Source of the DNA: a virus | DNA: 46,427 nucleotides | Direction: 5' to 3' (one strand) | IMG/VR virus record: IMGVR_UViG_3300034683_000076 | Location: 1-46,427 of that record | Shown: piece after piece, positions 1 to 46,427 of the stretch | Numbering within the stretch: the stretch's first letter is position 1 | How the letters are laid out: each line of letters opens with the position of its first letter | Program-made: the position numbers and the translations under genes | Notes under the pieces: generated by a model | The model's input: only the letters and a program-made list of their open reading frames with translations | Told to the model about the DNA's origin: nothing | Database searches by the model: none

Positions 1-960
1 CACCTGGTAGTATATATCGCTCACAGGATACACAGTTCCAAACTTCCTTCGGATACTGTAACTTTGGGTATAGTCAATTTGTTCAAGTTGTTACAATATA
101 AGTTCTTTACTTCTTACGTACATCAAGCATATGAGTTTCATGCTAACCGAGAGGTCATGCAAGCAACTATAGATGGGCTTTCTAATAAGTTTGATCTTGT
201 GGCAGCTAAAACATGGAAGAACTTGATAACTAGTCGTGCAGTACGTATGAGTCAACCGGATTCTAACTACTACGAAGCACTCAGAGATTATTCTCCTGAC
301 TACAGAGTATGTCGTGTCATAAGCGACACTCAGACTGGATTGAAAAAATTATTGATCCGAGTTACTCAATTGTACTACGACAACTTTGAAGAAGGAAATA
401 AGATCTCCACATACTCGTCGGTAGATAGTCTTGATGGACAAAAGATCATAGTGTCGCAAACCGATACGTTAGATACCATGGAGCAAAGTATGCGAGCTAT
501 GATCCAGAATTCTTCTAGACTTATAGATATGGAACTTGTGAATGTTCTTTGTAATAAGTTCAGATATGTTCATCCTGAGGCTATGAAAAAGTTCTTGATC
601 ATGGTAGCTGAAAAATCTGCAGAGCAGGTAGATTCTGGTACATTTGACACAATCAAAACCCCAAAGAACGATACTCCCTACTACGTCGGATTAGGTAAGA
701 TCGTACAAGAGATCCTTAGAGTTACGTATCGTGCATGTGTCATGGATAACGTGAATATGAATTCCAAACAAGCTATCGTAATTAAAGCTATGAATATGTA
801 TTCTAGTTCACGAATATCCGACAGTGGAGTACTTACTATTAAACGATCTGTACTTAAGTTCGTGGAAGAGTGTGATTTGTCTTCAAGAGAGAATACAAAT
901 GCATCATTTGTTCTCATCTTCATTTTGTATATCCTTATCAAATCTTTCGATTATATTTAA
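1..960 (+). CDS. Hypothetical protein with C-terminal membrane segment (5' partial)
   Basis: The reading frame is open from the first base of the window, so the true start lies upstream and at least 319 residues are visible. The visible part is mostly mixed alpha-helical, with no motif I recognise. The last 20 or so residues are strongly hydrophobic (ASFVLIFILYILIKSF), which suggests a C-terminal membrane anchor or a buried helix. A TTG at 64 could be taken as a start but has no ribosome binding site, so the partial-gene reading is preferred. It is followed by a hairpin and two genes on the same strand. A virion or membrane role is possible but unproven. Confidence 0.75.
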   Translation, partial: HLVVYIAHRIHSSKLPSDTVTLGIVNLFKLLQYKFFTSYVHQAYEFHANREVMQATIDGLSNKFDLVAAKTWKNLITSRAVRMSQPDSNYYEALRDYSPDYRVCRVISDTQTGLKKLLIRVTQLYYDNFEEGNKISTYSSVDSLDGQKIIVSQTDTLDTMEQSMRAMIQNSSRLIDMELVNVLCNKFRYVHPEAMKKFLIMVAEKSAEQVDSGTFDTIKTPKNDTPYYVGLGKIVQEILRVTYRACVMDNVNMNSKQAIVIKAMNMYSSSRISDSGVLTIKRSVLKFVEECDLSSRENTNASFVLIFILYILIKSFDYI

Positions 961-965
961 ATACT

Positions 966-994
966 CTATAGTGACCTATTATGGGTCACTATAG
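966..994 (+). other. Intercistronic hairpin
   Basis: An 11-bp perfect stem (CTATAGTGACC / GGTCACTATAG) with a 7-base loop sits between the first two genes. No T-run follows; the ribosome binding site of the next gene comes directly after. It may stabilise mRNA ends, mark a processing site or attenuate transcription rather than fully terminate it. Confidence 0.5.
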
Positions 995-1009
995 CAATGG
1001 AGGTCAAAT

Positions 1010-1663
1010 ATGAGTGAGATTATTTATTCTGAAAAAATGAAATACCCTAACAAAACCCAACACACTTGTTGTATTGTAAAGAAAGACGATGCGTATCGTA
1101 TCGATCTTGAAATCCCAAACCACTTTAATACCAGAATATGGTTAGATTTTGAAAACTCGTCTTGTACTTGTAGTACATCTATGTATAGAAGAGATACTCT
1201 GGAACCTGAACAAATGGTTCTTTTGGAAAATAAATGTATAGAGAGTATACGACATTCGATCTTAATGTCAGGAAATTCTAAAACTTGTCACGCTTGGAAT
1301 GCTCGTGAGTTCTATGCGAACTTTGCTGAATTATTGCATCATGCATGTAGTGGGGCTAATGACGAAGGCGTAACGGTAACAAGTCCCATCTTCGTGCCTG
1401 AGGATGTCTCTACTACTATACAAGGGATCAACAAATACCTTGTTCGTTGGAGATGTAAATATACAAAGAACATGCAGACTATGACAGTATTGTCTTACAC
1501 CAATGTATTGATTGACGATTTTTATCATTCAGTCATTCACGATACTGTAAATAGATCTAAAAATAAATCTAATGCGGAGTATAGCTACGCAGGGTATTCC
1601 CGGGATCACTTAAATGGGGAGATTGTTCTTCATATTCTTCCATTTTTTCATGATGTACAATAG
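1010..1663 (+). CDS. Hypothetical protein (217 aa)
   Basis: The start is fixed by GGAGG 7 bases before ATG. The 217-residue product has no signal peptide, membrane segment or recognised domain. It has a cysteine cluster (SSCTCSTS) near residue 55 and further scattered cysteines and histidines, which could bind metal, but the spacing fits no family I know. It ends 9 bases before the next gene and appears to be in one operon with it. Confidence 0.8.
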   Translation: MSEIIYSEKMKYPNKTQHTCCIVKKDDAYRIDLEIPNHFNTRIWLDFENSSCTCSTSMYRRDTLEPEQMVLLENKCIESIRHSILMSGNSKTCHAWNAREFYANFAELLHHACSGANDEGVTVTSPIFVPEDVSTTIQGINKYLVRWRCKYTKNMQTMTVLSYTNVLIDDFYHSVIHDTVNRSKNKSNAEYSYAGYSRDHLNGEIVLHILPFFHDVQ

Positions 1664-1672
1664 AGGTCATTT

Positions 1673-2164
1673 ATGTCTGTGAAGGTAACCCCCTACGGAA
1701 TAGTTTTTCTGGGCATAGACAAAGTTATAAAGTATTACCAACCTGGACTTTTTGGTCAGAGAAATTCTTATACTTATCAAGTTGCGATAGTTCAAGCGTT
1801 GATTGAATTGTGTCAAGAATACTCTAGAAAAGTTCGCATCGTGCCACTTGTACAATTGTCACACCATCCGTTAGATTGGTGCAATGAGAGTTCACTTCGA
1901 ACCAACCTTTCTAACTTGTTACATGTCGATGCTAAATCATTAAAGTTGGGAGTTAATAAAACCCCAAGATGTCTTACGATTATCAACTGGATGAATAACC
2001 ACAACATTCCGTTAAAGATGGGACTAATCGTAGACGTTAAAGATCCGTACTATCTTGATCAGAATGTTCGTAATTTTTATCCCCCTGCATGGTGTCTTCC
2101 AGATTACGGACTACAGTATCCTCAGATGGTACAGATACATAGGTTTTTAAAACAACTTCCGTAA
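1673..2164 (+). CDS. Hypothetical protein (163 aa)
   Basis: ATG is preceded by AGAGGTC at a suitable distance. The product is a 163-residue soluble protein with an N-terminal beta-rich part and a C-terminal part rich in Pro, Tyr and Trp. I do not recognise a family. It is the last gene of the rightward run that begins before the window and is followed at once by a shared terminator hairpin. Confidence 0.8.
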   Translation: MSVKVTPYGIVFLGIDKVIKYYQPGLFGQRNSYTYQVAIVQALIELCQEYSRKVRIVPLVQLSHHPLDWCNESSLRTNLSNLLHVDAKSLKLGVNKTPRCLTIINWMNNHNIPLKMGLIVDVKDPYYLDQNVRNFYPPAWCLPDYGLQYPQMVQIHRFLKQLP

Positions 2165-2173
2165 TGTCCAGAC

Positions 2174-2205
2174 GATAAGACACACCTTTCTAGGTGTGTC
2201 TTATC
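2174..2205. terminator. Bidirectional terminator hairpin
   Basis: A 14-bp perfect stem (GATAAGACACACCT and its complement) with a TTCT loop lies between two convergent genes ending at 2164 (+) and 2218 (-). It can serve both strands. Confidence 0.85.
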
Positions 2206-2217
2206 TTATTGTAAGTT

Positions 2218-2619
2218 TTATTTGACAATGCAGTCAGGATCTGGATCTATGCTGAATTGTTTAACCGGAAGTGTAGGAACTCCGGTTATCAACGCTTTGA
2301 GGACTCTATGATGCCCATCCATGATTCTTCCGTTTTCTCCAAGTAAAATAGGATACGATAGATCTGCAGCTAGAGCTATCTTCACATGGTGAGCTACGTT
2401 GGCATATGTTGCATCTCTAGAAAGTCCGGGGAAATTAGAATCTAATTGCAATGCTCGTAATTCTTCTACAGGTTTTTCGAATGTTTCAAGTTCTTTAGAT
2501 TTTTCTATAAGACTTGTAACTCGCCATTCGTTCCCTTCATACCTATGGAACTGACGGTCTATACTGGGAGGTTGAAACGATTCGTTCCCATTAAGAACTT
2601 TTTGTACTGATTTGAACAT
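2218..2619 (-). CDS. ParB-fold nuclease/partition-like small protein
   Basis: The product is 133 residues with AGGAGG ahead of the ATG. The C-terminal half carries the ParB/sulfiredoxin-like signature: a hydrophobic strand (YPILLGENG), then RIMDGHHRVLKAL, matching the G-x-x-x-D-G-x-H-R box in which the Arg and Asp contact nucleotide in ParB N-domain proteins. It is far shorter than chromosomal ParB and has no visible DNA-binding HTH domain. It may be a DNA-end or nucleotide-binding accessory protein. It follows the 2634-3458 gene by 14 bases in a two-gene leftward operon. Confidence 0.65.
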   Translation of the reverse strand: MFKSVQKVLNGNESFQPPSIDRQFHRYEGNEWRVTSLIEKSKELETFEKPVEELRALQLDSNFPGLSRDATYANVAHHVKIALAADLSYPILLGENGRIMDGHHRVLKALITGVPTLPVKQFSIDPDPDCIVK

Positions 2620-2633
2620 ATCTTCAGTACCTC

Positions 2634-3458
2634 CTAAAGCATGTAGTACATGATGTTAGATCTGGATTCCGGATCTAATACTTTAGCTACTTTGACAAAA
2701 GATTTTAACTCTTCAGAATACTGTTCATTTTGATCCGAATAGGAATCTATGATTTCTCTTACCCTTCCTATTTCCTGACCACCTTGAAGCTCACTTAGAT
2801 CCATCTGTATTGCTAGTTTCAAATAGATCCTAGCTTTGGTAGCCATCACTACAAGTTTTCGCAGTACCTGCAGAGCTTGATCGTTGATGTTTGTGAATTC
2901 TTCATCGTAGTGCAATCTACATTTTAATATCCAACTTAAATTCATAGTTGGGACATGATAAAATGGAGTAAGAAGAACGATATCCCCAGAACGTAATATA
3001 GGATCAGGAAGAACAGGTTTTGATCTTCCGGTTTGACTATCCAGCGCCTGGTTAGCCAGACCATACAGTGTACTCATCTGACTATTAGGATATCCAGTTA
3101 TAGTGGGAGCAGCTAATCCGGAATATGCTGAATATGGGAATTCGACATGTTCTACAGATGAGATACTTCGAAAATCTCTAGCTTCAGGAGGGATGCGATA
3201 TAATGCATAAGTGTTAAATCCGCCGTAATAATGTCCGTCTTCGATGACGCTTTCTTCTACCCAGTCAGGACTGAGCATTATCTTCTTAGGTCGTCCTCCA
3301 AGCATACTGCAGTCTTGCAATACTCGAGAAGTTATGACTTCGTCTCGGATTCGATCATCCATAGATTCGTTGTGTACTGTGGGAAATGCTAGTCTAAGAA
3401 TATGACTTGGTATGTCGGCGTATACCGAGTTAAGACAGATTTGTATTGGATTGTACAT
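2634..3458 (-). CDS. Hypothetical protein, possible virion structural protein
   Basis: The product is 274 residues and starts at ATG with GAGGTG upstream. The N-terminal two thirds look like a compact beta-rich domain with many Pro and Tyr. The C-terminal third is helical and charged. No enzyme motif is visible. A late-type box ATGGTATGC lies 25 bases upstream on the same strand, as for the capsid-linked genes, so a virion role is inferred from regulation, not from homology. Confidence 0.7.
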   Translation of the reverse strand: MYNPIQICLNSVYADIPSHILRLAFPTVHNESMDDRIRDEVITSRVLQDCSMLGGRPKKIMLSPDWVEESVIEDGHYYGGFNTYALYRIPPEARDFRSISSVEHVEFPYSAYSGLAAPTITGYPNSQMSTLYGLANQALDSQTGRSKPVLPDPILRSGDIVLLTPFYHVPTMNLSWILKCRLHYDEEFTNINDQALQVLRKLVVMATKARIYLKLAIQMDLSELQGGQEIGRVREIIDSYSDQNEQYSEELKSFVKVAKVLDPESRSNIMYYML

Positions 3459-3483
3459 AACTCACCTCACTAGTGGTTGGTTT

Positions 3484-3492
3484 GCATACCAT
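3484..3492 (-). promoter_or_regulatory. Candidate middle/late promoter box ATGGTATGC
   Basis: The leftward strand reads ATGGTATGC, 25 bases before the ATG at 3458. The identical nine bases occur before the acidic gene at 23476, and variants occur before at least seven other genes. It resembles the TATG late-promoter element reported for phiKZ. Confidence 0.55.
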
Positions 3493-3521
3493 CATTGTAC
3501 ATGTCATCAATTTTATAAGGA

Positions 3522-3529
3522 TATATCAC
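3522..3529 (+). promoter_or_regulatory. Candidate early promoter, TATATCAC (one mismatch)
   Basis: GGATATATCACA matches the phiKZ early box TATATTAC at 7 of 8 bases and has the same GGATATAT lead-in as the box at 9166. It points into the weakly coding unit 3575-4411. Confidence 0.4.
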
Positions 3530-3596
3530 ATATACGATAACCTGTTACTACAGGTAAAATTTTAGTTGTGATACATGTACTATGTCCTGAAGTTCG

Positions 3597-3986
3597 ATGA
3601 ATCTGAACATTGTTTCTGAATCTGGTTGCCTCCTTTCGATCACGGTTCAGGAACTACAGGGAAGAGATTTCGATGAATATTCGTTGTGGGTGTTTCCGAT
3701 TCTCCTCTGCAGCGAAGTTGTCGAGATCTCTTCCCACTCTTACAAACAAATTTGGAAAAAAGAAGTATTATCTTTGGTCACTAACATAAAGGTATTCGGA
3801 ATCGTTGCGACAACAATTGAGTCCGAGAAGATTCTTTTCTTCCACATATTTCATAATGTTCTCTTAGGCTTCTGGAAACCTACAGACTCTCATGACATTG
3901 CTATATTGGGGGAAGTCTGGTGTCCACTCGTGGATATAGATATCCTAACTTATGAACAACTACCAGGATGTCTAAGGTGTCTTTGA
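3597..3986 (+). CDS. Uncertain ORF, possible frameshifted early gene
   Basis: This is a 129-codon open frame with protein-like composition but no ribosome binding site at its ATG, unlike nearly all other genes here. It ends at CTT TGA, preceded by AAGG and one codon, an arrangement like the prfB programmed +1 site. A +1 shift would add 39 codons and end at 4104, overlapping the next ATG. A second short frame (ATG at 3575, 14 codons) precedes it in another phase. The unit could be a decayed gene, a programmed-frameshift gene or non-coding; no family is recognised. Confidence 0.35.
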   Translation: MNLNIVSESGCLLSITVQELQGRDFDEYSLWVFPILLCSEVVEISSHSYKQIWKKEVLSLVTNIKVFGIVATTIESEKILFFHIFHNVLLGFWKPTDSHDIAILGEVWCPLVDIDILTYEQLPGCLRCL

Positions 3987-4093
3987 GAACATATTGAACG
4001 CACACAAAGTTTGTCGGGATATCTACGATATACCAGATGCCGGAAGTATCTTTGATGGGCGATGTGTGGAAACTACCAATAAGGCAAAATCTA

Positions 4094-4105
4094 TAAGGAG
4101 GTGAT
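4094..4105 (+). promoter_or_regulatory. Full-length Shine-Dalgarno sequence
   Basis: TAAGGAGGTGAT is complementary to 12 consecutive bases at the 3' end of 16S rRNA as in Escherichia coli. The nearest ATG (4104) lies inside it, and an in-frame GTG at 4113 follows after an 11-base spacer, so the true start is ambiguous. Confidence 0.5.
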
Positions 4106-4295
4106 GACCATTGTGACAACTTGTTCGATATTGTGTATTTGGGATAAACTTATCTCACCACGGATGTCGTATATGCGTACAACTTCGAGCGTGTCTCGAT
4201 TACCCCAAGAAACGTACGTTAACATTGTTGTTGTCATACCCAAACGTATACCGGGTTTGGGTTTCGGCAAAAGTCATCCGCATTATAAGGGATAG
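4104..4295 (+). CDS. Small hypothetical ORF (63 aa)
   Basis: This short frame follows the very strong Shine-Dalgarno at 4094-4105. It may start at ATG 4104, which overlaps the TGA of the frame before it, or at GTG 4113. The predicted product is basic, with no membrane segment or known motif. The other frames here also look protein-like for short stretches, so the case rests on the ribosome binding site and the downstream terminator. It could be the second gene of the small unit 3522-4411. Confidence 0.35.
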   Translation: MTIVTTCSILCIWDKLISPRMSYMRTTSSVSRLPQETYVNIVVVIPKRIPGLGFGKSHPHYKG

Positions 4296-4330
4296 TGTCT
4301 GGATGATATAACTTTGTTTCATATAAGCGT

Positions 4331-4383
4331 TAGCTGTTTTGTCGATACGATTTAGTTTGTTTTAAATAAAGCTAGCTGTTTTG
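4331..4383 (+). repeat. Pair of 11-bp direct repeats
   Basis: TAGCTGTTTTG occurs at 4331-4341 and again at 4373-4383, the second copy abutting the terminator stem. Its function is unknown; it may be a small duplication in a 3' untranslated region. Confidence 0.5.
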
Positions 4384-4411
4384 AGGAGATGCCTTATTCA
4401 GGCATCTCCTC
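4383..4411 (+). terminator. Intrinsic terminator
   Basis: An 11-bp perfect stem GAGGAGATGCC with a 7-base loop is followed by the T-rich stretch TTCTTC. It closes the 3522-4295 unit. Confidence 0.8.
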
Positions 4412-4462
4412 TTCTTCAATCAACTCCATGTGATAACTATATATTTTTATAAGAGGGGAGAG

Positions 4463-4801
4463 ATGATAGTTGTTACTCTGAATGAGATATCCCGGTTTTG
4501 GGCGGAGCAAACCAAGGTATCTATATTAACTGCTGCACACGAAATCATTGACCATATCGATGAAACTGAACTCGGCATGTACGCTGCACTTGGAGTCCCA
4601 ACTGATTTGAATACAGAAATATATTTGCCTCTCCCACTTGTTGAGTATAAAAACTCATTACCTGAGTTGTTGACTCGTATTCAAGTTTGGTTGACACCGC
4701 TGGCTGCGTTAGAAGAGTATCCTATGATTCAAAAAATGATTTCTAAACATACACACATCCATCTTTTGGTGTATAACCGAATCGAGGCTTCTATGGCCTA
4801 A
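4463..4801 (+). CDS. Hypothetical early-region protein (112 aa)
   Basis: ATG at 4463 is chosen because AAGAGGGGAG lies just before it; an in-frame GTG at 4430 has no site. The product is small, acidic and probably alpha-helical, with no signal peptide or known motif. It is the first gene after the terminator at 4383 and is followed 28 bases later by another small gene, so the two likely share a transcript. The AT-rich stretch TATATATTTTTATAAG at 4438-4453 could contribute to a promoter but does not match the early box closely. Confidence 0.75.
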   Translation: MIVVTLNEISRFWAEQTKVSILTAAHEIIDHIDETELGMYAALGVPTDLNTEIYLPLPLVEYKNSLPELLTRIQVWLTPLAALEEYPMIQKMISKHTHIHLLVYNRIEASMA

Positions 4802-4829
4802 ATTAGCTACTTAAAAGGAGAATCTTCTG

Positions 4830-5150
4830 ATGTCAGATATTGAACAAATACGAAAAATTACATTTGAATTTGCTAAACATTTAAAACGTCATCAGCTTGC
4901 GGTTCCTTCCGGTTTCAATATGGAGCATGAAGGACATAATCTTGAATCCATGTTGTCACTTACGAATACAATCTTACACATTCTCACAGATGGTAAGTGG
5001 AGTATATTGTATATTTCCGCAATCTCGCAAAACCTGACGGAATATGTTATCGGAGTTGAGTTACGTAAATTCAAATCTAAACCATCCAAAAAACACGTAG
5101 TGCACGAAAAGTTCCTATTTGAAGATATACCTGAAAATTTCCCCCAGTGA
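4830..5150 (+). CDS. Hypothetical early-region protein (106 aa)
   Basis: The ATG has AAAAGGAG upstream. The 106-residue product begins with a helical segment, has a short hydrophobic strand region in the middle (WSILYISAIS) and a basic patch (KFKSKPSKKH) near the end. No family is recognised. Its stop codon lies inside the stem of the terminator that follows. Confidence 0.75.
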   Translation: MSDIEQIRKITFEFAKHLKRHQLAVPSGFNMEHEGHNLESMLSLTNTILHILTDGKWSILYISAISQNLTEYVIGVELRKFKSKPSKKHVVHEKFLFEDIPENFPQ

Positions 5151-5176
5151 GAGAACTGACCGAAGTCAGTTCTCTC
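5149..5176 (+). terminator. Terminator hairpin with CGAA loop
   Basis: A 12-bp perfect stem (GAGAGAACTGAC) is closed by a CGAA tetraloop and overlaps the stop codon of the gene ending at 5150. Only a weak T-run follows. Confidence 0.7.
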
Positions 5177-5210
5177 ATAGGCCAAACACACTCACCCTTA
5201 ATCCGGTGTT

Positions 5211-5259
5211 CCCTACCCGTAGGGCATCCAACTAGAGATAAGTTACTACTTGTCTCTAG
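5211..5259 (+). promoter_or_regulatory. Structured region with promoter-like element upstream of the 5291 gene
   Basis: Two small inverted repeats (CCCTACCCGTAGGG at 5211-5224, and CTAGAGA pairing with TCTCTAG within 5232-5259) stand between the terminator and the gene. They are followed by GACATTACACATAACATAA, a weak match (6 of 8) to the early promoter box. The related gene at 6133 has a similar arrangement ending in TCTAGGG...TAACATAA. Confidence 0.35.
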
Positions 5260-5290
5260 GGACATTACACATAACATAAAGGAGTTACCT

Positions 5291-5941
5291 ATGTCTAAGG
5301 CAAATACTAACTTCACTCTTACGCTGATATACTTAAACAACAACACCATCGTGGCTGGAGAACTCAGACATCTCCCCAAAAAAGAAACAACTAACTGGCA
5401 CTATTATCAGGTTAAACCGGACAGTCCTGTGTATGTGTATGATGCAATAAATCTGCAGAGGACTAATCTCCACTGCTCCGACATGTTGCACATCAGAAAA
5501 GAACAGTTGATGATGGTTTTTGACCATGTTACGAGTCTTCCTACTATCGGAGATTGGGTAGATGATCCAGACGAATTCTCCGAAGAAATCTACAGGGATT
5601 GGTGTATCTATGAAAGTACTTTGTATCTGGGAGTTGAGCGAATCAATGTCCTGATCAAGGATTGGGGATTTGATAACTCAAATCCCTCACAGAAAATACA
5701 GCGCGACATTCCTGCATGCTTCAGTTTTTACCAGCACATGGACACCTTCGCGGAGTACCTGGCTGAAAATTGCAGATACTTCGATCTGTCGGATGAGGAC
5801 CATCTGGATTACTGGAAGACCGCACTGAAGATTATCATCGAAAAGTACGATATATCTTTTGCTTTTGGATGTGACGATTTTCCGCAGTATCAAATTACAA
5901 AAGAGGAGTGCGACGGTTGCGGTCCCTTTAGGTTAGAATAG
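5291..5941 (+). CDS. Early-region protein, paralogue of the 6133 gene
   Basis: The start at 5291 follows AAAGGAG; a longer frame reaching back to 5147 has no site and overlaps the terminator. The 216-residue product matches the next gene in its N-terminal 50 residues (strand, then an ETTNWHYYQVKP segment like ETENWYYYRVKP) and near its C-terminus (FPQYQITKEE like IPQYRLQEIPEE). The end has CDGCG. No known fold can be named. Tandem duplication with divergence is the likely origin, and the role is unknown. Confidence 0.8.
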   Translation: MSKANTNFTLTLIYLNNNTIVAGELRHLPKKETTNWHYYQVKPDSPVYVYDAINLQRTNLHCSDMLHIRKEQLMMVFDHVTSLPTIGDWVDDPDEFSEEIYRDWCIYESTLYLGVERINVLIKDWGFDNSNPSQKIQRDIPACFSFYQHMDTFAEYLAENCRYFDLSDEDHLDYWKTALKIIIEKYDISFAFGCDDFPQYQITKEECDGCGPFRLE

Positions 5942-5953
5942 TTGAGTGTTAAG

Positions 5954-5983
5954 GAAGAGAAGCGTCGCATGACGCTTCTCTTC
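5954..5983 (+). terminator. Intrinsic terminator
   Basis: A 13-bp perfect stem GAAGAGAAGCGTC with a GCAT loop is followed by TCTTAGTTT. It ends the 5291 transcript. Confidence 0.85.
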
Positions 5984-6089
5984 TCTTAGTTTACTAGATG
6001 AGGGTTTATTTTACGATACGTTGCTCGGTCTGAAAAGACACCGTTCACTATAGACCTACTAGAAGAAGAATGCCCACTTCTAGGGCAGA

Positions 6090-6097
6090 TATATAAC
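6090..6097 (+). promoter_or_regulatory. Candidate early promoter, TATATAAC (one mismatch)
   Basis: CAGATATATAACATA matches the early box TATATTAC at 7 of 8 bases and lies 35 bases before the ATG at 6133. Confidence 0.45.
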
Positions 6098-6132
6098 ATA
6101 AGTAATTGATCTTAACTCCAAAGGAGATAATT

Positions 6133-6942
6133 ATGGCTAAATCGACTGTGTCCCCTAAGACTAAACCCGTATCCAAGTACAAGTGGACTATACTTCGGCT
6201 CGCCGACAATACAGAGGTCGAAGGACCTCTCAAATACTTACAAGAAAGAGAAACAGAAAATTGGTATTACTATCGTGTGAAACCTGGAACGAAACTTCGT
6301 ATCACGTGCCCGACTTCTGGAGAAAGCGACGTATATTCTGAAGTAGGTATCTTTCAGATCGAAAAATCTAACCTGGCATATATCATCGAAGGAGATACCG
6401 AAGAGTCCTTCATTCCTCAGGATTCGAAAAATGTTCGTGAGACACAGATTGATGAAGAATATCAAATTGTGAACGCTCTGTGCTTCGCGTTTTCTTGTCC
6501 CCCTCGCAACATGTTTCCTGCAGAATTCTTTTCCGTAGGTACGATAGAATATTTTGATGATGAGGTTCTTTCCGAATATATTGTAATGAGTTGTGAGTTT
6601 ATCAATGAATTCTTGCGAGAAGTTGGAGAACGAACTACAATATCCCGGGTAGCCACACGCGACCCTAAACAGTACATTCTAATAAATGTGGACATTCTAG
6701 CACGGTATATAACTGCTCGATCCAATGTCAAGAACAGCGAACATTGGACGAGTATTCTGAAATATCTGTGTGAATTGTACCAAGTTCAAGTACGTACTAT
6801 TGGAGGCATACCGCAATACCGTCTACAAGAAATTCCCGAAGAGGGTTTGAAATTCGAGCACGGGTACCGATATTGTACTTGTGCATCCAAAGAAGACGAA
6901 ACTGAAGACAATTTTGAAACATATGGTTTCAGGTGGATATGA
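6133..6942 (+). CDS. Early-region protein, paralogue of the 5291 gene
   Basis: ATG 6133 follows AAAGGAG. The product is 269 residues, with a basic Lys/Pro/Ser-rich N-terminus of about 17 residues absent from its paralogue. It shares the N-terminal ETENWYYYRVKP block and the C-terminal GIPQYRL block with the 5291 product; IPQYRL also occurs in the 16174 product. The C-terminal tail is acidic with a CTC pair. Function is unknown. Its own early-type promoter and terminator make it a single-gene unit. Confidence 0.8.
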   Translation: MAKSTVSPKTKPVSKYKWTILRLADNTEVEGPLKYLQERETENWYYYRVKPGTKLRITCPTSGESDVYSEVGIFQIEKSNLAYIIEGDTEESFIPQDSKNVRETQIDEEYQIVNALCFAFSCPPRNMFPAEFFSVGTIEYFDDEVLSEYIVMSCEFINEFLREVGERTTISRVATRDPKQYILINVDILARYITARSNVKNSEHWTSILKYLCELYQVQVRTIGGIPQYRLQEIPEEGLKFEHGYRYCTCASKEDETEDNFETYGFRWI

Positions 6943-6956
6943 ACTTTCTAATATTG

Positions 6957-6994
6957 TAGAAGAAGAGAGGTACATCCGTACCTCTCTTCTTCTA
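6957..6994 (+). terminator. Long terminator hairpin
   Basis: A 17-bp perfect stem TAGAAGAAGAGAGGTAC with an ATCC loop lies 14 bases after the stop at 6942. It is one of the longest stems in the window. Confidence 0.8.
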
Positions 6995-7015
6995 GAAACT
7001 TAAAAGAGTATATTG

Positions 7016-7543
7016 ATGTTAGTAATCGGAGATCTTTTTACCTATTTGAATGAAGTAAAGTATAAAGCAACAGCACATGGATGCAATTGTTTTTGTACTT
7101 TCGGTAAAGGACTTGCTGCAACAATAAAAGAAAAATATCCGGAAGTTTACCTTGCCGACCAGAACACCAGAAAAGGAGACAAATCCAAGTTGGGCAAGTT
7201 CACCTTTGCTAAGGTAAATGGAGTGCTGATCTACAATTTGTACACTCAGTTCACTTACGGACAAACTCGTAGACATGTCAGATACTCCGCAGTCCGAAGC
7301 TCTCTTGAAAAGATGCAAGATCACTTGTATTCTATTTACGGCGATAGAATGGATGAAGAAACTCTTTTGGTTATCCCTCTAATCGGGGGAGGACTTGCTG
7401 GGGGAGAAGTTGATAAACTCATGGAGATCTATCACAACACACTGGTGTGTAAATGGGACCTCATTATCCCTTCCAGTACCAGTATCAGGAAACAGTACGC
7501 TCTAAGGATGTTGCATGACGAATGTGCTAATAATCGTTATTGA
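7016..7543 (+). CDS. Macro-domain protein (ADP-ribose binding)
   Basis: The product is 175 residues, a single macro domain by its motifs: GDLF at residues 5-8, then HGCNCFCTFGKGLAATI, like the HxxNc...GxGxA loop that holds ADP-ribose, and later IPLIGGGLAGG, like the conserved IGxGxxGG loop before the final helices. Family members bind ADP-ribose or remove it from proteins, nucleic acids or small products. In a phage this could reverse ADP-ribosylation or sequester NAD-derived signals. ATG 7016 is preferred to TTG 7013; AAAGAG precedes it. It sits among small early-region genes. Confidence 0.8.
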   Translation: MLVIGDLFTYLNEVKYKATAHGCNCFCTFGKGLAATIKEKYPEVYLADQNTRKGDKSKLGKFTFAKVNGVLIYNLYTQFTYGQTRRHVRYSAVRSSLEKMQDHLYSIYGDRMDEETLLVIPLIGGGLAGGEVDKLMEIYHNTLVCKWDLIIPSSTSIRKQYALRMLHDECANNRY

Positions 7544-7683
7544 GTCACATGATACTAGTTCCAAATACACGTACTCATATTTAACCCGCATGGAAGGATA
7601 CCTGCTAGCACACATGTACAAAAATACCTCACGACAATCTGTCGAATAAACTCTCACACTGAGATACTTTAAAGGAGGAGCTT

Positions 7684-8331
7684 GTGTCTGAATTTGAACC
7701 TGAGTTTACAGAAGTTCGAGAATATGTATTTAAACTTATCGAAGAATTCAAAGCAAATAACTGTGTACTTTTAAGCTGGGAAATTTGCCGTGACTTTCGT
7801 GGAGTTCTTTGTATAACGTACAAGATCATCAGTGACCCAACTGACAGAGATCACTGGGTTAACCTGGACCGTATCAAACATGATCTTTTGGACACCTTAC
7901 CGGAGAACAGCTTTCCTAAGATCCGCATGGCATTCTGCTCGACAGATCGTAGTGTTGTCTTAACTTGTGAAACTCCAGATTTTACAGGTTTTCCGTACAT
8001 GGAGGCCGACATCCTGAATGAACTATTCAAGGACCCTGCTTTGCGTGATGTTTCAGTCTATCCCGGTGGAACTTACGATAGCTTAAACCGGAGAAATTGT
8101 GACGTATTTATTCGTAAACATCTGGACGAAGAACAGATGACTACAACCCCACTGAAAGATCTCCGAGAAAAAGTGGCATCCGAATACGCCAAAGTTTCTA
8201 AACGGTTTACTTCACCGATACGAACAATATGTCGCTCCGGAAAGGACTATCACGACATCGCTATTCTGTACCAGACAGCATTTGGATGGGAGTTGTCTTT
8301 GCCCAAAGACAACCAAGGATATTTTCAATAA
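7684..8331 (+). CDS. Early-region protein, paralogue of the 8443 gene
   Basis: The start is GTG, preceded by AAAGGAGGAG. The 215-residue product aligns along most of its length with the next gene: an N-terminal helix, a CVLLSWEICR strand, then a D-LPENSFPKIR segment and FPYMEADIL (LPENSFPHIR and LPYMEEGTL in the partner). It is acidic, with no known motif. The 140-base region upstream has no hairpin or clear early box, so it may be read through from the macro-domain gene. Confidence 0.8.
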   Translation: MSEFEPEFTEVREYVFKLIEEFKANNCVLLSWEICRDFRGVLCITYKIISDPTDRDHWVNLDRIKHDLLDTLPENSFPKIRMAFCSTDRSVVLTCETPDFTGFPYMEADILNELFKDPALRDVSVYPGGTYDSLNRRNCDVFIRKHLDEEQMTTTPLKDLREKVASEYAKVSKRFTSPIRTICRSGKDYHDIAILYQTAFGWELSLPKDNQGYFQ

Positions 8332-8442
8332 AAAGTGCTAAATACAGCAGAAAACCGAATCCTTAGTTATTTTCCAAGAATCAAACAGCACGCGTTTGTA
8401 AGACTCCCCACTTTCAAGTAGTGTGGATAGGAGAAAAAATCT

Positions 8443-9093
8443 ATGACAGATACTGAGTTCACACAACAACAAGTTTTAGAATACATTTCTTGGTTCAGTC
8501 ATGAACTTACCAAAAAAGGTTGTATCGTTCTCGATTGGGTAATCACGAGAACTGATCAGCGGAAGCTCACTATTCATTACAGATATGTCAGTGATCCAAA
8601 AGTTACTGACACATGTGTTGATCTGGAGCAAGTCAAAACCGACTTCCAACAGGATCTTCCTGAAAATAGTTTCCCTCACATCCGATTGCAGTACATGCCT
8701 GCAGAAAGAGTCCTTATGTTGATATGTGAGACAGAGAATTTTTCAGGACTTCCATATATGGAAGAAGGTACACTGACGAAACTTTTTCAATATCCGGATA
8801 CCAGCTTTGTATCCGTAGTTCCGGAAAAGAACGAGAGTGTAAAAGATAGTCAAACATGTAGAGTAACTATCTGGACATCAGTGTCTGAAGAGCAGGTTCG
8901 TGACACTCCATTCGGGCAGTTGCAAGATGAAGTGCTCGTGAAGCTCGAGCAGACTTCGGAATATTTCACAAATCCAGACAGTATCCAATACCGTCACGGA
9001 CCCGGATTCTCTCCCGAGATAGGGGTACAGTATCATATTCCGTTTCGTCGTGAGCAAGTATCCATTGTCTCTACCGGAATCAGAATGCAGTAG
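8443..9093 (+). CDS. Early-region protein, paralogue of the 7684 gene
   Basis: The 216-residue product starts at ATG with GGAG 10 bases upstream. It is a diverged tandem copy of the preceding gene, sharing the LPENSFP block and the PYMEE block. The copies differ most in their last 60 residues. No catalytic motif is visible. A terminator follows 18 bases after the stop. Confidence 0.8.
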   Translation: MTDTEFTQQQVLEYISWFSHELTKKGCIVLDWVITRTDQRKLTIHYRYVSDPKVTDTCVDLEQVKTDFQQDLPENSFPHIRLQYMPAERVLMLICETENFSGLPYMEEGTLTKLFQYPDTSFVSVVPEKNESVKDSQTCRVTIWTSVSEEQVRDTPFGQLQDEVLVKLEQTSEYFTNPDSIQYRHGPGFSPEIGVQYHIPFRREQVSIVSTGIRMQ

Positions 9094-9111
9094 AACATAG
9101 GTCATTTATCT

Positions 9112-9143
9112 AACAAGTGTGAGAGAAGACTCTCACACTTGTT
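9112..9143 (+). terminator. Intrinsic terminator
   Basis: A 14-bp perfect stem AACAAGTGTGAGAG with an AAGA loop is followed by ATTATT. It ends the 8443 unit. Confidence 0.85.
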
Positions 9144-9165
9144 ATTATTCGACATTTTTCAGGGA

Positions 9166-9173
9166 TATATTAC
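9166..9173 (+). promoter_or_regulatory. Early promoter box TATATTAC
   Basis: This is a perfect TATATTAC within GGATATATTACATTTTTA, just after a terminator and 52 bases before the ATG at 9226. It is identical to the phiKZ early-promoter box used by the virion RNA polymerase. Confidence 0.75.
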
Positions 9174-9225
9174 ATTTTTAAATTAGAACTTATTCTAAGT
9201 ACATTTAACTAAGGAGAATCGTTTT

Positions 9226-9780
9226 ATGTTTCCATTTCCAGAACATCTAAGTTTTATTGAGCACCATCGTTACGATGCAGAGATGAGTTTTATCGATGCC
9301 ACCACGATTATCGAGTATCCGAACAATCCGCAGGCCAGAAGCTTTGCATTGGTCCTATATTTGACGTTTCCTGTGTATCAGAATCGTCAAGTTCTCTGTA
9401 CTGATCGGGAAGACGTCCTATTTCGTGCACACGGAAACTTAATTGACTTGGATTTGGAAATCCCGTTCAGTTTCGAAGAGACTTTCTCGGATCACACAAA
9501 GTACGAAGAATGGGCTAAGATCCTTATCCACAAACACGTCATTGAAACCTACGTACACAACCATCCGTACGTGAATCAGCTCACTATTGAGTGTGCATAT
9601 GTTTCCAAGGAGGCTGAGTGCATTTCCTCATTGTGCGATATGCTGTACCAGATGGTCTGCGATACCCAAGCATCCCTGACTGTTGAAAGTAGTTTCAACA
9701 GTTATCAGCAACTGAAGGACTTGGACGACAGAGCTCATCGCTACTGCTACGAATTCCTAACAAAAGAGGTGACCAAATGA
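9226..9780 (+). CDS. Early protein of unknown function (184 aa)
   Basis: ATG follows AAGGAG. The 184-residue acidic product is rich in His, Tyr and aromatic residues, with a beta-rich first half and a helical second half holding several cysteines. No family is recognised. It has a perfect early box upstream and shares the ATGA overlap with the next gene, so the two are translationally coupled. Confidence 0.85.
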   Translation: MFPFPEHLSFIEHHRYDAEMSFIDATTIIEYPNNPQARSFALVLYLTFPVYQNRQVLCTDREDVLFRAHGNLIDLDLEIPFSFEETFSDHTKYEEWAKILIHKHVIETYVHNHPYVNQLTIECAYVSKEAECISSLCDMLYQMVCDTQASLTVESSFNSYQQLKDLDDRAHRYCYEFLTKEVTK

Positions 9781-10088
9781 AGATTATTGTAGTGGACGTT
9801 CTTCAGAAAGACCAACTCAAGAAGTGGGTGGTTGCAGATGTTCATGAGGCATGGAGACGTTTTGGGATTCCCTTTACGGAAGAAGACCAGAATGTGGTTG
9901 AAGTTCAAGTCTACGACAACAATGGACAAGACTGGACTTCGAAACTTCCTATACCTGTTCAAAAACAATACGAGGTAGTCTACTTTCCACAATTCCTGCC
10001 GGAAAGTTTTTTGATGGTCGACGATAAATTGCAGCCGACTGTTGATGTAGGAATATTCTCCATGACAGTGGAGTGGATCCATCAGTAG
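9777..10088 (+). CDS. Early protein of unknown function (103 aa)
   Basis: The start overlaps the stop of the previous gene (ATGA), with GAGGTG upstream inside that gene. The small product alternates beta-strand-like and short helical segments, with no known motif. The coupling suggests that the two products act together or in fixed ratio. Confidence 0.8.
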   Translation: MKIIVVDVLQKDQLKKWVVADVHEAWRRFGIPFTEEDQNVVEVQVYDNNGQDWTSKLPIPVQKQYEVVYFPQFLPESFLMVDDKLQPTVDVGIFSMTVEWIHQ

Positions 10089-10091
10089 TAT

Positions 10092-10123
10092 CGAGGAGAT
10101 AGCCCTATGGCTATCTCCTCGAT
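10092..10123. terminator. Bidirectional terminator
   Basis: A 14-bp perfect stem TCGAGGAGATAGCC with a CTAT loop lies between the convergent genes ending at 10088 (+) and 10125 (-). Confidence 0.9.
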
Positions 10124-10124
10124 G

Positions 10125-12671
10125 TTAACTAAAAGTTACGTGAGTATTCATTTTTTCTGGTCGGATGATGTTTCCATCCATAAGACATAAGACTTCACTA
10201 TCTACAAAGCCTTCGAACAAAACTGCTTCGTGATGGATCATCCACAACTGACTCACAAGACGCTGGTCTATGAGCGAGCGTAACCATTCCAATAGACTTT
10301 GTTTGTGAACAGGATCAAGTCCTTCGTCGCATTCGTCTAGGAATATAGGATAATCTAGCAATCTCTTACCTATCACGAATGCAAGCATCCATGCAAGATT
10401 GACGATAGCTTGCTGACCTTTACTTAGTCTTGATATGTCGGAAACGATAAGTCCATCCACAGAAATAGCAAATGTTCCATCAAAAGGAGAATCGTACGTT
10501 AGTTCTTCTATCTGTAAAGGATAACTCCACACCTGTGCAAGAACACAGTTGACGTTGTGTATCAAGGTGTTGGTATATTCTACCAAGTGTCTGTGTGGGA
10601 ATCCAGTATACGGAGAGAGACTTTTTTCTATCGTCTGATAATCCTTCCTGAGAAGTTCTAATTTTGTTATGTCCTCTATTGTGTCTTTCAGTCTTGCTAG
10701 ATGTCCGGTTTGAATTTGTAGAGTTTCATCTATCGTTCGTAGATCTTGAGTTAGTTCTGTACTTGATTTTTCAAGATCCACTAACATCTTTTTAGAGAAA
10801 CGACCTACAATCTTTAATTCGATGATGTCAGTTATTTTTTCAAAATCAGATTGTATTTGATTAAACGCCTTTTGCATCTGTCCCAGATGAAAATATTTTG
10901 TAGATTTATACTGATACGCATGAAGTTCTTCTTCATAGCCAGCAATACTCTTCAAAGCTACAGTATATTCGTTTTTCTTTTGAACAAGTAAGTCTTGAAT
11001 GAATGTACTGGACGTATTTGATTCCGTCATCCCTTTTAGTTGAGATTTCAACTTCAAGATCATTTCTTTATTTTCAAGTTCTTCATAATGAAGAAGAGAA
11101 TCTTCTATGATGCTACGTATGAGTGTATGAAATCTCTGAGGGTATACCAATTTCTCGGTTAAGTAGTATTCATCTTTCTCAAGTACTGTGGTCCTCAAAT
11201 GTTTTGCTATTTCATTTTTTAGATGCATCACATATTCATAACGCATACTGAAACATTGAAGAGCATCTCTTGCTTTCATAACTCGGAGTTTGTATGGACC
11301 AAGTCGTGCCAATTCTTCACGGTAGGTTTTTAACTTTTCATCAAGCAAGACAACTCTGGAGTAGTAGCTGTTGTAGTATTCACAGTTAGAAGAAGTTTCA
11401 TCGTTGCATGGTTTACTCATGGTTATTTGGAACTTCTCTTTTTCTAACTCTTCTATGTTTTTTCCAAGAGACAATTCCCGATTGAAGATATCTTCAGTTT
11501 TCTTAACATAATGTTCGTATTTACGTTGTATTTTGAAAAGTACATTTCTTGTTATAACAAATTTTGGGTTTTGAGATATATACTCTAAAATACTACACTG
11601 AGCTTTTTCTAATTGAGAAACTTGTCGTTTATAATCGTGTTTGGGAATAGGTACAAACTCATCATGATACTTATACGTTTTAGATTCTAATCGCAATAAC
11701 TCATCATGTATGAGTTCAGAAGTAAGATTGCTTTCTTCAGATTTTAAGTAATCTTGATACTTTCGTATCTCAGATACAATATCTTCAGCACGCTTTGAAG
11801 TTTCATGTATTCTCGTAGTAAGCTCTTCTTCCCTTCTTTTCAATTTCAAGTATATCTCTTCTCGTTCTTCTTCTGTGATCGTTTTATCTATGTCTACAAG
11901 ATTAAGTAATGACTTACAGATCTTTCTGGTACGAGAGTGTAGCTGATTAACAATAGCTAGGTCATCTTCTATCGCTACATGTTTATGGTCGCCCAATCTC
12001 TCATTGACTTCATCTATGATAGTTTTGAATCTGTTTATATCTGACAAAATGTTGATGAGTTGAGTATTCTTTGTTTTGTGGGTTTTTCTAAGTTCAGCAA
12101 GTAAATCTTCAGAAAGCAATTGATTTTCAGTTTGTATTTTCTTTTGTTGGAGATGTTTTATAGTCGCACGAAGATCTTTGATCTTGGCACAGATCTGTTT
12201 GTGCTTAGACAATACAAGTTCTAGATTGACTGGATTGATACCAAGTAAAAAATTCTTTCTTTCAGTCTTGCCCATCTTAGTCATGTGCAATTTATACTTG
12301 AGGATATTTTCTATCTGTTGAGTATACCCCAGATGCTGTTCTACTAATTCATTTTGTATACCACTAGTTCCAGATATATTGAGCTCTTCTCCATCTTTTA
12401 AAAATGAATGTGCTCCTTTAGATGTGGTGAAGTCTGAAATTAGAACATATTCACTTTTGTCGTGATGGATAACAAGTTTTTTATATCCTTTCTTGCCGTA
12501 GGTAGGGCGACTTGCAGCAAATGGTGTGAGTTCTTCAAGTAACGAACTTTTACCACTACCATTGTCACCTATAAATATCTGTATATCTGACCCACATTCC
12601 ATAGTAAGTCGTTTGATGCCCGAAAACCGAAATGGCATAAAGTCTCGAACTTCTGCATTTAAAATTTTCAT
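10125..12671 (-). CDS. SbcC/Rad50-like ATPase (T4 gp46-like recombination nuclease subunit)
   Basis: The product is 848 residues. The N-terminus has a Walker A loop (GDNGSGKS, residues about 35-42). Long coiled-coil arms fill roughly residues 170-700. The C-terminus has the ABC signature (LSKGQQ) followed by Walker B and D-loop (IFLDECDEGLD, near residue 775). This is the SMC/Rad50 layout, and phage members pair with an SbcD/gp47 nuclease to resect DNA ends for recombination-dependent replication. The apex has CNDETSSNC near residues 421-429 instead of a CxxC zinc hook. The nuclease partner is not in the window. The start is supported by GGAG 9 bases upstream and a late-type box at 12694. Confidence 0.9.
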   Translation of the reverse strand: MKILNAEVRDFMPFRFSGIKRLTMECGSDIQIFIGDNGSGKSSLLEELTPFAASRPTYGKKGYKKLVIHHDKSEYVLISDFTTSKGAHSFLKDGEELNISGTSGIQNELVEQHLGYTQQIENILKYKLHMTKMGKTERKNFLLGINPVNLELVLSKHKQICAKIKDLRATIKHLQQKKIQTENQLLSEDLLAELRKTHKTKNTQLINILSDINRFKTIIDEVNERLGDHKHVAIEDDLAIVNQLHSRTRKICKSLLNLVDIDKTITEEEREEIYLKLKRREEELTTRIHETSKRAEDIVSEIRKYQDYLKSEESNLTSELIHDELLRLESKTYKYHDEFVPIPKHDYKRQVSQLEKAQCSILEYISQNPKFVITRNVLFKIQRKYEHYVKKTEDIFNRELSLGKNIEELEKEKFQITMSKPCNDETSSNCEYYNSYYSRVVLLDEKLKTYREELARLGPYKLRVMKARDALQCFSMRYEYVMHLKNEIAKHLRTTVLEKDEYYLTEKLVYPQRFHTLIRSIIEDSLLHYEELENKEMILKLKSQLKGMTESNTSSTFIQDLLVQKKNEYTVALKSIAGYEEELHAYQYKSTKYFHLGQMQKAFNQIQSDFEKITDIIELKIVGRFSKKMLVDLEKSSTELTQDLRTIDETLQIQTGHLARLKDTIEDITKLELLRKDYQTIEKSLSPYTGFPHRHLVEYTNTLIHNVNCVLAQVWSYPLQIEELTYDSPFDGTFAISVDGLIVSDISRLSKGQQAIVNLAWMLAFVIGKRLLDYPIFLDECDEGLDPVHKQSLLEWLRSLIDQRLVSQLWMIHHEAVLFEGFVDSEVLCLMDGNIIRPEKMNTHVTFS

Positions 12672-12693
12672 CGATGTAGTCTCCAGTTAAGGT

Positions 12694-12702
12694 CTATACC
12701 AT
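12694..12702 (-). promoter_or_regulatory. Candidate middle/late promoter box ATGGTATAG
   Basis: The leftward strand reads ATGGTATAG, 22 bases before the SbcC-like gene start. It is identical to the box before the polymerase gene at 19463. Confidence 0.5.
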
Positions 12703-12751
12703 GTGTCTTGGTGACTGGAAATAACCGATAATTCTAGGTAGAAGTATTCTC

Positions 12752-12760
12752 ATCATATGC
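12752..12760 (+). promoter_or_regulatory. Candidate late promoter box ATCATATGC
   Basis: ATCATATGC lies 30 bases before the ATG at 12791 and fits the ATNNTATRN pattern. It is a weaker match than the others. Confidence 0.3.
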
Positions 12761-12790
12761 TTATTAACCTTCAAGTATGGAGATAAAATT

Positions 12791-13123
12791 ATGGCCTATG
12801 ACAACATGTCTAAGTATATCAAAAATGTGGTACATCCGTATATCGTCAACCTGCGGGATATGTTAAAATCTAATGTGGATTGGATACGAGAAAAATTTAA
12901 TGCTGTTGATAAAGATATAGCAGATACCAATGCCCATATCAGTAGTGTTGAACAAAATCTCAGCAACGAAATCCAAAACGTGGAAGCTAAACATGATGCG
13001 CATGCTTCACGTCGAAACAATCCCCATGTGGTAAAACTTACACAGACCGCTACCGTTAGTAGTCTTCCTCCTACAAATGTACAAGGAAGAACTGGGGATG
13101 CATGGATTCAAACATTAGATTGA
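12791..13123 (+). CDS. Small coiled-coil, fibre-like protein (110 aa)
   Basis: ATG follows TATGGAG. Residues about 20-70 are predicted coiled coil (heptad-like, with IREKFNAVDKDI and SSVEQNLSNEIQNVEAKH). The segment after it, HASRRNNPHVVKLTQT, resembles the H...NPH-V..TQ repeats in this phage's tail fibres. The C-terminus (TGDAWIQTLD) is like phage adhesin ends. It may be a small virion or fibre-associated protein, placed 22 bases before the 13146 gene in the same unit. Confidence 0.7.
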   Translation: MAYDNMSKYIKNVVHPYIVNLRDMLKSNVDWIREKFNAVDKDIADTNAHISSVEQNLSNEIQNVEAKHDAHASRRNNPHVVKLTQTATVSSLPPTNVQGRTGDAWIQTLD

Positions 13124-13145
13124 TATCTATTTAGGAGATGTGTCT

Positions 13146-14168
13146 ATGTTAAAAATTTTAGCTGTCAACTATTTTGCACCTAAAAATACAACCGAGGGAG
13201 AGATCCGAGTAATCGTCGAGGATGCTCTGGAATTTCAAGCTAAATTTTCAGAATCTGATTTTCCTATTAGTGTAGATGGATTCATTCACTTTGAACCCCG
13301 TATGGAACGGTTCTACATCTCGCATGACCAAACACCAATGACGGATGACCAAATCGCTATGATGCAGGAATTTGTCGACAACAAACTCTCTGACCTCTTA
13401 GATCTTCCTCAACCGGCGATCGATCCTGATTTAGGAAATCTTTGGATGGGGGTTGTAGATTCTAAAACAATCAAAGAAGAAAAACTCAGAGTCATAGATT
13501 CTTTGGGTCAATACCCGTCGTCCACAAGACCTCATCTCTACGATACTGACAATAAAACTTTCCATCCTGCGCATGTGGGTATTTTCGAAAACGGTTCTAT
13601 CCAGTTTTCCCCAGCCGATGTTCGTCCTAACCATGTGTTTTTCTATACTAAGGAACAATGGGACGATTTAGTATCGAAAAGTGATCTTCCTAAAAATCTC
13701 CATAGAGCATGGTTCAAGTATGATTTTGTTCACGATTGCATTATAGACAATCGTTCTGAAGAAGATAAAATGCTTGAAATCTATACAGAGCTGGATCAGT
13801 ATTCCTCAGAAGCACATCTGAAATACAACGGACAAATCGAAAAGACCTTCACAGATGCGGAGTATTATCGAGAACTTATGTACATGTTTGGAGATGAGAT
13901 AACTTCTATTGATCCTATACTGGAATATCTTAAGTTCCCGAAAGTGAAGGAACTTAAGTATGAAGAAACCGTTGATCCGTACATTCGTAAATTCGTTGAA
14001 GACTTTGAAAAGTTTTCGGCCATCGAAAAGATACGTATCCGCAAATTGAACCAAGTACAGCTTGTGCTCTTACATATGAAAAAGATAGATGCCAAAGCTA
14101 CATTTGGTAGTATTTCAAAATTCATAGAAATGGTAAAACAGCAAATCGATCTTATTTACAATTCATAA
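13146..14168 (+). CDS. Hypothetical protein, possible virion component (340 aa)
   Basis: ATG 13146 is chosen over GTG 13140 because AGGAG lies 8 bases before it. The 340-residue product has a beta-rich N-terminal half with many aromatic residues and Pro, and a helical, charged C-terminal half from about residue 200. No enzyme motif is visible. Its operon partner is a fibre-like protein and the upstream box is of the late type, which suggests a structural or assembly role. That is inference only. Confidence 0.75.
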   Translation: MLKILAVNYFAPKNTTEGEIRVIVEDALEFQAKFSESDFPISVDGFIHFEPRMERFYISHDQTPMTDDQIAMMQEFVDNKLSDLLDLPQPAIDPDLGNLWMGVVDSKTIKEEKLRVIDSLGQYPSSTRPHLYDTDNKTFHPAHVGIFENGSIQFSPADVRPNHVFFYTKEQWDDLVSKSDLPKNLHRAWFKYDFVHDCIIDNRSEEDKMLEIYTELDQYSSEAHLKYNGQIEKTFTDAEYYRELMYMFGDEITSIDPILEYLKFPKVKELKYEETVDPYIRKFVEDFEKFSAIEKIRIRKLNQVQLVLLHMKKIDAKATFGSISKFIEMVKQQIDLIYNS

Positions 14169-14170
14169 CT

Positions 14171-14202
14171 ACAGTATTGCTCTCTTCGGAGAGCAGTACT
14201 GT
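14171..14202 (+). terminator. Intrinsic terminator with TTCG loop
   Basis: A 14-bp stem with one T-G pair is closed by a TTCG tetraloop and followed by AAATTTATATTTTT. It is a textbook rho-independent terminator. Confidence 0.9.
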
Positions 14203-14274
14203 AAATTTATATTTTTGACTGGTAGCTTAATACCACCACTATATGTTATTATGACCAATCGAAAACAAATCGTA

Positions 14275-14282
14275 TATATTAC
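14275..14282 (+). promoter_or_regulatory. Early promoter box TATATTAC
   Basis: A perfect TATATTAC lies within GTATATATTACG, 35 bases before ATG 14318 and just after a terminator. Confidence 0.7.
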
Positions 14283-14317
14283 GAATTCATATTTCAAATT
14301 TCGTGGTAGGTAAAATC

Positions 14318-15208
14318 ATGTCAAAATTTCAATGTAATTCTAAAAATCATTTAGGAACTGTAATAGTTAAATCTGTGGCTGTATCTGTGGGTCCTTCTGG
14401 AGAAATTGCTACAATCATTAAATCTAAACCAGCAGCAAGATTTCCAAAACTGTTTCCTACTAAGGAAAATTCCAGGAAAAGAGAATTTCTTTGTGAACAC
14501 ATAAGTGTCGGAGATAGTTTTGATGTGCATCTAAGGAAAGATCAAGACGGAGAAGTGGAGATCTGGAAACCTAGTTTTCAATTTCCTAAGGACGAAAATA
14601 GTGTTACTTTAAACGATCCTCCAAAACTCTGTCCTTCGTGTAAGAGTGTTCTGTACGATGATGAAACCGGTATTTACTGTATCAATACTAGATGCCCTGC
14701 AAAACTTATCGTTAGTTTAGGATTGTTTTTGTCCTTCCTTAATTTCGATTGGGTAGGTACAAAGTTTACGAAAATATTGCCCTCCATGGTAACACACGGA
14801 ACTGTCCAAAAGATATCGGATATATTCAAGTGCGATTTATCTATCCTTATGGCTTACGGATTGGAACCAGATGAAGCTCAAACGTTTCTAAAATGGATGA
14901 AGACTAAAAAGAAAGCTTTGAAGTATTCTCAGTATTTGGAATATCTTATCCGTGTATTTTTGAATACTTCGGAAGGCAGGTTATTCCCTAAAGATGTACC
15001 CTGGGTACTCCATCACAAAGAACTTCAGACGGATTTTGATGTCATGGGATTTTTAGATTGGCAATCTGCAGTATATTCATCTGAACACGAGATCCCGGTT
15101 GATAGATATATGAATAAAGAAACATACGAAATCATTTCTCTTATTCTTTCTATACCTGAAAATTTTGAAAGTTTGATCGAGTTAGAAACCATAGGAGTTT
15201 TGAACTAG
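14318..15208 (+). CDS. LigA-like OB/zinc-finger/HhH protein without adenylation domain
   Basis: The product is 296 residues. It resembles the C-terminal part of NAD-dependent DNA ligase. Residues about 12-90 look like the OB-fold (SVGPSGEIA..., ISVGDSFDV). Next comes a four-cysteine finger at residues 105, 108, 121 and 126 (CPSC...CINTRCPA, close to the LigA C4 finger). A helix-hairpin-helix-like region follows from about residue 145 (FDWVGTKFTKILPS). The catalytic nucleotidyltransferase domain with its KxDG lysine is absent, so it cannot ligate alone. It may be a DNA-binding factor or half of a split ligase. ATG 14318 is preferred to GTG 14303. It is under a perfect early box. Confidence 0.65.
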   Translation: MSKFQCNSKNHLGTVIVKSVAVSVGPSGEIATIIKSKPAARFPKLFPTKENSRKREFLCEHISVGDSFDVHLRKDQDGEVEIWKPSFQFPKDENSVTLNDPPKLCPSCKSVLYDDETGIYCINTRCPAKLIVSLGLFLSFLNFDWVGTKFTKILPSMVTHGTVQKISDIFKCDLSILMAYGLEPDEAQTFLKWMKTKKKALKYSQYLEYLIRVFLNTSEGRLFPKDVPWVLHHKELQTDFDVMGFLDWQSAVYSSEHEIPVDRYMNKETYEIISLILSIPENFESLIELETIGVLN

Positions 15209-15230
15209 AAGCTCATACTAAAAATGCGGA

Positions 15231-15238
15231 TATATTAC
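15231..15238 (+). promoter_or_regulatory. Early promoter box TATATTAC
   Basis: A perfect TATATTAC lies within GGATATATTACACTAA, 127 bases before ATG 15366. This implies a long leader for that gene. Confidence 0.7.
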
Positions 15239-15365
15239 ACTAATGAATGCTCGGTATAAAAGTCAGATTAATTTTTATACACGACATCTATACTGTGCAA
15301 AAGAAATGTCGTATAGCTAACCACATCTAACCTTTAAACCACATCTCAAATTGAGGAGTTCCCGT

Positions 15366-15848
15366 ATGTCTAATGTTCCTTTTCAAAACGATGAAGAAAA
15401 AGTTAAATTTGTCAACGAAGCACTGGTTACCAACGAACAGGGTGTTCGCACTTTCCCGCGAGCCGCTGTCGTAGAGTTCTACGAAAAAAGCGGCATTGAT
15501 GTCAGTGCCCAGAAAGCATTCATTGAAACCGGCAAGTCTCTGTTTGGAACTTTGTTTTCCAAACATGTAAATGATCATCGCGCTGATATCCAGAAACGTC
15601 TCTCTGCTGGGGAAGATGTTAAAAGTAACCCTAAAACATTCGTGACCAAAGTCGAAACCCTTGAAGGTAAGGCGACGTTCACCGGAACTGATTACCGAAA
15701 TCACCAGGGTGAAATCGTCGCACTCACCGGAAAACCGAAAGCAGACGAATATGGAACTCAGCGGGTAACGATTTCGTCAACCAAACTCATTCCCAAAGCA
15801 ACACTGAAATCTGCTGTGGCAGACTTTAAAGCACTGTTTGAAAAGTAA
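15366..15848 (+). CDS. Probable highly expressed early protein (160 aa)
   Basis: ATG 15366 follows GAGGAG; an upstream in-frame codon at 15351 overlaps that site and is rejected. The 160-residue product is soluble and charge-balanced, with an N-terminal helical half and a C-terminal half of likely beta strands (TKVETLEGKATFTG, QRVTISSTKLIP). Third codon positions are richer in C and G than in neighbouring genes, as in the major capsid gene. With a perfect early promoter, a long leader and a very strong terminator, this suggests an abundant early protein. I do not recognise the family; a nucleic-acid-binding role is one option. Confidence 0.85.
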   Translation: MSNVPFQNDEEKVKFVNEALVTNEQGVRTFPRAAVVEFYEKSGIDVSAQKAFIETGKSLFGTLFSKHVNDHRADIQKRLSAGEDVKSNPKTFVTKVETLEGKATFTGTDYRNHQGEIVALTGKPKADEYGTQRVTISSTKLIPKATLKSAVADFKALFEK

Positions 15849-15860
15849 CGTTGTCTCTTG

Positions 15861-15894
15861 TAAGGATCTCTGCACACGTGTGCAGAGATCCTTA
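15861..15894 (+). terminator. Perfect palindromic terminator
   Basis: A 34-base perfect inverted repeat (17 bp per arm, TAAGGATCTCTGCACAC and its complement) follows the 15366 gene by 12 bases. It is strong and symmetrical. Confidence 0.85.
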
Positions 15895-16090
15895 TCTACT
15901 GTTATCTTACCTCTTAAGTTACTATCTCAAGTATCACTACAACGATGAACTTGAGAGCTCTTATGCACTTTTGTGTAGTTGGTATAGTGTCGTGTGGTTG
16001 TACGATAATTCTTCGAGAATTCTAAGCAAATATATTTCGGTGAGCAGAAAATACATAGGTATCAGTAGAGTCTATCTGGACAAGTATTTA
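15895..16090 (+). other. Gene-free interval between two terminators, possible small RNA
   Basis: The 325 bases between the genes ending at 15848 and starting at 16174 hold no ORF with a credible start and ribosome binding site. The interval lies between the hairpins at 15861-15894 and 16091-16123, so any transcript starting inside it would be about 200 bases long with its own terminator. Short inverted repeats such as AATTC-TTCGA-GAATT occur inside. I see no promoter box within it. Confidence 0.3.
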
Positions 16091-16123
16091 CAAGGCTATT
16101 CGGGTTATTTCCGAATAGCCTTG
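16091..16123 (+). terminator. Intrinsic terminator
   Basis: A 13-bp perfect stem CAAGGCTATTCGG with a 7-base loop GTTATTT is followed by GAATCTTT. No gene ends just before it, which is unusual here. Confidence 0.75.
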
Positions 16124-16173
16124 GAATCTTTAACTTGAGCTAATTGATTAGCTTTTATGTATGGAGGTTATTT

Positions 16174-17013
16174 ATGCATCAGGAAAGTAATCACGAAGCT
16201 TTGCACCTTGGCGGAAAACACATTGTCCTTTCGGACAAGGGTCTGATTTCTCCGAACACCCACGTATTGAAAGTCTCTGATTCTGAGTTCGTTCAAATAA
16301 CAGAGATGACATCTTTGGATCGACTTTACTTGTCAGCAAACACAGTACACCTGACGGGCACTCTATCGGCAGGTCTACTGTCCATTTCCGGGAATGAAGT
16401 GGTTTTCTCTGGTAAGGTTCTGTACTGGACGATGTACATTTGTGCCAAAACTGTGATCGACTTGGTCGAATGTCAGATCGAAGTTGAACGTATAAATTCT
16501 GCGATTCTTTCTGCTCCCCTGATCCGTTTACGGGAAGACCAGTTGAAACATTTCGTTACTGTTGGAACGGTTGAAGTTACGGATCATGAAGGTATTCCTC
16601 AGTACAGACTGGAACCGTCCAGAAAGTTCAAGTCAAAGTACCAGATGTCTAAGTTGTTTAACGTCCAAAAAACTATCGACCAACTTCTGCAGGAAGGATT
16701 GGAATTCCCCAAGGAAGAGTCTTTCGAATGGTACAAAAGTTCAGATGTCGTACCTCTTCCCAGGACGACGTATTCTCGAATAGAGCTGGAAGTGAGAGGA
16801 GTGAAAGAAGAAGAAGAAGCATCGGCACATGAAGATCCTAAGGATCCTGATTGTATTCCTATTGTTTACCTTCCAGAAAAATCGACCGAACAATCTACTG
16901 AACAATCTACCGAAGATTCTGAGAAAAGTCCTACCGTTCCGGAAGTCCCTCCCGTGTCCGAAAAAAGACCCAACTTCATTATCAACGACGCGATCGATTG
17001 TCCCGAAAATTGA
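16174..17013 (+). CDS. Probable beta-solenoid early-region protein with acidic Ser/Thr tail (279 aa)
   Basis: ATG 16174 follows GGAGG; the upstream TTG at 16144 has no site. Residues about 10-125 form short repeated strand-like segments (THVLKVSDSE, NTVHLTGTLS, NEVVFSGKV) typical of a small beta-solenoid. A segment at about residues 141-147 (GIPQYRL) is shared with the 6133 product. The C-terminal 70 residues are acidic and low in complexity, with STEQ repeats and Pro-rich stretches, and are probably disordered. No enzyme motif is visible. It may be a scaffold or interaction protein. Confidence 0.8.
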   Translation: MHQESNHEALHLGGKHIVLSDKGLISPNTHVLKVSDSEFVQITEMTSLDRLYLSANTVHLTGTLSAGLLSISGNEVVFSGKVLYWTMYICAKTVIDLVECQIEVERINSAILSAPLIRLREDQLKHFVTVGTVEVTDHEGIPQYRLEPSRKFKSKYQMSKLFNVQKTIDQLLQEGLEFPKEESFEWYKSSDVVPLPRTTYSRIELEVRGVKEEEEASAHEDPKDPDCIPIVYLPEKSTEQSTEQSTEDSEKSPTVPEVPPVSEKRPNFIINDAIDCPEN

Positions 17014-17021
17014 TTGTGGCA

Positions 17022-17058
17022 CATAAGAGTCTACCCCTTGATGGGGTAGACTCTTATG
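17022..17058. terminator. Bidirectional terminator
   Basis: A 16-bp perfect stem CATAAGAGTCTACCCC with a TTGAT loop lies between convergent genes ending at 17013 (+) and 17089 (-). Confidence 0.9.
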
Positions 17059-17088
17059 CAGTATAGAACGATATACCATTTATTTTTT

Positions 17089-17694
17089 TTAAATGAGTTT
17101 ACTGAGTTCAGTCGATACAAGAGTATATGCTGCAGCTATTGCATCTGCCTCATGCTCAATGATTTCCAACTGACCATCGATATATTTGGTTTTAGGAAAT
17201 ACGATATCGTGTAATTGCAAAGTATCGATCATCTGTTGTTTGCTTGCTCCACCATTTTCCGCAAATATTGATTTGATGAATTTTGGAGCATATTTTCTAA
17301 GTTTGAATTTATCGTAAACTGGCATGGGCCGATCTAGTTCTATCCATGCGTCATATAAAAAGTTCTCTATTGACGAGATACATAACAGTAATGCTCGATA
17401 TGCATTAGGTCTTCTGGGATTGTAAAATGTATCTTCAGTTACGACATAGTCGGGATCAAACTTAGTGTGTAAGTGTTTTGTACCCAGATACACTTCTTTT
17501 AGAGTTATTACTCCTGGAGGAAATTCCTTGGAGTCCGGACGTCGTTTCTTTGCTTGTCGAATAGCTTCGATACGGCCATAGTCAATAACCTTGAGATGTG
17601 AAGGTTCCCCAAGCGTATACTCCGAGAACCCCCATCCCAAGTTCGTTAATCCTGGATCGAAAGATAAGATCCTGACAGTGTTGCCTTTAAGCAT
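17089..17694 (-). CDS. RuvC-like Holliday junction resolvase
   Basis: The product is 201 residues with the RNase H-like resolvase motifs: SFDPGLTNLGWG (first Asp, residue 13), VVTEDTFY (Glu 87) and HEADAIAAAY (Asp 184), the acidic residues that bind metal. The family cuts branched DNA, here probably replication and recombination intermediates before packaging. The start overlaps the end of the polymerase gene by 8 bases, so translation is coupled. The basic loop after residue 40 (RQAKKRRPDSK) is longer than in bacterial RuvC. Confidence 0.85.
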   Translation of the reverse strand: MLKGNTVRILSFDPGLTNLGWGFSEYTLGEPSHLKVIDYGRIEAIRQAKKRRPDSKEFPPGVITLKEVYLGTKHLHTKFDPDYVVTEDTFYNPRRPNAYRALLLCISSIENFLYDAWIELDRPMPVYDKFKLRKYAPKFIKSIFAENGGASKQQMIDTLQLHDIVFPKTKYIDGQLEIIEHEADAIAAAYTLVSTELSKLI

Positions 17695-19432
17695 ATTGTT
17701 CCAAAATAGATTTTAAGGATTCTTCCATTTCTTCATAAGAAGGAAGATTAAAATATTGGTGACCTACCCAAACAGCATTTTCCTCAGGGTTAGCGAGAGC
17801 TCCATACAGAGGTTCTATTTCTGTTGTAGGTTGTCCTTCAATTTCCACAGTCGTTGCAATTTTTGTTTCCTTCGAGATACCGTATCCTGATTTGTATGAA
17901 GGATAGATTGCTTTATAGTCTAGGTCAGAACACATGACTAATATCATGGATTCGTAGTCTGGCTTTTCGACTATACATTTCATACCGATATCTTTGGTAA
18001 GATCTGCTTTGAGTACTGCTCCTCCTTGTTTACCAATATAATGATCATAAGGACCATGCATATTGTTACCAGTAGTAGCCAGTACTCGACCGTGGTCAGT
18101 TGCGAATTTATAGTAACTATCTTTAAGCATAGCCGCTTGTTTTGAAAAGTCTGCAAGTTGACTATGCTCGGAAAGTCCAAAGAGAGCACTTATATCGTTA
18201 TTCTTATCCTCCAAGAATTTCAAGAGAAGAACGTCTTGGATGTTGTATACAACATAATCCACAAATTCGTAAGATTGCATGTGGATGTGCCATTCTTTTC
18301 CAGGAGGAACATCTTCTTTATGCATCATCAGTTTACCAAATCCTAACTCTACGTTACAGATATGGTCTAGTGAATATGTGGGTTGTTTACGTTTGTGTTT
18401 TCTTACTCTAGAATAAAGTAACATCTGGTCTATCCATTGTGACATGGATGTGCATGAAAGCCAGTGCCACTTGTCGGTTATGTGCTGGGTCTTTTTCTTA
18501 TCTGGTTTATAACTCCAGTATCTCCATTCTTCAGGAACATCCGGATGACTGAATATATCTTTAGGTTCCAGATTGTAATATTCTAGTCTTTTTGCGATCT
18601 GAGGAACATCATAATCTATGTTCCATATACTAATATAATCAGATTCCATCCGATGTATGTCTTGAAATAACTCTTTAAGAAGATCATCTTCTCTATCAAA
18701 AAATTTGAGATGTAATTTGAATCTTTGATCTATGTCTACTTTATATTTGTCAGATTTATCAATTTTGATGTGAAGTTCATCACCATCTAAAGTACCCAAA
18801 TCTGTAGCGATCGCTTTACGTATATCTTTTTCTGTAGCTTTACGTACGTATTTTTTATCGGAAAATACCTTCATAAAGTCATTTAAAATATACGTGAATA
18901 TCTGGTTTTCGTGTATATACGTGACCGCATTGATTCTATCGCACCCAAGCACAGATTGTTCGATGTCAAGATATCCTTTTTCAAAAACATATACAGGATG
19001 TTGTTCTTTCTTCTGGTATGCCATGCGTACCAGGGTTTCCATTTTAATATCTGCGTTGTATATGTAGGGTGAGTTGTACAGTTCTCGTAAAGGTATACGT
19101 TTATACTCAGGATACCCTAAGATACGTTTTATTTCTTGACCTACATAACGATCGTCTACGATATACATATCCGTATTCTCTATAAGCTCAGTTTCTTTCT
19201 TAAGCTTATGATTACGACATGCAGGTTTAGTTATATATATTCTTCGTTTGGGATTGGTAAGATTAGGATCATTTATAGTCAGTCGATTTTTTGTCGATAG
19301 AACTTCATTAGTCTCTTTATCTATGACAACGGTCTTTTCTTTGACTATCATTTTGTTCCCTATGGGAGTTCTTACATAACACCCATGAGTCCATTGTCTG
19401 TTTGTCAAAGTAGCTCGTTCACTTGTAGCCAT
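17687..19432 (-). CDS. Family B DNA polymerase, N-terminal/exonuclease part (split or truncated)
   Basis: The product is 581 residues from ATG 19432 (GGAG upstream; the longer TTG start lies on the site itself). All three proofreading motifs are present: LDIE (Asp156, Glu158), WNIDYDVP (Asp275) and YNIQD (Asp400). Polymerase motif A follows (DYKAIYPS, Asp505), aligning well with T4 gp43 DLTSLYPS. The protein then ends after about 70 residues, with no motif B (Kx3NSxYG) and no motif C (DTD). The thumb and the second catalytic Asp must come from another gene. Placement beside the capsid gene recalls phiKZ, where polymerase genes also lie next to the capsid gene. Confidence 0.9.
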   Translation of the reverse strand: MATSERATLTNRQWTHGCYVRTPIGNKMIVKEKTVVIDKETNEVLSTKNRLTINDPNLTNPKRRIYITKPACRNHKLKKETELIENTDMYIVDDRYVGQEIKRILGYPEYKRIPLRELYNSPYIYNADIKMETLVRMAYQKKEQHPVYVFEKGYLDIEQSVLGCDRINAVTYIHENQIFTYILNDFMKVFSDKKYVRKATEKDIRKAIATDLGTLDGDELHIKIDKSDKYKVDIDQRFKLHLKFFDREDDLLKELFQDIHRMESDYISIWNIDYDVPQIAKRLEYYNLEPKDIFSHPDVPEEWRYWSYKPDKKKTQHITDKWHWLSCTSMSQWIDQMLLYSRVRKHKRKQPTYSLDHICNVELGFGKLMMHKEDVPPGKEWHIHMQSYEFVDYVVYNIQDVLLLKFLEDKNNDISALFGLSEHSQLADFSKQAAMLKDSYYKFATDHGRVLATTGNNMHGPYDHYIGKQGGAVLKADLTKDIGMKCIVEKPDYESMILVMCSDLDYKAIYPSYKSGYGISKETKIATTVEIEGQPTTEIEPLYGALANPEENAVWVGHQYFNLPSYEEMEESLKSILEQYA

Positions 19433-19462
19433 ATCAAACTCCAAAGATTGATTTATCGATAG

Positions 19463-19471
19463 CTATACCAT
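19463..19471 (-). promoter_or_regulatory. Candidate middle/late promoter box ATGGTATAG
   Basis: The leftward strand reads ATGGTATAG, 30 bases before the polymerase ATG. The sequence upstream (GTATATATTTACG) also resembles the early box with one inserted T, so early transcription cannot be excluded. Confidence 0.5.
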
Positions 19472-19502
19472 AACGTTTTATCGTAAATATATACAGGATA
19501 AA

Positions 19503-19533
19503 GAGGAGTTCTCCCTTTTGGGGAGAACTCCTC
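19503..19533 (-). terminator. Terminator of the capsid gene
   Basis: A 13-bp perfect stem GAGGAGTTCTCCC with a 5-base loop lies 45 bases after the capsid stop. The leftward strand continues with TTTATCC. Confidence 0.85.
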
Positions 19534-19578
19534 GTTTAGTACAGTTGATGTTGGTTCACATTAAGAACTGACGTTACA

Positions 19579-21924
19579 TTAGACACCCTGCAGGAAATTA
19601 CCATCTACCGGATCAGTGATGATCGGAGCGATCTGAGAAAGACCCTTAACCTGGATCAGTAAACCGGAGGGGTTAGTGATGATCGGGTATTCACGGGTGT
19701 TCAGATACATACGACGGTTAACCTGATTGCCATCAACAGGGGTGTAGTTCGATGCGAACTGTCCACCGTCGATGTTCTGGCCGAAGTTGAGGATGTTACC
19801 TGCATCACCTTCACGGTAAGGTACGATCAGTACCGTATCACGCATGAAAGCGAACGCGGTAGTGATGAACTGAAGTACTACACCACTGGGAAGCACACGA
19901 GTGTACTCTACGGCAGCAGAAGGATCAGTACCCTGGTAGATCTGTTCTCCTTCCATACCCTTCGGGTGCAGGTGGTTATGGATGTGCGGGATACCGAAGA
20001 TGGTTTCCAGAAGCAGACGAGAGGTGAGAACCTTATACACAGGTTTTTCACCGGGATTCAGCTGCTGCACATACAAAGAACGCTGATGCAGTTCTGCGAT
20101 CTGACGAGTCAGATATGCTTCAACATACATACGGATATCGCCGAGCAGGTCAGCAGATCTGATGCTTACGATATTCACCAGGTTCAGACTTTTGATGATC
20201 GTCGTGGGGTTGACGTGCTGTCCTGCAAGGTAAGTACGGTTAAGAGTACGTCCTTCCAGATTACTACGAAGGGTAGTAGTATTTTCACTGCTTTCCATGA
20301 CATTACGATCATGTACCTGACGCATGGTCTTGATGATGATCTGGATGTCACGGTAGTCGATACCAAGTGCCTGTGCTTTCTGACCTGCCTGCATAACGTG
20401 GTCAGGCAGAGTCTGCTGCATGGAGAAGTCGACTACGATGGCCTTGCCCTGAGGCAGTGCATACTGAACCGGATGAGTGAGCGAACGGATAGCTACGTTG
20501 GCTTTACGCAGGTTCTCTTCGCTGTACTTAGCATCCAGACTGTAACCGATAAGTTTTACTTTCATACCGGCAACAGCAGTCACCTGAGCTTCTACTGCAG
20601 GGATGTTGGTATCACGGACAGTATGCGACAGGCTACCTTCACCGATGCAATGTACAATACCAGTACGGATGTCTGCAGTCGGGGACAGAGTCAGAGACAG
20701 CATGGCCTGATCGTTATCGTTCACGCCAAAACTTTCGAAGATTTCACTATCAACATCTTCCACAGTTTTAGTTTCTTTGTTCAGGAAGAACGAAGGAGTA
20801 CAACGAGTGTTACGTTCAGAGCTTTCCTGGGTGTTGGTAACCATCAGAAGACGAGCATCCGGCTGTGCAGACAGGTCTACCTGGAATACTTCACTTTTGT
20901 CAACAGAACCATCTGCAGTAGTAGTGGAGATTTCTACCAGAGCATAGTCAAGTACGATCTGATCGGAAACAAGGTCCGTCCAGTTAGCATTGATAGTCGA
21001 GGGATTGCTTGCATCCACTGCCATGTCGAACATATGGATCTTAGCACCGAACTTCATGACATCGTCAGCGACAAGGAACTTGTCTTCCGGATCGTTTGCC
21101 TTGAGCAAGCGGAACCGAGTCAGAGTCATATCCGTGGGTTCAGGATGAGTTTCCAGTTCGAGCATGGGGATACGGTGCGCATGATCGTTACGAACCCGAG
21201 ATTCTTTGTTCTGGCTACGGTCCAGACGATAGAATTCATCGTAGTTCACAACGAACTGTACTGCAATAGCATTCGACGCTTTACGGTGCATGAAACGAGA
21301 CATGATGCCAGTATGAGGCTTCATCAGAGCTACAGTCAGAGCCATACGAATGTCCGGGAGGATCGTATCGCTGTTAGCACCGAAGGATTCTTTCGAAGGA
21401 GTTCCTTCAAAAAGAAGACCGTTGCTGATGTGACTGGGATAGAGCTGCTGCATAGACGACCGGCTATCGGACATCTTTTCACTTCCCTGTACAGAATTCC
21501 AGTGTTCGACGTAATCGTCGTTGGTGCTGAATCGAGACAGGATAGATGCCATCATCTTGCAGGTTTCAGTGATCTGGTTATCGGGAACTCCAGTTTCTTT
21601 ACAAAGAGTGATCAGATCATCACCGATGTTCAGAGAAGCCATTGCATTGGGATCTACTTTTACACGCTGGAAAGTACCGAATGCTTCGAATCCGAGAGGA
21701 ACCTGAGATACCTGCATGCTGTTAAGGAACTCAGTGACCTTACGGTAACACATGCCGATGTGTGTCCGGTCCGAAGGAGTAGTAGTTTCCTGAGGTTCTT
21801 TAGTTCCAGAATACAGCGAAAGCGATTCGTTTGCACCTACGGTCAGAGGATGACCGAACGTGGTCTGGAGCTTAGCAGCCGCAGAATCTACCTGTTTTTC
21901 AAAAATCGAGAATAATGTGGACAT
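19579..21924 (-). CDS. Major capsid protein (phiKZ gp120-like)
   Basis: ATG 21924 follows AAGGA; the first ATG at 21942 lies before that site. The 781-residue length is close to the phiKZ capsid protein (about 750), and the gene neighbourhood agrees. No HK97 motif can be proven by eye, so identity rests on length, overall resemblance to this family, and codon use: third positions are strongly C/G-biased and much more regular than in other genes, as expected for the most abundant virion protein. The helical N-terminal 150 residues may be a delta domain removed by the head protease; GSE at residues 147-149 is a possible cleavage site. A long antisense frame over it is a by-product of this codon bias. 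Confidence 0.85.
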   Translation of the reverse strand: MSTLFSIFEKQVDSAAAKLQTTFGHPLTVGANESLSLYSGTKEPQETTTPSDRTHIGMCYRKVTEFLNSMQVSQVPLGFEAFGTFQRVKVDPNAMASLNIGDDLITLCKETGVPDNQITETCKMMASILSRFSTNDDYVEHWNSVQGSEKMSDSRSSMQQLYPSHISNGLLFEGTPSKESFGANSDTILPDIRMALTVALMKPHTGIMSRFMHRKASNAIAVQFVVNYDEFYRLDRSQNKESRVRNDHAHRIPMLELETHPEPTDMTLTRFRLLKANDPEDKFLVADDVMKFGAKIHMFDMAVDASNPSTINANWTDLVSDQIVLDYALVEISTTTADGSVDKSEVFQVDLSAQPDARLLMVTNTQESSERNTRCTPSFFLNKETKTVEDVDSEIFESFGVNDNDQAMLSLTLSPTADIRTGIVHCIGEGSLSHTVRDTNIPAVEAQVTAVAGMKVKLIGYSLDAKYSEENLRKANVAIRSLTHPVQYALPQGKAIVVDFSMQQTLPDHVMQAGQKAQALGIDYRDIQIIIKTMRQVHDRNVMESSENTTTLRSNLEGRTLNRTYLAGQHVNPTTIIKSLNLVNIVSIRSADLLGDIRMYVEAYLTRQIAELHQRSLYVQQLNPGEKPVYKVLTSRLLLETIFGIPHIHNHLHPKGMEGEQIYQGTDPSAAVEYTRVLPSGVVLQFITTAFAFMRDTVLIVPYREGDAGNILNFGQNIDGGQFASNYTPVDGNQVNRRMYLNTREYPIITNPSGLLIQVKGLSQIAPIITDPVDGNFLQGV

Positions 21925-21967
21925 AAGGAATTCCTTGTACATGTTAATGTTTATTGGTTGCCCGGGT

Positions 21968-23476
21968 CTACTTAAGTCGCAGATTACTCAGTACAGATCT
22001 GGTTGTATCAGCACTAACTAAAAACAACCACTGGAGATACCATATCTCCAGAAAAGCTACTGTTTCCGAAGAAAGATGAGCCGGAGGATTATTCAAGATA
22101 TTTTTGATCTTTTGTCCTATCTTTTTCTGATAGAAGTAATCGGACAATGTTTGTTTACGAGAAATAACCAATTCATCAAGTTCAGTAAGTGTTTTTTCAG
22201 ATTCTGTTGTTGTGTCTGTCGTTTGGGAACCGCTCCCGTCAGAATCTTCACTTTCTGTATCTGAAGACGAATCGTCTGTTTCTGATAAATCAGTATCGTC
22301 CGAATCTTCGTCAGACGGATCTTCGTCAGATTCATCATCTGCATCAGGATCAGATTCAGGATCATCATCCATGGGATCTACATCTTCATTATCCTGATTA
22401 TCTTCTTCCTCATTATCTTCTTCATCATCAGTATCTTCATCTTGAGCAGCTTCGAGAGCGACTCGAAGAACTTCACGACTCAAGAAAGCTAATTCAGAGT
22501 AGGACTCTAAACTGGCCAGTTTTTGATTATTGACATCTTGGCACAATAAAGTTTCTGCGCCATAATATCCAAGATCACGGATCACGAAGTATACAGATCT
22601 CGGATCTACCTCTATAGAATATTTGGTAATAACGCGGTGAAGTAACTTCACCAAATTACTTCTTACTTTGATATTTCTATCTAACGTAGTGACTTTTCTG
22701 TGTACTGTTTTGTTAAGAAGTGCAGGCATAGAGTATATGGATTCTAATCCATATCTGTAAGTACACCCGAAAGATTGGAAAGTATCTATAAAGGAAATAA
22801 TTCCACGTTTAGCCCAATCGTAACTCAATAAGTGCTCTTGTGCACTGTTAGCAGTTATCGAAAGATCTGTGTATTTAAAGTCAGTGGGTTTGGAACAATC
22901 CGTAGTATATGCAACTAAGTAGTGTCCTGAATTTGGGAGAGCTTTGTTTTCCATTAAAACTAGTTCTTGTACTGGAACTTTAACAACCTGCAGAATAGAA
23001 GGATTCACATTTTTCATGTGTTCTCGAACTACTCCACGATTTTGACCTTTGGCATGCATTCCAAGATAAGTTCCATAAAACCCCTTAGAGAGGGTTGTTC
23101 CTTGACCCAGGAACACATCGCTCAAAAGTAGATACAGTTCAAGAGCATCGAACGGTTTGTCATAATAGAAGTTTTTGAGTGCGGAGGCGTATGCTTTTAA
23201 TTTATCTTGTGAAAAATTGGGATGATCTTCAGGAACAATATTTAAAAATCCTTCCAACGAATTCAAATACTCGACACATTCTTCAGAGTGTCCATCGTTC
23301 ATTTCGTTAGTATATTTTGCAAGAAGGATCTGTTCTGCAAGATATTGTAATTGTTCTACCGGGGATTTAAAGTTGTTCCAGTCTTCTTTTAGGGAAGAGA
23401 TCTGGGGATCTTCGTATTTCAAAAGGTCAGTTTTAATATTTGTCGGAACATCTTTTCGGATGGTGAATGCGATCAT
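21968..23476 (-). CDS. Capsid-linked protein with extreme acidic domain (502 aa)
   Basis: ATG 23476 follows AAAGGAG. Residues 1 to about 340 are a mostly helical folded part without known motif. About residues 340-430 are almost only Asp, Glu, Ser and Thr (blocks such as DDEEDNEEEDNQDNED and DSSSDTESEDSD). The last 75 residues are helical again. It lies 43 bases upstream of the major capsid gene in the same direction and shares a late-type promoter box. A head-assembly, scaffold or DNA-mimic role is plausible but unproven. Confidence 0.8.
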   Translation of the reverse strand: MIAFTIRKDVPTNIKTDLLKYEDPQISSLKEDWNNFKSPVEQLQYLAEQILLAKYTNEMNDGHSEECVEYLNSLEGFLNIVPEDHPNFSQDKLKAYASALKNFYYDKPFDALELYLLLSDVFLGQGTTLSKGFYGTYLGMHAKGQNRGVVREHMKNVNPSILQVVKVPVQELVLMENKALPNSGHYLVAYTTDCSKPTDFKYTDLSITANSAQEHLLSYDWAKRGIISFIDTFQSFGCTYRYGLESIYSMPALLNKTVHRKVTTLDRNIKVRSNLVKLLHRVITKYSIEVDPRSVYFVIRDLGYYGAETLLCQDVNNQKLASLESYSELAFLSREVLRVALEAAQDEDTDDEEDNEEEDNQDNEDVDPMDDDPESDPDADDESDEDPSDEDSDDTDLSETDDSSSDTESEDSDGSGSQTTDTTTESEKTLTELDELVISRKQTLSDYFYQKKIGQKIKNILNNPPAHLSSETVAFLEIWYLQWLFLVSADTTRSVLSNLRLK

Positions 23477-23514
23477 AACGAACACTCCTTTACCAGAGTT
23501 GAATTTTTATACCG

Positions 23515-23523
23515 GCATACCAT
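23515..23523 (-). promoter_or_regulatory. Candidate late promoter box ATGGTATGC
   Basis: The leftward strand reads ATGGTATGC, 38 bases before ATG 23476 and identical to the box at 3484. It probably drives the acidic gene and the major capsid gene. Confidence 0.55.
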
Positions 23524-23565
23524 ATATTTTGCACAACTAGATCAATAACGTTTTTGAGGATATCC

Positions 23566-25119
23566 ATGAGCAGCATAACTACAGAAATAGTGTTGGATGC
23601 CCTTAATCTTCTTGTAAATTATCAAGAAGATGTAGACCTAGAAAAAATTGATAACTTGATTTATATTCATAAATCAGACAAAACCTACAACGCTAGTACC
23701 GACAATGGACTTACACACAAGTTCGTTAATTTTTTAGAAAAAATACGTAACCTTCCTAACGATAATAACGCATCTACTGAAAGAGCACGCTTGGCTATAT
23801 CTTTTTTGTCTGACCCCATTCTTAAAGCAGATACTCTTTTATCAGATGCAGTAAAATCTATCTTCGAAAAAGATAAAGAGTCAAATCCTAGAATAGCCAA
23901 TGAACTTAAATTGAAATTGAAAAACGTTGCAGTTGGTCACTACTATTCCCAAAAAATAAAATCGATATGGAATCAGTTGAACTCTTTTAATTCTTGTTCT
24001 GACCCACAGCAACAAGAAGATCACTTATCAACTATAGCTAATCTGGCAAGGGATCTGTCCGAAAGTGTAAGTTTAAACGATAGACTTTCTAAAGGTGTTG
24101 TAGAGAGGATCAATATGAATGACACAAATTCGTTACTTGATGCATTAGCATTAAGAAGAGCTCGTGAAGAAAAAGGAATCCTTCGTACAGGTTTACAGGG
24201 ACTTAATCGAATGTTCGGTAAACGTGGAGGACTGGCGCTTGGAGAATCTGTGTGTATCTACGCACTATTACATAATTTCAAATCGGGTCTTCTTATGACG
24301 ATCCTTAGAGGGGTACTTTGTTATAACCTTCCACCGGCACATTTTAAAGGGAAACCACTTGTACTTTTCATTAGTCTTGAGAACGAAGCTAATAAGAATC
24401 TTTACTGGTTTTACAAAGTAGCATACGAAACTACTTCGGGAGAGTCCGCTGAAGGGAAGACAGATGACGAGATAGTTGAATTTGTACAACGATTCTATCT
24501 CCAACAAGGATGGCATTTCTTCATTGAAAGGTGGTCAAGTAACGAGTTTGGCTATGATGAGTTCGTTCAGACTATAGAGGCGTACGAAGCTGAAGGATAT
24601 GAACTAGCTATTGTTGCAGTGGATTATGCACTCAAAATGAAGAAAACTTCCAAAACCGTTAGTGTTAGCAACCAACGTGATGATCTTCTGATTACTGCGC
24701 TTTTCAACAACATGTGTACGTATACCAAATCGAAAGGTATCACATTCATAACGCCACATCAGCTCAATCGTGATGTTATGAAAAACATCATGAACCAATC
24801 TTCGACCAACCACGTTAAAAACTTTACAGCTGCTGGAGCTGCTGGAAGTTTAGGTGCATCACAAGAAGTTGACCTTGAGATCTTTGTACATTTGGAGAAA
24901 AATCATAGAGGAAGAAAGTTCTTAACGATGCAACGTGGAAAACACAGATATGTGGATGATACCCCAGAAAGTCATCAGTATTGTGCTTATCCGTTTACAG
25001 TTGCTGGTATAGGAGACGATATTCTTAAGGATACTCCTGACTTTGTGGAAGACATTTATTCGGATGAAGAAGAAGCTCAAAACACCACAGAAATGGCTGC
25101 GATAGATATTTTATTGTAA
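23566..25119 (+). CDS. DnaB-like replicative helicase with unusual P-loop
   Basis: ATG 23566 follows TGAGGA. The 517-residue product has a helical N-terminal region of about 200 residues unlike the standard DnaB N-domain, then a RecA fold. It has H1 as ALLHNFKSG (Lys239, Ser240), H2 ending in VAVDYAL (Asp353), H3 as PHQLNRD (Gln399), a GSLGASQEVDLEI stretch like the DnaB AIEQDADVI region, and QRGKHR as probable arginine finger. The P-loop lacks both usual glycines (GxxxxGK). The C-terminus is acidic. It would unwind DNA ahead of the phage polymerase. It is divergent from the capsid operon. Confidence 0.85.
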   Translation: MSSITTEIVLDALNLLVNYQEDVDLEKIDNLIYIHKSDKTYNASTDNGLTHKFVNFLEKIRNLPNDNNASTERARLAISFLSDPILKADTLLSDAVKSIFEKDKESNPRIANELKLKLKNVAVGHYYSQKIKSIWNQLNSFNSCSDPQQQEDHLSTIANLARDLSESVSLNDRLSKGVVERINMNDTNSLLDALALRRAREEKGILRTGLQGLNRMFGKRGGLALGESVCIYALLHNFKSGLLMTILRGVLCYNLPPAHFKGKPLVLFISLENEANKNLYWFYKVAYETTSGESAEGKTDDEIVEFVQRFYLQQGWHFFIERWSSNEFGYDEFVQTIEAYEAEGYELAIVAVDYALKMKKTSKTVSVSNQRDDLLITALFNNMCTYTKSKGITFITPHQLNRDVMKNIMNQSSTNHVKNFTAAGAAGSLGASQEVDLEIFVHLEKNHRGRKFLTMQRGKHRYVDDTPESHQYCAYPFTVAGIGDDILKDTPDFVEDIYSDEEEAQNTTEMAAIDILL

Positions 25120-25122
25120 AGA

Positions 25123-25150
25123 GAAGAACCCTGCTTCTGCGGGGTTCTTC
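25123..25150 (+). terminator. Intrinsic terminator
   Basis: A 12-bp stem (GAAGAACCCTGC with one T-G pair) with a TTCT loop is followed by CTTTC. It ends the helicase transcript. Confidence 0.85.
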
Positions 25151-25157
25151 CTTTCTG

Positions 25158-25166
25158 ATAGTATGA
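25158..25166 (+). promoter_or_regulatory. Candidate late promoter box ATAGTATGA
   Basis: ATAGTATGA lies 29 bases before ATG 25196, between a terminator and a tail-fibre gene. Confidence 0.5.
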
Positions 25167-25195
25167 CTTAGTTAACTAACCTGGAGGGTGTTTTT

Positions 25196-28045
25196 ATGCC
25201 TCAACAAGTCAATGGTAGTGATGGGGCTTCTTTAGTTGATACCCAGAACCACCCCGGAGGAACTCTTCTGGGTGGTGCAGCTATGGCACTTCGTGTTATC
25301 ACCAATAGTCTGATGTTGCACGACGAATCAATAGAATATCTTAGTCATGATCCTTCTGAAGGATCTATTCGTTCTGTACCATCTTCTCATGCTTTAGCAT
25401 TAGCGTATCAGAAATTAACAGATCAGTTGGAACAGATTGATCCACATCACAATTTCTTTTTGGATAATACAGTAATCACGCTTCCTTTAATTCCTCAAAT
25501 ATTCTCTGAGATAGATGATACTTGGGGAATCTTAAATTGGAATATAGTGGATGGTGAGATCTCCTATATTGGGAAAGATTACCAAGACAACAATTTCATC
25601 GAAATTAAAAACGAGAACTTTCATTTCGACGGAGATTACTTTTTCAAAATAGATATTCCAAGATTGGATTCCGGAAGATTAGAGTTAGTCGATACTGACG
25701 GTACCGTACTAAAAACTATCTCTACTGTAGGTTCACACTTTTTCGAGCTTTCAGTAAATGATTCAGAAATTCAAACTCTACAAGTTGTAGCTAAGGATGT
25801 GTTTCCTGAAGAGCTGATAGTTGTTCGTTCGATCAATATGCACAGGATAACTCCTCGTTTAAAGAATTATCTTCAGTACCTGTTCCAGAGTGGGGGAGGT
25901 ACCGGAGTTACCCACGAAGAGTTAGAGTCTGCTATTATAACTCTGACAGAAACTCTACAAGAACATATCCAAAGAAATATCCAAGAAGTAAAAGATCAAC
26001 TTTCTGCCCACTTGTCTGAATCTAATCCTCACCGGATCACTCCAGAAAGTATAGGAGCTGCAGCAGTCGATCATACCCACGATCTCGATGATCTTGGAGC
26101 TGCAGATAAAGATCATACGCATTTACCTGAAGAGATCGGAGCAGCTCCTGAAAGACACACGCACACTAAAGCCGATGTGGGATTAGAAAATATCCCAAAC
26201 GCTATTAGCGATGCGGTTGATCTGGATAGCAATACGACTTTGGCCACATCACTTGCTGTGAGTGTATTGCGACAGTATCTGTTGAACATATTGCTCAATA
26301 AAGCAGATACGGAACATACACACACCTTGGATTCTCTTGGAGCAGCTCCAAAAGTACATGAACATCCGGAATATCTGGGAGAAGCACAAGTTCGTAATGT
26401 GATCAATGAGATCCTGGATGCTTCTGGAGTCGGAAGTACACTTCTTGCGCCTAATGTACTCACAAATGCTCCACAAGGGTATCTTCCTATCGAGTTAGAA
26501 AATACTCAGATCACAGCTCCAGTGAGCATGGTACTGACTAGTGACATATTGCACACATCTTCATCTGAATATGATTACAAATCAGGAGTAGCTGTCACAA
26601 GCGTGCCTCCTATCGATGAACATCCTGCACAGTACGGATTTAAAGTTCTTCTTACTGAAGAAGATGCCAGTATCGGATATACTGCATTTTTAAGTGAAAC
26701 AGAAGATCTAGATCCTTTTGTACTTGTAGGGTATATGTTTCATACTGACAGGAAGATATCTGGTTATGAGATACTTCCCGAGCCTGAAGCTGGGGTTATG
26801 GGATATCCTCGTTCCTGGGAATTCCTCATAGACAATTTGCTTGTAGAAACAAAGACCTTCACTGATCCATGGGATACCACATACACACCATACAAGTCTA
26901 CGCTGGCAGAGTCTAAATCTGGTAAGTTTTTTGGATTCTTGATACGTAAAGTAGATCTTCTCGGAAGTAACAAGTGGATGTTCCGAGTCAAATTCGATTT
27001 TGTAGATGTAGAACCAAATAAACTTACAGTGATCGAAGGTACAGAACTCACATATGCAGATGCGTCTGGAAGTGTATCTACTATCATAGCTCAAGATGGA
27101 CTTTCTATCTCTCCTAATCTGACTAGTGCAAGATCTCCATTATACTTACTCATGTCAGAAAACGAAGAAGGAGAAGTAGTACTTGAGACAAGTATATTGA
27201 AACCTGAATTTAGTCTTAGTCCGAGAGGATATGACGGATTGACAGGTGGATATGCAGAGAAAACGAATCCTTATTGGGGAGATGTGTCTGTATCTGATGA
27301 AGATCCACAAAATCCTGTAGAAAATATCTACGGAGAAAATGTTCCCGATATCTATCTGAGTAACGAAGGAGTTACTGAAGTAACTATCACACATTCGTTC
27401 TTAGAACCTTTAAGTATCCTTGAACACTCGTATGTGTTTGAAAAGAGGATGCTTTTAGAAAATACCATACCTAACCAGATCAAATTAGAATATTTGATCG
27501 GAGAAGAGTATACTGAGATAGAACTGCTGACACATTTTTATCCTGGGATATCTGGCAAAGATTCTCCTGCTATTTGGTATAGGAAAAAATATCCCATACC
27601 TAAAGAAAATATACTTGGGTATAAGTTAACTTTAAAAGGAACTCAATCTCAAACACGTGTAGGTTTAGGACAGTTTATTTTAAGGTTCGCTACGCCATAC
27701 TTGAATATAGCGTCTGGAACAATGTCTCCACCTAAAGGATTCTTAGGAACGATCAAGTACATAGAAAGCTATGATAAAATGTGGTCTGGATTAACTTATG
27801 ATGGACCTATATTAGGTCGCTATGGTTATATCCCAGTCGATCATTTTAATGTACAACCTGACAAAGAAGTAGTTCACAGAATCCCCAATCCATTCAATAC
27901 AGAATTGGTGGATTGTCAGATCCAGATACAAGATGTCTATAGTGCGGTTCCTCCGGCTAAGATATCTGAGATCACGGATAAAGAAATCGTAATCACGACG
28001 TACTTAAAAGGAAGATATGTTGTCTTGATTAAGCGACTTTGGTAA
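25196..28045 (+). CDS. Large tail-fibre protein with His-x-His repeats (949 aa)
   Basis: ATG follows GGAGGG. The N-terminal 230 residues share a block (SVPSSHALA) and overall layout with the 29842 product, suggesting a common virion-anchoring domain. A coiled coil then leads to repeats at about residues 275-400: NPHRITPESIGAA, then GAA-x-x-HTH units spaced about 20 residues apart, and VGLENIPN. Such units form fibrous shafts in which His residues can bind metal ions. The last 500 residues are beta-rich and are likely to hold the receptor-binding part. It is the largest gene in the window. Confidence 0.85.
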   Translation: MPQQVNGSDGASLVDTQNHPGGTLLGGAAMALRVITNSLMLHDESIEYLSHDPSEGSIRSVPSSHALALAYQKLTDQLEQIDPHHNFFLDNTVITLPLIPQIFSEIDDTWGILNWNIVDGEISYIGKDYQDNNFIEIKNENFHFDGDYFFKIDIPRLDSGRLELVDTDGTVLKTISTVGSHFFELSVNDSEIQTLQVVAKDVFPEELIVVRSINMHRITPRLKNYLQYLFQSGGGTGVTHEELESAIITLTETLQEHIQRNIQEVKDQLSAHLSESNPHRITPESIGAAAVDHTHDLDDLGAADKDHTHLPEEIGAAPERHTHTKADVGLENIPNAISDAVDLDSNTTLATSLAVSVLRQYLLNILLNKADTEHTHTLDSLGAAPKVHEHPEYLGEAQVRNVINEILDASGVGSTLLAPNVLTNAPQGYLPIELENTQITAPVSMVLTSDILHTSSSEYDYKSGVAVTSVPPIDEHPAQYGFKVLLTEEDASIGYTAFLSETEDLDPFVLVGYMFHTDRKISGYEILPEPEAGVMGYPRSWEFLIDNLLVETKTFTDPWDTTYTPYKSTLAESKSGKFFGFLIRKVDLLGSNKWMFRVKFDFVDVEPNKLTVIEGTELTYADASGSVSTIIAQDGLSISPNLTSARSPLYLLMSENEEGEVVLETSILKPEFSLSPRGYDGLTGGYAEKTNPYWGDVSVSDEDPQNPVENIYGENVPDIYLSNEGVTEVTITHSFLEPLSILEHSYVFEKRMLLENTIPNQIKLEYLIGEEYTEIELLTHFYPGISGKDSPAIWYRKKYPIPKENILGYKLTLKGTQSQTRVGLGQFILRFATPYLNIASGTMSPPKGFLGTIKYIESYDKMWSGLTYDGPILGRYGYIPVDHFNVQPDKEVVHRIPNPFNTELVDCQIQIQDVYSAVPPAKISEITDKEIVITTYLKGRYVVLIKRLW

Positions 28046-28051
28046 ATAACC

Positions 28052-28088
28052 GTATATCTAGAGGACCGTATTGGTCCTCTAGATATAC
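28052..28088 (+). terminator. Intrinsic terminator
   Basis: A 16-bp perfect stem GTATATCTAGAGGACC with a 5-base loop follows the fibre gene by 6 bases. Confidence 0.85.
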
Positions 28089-28142
28089 ATATAAATTCAC
28101 TTTAACAACATGTACTATACAGGTTCATCGTGTTTATAGGTC

Positions 28143-28150
28143 TATATTAC
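28143..28150 (+). promoter_or_regulatory. Early promoter box TATATTAC
   Basis: A perfect TATATTAC lies 34 bases before ATG 28185, right after a terminator and inside the tail-fibre region. Confidence 0.7.
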
Positions 28151-28184
28151 TAATTCGAACGTTCACAATTTAAAGGAGTCGGAT

Positions 28185-29738
28185 ATGGCTAACTGGAAAA
28201 TTGAGTTGCTCAATTGGACTAAATCCCAACTTTCTCAAAGATTTCCGAAACATTTAGTTCTTCCTACTGGGAAGGATGGAGATCTATTCGAACTTGGAGG
28301 AGCTAACGAAGTCCAAGGTATTGCTGTAGTGGTCGGAAGCCCATCCGGAGGATTGCCCACAAGTAAAGTATTGCATCCTTTGAGACCGAACGAGATCCAT
28401 GCTCTTGTTAAAGTGTGGCCTCAGTGCACCGTGATGGTTGCCACTCACGATAGAGGAAATGCAAAATTTGCATTGTATCGTGTCAAGTCTTTTCGCCCGC
28501 AACAATCCAGAAGAACGCAAAATGTTTTTCAGGAAGTTATTTTGGAAAAAGTGTGCGAAACTTCCGGAAACCATCAAATCACAGACAGCTCATGGGTGCA
28601 ACCTGCTGAAGAACTTGGCATAGTTCAAGCCAGAGAGATGTATAAGGCAGCCAAAACGAAGGTCTTCATGTATAACTGCACAGAAGCCCTATACGTAGAG
28701 TCATTTATACCCACCTTTCGTACGGAACGTCTGCAAGTATTTGATTCCTTGGCTAAGTTGCAGTCAGATCAGCAGACTCCTGAAATGGGGCTTTACGATC
28801 CTGTCAATACTCCAAACAGAGTGGTTTTGCCCACAATCGAGAAGTTTCTTAAACGTATCGAAACACGTTGTAACGAACTCTTTGACAAATACGACAGAAG
28901 ATATATCTGGCCGGTATTTGTGGGAATGTTGACAGATACACAGCAGATGCAATTTCAATGCGCACTCGCATACAACAACAAAGGATACGACTACGATGTA
29001 GAACTTGACTCTACGATGTATGAGTTCTCTTTTGTTCGAGATGATTTTGATCAAATTCAAGCTTATCTTGATGGATATGGCGTAGGTTTGATGCAGAATC
29101 TTTTCGGTCAAGTAGAAAATATATTCGAATTCTACGGTATGCTTCAGCGTATGAAACGTCGAACGAATTCGACTATACAGGCGTCCGGATCGTTGTGCAA
29201 ATGGAAGATGAGCACTATGCATCCGGATTATTATTATACCCGTCCAAACGAAAATCCTTCAAACGAAAATCTTAACGATTCTCTTGTGGAGGATATCGAT
29301 TCAGAACAGACACAATCCCCCCAGTCGGAAAATGTTCCTGTCCAGACAAATACCCAGCCGGACTACGAGAAAGAATATCTGAAAACAGAAGATATGAAAT
29401 ATCCTGACGATCTTTCTAAACTTTCGTTAGGAAAAAGTCCGGTTGGTATGGATACCGCATGGAATGAATTCGATGAAATAAAAATCATGGAGATAGCTTA
29501 CTCCTATTCGGTTGAAAGCAAAGAATTCTTTTCATTGGAAAATAAAACTGGAGCACTCATAACGATCACAAAATCTAATCTCGATACGGGTCACGTCTAT
29601 ACGATGGATTCCGTAGATGATGGATCTGGAGGTACACTCAAAGTTCATCTGGAGATGATCGATGATGAAGTCGTGATCCATTTGACTAATGAAGCAAAGG
29701 AAATCTATATCGAATCGATACGAGTAGCAATCTCTTAA
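28185..29738 (+). CDS. Early-type protein of unknown function inside the tail region (517 aa)
   Basis: ATG follows AAAGGAG. The 517-residue product lacks the His-x-His and NPH repeats of its neighbours. Residues 1 to about 330 look like one or two globular alpha/beta domains (EVQGIAVVVGSP, HALVKVWPQCTVMVATHD). Residues about 345-400 are acidic, rich in Asn, Gln and Ser, and probably disordered. The last 100 residues are beta-rich. It has no signal peptide and no enzyme motif I can name. With its own early box and hairpins at both ends it forms a separate early unit among late genes. Chimallin was considered, but nothing specific supports it. Confidence 0.85.
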   Translation: MANWKIELLNWTKSQLSQRFPKHLVLPTGKDGDLFELGGANEVQGIAVVVGSPSGGLPTSKVLHPLRPNEIHALVKVWPQCTVMVATHDRGNAKFALYRVKSFRPQQSRRTQNVFQEVILEKVCETSGNHQITDSSWVQPAEELGIVQAREMYKAAKTKVFMYNCTEALYVESFIPTFRTERLQVFDSLAKLQSDQQTPEMGLYDPVNTPNRVVLPTIEKFLKRIETRCNELFDKYDRRYIWPVFVGMLTDTQQMQFQCALAYNNKGYDYDVELDSTMYEFSFVRDDFDQIQAYLDGYGVGLMQNLFGQVENIFEFYGMLQRMKRRTNSTIQASGSLCKWKMSTMHPDYYYTRPNENPSNENLNDSLVEDIDSEQTQSPQSENVPVQTNTQPDYEKEYLKTEDMKYPDDLSKLSLGKSPVGMDTAWNEFDEIKIMEIAYSYSVESKEFFSLENKTGALITITKSNLDTGHVYTMDSVDDGSGGTLKVHLEMIDDEVVIHLTNEAKEIYIESIRVAIS

Positions 29739-29761
29739 TGTAACGACGTAATAGTACATGA

Positions 29762-29799
29762 GATCTTAGAGACTGGTGTTAACACCAGTCTCTAAGATC
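29762..29799 (+). terminator. Long palindromic terminator
   Basis: A 38-base perfect inverted repeat (a 17-bp stem GATCTTAGAGACTGGTG with a TTAA centre) lies 23 bases after the stop at 29738. Confidence 0.85.
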
Positions 29800-29800
29800 C

Positions 29801-29809
29801 ATAGTATGC
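29801..29809 (+). promoter_or_regulatory. Candidate late promoter box ATAGTATGC
   Basis: ATAGTATGC starts 2 bases after the terminator and ends 32 bases before ATG 29842, differing from ATGGTATGC at one base. Confidence 0.5.
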
Positions 29810-29841
29810 TTTATAAAACCTTATTTTTTGAGGTAATTTTT

Positions 29842-32061
29842 ATGTCAAATAAATCGTTCCCTGCTTCCACCATGACACCGTCCAGTATAACCGGACAACA
29901 GTTGGATGTTAAAGTTACTCGTACGGATATGCTTGATATAAGTGGTAATGATGTCAATCATATCACTAACGATCCGGAAACCAATAGTACTAAGTCGTTA
30001 CCTACAAGTTATGCTTTAAGTAGACTTAAGGATCTGATCTATGGAGAATTTACGGACGTTAAACAATTAGTTCACAAAATTTTTTTCTCCCCAGTGTTAT
30101 CCGACCCAATCATAAACCCTTTTTTCATAGATGTCGGATGGTACCTTCAGAACTTCTATGTAGATAGAACTCAGCTCGTATATAGCAATCAAACCGGTAC
30201 TGTTGGAGTACAAGCAAAAGCTAGAGTATTGTCCCCTAACTTCATCTATCCTGGGAAATATTTCATATACCTTCAGGTTAGTGAGTTAACTTCTGGTAAT
30301 TTGACAATAGTTAACGAAAAACAAGAAACAATACTTACGATAGATCGTCGAGGAACTTATACTGTAGAAACCGAGATCTCTCAGCCAACTATAGCTATCT
30401 TGGATTTTGATCTTAGTGGTCTGAATGAAGGAGAAACTTGTAGGATAGATTATATTTCTATCCACTACGTTAAAACGGCATTCTCTGTATATCTGGATCA
30501 CTTGGTAGAAAAGATTGGTTCTGGAGGTAGTGGGTTCGTAACTGGTCAAGAGTTGTTAGAAGCTATCGGTGAATGTTTGAATGATGCTAGAACCTATACT
30601 GATAGTCAGATCAATTTTTCCAGTGAAGAATTTGATCTGCATTTGTCTGATCGCGCAAGTAATCCTCACGGGATTACACCTGCCATGATAGATGCGGCAT
30701 CAAAAAACCATTCGCATCCCTGGACAGATATCTCCGATACAGAGGAACTTGATGTCAGGTTTGATCAGATAAATGAACAGATCGTACAAGCAGTTGCACA
30801 AATAGTTACCCATGTTTCAGAAGAAAATCCACATGGGATTACCGCTGGCTCTATAGGAGCGGCAGATATAGTTCATGAACACACTGTTTCAGATATATCT
30901 GACTTTCATTTAGTAGATAACAAGTTTGCACAAGTACAACTTTCAGTCGATACGCTACAAACAACATTTGCAAGTCTCTACGATGAGTTTCAATTACATT
31001 TAGCAGTATATAATCCGCACGGAATTACTGCCGAAACCGTAGGACTGGAACAACTTGTCAATGCGCCAATGGCCACCTCACAAGAGGCTATGGATGGAAG
31101 TCTTACTGAAAGATACATCAATCCCCAAGGATTACACCATGTTCTATCAGCATATACTTCAGTACCTGAATTCAGTGTAGCTAAAGTGCGTCCAAAGATC
31201 TATGGACAGTTTACATTTGATCAGTTTTCAGAAGTTGCCTATGCCATAGAACCAGATAAAATCTACAAACTACAAGTGGACTCAGATAATGCAGAGATAC
31301 TTAAAAAGTTACGCATAGTCATCAACACGAAAGATGACGTGGATAACCACTACAGAAATGCGATCATTGCTCCTTATACTGTGACAATTGACGAAACACA
31401 ACTGAAAGTTATGACAGTACAAAAATCGAGCAAAAATCATTTCATTATTGTTCCTGAAGACATGGGGATAAATAGTGGAACAGCACACCTTGAGCTCAAT
31501 ACTTCGACTATGACATTAACTGGACAAGTCGTAGGTCGAGTGTTGGATGCTGGTGAAGAAATACTTAATGAAGTGTATCCGATACAGATCCAATCTGGAT
31601 TTTCCCGTAACAACATTCCCGTTCCTCAGATTCTTCGTATGTATATAGCAGACGGAGAATTGGGTGATCTGAAAGTAACTATATTCGAATTTGTAGAAGA
31701 ATCAGAAGAACCTGCACTCTTAGTGGATGCCAATCCGATAGGGATGCAAGTACAATTCTACGGAACTGAACTTATCCCAGGATATCTTAGACTGGATGGA
31801 AGTGAACTTCCAAGATCACACTATCCAGAATTGTATCGTTTTCTGACCGAAAACGATCTCTTAGTTTCTGATGTAGAATGGCATTTCGAACTAGGTGAAG
31901 GAGATACTTGTAGGTCGTTTTCTTCGGGTGACGGGACACTTACGTTTCGTGTACCGAAAATACCGCAAGACAGTACCACTAAACTTACATGGTACATCAA
32001 AGCTAAACCCGTACAAGTTCCGGACGATACGGGGATACTGTATAGATATATCTGGGACTAA
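29842..32061 (+). CDS. Tail-fibre protein with tail-collar-like C-terminus (739 aa)
   Basis: ATG 29842 follows TTGAGGTAA. The N-terminal 230 residues resemble the 25196 product (SLPTSYALSRL block). Three shaft repeats carry NPHGIT-P/A-x-x-x-G/DAA (about residues 270-410), two followed by H-x-H. Near residue 640 a phage tail-collar-like domain begins (MQVQFYGTELIPGYLRLDGSELPRSHYPELYRFL) and runs to FRVPKIP. Collar domains are common at fibre or short-fibre ends. It is probably a receptor-binding fibre or baseplate fibre. The next small gene is 16 bases downstream. Confidence 0.85.
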   Translation: MSNKSFPASTMTPSSITGQQLDVKVTRTDMLDISGNDVNHITNDPETNSTKSLPTSYALSRLKDLIYGEFTDVKQLVHKIFFSPVLSDPIINPFFIDVGWYLQNFYVDRTQLVYSNQTGTVGVQAKARVLSPNFIYPGKYFIYLQVSELTSGNLTIVNEKQETILTIDRRGTYTVETEISQPTIAILDFDLSGLNEGETCRIDYISIHYVKTAFSVYLDHLVEKIGSGGSGFVTGQELLEAIGECLNDARTYTDSQINFSSEEFDLHLSDRASNPHGITPAMIDAASKNHSHPWTDISDTEELDVRFDQINEQIVQAVAQIVTHVSEENPHGITAGSIGAADIVHEHTVSDISDFHLVDNKFAQVQLSVDTLQTTFASLYDEFQLHLAVYNPHGITAETVGLEQLVNAPMATSQEAMDGSLTERYINPQGLHHVLSAYTSVPEFSVAKVRPKIYGQFTFDQFSEVAYAIEPDKIYKLQVDSDNAEILKKLRIVINTKDDVDNHYRNAIIAPYTVTIDETQLKVMTVQKSSKNHFIIVPEDMGINSGTAHLELNTSTMTLTGQVVGRVLDAGEEILNEVYPIQIQSGFSRNNIPVPQILRMYIADGELGDLKVTIFEFVEESEEPALLVDANPIGMQVQFYGTELIPGYLRLDGSELPRSHYPELYRFLTENDLLVSDVEWHFELGEGDTCRSFSSGDGTLTFRVPKIPQDSTTKLTWYIKAKPVQVPDDTGILYRYIWD

Positions 32062-32077
32062 CTTAAGGGAGTACTTT

Positions 32078-32413
32078 ATGAAATACTACGGAATACCCAA
32101 TACCGCGATATGGTTCAGATGTGCAAAAGAAGATTGTCCTTCAGACAGTGTCGAGATTCCTGGACCTCCTCCCCCTGGAGGAATCCACATCATCGATATT
32201 TCTGGGGATTGGATACTTCCTTCTGATCTTACTGATACAGAACGCTTAGAGATCGTACGGCTACAGAGACGTGCGGAATATATGACAAGTCTTCCTTTGT
32301 TAGAACAGATCGAAGCTCTTATGGAAGCATCGATGGGTCATCCTAAAAAATTGGAAGAGATGCAAGAAAAGATACGTGATATCCGACAAAAACTTCCATA
32401 TCCAAAACAATAA
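32078..32413 (+). CDS. Small protein downstream of fibre gene, possible assembly partner (111 aa)
   Basis: ATG 32078 follows AAGGGAG; a longer frame beginning inside the fibre gene is rejected. The product has a Pro-rich linker (PGPPPPGG) at about residues 29-36 and a charged helical C-terminal half (LTDTERLEIVRLQRRAEYM, then KKLEEMQEKIRDI). Small helical proteins after fibre genes are often fibre chaperones, but no family match can be claimed. Confidence 0.75.
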   Translation: MKYYGIPNTAIWFRCAKEDCPSDSVEIPGPPPPGGIHIIDISGDWILPSDLTDTERLEIVRLQRRAEYMTSLPLLEQIEALMEASMGHPKKLEEMQEKIRDIRQKLPYPKQ

Positions 32414-32420
32414 TCCATAT

Positions 32421-32453
32421 AGGATCTACCTCCCTTTGTGGGAGGTAGATCCT
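32421..32453. terminator. Bidirectional terminator
   Basis: A 14-bp perfect stem AGGATCTACCTCCC with a TTTGT loop lies between convergent genes ending at 32413 (+) and 32463 (-). Confidence 0.9.
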
Positions 32454-32462
32454 TAGTATACA

Positions 32463-33317
32463 CTATTCGTGTTCTTTCAATGTTTTGAAGATCTCAACTA
32501 AATTATGATCTAATCTAGTCAAGTCCTGGACAGTGACTCCGTACATATCAAAGAGTTTAGCTTGAAGAAACGTAACATCTGCAAGTGCTGTGAGTGATGA
32601 TTTGTTAACATCAACATGACCACTCTGACAAAGTTTATACACTTTTTCAAGCTGAGCATTTATTTTCTCAAGATCAGACAATACTGAAGCAACTGCGTAT
32701 TGGATAGGTGCTCCTATGGTAGTGAGTTGTTCGAAAACAGTTTTCATATCTGTCGGACGAGGAAATAACTCACCGAACGTTCTTGGCTGATTAAGTTTTC
32801 CACTAAAGATTTTAGTGTTTTTCATAAACAGATCTGTAACACGTTTCAGTTCCTGAGAAGTTATGCCTTCAGGTAGTCTTTGGTAAGTCTGTCCACCAAG
32901 CCAAGCTTCTGTCATCTCCATGACACCATTGTAGATCGTAGTAGTCCTATCTTTCATGTCGATATACTGAAGCAACTGTAAAGTGTTTACGACAGCTTCA
33001 GGATAAGTCGATACCATTTTATCAGGGTAAGGTACTTCCACATTTCTGAAAATGGAATACGAATTATTCAGTAGATACTTAGTACGAGTCATATGACTTT
33101 CGTAGTACGCTATCAGTTCGGTTCTCTTTAAGTCACGGTAAGACTGAAAGATACTGGTCTTGAAGTTGTTAAGTATTTTAAGATGTGCATCAACTATTGT
33201 TCCGAAGAAACGAACAATAGCTTGACCGAATCCTTCAGTGGTGTAGATAGTGTTTTCGTATTTGAAACTATGGAGTTGCTGAAGATTTTGCTCCATCACT
33301 AATAAACTTTCATGCAT
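32463..33317 (-). CDS. Helical protein of the tail operon (284 aa)
   Basis: ATG 33317 follows AAGGAG, and the site overlaps the stop of the previous gene. The product is almost wholly alpha-helical, with coiled-coil-like stretches at both ends and no known motif. It is the last gene of the leftward operon that starts at 37509 and encodes fibre proteins, so a structural or assembly role is likely by position. Confidence 0.75.
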   Translation of the reverse strand: MHESLLVMEQNLQQLHSFKYENTIYTTEGFGQAIVRFFGTIVDAHLKILNNFKTSIFQSYRDLKRTELIAYYESHMTRTKYLLNNSYSIFRNVEVPYPDKMVSTYPEAVVNTLQLLQYIDMKDRTTTIYNGVMEMTEAWLGGQTYQRLPEGITSQELKRVTDLFMKNTKIFSGKLNQPRTFGELFPRPTDMKTVFEQLTTIGAPIQYAVASVLSDLEKINAQLEKVYKLCQSGHVDVNKSSLTALADVTFLQAKLFDMYGVTVQDLTRLDHNLVEIFKTLKEHE

Positions 33318-33328
33318 CGTGTATCTCC

Positions 33329-34768
33329 TTAGATTTTTCTAAGACGTACTCTCATGGGGATGGGAGTAGTGACTGTGGGAAAACTATGTCCAAAAGCATT
33401 TCCAGCTTCTCGTCCACTTGCCAAATACCCCATTTGTCCTATCTGTAAAATGTAGTAACCTTTAGGAGTGTATGGATGATCTTCAGCGGAAACTCCACAC
33501 TGGTCATTCCAGTGGGATCTTCCCCATCCGCCGTTGTATTTTACTTCGGCTTGAAAATCTACTTCTCCAAAGAACGGAGTCATATAAAGAAGTCTCTCTC
33601 CAAGTTCAGGTTCTACAAGAACTGGTACGACATATTCTTTTCCGATAGGTACAGGAAGAACTTTAACGATGATGTTATTTTCTACCTTAACTTTAGCTAA
33701 GTAGACTCTATTGATCGGGGCATCATCTTCATTGTACATGATGTTTTCTGTGGTAGAGAAAAAGTCACCTACATGGTTTCCCCTAGTAGAAGCTTCAAGA
33801 TAAGGAGTCATCGTACTATGACATCCCGTGATACTTGCGTGAGGATTTATGTTAGCATAGATAAAATGGATTCCATTTGAAGGAGTAGTACCTAATGATA
33901 CATCGTAGTCTTGCGTAGTGGTAAAACTTTCTCGAGTTTTACCAGCTTCAGCAAATGCCACTTTGAGTCCAGACATGACCCGAATAGTAGTATCATCGAT
34001 CCGTATAACTGTCTGTGGAGGAGGACTACAAGAATCTGGTCCCCAACCTATAGGATAAGGTCCAACTTGACCTTGTATTACAGTTTGTGGATGCATCGAT
34101 GCAGCGATTTGTATCCATGCTCTTACTGCAGTATTGGTTGTCATAGGTGTCATATAAACATCGTCCCTATTGACATCCTTCGCAGTTTCAGTTGTAGCTG
34201 GGGGATAGTTTTCTACTTGACCCAATCCCACTTGAGCTTTAGTAGTTTGGTGAGGATTTTCAATATCCACTATATGCGAGAGATGTTCTTGTAGAACAAT
34301 GTTAACTGCTTTTGTAGTAGCGAGTATTTCGGAACTATCGATTTCTGGGTTATCCGTGATTTCGTTAGGGATATTGCCCAATCCCACTTGTTCTTTAGTT
34401 ACTTGGTGATCTTGGTTTTCTTGATCCATTTTGTGTTCATTAAAATGAACATTGAGCTGGTTCAACGCTTCTGCGATGTAAGTGATATCTTCAGACGGAT
34501 CGATAGTTCCGTAAGGACGAAAAGTTATAACTCCTTCTCCTAACGGTGCCTTAGCATAGGCGTAATTGTTTCCATCTGTAGACAATTCATTAACGATACC
34601 TCCTATTTCCAGAGGATCCTCTAATACTTGATCATCAGTCAATCCATCCGGAGTATCTGTAAAATGGATACTCACAGGTTTACCACCTCTATTTCTGATG
34701 GTAATGTGTTCTGCTTCAGGATTGAGTAAATGCCAAAGATCATCAGTGAATTCGTATGTTGTAACCAC
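33329..34768 (-). CDS. Tail-fibre protein with QVGLG repeats (479 aa)
   Basis: The start is GTG, 6 bases after AGGAG and just after the stop of the previous gene; an overlapping ATG is out of frame. Residues about 130-205 hold two shaft repeats (HQVTKEQVGLGNIPNEI, then NPHQTTKAQVGLGQVEN) of the type found in many phage fibres. The C-terminal 250 residues are beta-rich with Gly and aromatic residues (NGGWGRSHWND, GYYILQIGQMGYL), which suggests a receptor-binding tip. Confidence 0.85.
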   Translation of the reverse strand: MVTTYEFTDDLWHLLNPEAEHITIRNRGGKPVSIHFTDTPDGLTDDQVLEDPLEIGGIVNELSTDGNNYAYAKAPLGEGVITFRPYGTIDPSEDITYIAEALNQLNVHFNEHKMDQENQDHQVTKEQVGLGNIPNEITDNPEIDSSEILATTKAVNIVLQEHLSHIVDIENPHQTTKAQVGLGQVENYPPATTETAKDVNRDDVYMTPMTTNTAVRAWIQIAASMHPQTVIQGQVGPYPIGWGPDSCSPPPQTVIRIDDTTIRVMSGLKVAFAEAGKTRESFTTTQDYDVSLGTTPSNGIHFIYANINPHASITGCHSTMTPYLEASTRGNHVGDFFSTTENIMYNEDDAPINRVYLAKVKVENNIIVKVLPVPIGKEYVVPVLVEPELGERLLYMTPFFGEVDFQAEVKYNGGWGRSHWNDQCGVSAEDHPYTPKGYYILQIGQMGYLASGREAGNAFGHSFPTVTTPIPMRVRLRKI

Positions 34769-34769
34769 A

Positions 34770-36491
34770 TCAATCTCCTATAAAGAAATCCGTTTGAAGA
34801 GAACTACATTTGATCGGATAAAATGCTATTCGTTTTATCCAGCCATTGAAATGGTTTGTTCTCAAGGGATCTTGTCCAATATAAAGGTCTGTAACATTGG
34901 AGTTTATCGAGGTTTCGACAGGTTTGATTTCTATATCTCCACCTTCCCCTCTGGCGAAATGTTCTTCTGTATCAAACCCTAAGATAAGTTTAGCATACTT
35001 ATCCGTTCCTACAGTGCTCCAGAAATAGTTCAATGAAACATTAGAACTGTCTTGGAATACGGTATAGAATCTTTGATTATGTACCTGTGGCAATCTAGTT
35101 CTAATAGCAACATTGTTGTTGTCTTTAGCTACGATAGCCAACATTCGAACATTTTTCACAGGGAAGTGTGGTGGATTCGTTGTCTGGAAAATAAACGTTC
35201 CTTGATCCTTACGATACCAATCTTGTAAAGAAAGTTTTACAGAAGTTGCAGGAAGAGTTGCTGGAGTATTTGTTGTAGGGATGTACGGACAAGAATTTTC
35301 TATCCGAGTAAAACTTACACAATCGATAAATACCCCTCTATCGGATATTCCTCGGTAGTTAGCATCTCCGTCAACTATATCGATAGGATACATTTCAGGA
35401 ATAAATTCCCCAGGATGCAAGGCTTTAAAACTTGCTGAGAGCTTATAATAACCGCTAGCAGTAGGGTTTATCTCACCGTGTATTCTGGAGACATCTGCAC
35501 TCTGGTTGATGAATACAGATTCTTCATCCATGTTGAAATGGACATACGGATATGCACCAAAAATAGCACTTGGAATTCTAAACCCAAAACAAGGTCTACC
35601 GTAAGGTTTGACATAAGCACTGATAGTGAATACTTCATCTTTCTCCACAACAAATGTTTCAGAAGGAGCCAAGATGTGTTCTTGAGTCTCTTCAGAAGGA
35701 TTTTCAAGAATCCAAAACCCCGGTTTGTTTTTGAGGATAGAAGATTGTTCAGAACTTAATCCGTGATTAAGGTTAGTTTTGTTCCAATAAGAATTTCCCA
35801 AGTTTTCACTATGAAGAAATTCATTGGTTATTTCTCCAAAAATAGGATACATAGGAAATCCGTGAATATAGTCTTCTGGAAGTTCATTGACTTTTGAAAA
35901 TGTCAAATTGCCGAATGCATCTATGTAACTTATAGGAGCATTACGAATAACTTCTACAAAACAGGGAAGTCCTACTTCTGCGTCTATAGCAAGAGTTGGA
36001 AAACTACGTATCTCTTCACCGGGGAATAATTCCCCAAAAAGAGCTCTGTGAGCATGGACATCTTCATCATGACGTTTTATTACTTGAGCTACTCCATACA
36101 CTGAAGGAACTTCATCTAATGCTTTACCTTCTAAGGTTGTCAGCAAACTAGCGATTTTTACATATTGGAACAATATCTTCAAAAATTGTTCCATATTCCC
36201 TTCGTTACCTTTTTCTAACCAAAGATGGTACAATTCTTTTTCTACAGAAGTACCCATTTTTGGAAGATCTGTATCGTGAGGATTGTCCATATCCTCAACA
36301 TGTTCCACAATAAGTTTTTCTATGTATGCGATACGTTCTTCGTTGAACATCGCACGCAATTCACGAAGTTGTAAAAAAAGATCTGCTAAACTGTAATCGT
36401 TGCGTCCTTGAGGGACACTTCCTTGTTCTGGTGTTTCTGTAGTAATAACATCAAACCCAGTAAGATATCCTCGAGTTCTATGGTTAGCCAT
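34770..36491 (-). CDS. Tail adhesin with carbohydrate-binding-like and LamG-like domains (573 aa)
   Basis: ATG 36491 follows TTGAGGAG and overlaps the previous gene by 8 bases. Residues about 20-190 are a helical module paralogous to the next gene upstream (GNEGNMEQFLKILFQYVK, VYGVAQVIKRHDEDVHAH). Residues about 230-400 look like a carbohydrate-binding jelly-roll (NSYWNKTNL, FTISAYVKP). The last 140 residues look LamG-like, ending in GWIKRIAFYP. This is the usual make-up of host-surface-binding tail proteins. No depolymerase active site is evident. Confidence 0.8.
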   Translation of the reverse strand: MANHRTRGYLTGFDVITTETPEQGSVPQGRNDYSLADLFLQLRELRAMFNEERIAYIEKLIVEHVEDMDNPHDTDLPKMGTSVEKELYHLWLEKGNEGNMEQFLKILFQYVKIASLLTTLEGKALDEVPSVYGVAQVIKRHDEDVHAHRALFGELFPGEEIRSFPTLAIDAEVGLPCFVEVIRNAPISYIDAFGNLTFSKVNELPEDYIHGFPMYPIFGEITNEFLHSENLGNSYWNKTNLNHGLSSEQSSILKNKPGFWILENPSEETQEHILAPSETFVVEKDEVFTISAYVKPYGRPCFGFRIPSAIFGAYPYVHFNMDEESVFINQSADVSRIHGEINPTASGYYKLSASFKALHPGEFIPEMYPIDIVDGDANYRGISDRGVFIDCVSFTRIENSCPYIPTTNTPATLPATSVKLSLQDWYRKDQGTFIFQTTNPPHFPVKNVRMLAIVAKDNNNVAIRTRLPQVHNQRFYTVFQDSSNVSLNYFWSTVGTDKYAKLILGFDTEEHFARGEGGDIEIKPVETSINSNVTDLYIGQDPLRTNHFNGWIKRIAFYPIKCSSLQTDFFIGD

Positions 36492-37509
36492 GAGCGTACT
36501 CCTCAAGTAGTGAGATAAGGTGAAGCATTCCTTCTTCAGGAACACAGGCATTGTACAAAATGAATTGGTTAGATCCTGTAACCGGAGTAAACTTAAGGTA
36601 TCCTTCTCTAGGATACGGATCAGCGATCTGTACTTTTATCGGAGAGATATCACCTACTAACTGATAAAGTTGTATGATATTTATCACTCGTTTTTCGTGA
36701 TTCTCCAGATATATAGATACCTCAGTCTTATCGAAGTTCAGAATGAATTTGACTCTCTCTGTTAGTTGAGATACAGGAAGAGGTAGAGTGGTCAATATTT
36801 CATCAGCATGAGAGTATCTTACATTGAAGATCCCAGTAGATTGATCAAAGGATATACTCCATCCTAAATTAAATTGATCTTCGATCCGGTAATAAAACGA
36901 TTTCGAAATATCATGACTTAATACTATCCCAAAACGATTAGGCATCCCAGTGTTGAGTTTAATTGTTTTTGTTCCAGATACGGGATCGGTCGATGTAGGG
37001 TGTCGTATTTCGTTGGACGATAATCCAGTCAGTACTAAGACAGGAGTCGGAATGTATTCTGCACCGGAAGTAAAAAATTGTTGAAGTTGTGCACTATGCG
37101 AATCTAAGCTTTCATCGTGTCGTGTGATGAGATTTGCCAGATCGTATACTGACATGATCTTGGTCTCTGAAGTACCTTCTAGTATTTCTTCCCAAGTAGC
37201 GAATTCAAGGTAGTTAAAAAGGATAGTAATGAACTCATCTATATTTCCTTCGTATCCTACACTTCTCCATCTACTATACAGAATTTGAATGACCGTAGTT
37301 TTAAGTTGGTCTATTGTAAGATGGTGTGGGTTATCGAAGTTAACTACATGCTGGAATAGGTTATCGACATACGTGTTCCACAGTTGCACTAACTTGTGTG
37401 AGTTCAAATTGTGAAGGATACTTTTGATATCTTCTGCAGTAACTCCATCCACATGCAGCGATGAATTTGCCGAAATATTGTGCCATCCACTGATATGATA
37501 TTTTTTCAT
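36484..37509 (-). CDS. Tail adhesin paralogue with LamG-like end (341 aa)
   Basis: ATG 37509 follows GGAG 9 bases upstream; a longer frame to 37542 has no site. The N-terminal 165 residues repeat the helical module of the 34770-36491 product (NPHHLTIDQL, GNIDEFITILFNYLEF, VYDLANLITRHDES). The rest is a single beta-sandwich of LamG type (FYYRIEDQFNLGWSISFD...). It is the first gene of a four-gene leftward operon, with a late-type box at 37539. Confidence 0.8.
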   Translation of the reverse strand: MKKYHISGWHNISANSSLHVDGVTAEDIKSILHNLNSHKLVQLWNTYVDNLFQHVVNFDNPHHLTIDQLKTTVIQILYSRWRSVGYEGNIDEFITILFNYLEFATWEEILEGTSETKIMSVYDLANLITRHDESLDSHSAQLQQFFTSGAEYIPTPVLVLTGLSSNEIRHPTSTDPVSGTKTIKLNTGMPNRFGIVLSHDISKSFYYRIEDQFNLGWSISFDQSTGIFNVRYSHADEILTTLPLPVSQLTERVKFILNFDKTEVSIYLENHEKRVINIIQLYQLVGDISPIKVQIADPYPREGYLKFTPVTGSNQFILYNACVPEEGMLHLISLLEEYAHG

Positions 37510-37538
37510 AGGGGATATCTCCAAAACGAGCTTATGAT

Positions 37539-37547
37539 GCATAGCAT
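37539..37547 (-). promoter_or_regulatory. Candidate late promoter box ATGCTATGC
   Basis: The leftward strand reads ATGCTATGC, 29 bases before ATG 37509 and one base different from ATGGTATGC. Confidence 0.45.
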
Positions 37548-37630
37548 GATGCGCAACTTGAATATCTAAAATATTAAAAAATGTGTCTGATGATATTAAT
37601 ATATACCCAACAATAAAGGAGTGTGTGAAT

Positions 37631-38113
37631 ATGGAACGTATGGACCTTACTTGGTATTTTATGTCGATAGCCCAGCAGGTGGCTAAACGAAGTACTTGTA
37701 TCCGTAGACAAGTGGGAGCTATAGCTGTTCGAGATAACCGTATACTTTCTACCGGTTACAATGGTGCTCCTAGAAGTTTCTCGCATTGTACGAAAGAAAG
37801 TTGTATCCGTCATAAAGAAAACATCCCTTCTGGAGAACAGTTGGATCGTTGTATAGCTGTACATGCAGAACAGAATGTGATACTGCAAGCAGCGATACAT
37901 GGCGTGAGTCTTGCAGGTTGTGATATCTATTGTACTACATCTCCTTGCATAACTTGCTGGAAAATGTTAATGAATATCCCGGAACTCGGAAAGATCTATG
38001 TACTCGATGATTATGTGGGATCTCCGTGTCGTAAAAACATGACATATACAGTAATACATGATCGAATTACTGCATTTGATACGTGTGTAGATAAACGTGC
38101 ATTTCAATTTTAA
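37631..38113 (+). CDS. dCMP deaminase
   Basis: ATG 37631 follows AAAGGAG; a GTG at 37583 lies upstream of that site. The 160-residue product has the cytidine/deoxycytidylate deaminase signature: HAEQN (His78 as zinc ligand, Glu80 as proton shuttle) and SPCITC (Cys106 and Cys109 as zinc ligands). Further cysteines (23, 53, 58) may form the second zinc site known in T-even phage enzymes. It converts dCMP to dUMP, feeding dTTP synthesis for phage DNA. It is first in a pair with the DUF5662 gene and divergent from the fibre operon. Confidence 0.93.
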   Translation: MERMDLTWYFMSIAQQVAKRSTCIRRQVGAIAVRDNRILSTGYNGAPRSFSHCTKESCIRHKENIPSGEQLDRCIAVHAEQNVILQAAIHGVSLAGCDIYCTTSPCITCWKMLMNIPELGKIYVLDDYVGSPCRKNMTYTVIHDRITAFDTCVDKRAFQF

Positions 38114-38128
38114 CTCAGAGGTAGATCT

Positions 38129-38629
38129 ATGTCCATAATTTCTATGAGTGAGCAAGAATATACTGATGAACTAAATGTACATGTTCAGGCAGTTCGGACA
38201 GGTATAAAAATAGCAACCGATGAACTTACACAACGTGGACTTGTCCATGATCACAGTAAACTTTTTGAAGTTGAATTTGAAGGGTATTCTGAAGCAGTAC
38301 CCTATTTAAAAAATAAACAACCCCTTCCCCCGGATGTAGAAGAAAAATTCCACAAAGCATGGGTACACCACTACACGAATAACGATCATCATCCAGAATA
38401 TCATACCAGTGGTGTCATGAGTATGGACTTTATGTCTCTTATCGAACTTGCTGCAGATTGGTGTGCAGCGATGCTCAGAGATGATATCAATAACACAGAT
38501 ATAGAAAATAACGTACAAAAATTGGGACCTAAGTTCCACATGGATGAACAGATGCAAAACATTCTGATCAACACCATGAAAAAGATGATGCCGTTTGTAC
38601 GGGCGCGTATACAAAAATGTTCCGAATAA
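38129..38629 (+). CDS. DUF5662-family protein (HD-like)
   Basis: ATG follows AGAGGT, 15 bases after the deaminase stop. The 166-residue helical product has VHDHSKL near residue 40 and a His-rich HHYTNNDHHPEYH stretch near residue 82, a pattern seen in the DUF5662 family found in phages and bacteria. The His and Asp residues suggest metal-dependent hydrolysis, possibly of nucleotides. The pairing with dCMP deaminase supports a nucleotide-pool role, but activity is not established. Confidence 0.75.
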   Translation: MSIISMSEQEYTDELNVHVQAVRTGIKIATDELTQRGLVHDHSKLFEVEFEGYSEAVPYLKNKQPLPPDVEEKFHKAWVHHYTNNDHHPEYHTSGVMSMDFMSLIELAADWCAAMLRDDINNTDIENNVQKLGPKFHMDEQMQNILINTMKKMMPFVRARIQKCSE

Positions 38630-38638
38630 TCGACACAT

Positions 38639-38666
38639 GTACTTATCAGGGAGACCTGATAAGTAC
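38639..38666 (+). terminator. Terminator or mRNA-end hairpin
   Basis: A 12-bp perfect stem (GTACTTATCAGG) with a GAGA loop lies 10 bases after the stop at 38629. No T-run follows. Confidence 0.65.
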
Positions 38667-38710
38667 CATATGCCTATTCTGCGATATCATTACAACGTTT
38701 AGGGAGAATC

Positions 38711-39070
38711 ATGATGCTTAGTAAATTCAAAAACATATTTCAAGAACGAGGGATACAAAAGTCCATTGTCGGGATAGATCCTGTCAAACGTCCTGATGTT
38801 TCTCGTGAGATTTTTCTATTAAATCACGAACACTTTAAAGATACTGTCAAACTGGATATGAATTCGGATAATTGGAAAAACCAATTGTTATCGCATCAGT
38901 GTTTTGAAATACTCATCGTTGATAGCACTCAACTTGCAAATTACAAAAATACGATTGCATATGCCTCAAAAGTGAAACGCAGTACAGCCACATCTTCAAA
39001 AGACTGGATAAATAAGATATCCTCGATGCTACAGAATGTAGCTTCCCCGTGTATATTTGCTAAACTGTAA
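38711..39070 (+). CDS. Hypothetical protein (119 aa)
   Basis: Two adjacent ATGs (38711 and 38714) follow GGGAG and either may be used. The product is basic, with an N-terminal helix, a short hydrophobic strand (CFEILIVDS) and a C-terminal helix. No family is recognised. It stands alone between the deaminase pair and the convergent UvsX-like gene. The upstream GATATCATTACA resembles an early box with an extra base. Confidence 0.7.
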   Translation: MMLSKFKNIFQERGIQKSIVGIDPVKRPDVSREIFLLNHEHFKDTVKLDMNSDNWKNQLLSHQCFEILIVDSTQLANYKNTIAYASKVKRSTATSSKDWINKISSMLQNVASPCIFAKL

Positions 39071-39260
39071 TTTGTATATATTCGAACTTTGTGTAGAGGA
39101 TAGAAAGTCTTTCTAGATAGGTACTACATGACCTTCTTTTTGATCTGTCTAACACTTTCAAATATCCACATATACGAGGACATAGTTTCTTAAAACTTAA
39201 ATCTCTTCGCAATTTATTCTTTTGATACAGCCTGAATTTTTCTTCATAATGACATACCTA
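39071..39260. other. Gene-free interval
   Basis: About 190 AT-rich bases lie between the gene ending at 39070 and the hairpin at 39261. No ORF with a ribosome binding site and no early or late promoter box is seen. A small inverted repeat (AGAAAG-TCTTTCT) lies near 39105. It may simply be a 3' untranslated region. Confidence 0.4.
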
Positions 39261-39295
39261 GATATACAGTATCCCATTTTGGGATACTGTATATC
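39261..39295. terminator. Bidirectional terminator
   Basis: A 15-bp perfect stem GATATACAGTATCCC with an ATTTT loop lies between convergent genes, 25 bases from the end of the UvsX-like gene. Confidence 0.85.
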
Positions 39296-39319
39296 GTTTA
39301 CCATATAGAGCTACGTTTC

Positions 39320-40660
39320 TTATTTTTTAAGGATATCGAAGATATCAAACAAAGACATATATTCCCGATCATTTTTCTGTCCGTCAAATATCCAATACCC
39401 TCTAGAGTTAAGTATGTCTGAGAGTTTCAACTCAGAACACTCATTGATGGCTTTGACAAATTCTTCAGGACTCTTTGGAACATTGACATCCAGTGCGTTG
39501 ATATTCCAGTTGTTGAGCATCCAACAATACTGAGACATGATCTCAAGTCCACGTTCTAGTTCGTAATTTTCACGGAGTTTGTCCGCCAAAGTATTTCGAT
39601 GTAGAAGTTCTTCTGGAAGAAACAGACTGTACCGGTTATGTCCTTTTACGTTAAATCCAAAGTCGTTGTTCTTCTTCAGGTAATGGTAGTTGGTAAGCCC
39701 TGAATGTACACCACTGGACTGTGCAACCACCAGAGGAATAACACTACCAGCAAAGTTGGTCTTACAACGAAGGACAACCATGTTCACTTCGTTTAAGTCT
39801 GCACCAGAAGAACTCCCGCTGGGGTATTCAGGAGATTTCTTTGAGTCCAGTAGCGGACTTGGTTTTGTGCTCTGAAACACAGTGTTAGTCAAGAAGGTAT
39901 ACTGGTTACCCACACCTTTAATATGATCTCCATTTCCTAAAAATTGTAACTGTTTTTTGATAGGTGCATAGGGATTGATTTCAGCTTTATCAGAAATCTG
40001 TGCAGGAAGAAGAAAATTGAACCCAGCTTGATATGCCCATCTGGAGAAGTCAAAAAGAAGCTTACGCTTAACTTTACCATCTGTCATGTCGTCCATGTTA
40101 CGACTGGAGTCTTCCATGGATTTATCGCTCATACTGGCAAGCACTTCTGAGTCAGTACGAAATAAAGTAAAACTATCGATGGAGATCAAAAAAGGAATCC
40201 AGGCATACTTGGGGTTTCCTTTAGTATCTCGAAACGGAGTCTTTCTGTAGAGATCTTTTTTGTGTTTTAATCTATACGCCATGAATTCTTTTATTTTACT
40301 GATAGTCTCTGACATACTTAACGCGGCAGAGTTTGTCAAAAGAATTCGAGAAGAAACTTCTTCTCCTGCAAATGTGTCGTAACGAGCTTTATTGAAGGCG
40401 TTCTGTTCCACGTCATGTTTCCAGCCTTCAGCCTCAGGATAACGTTTCAGTGTAGTGGCAATGATGTAATCCGCAAGAGTAGTTTTGTATTGTCCACCAC
40501 GACCAACGTAACCTGTGATAGGAGCAAGCCCACCATTGAGAAGCCATTCGCCATTGTGTCCTTGTTCGAATCCCCCAGTTGCAATATCGATAAGAGTTCC
40601 TGTGTTAATACAAGGTGCAGGAGACACATCTTCACAGTTCAGATCAGTTAACATGCCCAT
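39320..40660 (-). CDS. UvsX/RecA-like recombinase ATPase
   Basis: ATG 40660 follows TTTGGAGG; the longer frame to 40702 overlaps that site. The 446-residue product has a RecA-type core: Walker A GRGGQYKTT (Lys59) and Walker B FLISIDS (Asp162). A later strand LLPAQIS is followed by a long basic and Ser-rich segment that could be DNA-binding loop L2. The P-loop has Tyr where RecA has Gly, as T4 UvsX has Phe (GPSKSFKS), so a UvsX-like strand-exchange role with the SbcC-like and RuvC-like proteins is the best guess. A DnaB-type or other RecA-fold ATPase is the alternative. Confidence 0.75.
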   Translation of the reverse strand: MGMLTDLNCEDVSPAPCINTGTLIDIATGGFEQGHNGEWLLNGGLAPITGYVGRGGQYKTTLADYIIATTLKRYPEAEGWKHDVEQNAFNKARYDTFAGEEVSSRILLTNSAALSMSETISKIKEFMAYRLKHKKDLYRKTPFRDTKGNPKYAWIPFLISIDSFTLFRTDSEVLASMSDKSMEDSSRNMDDMTDGKVKRKLLFDFSRWAYQAGFNFLLPAQISDKAEINPYAPIKKQLQFLGNGDHIKGVGNQYTFLTNTVFQSTKPSPLLDSKKSPEYPSGSSSGADLNEVNMVVLRCKTNFAGSVIPLVVAQSSGVHSGLTNYHYLKKNNDFGFNVKGHNRYSLFLPEELLHRNTLADKLRENYELERGLEIMSQYCWMLNNWNINALDVNVPKSPEEFVKAINECSELKLSDILNSRGYWIFDGQKNDREYMSLFDIFDILKK

Positions 40661-40750
40661 ATTAAAGCCTCCAAATAAGAGTGGATTATCTACGTTGCAC
40701 ATTATGATGTGAGTGAAGAAAAACTTACTGCAAATTTACTGGAGGTAAAT

Positions 40751-41191
40751 ATGCCTGCGTATGCGATGAGATTTTTGATTGTTCCTGTTCGAGCAGAAAC
40801 TGTGGATACTGAGGAAATTGTAAAGTGTGTAGATGTACACAACGATAAAGTAGTTAAGTACAATCTTCCTTGGGAATTTTTGATAACAGAAACAGATCTT
40901 GTAGTACGTGTGGTCATGTTTGTTTCTGGTAACCCTAACATCTATCGGTTAGGCGGACGGATCTTAGGAAAAGAAGTTGCTCCAGAAGCGTGGATCAATT
41001 TCCTGCCAGCAAGAATTCTTTGGGATATGTCTGAATATCAACCCACACACTTTAAATTGCCTAGTGGATCAGATTTTTATCTTACTCCGGATCAAGGGTT
41101 CTACGACTATGACTTAGGAAGTTTCGAAGAGGTACTTACGAATATCGTAGCAATTAGACATTCTTGGGATATGTGGCCATATAGTCGCTAA
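40751..41191 (+). CDS. Hypothetical protein (146 aa)
   Basis: ATG 40751 follows GGAGG; an earlier in-frame ATG at 40709 lies upstream without a site. The product is a beta-rich soluble protein with aromatic residues clustered in its second half (WINFLPARILWDM, FYDYDLGSF). No known motif is visible. It is divergent from the UvsX-like gene and ends in its own terminator shared with the convergent tail gene. Confidence 0.75.
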   Translation: MPAYAMRFLIVPVRAETVDTEEIVKCVDVHNDKVVKYNLPWEFLITETDLVVRVVMFVSGNPNIYRLGGRILGKEVAPEAWINFLPARILWDMSEYQPTHFKLPSGSDFYLTPDQGFYDYDLGSFEEVLTNIVAIRHSWDMWPYSR

Positions 41192-41202
41192 ATACTCAAT
41201 GT

Positions 41203-41233
41203 AAGGTTCTCCCCGATTGTCGGGGAGAACCTT
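41203..41233. terminator. Bidirectional terminator
   Basis: A 13-bp perfect stem AAGGTTCTCCCCG with an ATTGT loop is followed by CTTT. It lies between convergent genes ending at 41191 (+) and 41246 (-). Confidence 0.9.
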
Positions 41234-41245
41234 CTTTAAGATATG

Positions 41246-42724
41246 TTAATTATCGAATTTAAATTGTGTATATGCTTGCAGCATAAGTTGATTGTCGTCT
41301 CGACGCACTATCTGAACAAGCCATGCCGGAAGTATCGATGCAGTTTCGTAGTATTTGTTACCTATGAGAAATGTTTCTCCTTCAGGTGCTACGATTTGAA
41401 AATGTTTTTGTGTTCTGTTCACTAAAAATACGTGATCTGTATCTTTAGGTATATCATAAGTTCCAGAGGGGTACTTATTATAATCCAAAAGAACTACTAC
41501 CGGAGAAGTTACTTTAGGTGCAGTGACTTTGTGTTTATCGCGCAATTCTGCAACAGGTACAGAATCCGGCACAAACCTTTTTGTGGGATTATATTGGGCA
41601 TACACAAATTGTTCATTGGGGGGAGTTATAAATGGAACTACTTGGGTTTTGCCTGAACCCGGGGTTTCATTACCAGCGTCAGAATGTGGGTGAACAACAA
41701 TTCCTCGTATTATCAGTCTGGCTATACCGTTCTGCATAGCTTCGTGTTTTCCAGGATACCATTCCTTTACGACCAAACGAACACCTTTTAGTATCGAATC
41801 GTATTCTTCAGGTATGGATGAGAAATCAATACTTTGTCTATGATAAAGAGGTCTGGCTTTAGTTACAAGTGCATTTTCTTCAGATGCATTTCCCTCAGGA
41901 AATTGTGTGGAAGTTACAGGAGGAAGAGATACATCCTGTGACAGTATTTCCCAGGTATCATCTTTGAGAATTTCTATATCCACTAACTTCGGAAACGGCA
42001 CGTCTTCCGCAGGATCTTTAGGGTTGAGTGATATACGTCCAACAATCCCAAGTTCGCGCAGTTTAAATCGTAGAACGTTGAATTTATACCCGACCATTTC
42101 TTGAGCTGTAGGAGAAGTAGAAGCAAACAACAATTGTTCTGTACGATTGAATCTTCCATCGGTTATAGATGAAGGATCTTCTAAAAAGTCCATATTTCCG
42201 AATGCGTGAGGGGCAAGTCCGGCTAAAGTATATCCTGAAACTTCAACAGTACCTAAACTTGATTCTATACGACTCAGATCTCGAACAAGCGTTTCGACCT
42301 CGTTTGTGATGGGTTGATGTAACTGTCGTTTTTCTAGAGCTTCAGGAGTTAACAGTTCGTCAGGAAGATCTTCAACACGATATTCGCTTCCATCCAGACG
42401 GATCATAACGTCTGGCATGTCGTCAACGTAGGAACTATGATAGAGTCTGGGTTGGTATATACTTGGATCATCAGAAACAGTACACCCACAAACTTCAAAT
42501 GTACCATCTGAAAGTAGGTGATATACACGAGAACTATCGAATTTTATGAGATTATTGTTGAATGTCAATGCTGCAAGAGTAGCATGATTTTCTTTAATGT
42601 ATTCATATTCTTCGAATCGGGAACCCTTAAAAGGTACTTGAACGATGTAGAACATATCTTTAGATATGTCTTTCGTTTGTTTCCCTTTTACTGTAATGAC
42701 ATGAGAATCAGGATAAATCTTCAT
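41246..42724 (-). CDS. Probable tail/virion structural protein (492 aa)
   Basis: ATG 42724 follows AAGGAG. The 492-residue product is beta-rich through most of its length and has a short helical region around residues 130-165. It lacks His-x-His repeats. It ends with strand-rich segments (KHFQIVAPEGETFLIGNKYYE) of the type found in fibre or baseplate proteins. It sits downstream of the fibre genes but is separated from them by a terminator, so it likely has its own promoter (TATAAT and CTTATGTAC lie 28-40 bases upstream). Confidence 0.75.
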   Translation of the reverse strand: MKIYPDSHVITVKGKQTKDISKDMFYIVQVPFKGSRFEEYEYIKENHATLAALTFNNNLIKFDSSRVYHLLSDGTFEVCGCTVSDDPSIYQPRLYHSSYVDDMPDVMIRLDGSEYRVEDLPDELLTPEALEKRQLHQPITNEVETLVRDLSRIESSLGTVEVSGYTLAGLAPHAFGNMDFLEDPSSITDGRFNRTEQLLFASTSPTAQEMVGYKFNVLRFKLRELGIVGRISLNPKDPAEDVPFPKLVDIEILKDDTWEILSQDVSLPPVTSTQFPEGNASEENALVTKARPLYHRQSIDFSSIPEEYDSILKGVRLVVKEWYPGKHEAMQNGIARLIIRGIVVHPHSDAGNETPGSGKTQVVPFITPPNEQFVYAQYNPTKRFVPDSVPVAELRDKHKVTAPKVTSPVVVLLDYNKYPSGTYDIPKDTDHVFLVNRTQKHFQIVAPEGETFLIGNKYYETASILPAWLVQIVRRDDNQLMLQAYTQFKFDN

Positions 42725-42783
42725 ATATAAACTCCTTATAGGGTTAAACTCGTACATAAGTTAAATTATACAATAAATAATTA

Positions 42784-42815
42784 GTAAGAGACTCCTTGTA
42801 TAAGGAGTCTCTTAC
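42784..42815 (-). terminator. Intrinsic terminator
   Basis: A 14-bp perfect stem GTAAGAGACTCCTT with a GTAT loop directly follows the stop of the leftward 42818-44818 gene. Confidence 0.85.
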
Positions 42816-42817
42816 GT

Positions 42818-44818
42818 TTAAACTATTTCAACAATAGAATCTGCTTTGATTCTGTAGCGTTTTCCGTTGATAGGATTTACAATTGTTCTAGGATACCCAG
42901 TAAGACTTTGTATCGTACTAGTAGTATCTTTGACCCATACACCATTGACGAAGTTCCATACACAATTAAGCGTAAGATCAAACAGTTGATCTGCGTTAGT
43001 CCCACCGTCAAATTGTACGTTAGAAAACGTTGAGTATTGCTGAGAAAAACAAGTGTATCCGTATTTAGCACCATCAAGTGCCCAGGATAAGTAAGAATAA
43101 TCGTTAAGATCAATTTCTAGTAACGATTCGGACACAAGCTCTGTTGATCCAAATTGCGAACACGTTGCTCTTATCATAGAACCAATGCGTTCGACTCTTA
43201 CTCGAGTTTGTCCTACAACTGACCAGTTTCCTTGTTTTTTGATACTAGGAAGAGCTACTGTTTTGACCACGATATTTGGGGAACCATAGTTCGTATTGAG
43301 TACGTAAGCCAAAGACCAACAAGTACTAGATGTGAACCAAGGAACTCCACCCGGTTCCCGTATAGCAACTAATGTGTGGTTGATGTTGTTTTCGCGTTTA
43401 AACGCAACTACAGATCCTATACAGTCATTATCTGCTGCTACACTAGAAAAGACACAATCGTGAACGTAATTGGTATAGTTCTTGGGAGAAACAAATCCAG
43501 TCCAAGTTCCAGAGTTGATCGTACAACGAAAGCCTTGTCCGTAACGTTCCCACGCTGCAGCTTCGTGTTGAGGTGGAGTTCCTCCAGGGTAATACTCAGT
43601 ATGGTTGCTGAATCTATCCCAAGAGTTGAAGACTTCTGCTAATGTAGGCGGAGTGTATGATGTTTTGAATACTTCCAGTTCTTCGGTATTAAAAATGTAT
43701 GCTTCCAGTTCAGGAAGTTCTAACACATTCAATTTGACCGTTCCTGTAGCAACGTAATCTAGAGCATCTTTTATATTGTATTGAAATTCTGCAGGATTTC
43801 CAGCGAATCCAGTACTTTGGAAGGTGATGTTGCCTGCATTTTCTGTAACTTCTCCTCCTACAACATGATCACCCAGTCCGGTATATGTTATCGGAGGATT
43901 TTTAGTTATGTCGTTGGATAATAACTGAGATACAGGTAAAACTATAGAACTTCCCTGAGTTATATCAAAGACGTCGTTAACTGCCGTGATGGGATGTGGT
44001 TCTCTTATCCTCAACGATACTTGGGATTCGACGGTTTCTCCAGTTGTACGATTTTTAATAACACACACAAACGTAGCAGTTTGTCCGATGTCAGAACTGT
44101 CTTCGAATGTGATAGAAGAAATCTTACCGTTGAAAGTGCTGGTTCTAACAGTACCTCCAACTACGGAGTTGATTGAAATTATCTCTAAGACATCCGCGTC
44201 TTTGTTCGATACAATTTCTCCATCTGCACGCACAAGATCATTATTCAGTATGTCAGATGTTCCCATGACAAACGGTACCCCTTGAGAACAAAAGAATCCG
44301 TCATCGATAGGTAACGTTGTGACATCTATATCGTATTCGTCATTGAGTCCTTTTAATAGTTCTTTGACAAATAACGCCACGTGTTTAAAATTGTGGGGCT
44401 TTCTTTTGTAAAGTTCAAGGATCTCATTCTGTCTGAACTGAGTTAAGATTTTCGGACGATGCGATTCATATTCGTATTGTAGACTAGTTCGTAGGAGTCG
44501 TCCAAGTCTGGGGGTTCCTTCTCCGTGTGTTCGGCGTATCGTCAAAAACGATTGCATCGGATACGGTTCATCCAAAACGAGATAAAATACATCTTGGTGT
44601 TTAACTTGTTGTATCAGATTACCTTGATAAAAGTCTACCGTGATGGGTTTTCCTGGGTCTTTAGAAAACTGACCTATAGTCAGGTTATTTTTGAGTATTC
44701 TTCCATGCCCAGAAGGGATATCTTCAAAATCTATTTTGAGGTTTAAAAATACAGTGCTTTTTGTAGTCTGTATTTCTGATATGGGCACTCCCGTGTTGTC
44801 AGTGAACTGAAGGATCAT
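42818..44818 (-). CDS. Tail adhesin with cadherin-like Ig domain and lectin-like C-terminus (666 aa)
   Basis: The first 200 residues are a mixed domain with no named fold. Residues about 205-370 contain bacterial Ig/cadherin-like repeats (TAVNDVFDITQGSSIVLPVSQLLSND is the typical edge). The last 270 residues look like a concanavalin-like beta-sandwich with many Trp, Tyr and Gly (GTWTGFVSPKNY, YSYLSWALDGAKYGYTCFSQQYS). It probably binds host surface sugars. The Shine-Dalgarno AAGGAGG lies 13 bases before the ATG, longer than usual, so the exact start is slightly uncertain. Confidence 0.8.
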   Translation of the reverse strand: MILQFTDNTGVPISEIQTTKSTVFLNLKIDFEDIPSGHGRILKNNLTIGQFSKDPGKPITVDFYQGNLIQQVKHQDVFYLVLDEPYPMQSFLTIRRTHGEGTPRLGRLLRTSLQYEYESHRPKILTQFRQNEILELYKRKPHNFKHVALFVKELLKGLNDEYDIDVTTLPIDDGFFCSQGVPFVMGTSDILNNDLVRADGEIVSNKDADVLEIISINSVVGGTVRTSTFNGKISSITFEDSSDIGQTATFVCVIKNRTTGETVESQVSLRIREPHPITAVNDVFDITQGSSIVLPVSQLLSNDITKNPPITYTGLGDHVVGGEVTENAGNITFQSTGFAGNPAEFQYNIKDALDYVATGTVKLNVLELPELEAYIFNTEELEVFKTSYTPPTLAEVFNSWDRFSNHTEYYPGGTPPQHEAAAWERYGQGFRCTINSGTWTGFVSPKNYTNYVHDCVFSSVAADNDCIGSVVAFKRENNINHTLVAIREPGGVPWFTSSTCWSLAYVLNTNYGSPNIVVKTVALPSIKKQGNWSVVGQTRVRVERIGSMIRATCSQFGSTELVSESLLEIDLNDYSYLSWALDGAKYGYTCFSQQYSTFSNVQFDGGTNADQLFDLTLNCVWNFVNGVWVKDTTSTIQSLTGYPRTIVNPINGKRYRIKADSIVEIV

Positions 44819-44839
44819 AATCTTATCGTAACCTCCTTC

Positions 44840-45442
44840 TTAGTTTTTGACACTAAGAAAAAATGTTAACGTAGACGGATACGTATTGATGATGTCAAGT
44901 TGTCTACTGATAGGATCAATAGTCCAATACGCAACACTGGCAGCGTCCGCTAATACTCCATCATCTTCAAATTTCAGATGAACATGTACGTAATGTAAAT
45001 CTCCTAATGTTTCATCTAATACAGTTGACCAAGTTTGATCTTGATCAAGTTCAAACGAAGTGTTGAGTATATAAAACGAAAGATCTTCTGGAGTGTGAGT
45101 ATGTGTCCTATCTGCAGCTCCGATCGCTTCAGGTAAATGAGTATGATCTTTGTTTGCAGCTCCAAGATCATTAAGAGCATGGGTATGCTCGACTGTCGCA
45201 GCCCCGATGTTCTCAGGGGTTATAGGATCTCTACCTCCCTGAGCATGTGATGCACTGTGTGGTGCAGTAGAATCGAGCAATATCCCATACTCAAGTTCGG
45301 ACCATCTCTTGTTGTCTATCCCAACTTTTAAGTTAGTAGTACCTTTGTCGAGAGCAGCTTCTCCTGTGAGGATGACTGGATCTTCGGATTCCCATTCTGA
45401 CTTTGGTCTGATGTGGATTCTGAGATTTGTGACGATGGGCAT
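44840..45442 (-). CDS. Short tail-fibre protein with His-x-His repeats (200 aa)
   Basis: ATG 45442 follows CTGGAGG. The N-terminus (LKVGIDNKRWSELEYG) matches the common phage adhesin N-terminal motif. Residues about 60-120 hold H-A-QGGRDPITPENIGAA followed by three HTH units (VEHTH, KDHTHLPEAIGAA, THTHTPEDL), nearly identical in layout to the shaft of the 25196 product. The last 80 residues form a small beta domain. Its first 115 bases overlap the end of the previous gene in another frame. Confidence 0.85.
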   Translation of the reverse strand: MPIVTNLRIHIRPKSEWESEDPVILTGEAALDKGTTNLKVGIDNKRWSELEYGILLDSTAPHSASHAQGGRDPITPENIGAATVEHTHALNDLGAANKDHTHLPEAIGAADRTHTHTPEDLSFYILNTSFELDQDQTWSTVLDETLGDLHYVHVHLKFEDDGVLADAASVAYWTIDPISRQLDIINTYPSTLTFFLSVKN

Positions 45443-46164
45443 GTAGTTTCCTCCAGAGACGTTAAATATGCTTTCAGTGTGGATTTTAAATCCGGAATAT
45501 GATGCAAATATGCAGTTGCGTTCCAGAAAAAGATATCTATAGGAAAGATCTGATTGTAAAGATCAATGACTCCTACGGGAGGATGAATCGCCGTACGAAT
45601 AAGGCATTCGTCCATAATATCGAGCATACCTTCTTTTGAAGTTGCAACCAGATTCGGATCATATTTTAAAGCCGATATTCTTGTTTCCGGAGTAATTTGA
45701 TCAAAATATACCGGGAATTCTTCTATAGGTGCAAGTGCTTCTCGTATGTGCGATACTTCTTCTCTAGTTTTTTCTCGGTGATACTTCCATTGTCCGGAGA
45801 TGGCTCGATAGTATCTGGTCAGAGCCATACTGCCACCTCTGGTCAAGATGTGTGCCATATGGTTGATACCACTATCGTTGTAAATATTGCCTGTACGCAA
45901 TTGGAGAAGATGTCTAAGAGTAGCATTTAATGAATCTGCAAGAAGAGAGTCAGAACCTTCAGGATTATTTTGCCAACTATAAAACGAATATTTTTGTGCA
46001 CCAAATTCGTGAACTGTAGAAATAGTTACAAAGGCTAACTGAAAGAAATCTAGAGTTTCAACGAATGGATATTTTTTAAAAAAGAAATGATCTTCCGAAC
46101 TAACAGAAGCTTGAGCAAAGAACTTTCGTTCATTTTTTATTTGTTGTTTACGAGGATTTGACAT
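45328..46164 (-). CDS. Hypothetical virion-operon protein with overlapping C-terminus (278 aa)
   Basis: ATG follows AAGGA. Residues 1 to about 240 are mostly helical with many aromatic residues, and no known family is evident. The last 38 residues are Ser/Gln-rich and low in complexity and are read from DNA that also encodes the start of the 44840-45442 fibre gene in another frame. They are probably a late extension after loss of an earlier stop. It is the first gene of the leftward fibre unit. Confidence 0.75.
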   Translation of the reverse strand: MSNPRKQQIKNERKFFAQASVSSEDHFFFKKYPFVETLDFFQLAFVTISTVHEFGAQKYSFYSWQNNPEGSDSLLADSLNATLRHLLQLRTGNIYNDSGINHMAHILTRGGSMALTRYYRAISGQWKYHREKTREEVSHIREALAPIEEFPVYFDQITPETRISALKYDPNLVATSKEGMLDIMDECLIRTAIHPPVGVIDLYNQIFPIDIFFWNATAYLHHIPDLKSTLKAYLTSLEETTCPSSQISESTSDQSQNGNPKIQSSSQEKLLSTKVLLT

Positions 46165-46192
46165 AGAACGTCCTTATTTTTAAGGTTAAGTC

Positions 46193-46201
46193 ATTGTATG
46201 A
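46193..46201 (+). promoter_or_regulatory. Candidate late promoter box ATTGTATGA
   Basis: ATTGTATGA lies 29 bases before ATG 46231, the same spacing as at 25158 and 37539. Confidence 0.45.
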
Positions 46202-46230
46202 GTTTAATGCGGCCCTATTTGGAGGAAAAT

Positions 46231-46427
46231 ATGCCCACTATTCATACGACCATAGGTGAAATGACAAATCATATTCACCATACGGTATCGACACAACTTG
46301 TTAAAAAATTAACTTCCGAGATATTCCCTGAGATCACGTTTCACGATAATTTTTATTTGGATACTGGGTATAGTGTAGTTCAGTCGTATGTGGATCACAA
46401 CCACAATCACAAATTAAAAGGAACTCA
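46231..46427 (+). CDS. Start of another tail-fibre-like protein (3' partial)
   Basis: ATG follows TTTGGAGG, and the frame stays open to the end of the window (65 complete codons). The visible part has a His-rich start (NHIHHTV), a FHDNFYLDTG stretch like the HHNFFLDNTV of the 25196 product, and DHNHNHKLKG. This suggests another member of the same fibre family, divergent from the 46164 gene. Confidence 0.75.
   Translation, partial: MPTIHTTIGEMTNHIHHTVSTQLVKKLTSEIFPEITFHDNFYLDTGYSVVQSYVDHNHNHKLKGT

Follow-up and report, generated by a model that had tools for sequence, protein, structure and literature searches.

Predicted virion RNA polymerase early promoters in an undescribed phiKZ-like jumbo phage

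The octamer TATATTAC at positions 9166, 15231 and 28143 of the window, together with a near-copy at 3522, very probably forms the core of early promoters read by the virion RNA polymerase (vRNAP) of an undescribed phiKZ-like jumbo phage. The window is the whole stretch of viral DNA that was analysed (46,427 nt, IMG/VR record IMGVR_UViG_3300034683_000076), and it is part of the genome of an uncultured phage. An earlier, sequence-only reading of this DNA had named the phiKZ early box correctly and was right in kind in predicting promoters. Its reading of the boxes as promoters of the phiKZ type is upheld by flanking sequence and start purine at 9166, 15231, 28143 and 3522, but does not extend to the copies at 14275 and 6090 (Table 1). 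The type of switch is already known, and the phage that carries it is new.

The phage and its genome

Proteins encoded in the window match a phiKZ-type DNA polymerase (phrog_3011), a DnaB-like helicase and a major head protein, and further matches are to an SbcC-like protein, a UvsX-like protein and tail fibres. The DNA polymerase shares less than 30% identity with its best matches, among them phages of Erwinia, Salmonella and Burkholderia, and a megablast search of positions 8000-20000 against known phages gave no nucleotide match. Scans of IMG/VR with the DNA polymerase and helicase proteins returned only one near-identical contig, with 17 differences in a 30,289-nt overlap, which adds 14,987 nt upstream of the window. 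No close relative was found in which the window's own boxes are conserved at orthologous genes.

The window and three overlapping IMG/VR contigs, retrieved through their proteins and through an extended version of the motif, give a closed map of about 209.6 kb (209,572 nt, 39.2% G+C). For the motif search, 2.9 million viral contigs were scanned for TTTSARGGATATATTAC, a 17-base version of the extended motif. More than one copy was present in only three contigs, all from samples 3300034683 and 3300034684, and the scan recovered two more contigs of the phage genome besides the one known before. Overlaps between these contigs are exact or nearly exact: the far contig end joins the end of the window over 2,932 nt with 0 mismatches, and two contigs differ by 27 mismatches in 10,856 nt. 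Given the latter figure, the joined map, whose contigs come from sibling samples, represents a population rather than a single isolate. Two other contigs from the 17-base scan (G008 and G010), with a single match and one-sided copies, were rejected as unrelated, their sites having no shared flanks apart from one 17-base match each. Searches of the ~209.6 kb for the chimallin gene of nucleus-forming phages (Chimalliviridae) with phiKZ gp54, a 7-sequence profile and phrog_4795 gave no match, but the family model also misses SPN3US, so that the gene may still be present; designation of a 538-aa early gene as chimallin by synteny found no support in its sequence.

Distribution of the octamer

The four perfect plus-strand copies of TATATTAC listed in the sequence-only reading, at 9166, 14275, 15231 and 28143, are all present, and they lie, as had been described, 34-127 bases before a start codon and just after a terminator or gene end. 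The measured distances are 52 nt to ATG 9226, 35 nt to ATG 14318, 127 nt to ATG 15366 and 34 nt to ATG 28185, respectively. Strong hairpins are found upstream of the copies at 9166 (9111-9144), 14275 (14170-14203) and 28143 (28052-28088), and the copy at 15231 begins 22 nt past a stop codon. One-mismatch copies also exist where they had been noted, at 3522 (TATATCAC) and 6090 (TATATAAC). The assertion that every copy is on the plus strand is contradicted by a fifth perfect copy, on the minus strand at 2993-3000 and inside a coding gene (2634-3458, minus strand).

Within the window, the octamer taken alone is not above chance, with five copies versus 2.34 expected and with 10 of 100 shuffles reaching five, and one-mismatch copies fall short of expectation (46 versus 61). 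These counts, and the random flanks at 14275 and 2993(-), are what would be seen if the window's four copies had arisen by chance, both the 8-mer and the phage being AT-rich. As an account of all four this is very unlikely, in view of the genome-wide excess, intergenic position and strand purity of TATATTAC, and for 9166, 15231 and 28143 it is refuted by the held-out flank test described below. For 14275, 2993 and 6090, chance nevertheless remains the favoured explanation.

The genome-wide count that the sequence-only reading had proposed gives 29 copies of TATATTAC, 27 on the plus and 2 on the minus strand. Copies equally common inside genes, which had been named as evidence against early boxes, are not what is found: 25 of the 29 fall in the ~14% of the sequence that is intergenic by automatic gene call, all of these are on the plus strand, and both minus-strand copies are within coding sequence. 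A first-order model predicts 1.39 intergenic copies on the plus strand (25 observed) and 1.21 on the minus strand (0 observed), and the intergenic enrichment has a binomial p of ~3e-18 at an intergenic fraction of 13.6%. On the plus strand of intergenic DNA in the ~209.6-kb map, no other 8-mer is as strongly over-represented as TATATTAC. Approximately 70% of coding bases and genes are on the plus strand, and the probability of 25 out of 25 plus-strand copies from gene orientation alone is ~1e-4. Significance is reached only at the scale of the genome, and the bare 8-mer is too weak a signal for promoters to be called from it in one window.

Flanking sequence and individual sites

A flank weight matrix, with a score that omits the 8-mer itself, was trained on the 20 plus-strand copies that lie in neither the window nor its upstream extension. 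The 14,987-nt extension contains three further plus-strand copies of TATATTAC and zero minus-strand copies, with held-out flank p values of 1e-5 (-3359), 7e-5 (-4054) and 0.013 (-14311); TTTCAGGGA and TTTGAAGGA, which precede two of these copies, are the same or almost the same as the sequence at 9166. Held-out values for the window separate the copies at 28143, 9166 and 15231 from those at 14275 and 2993(-) (Table 1), and the copy at 28143 has the top score in the window. Scored genome-wide with the full matrix, 34 plus-strand sites and no minus-strand site reach a threshold of 12.

Table 1. Predicted early promoters, unsupported copies of the octamer and predicted early transcription units in the window
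Feature	Coordinates	Strand	Elements or genes	Scores
Early promoter (predicted)	9152..9181	+	TTTTTCAGGGA-TATATTAC(9166-9173)-ATTTTT-A; predicted +1 9180	held-out flank 9.3 bits, p=3e-4; full PWM 22.9
Early promoter (predicted)	15217..15246	+	AAAAATGCGGA-TATATTAC(15231-15238)-ACTAAT-G; predicted +1 15245	held-out flank p=0.0027; full PWM 18.4
Early promoter (predicted)	28129..28158	+	GTTTATAGGTC-TATATTAC(28143-28150)-TAATTC-G; predicted +1 28157	held-out flank p=2e-5; full PWM 28.1
Probable early promoter	3508..3537	+	TTTTATAAGGA-TATATCAC(3522-3529)-ATATAC-G; predicted +1 3536	full PWM 16.1
Perfect TATATTAC, unsupported	14275..14282	+		held-out flank -16.0 bits, p=0.51
One-mismatch TATATAAC, unsupported as promoter	6090..6097	+		full PWM 1.4; flank -7.1
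Fifth perfect TATATTAC	2993..3000	-	within coding gene 2634-3458(-)	held-out flank p=0.64
Predicted early unit of 9166 promoter	9226..10088	+	genes 9226-9780 and 9777-10088	
Predicted early gene of 15231 promoter	15366..15848	+	160 aa	
Predicted early gene of 28143 promoter	28185..29738	+	517 aa	

Sites 9166, 15231 and 28143 have both the extended element upstream and a purine 6 nt past the core, and so does 3522, where the full PWM score is reached despite one core mismatch. At the sixth position beyond the core, 19 of the 25 intergenic copies carry G and the other 6 carry A, and the full element can be approximated as TTTRARGGA-TATATTAC-N6-G/A(+1). From the held-out flank p values and full PWM scores it follows that three of the four sites first reported, and probably the site at 3522, are predicted promoters of one kind. 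One or two of the 25 are expected to be there by chance, and the copy at 14275 is most likely one of them; if it is a promoter at all, it would be a weak or atypical one. The copy at 2993(-) is, as judged from its flanks, a chance copy.

Individual sites vary in their details. At 9166 the predicted start base is A and not the preferred G. At 15231 the flanks are moderate and the leader is long (127 nt).

The predicted transcription units are short and bounded by hairpins. Genes 9226-9780 and 9777-10088, neither of which has a PHROG or Pfam match, are enclosed by hairpins at 9111-9144 and ~10086-10127. The product of the gene downstream of 15231 has no relative among 50,697 phage records, and a hairpin terminator (15860-15895) closes the unit. 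The gene at 28185 is situated between tail-fibre-like genes and is isolated on both sides by hairpins (28052-28088 and 29762-29799); its product matched no family in PHROG or Pfam and no phage by tblastn.

Polymerase genes and recognition of the boxes

Homologues of phiKZ vRNAP proteins gp80, gp149, gp178 and gp180 are encoded by the phage (E 1e-37 to 1e-128), as are homologues of the proteins of the second, non-virion RNA polymerase (nvRNAP), gp55, gp71/gp73 (one gene here), gp74 and gp123. Boxes are found 57 nt upstream of a gp68-family gene (both match phrog_3209), 45 nt upstream of the gp71/73 gene and 64 nt upstream of the gene preceding gp123, and a two-mismatch site with excellent flanks lies upstream of the gene preceding gp55. 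In phiKZ, boxes occur at 57984 before gp68, at 120657 before gp121-123 and at 45568 before gp54-55. This pairing of box and polymerase operon, conserved with phiKZ, is the best functional argument that the sequence offers.

The vRNAP of phiKZ initiates at 28 early promoters without the host polymerase and independently of rifampicin (PMC13282480), and the start lies 6 nt downstream of the element in both phiKZ and phiR1-37 (PMC5312081). For the window phage, analogy with phiKZ and AR9 predicts that vRNAP recognises the boxes, that transcription from them is early and where it starts. A multisubunit vRNAP carried in the virion would bind the extended AT-rich element, approximately TTTRARGGA-TATATTAC, would initiate six bases past the core at a purine, mostly G, and would transcribe short units ended by hairpin terminators. 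Around 27 such sites genome-wide may drive the expression of small unknown proteins and of nvRNAP, which would replace vRNAP later.

The early timing is an argument from analogy, and some AR9 genes have both early and late promoters (PMC5312081), so that the boxes might instead be middle or late nvRNAP promoters or another regulatory site. This is highly improbable: in phiKZ, late promoters consist of a short TATG located at the start site and middle promoters are marked at -24 by a weak, AT-rich motif (PMC7598289), neither of them resembling the long element described here, and the boxes precede the nvRNAP genes themselves. It is scarcely credible that the boxes are -10 elements of the host sigma-70 RNA polymerase, despite the likeness of TATATT to TATAAT and loose matches overlapping the boxes at 9149-9176 and 14251-14280, given that sigma-70-like sites are on the whole no more frequent than chance predicts (50 versus 60.9 expected), that the conserved flank is a continuous TTTRARGGA adjoining the core with no -35 element at 17-nt spacing and that the phage carries two RNA polymerase gene sets of its own.

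With the boxes taken as predicted vRNAP early promoters, they would map the transcripts of an uncultured giant phage and single out the proteins that are probably expressed first, most of which are without known relatives. The extended motif also serves as a search hook for further contigs of a genome, and the lesson of the single window is that flanks and start base distinguish real sites from chance copies.

Orientation of early boxes across the group

For 14 genomes, copies of the pattern TATATTAY-N6-G were counted by strand. All 12 phiKZ-like genomes among them are one-sided, none with more than two exceptions, the strand counts being 24:1, 6:0, 7:0, 6:0, 0:9, 15:0, 0:9, 5:0, 8:0, 0:12, 18:1 and 26:2. 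The comparison genomes gave 2:3 (T4) and 33:15 (AR9, where the background of matches to the reversed pattern is high). With a looser N6-R pattern, the ratio was 59:13 in the IMG/VR relative whose terminase is closest (39% identity), and several other IMG/VR terminase relatives were too AT-rich or match-poor for polarity to be judged.

In the window phage, as in these 12 genomes, early boxes are one-directional around the genome though genes occupy both strands. It is conceivable, if rather doubtful, that this polarity is under selection, for example through a vRNAP that begins to transcribe the DNA during its entry and has to run in a fixed direction relative to that entry. No statement of a polarity rule was found in the literature searched, the scope of which did not include the original phiKZ and OBP papers, and the rule may already be known. 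Near-complete one-way polarity across the group would constitute a testable architectural rule.

Comparison with known systems

The extended element is close to the early promoters predicted for phiKZ, 201phi2-1 and OBP (PMC7058600 Table 2); published consensus sequences are compared as quoted in later papers. The early promoter of AR9, AAATATATATTAT-(6N)-G, is used by its vRNAP (PMC5312081) and resembles that of the window phage in its AT-rich element and in a start G 6 nt downstream, but the upstream sequence is different, and AR9 is a uracil-containing phage that forms no nucleus. The predicted early promoter of OBP and N1M2, TTTYARRYAKATATTAT (PMC7058600 Table 2), shares a TTTYARR block and its spacing, and the site at 9166 (TTTCAGGGATATATTAC) is a close fit; the last base of the core is T in OBP and N1M2 and C in the window phage.

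In phiKZ, as in the window phage, the TATATTAC core is intergenic and lies tens of nucleotides before a start codon, the start is 6 nt downstream and boxes stand ahead of nvRNAP genes. The boxes of phiKZ are also almost confined to one strand (33:9 for the 8-mer and 26:2 for TATATTAY-N6-G). The two phages differ in the upstream TTTRARGGA, conserved in the window phage, and in the start context, which is TTT-GA-like in the window phage and mostly ATG, GTG or TTG in phiKZ. The predicted early promoter of 201phi2-1, TTAWTAVAA_HYWTTTRARR_BTATATTACDWHDGTG (PMC7058600 Table 2), shares with the window phage the upstream TTTRARR, the TATATTAC core, the G six after the core and the restriction to one strand (24:1), whereas GTG at the start is found mostly in 201phi2-1 and in only 4 of 25 copies in the window phage.

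Genome map and early-box genes

Joining the window with the overlapping IMG/VR contigs G001, G002 and G003 (DNA handled as L010-L012 and L049-L057) gave a circular map of approximately 209,572 nt, closed by an overlap of 2,932 nt with no mismatches. On this map, DUF285 repeat proteins (PF03382), a family whose name derives from Mycoplasma, are encoded by three genes directly 3' of perfect early boxes, and a further early-box gene encodes a MYG1 exonuclease-family protein. At L049:458-503, two perfect early boxes stand in tandem, 38 nt apart, ahead of one gene. Within the window, a promoter-like site at 17904 (+), with two mismatches and a score of 13.6, lies antisense to the DNA polymerase gene and is probably a chance match.

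Genes located on the closed map
Gene	Location	Feature
DUF285 repeat	L049:15835-17178	adjoins perfect early box
DUF285 repeat	L054:8263-8955	adjoins perfect early box
DUF285 repeat	L011:13744-14295	adjoins perfect early box
MYG1 exonuclease family	L054:357-1397	full; PF03690, E 2e-59
538-aa gene	L055:8875-10491	precedes gp55 homologue
nvRNAP beta-like	L056:4661-6823	720 aa

Other genes of the window

Between the promoters at 3522 and 9166 are two pairs of tandem paralogues (5291-6942 and 7684-9093, +; 37.5% over 48 aa and 35.5% over 197 aa), which have no early box of their own. The gene at 14318-15208 (+) contains only a portion resembling the C-terminal half of NAD-dependent DNA ligase (the C4 zinc finger region), and no ligase catalytic half was seen adjoining it.

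Comparison with phiKZ

The early-promoter score of the 538-aa gene is among the highest. In phiKZ its position is occupied by chimallin; in sequence, the 538-aa gene resembles neither chimallin nor any phage record, and the tubulin PhuZ likewise had no match. The nvRNAP beta-like parts are carried here by a single gene, whereas in phiKZ they are divided between two (gp71 and gp73).
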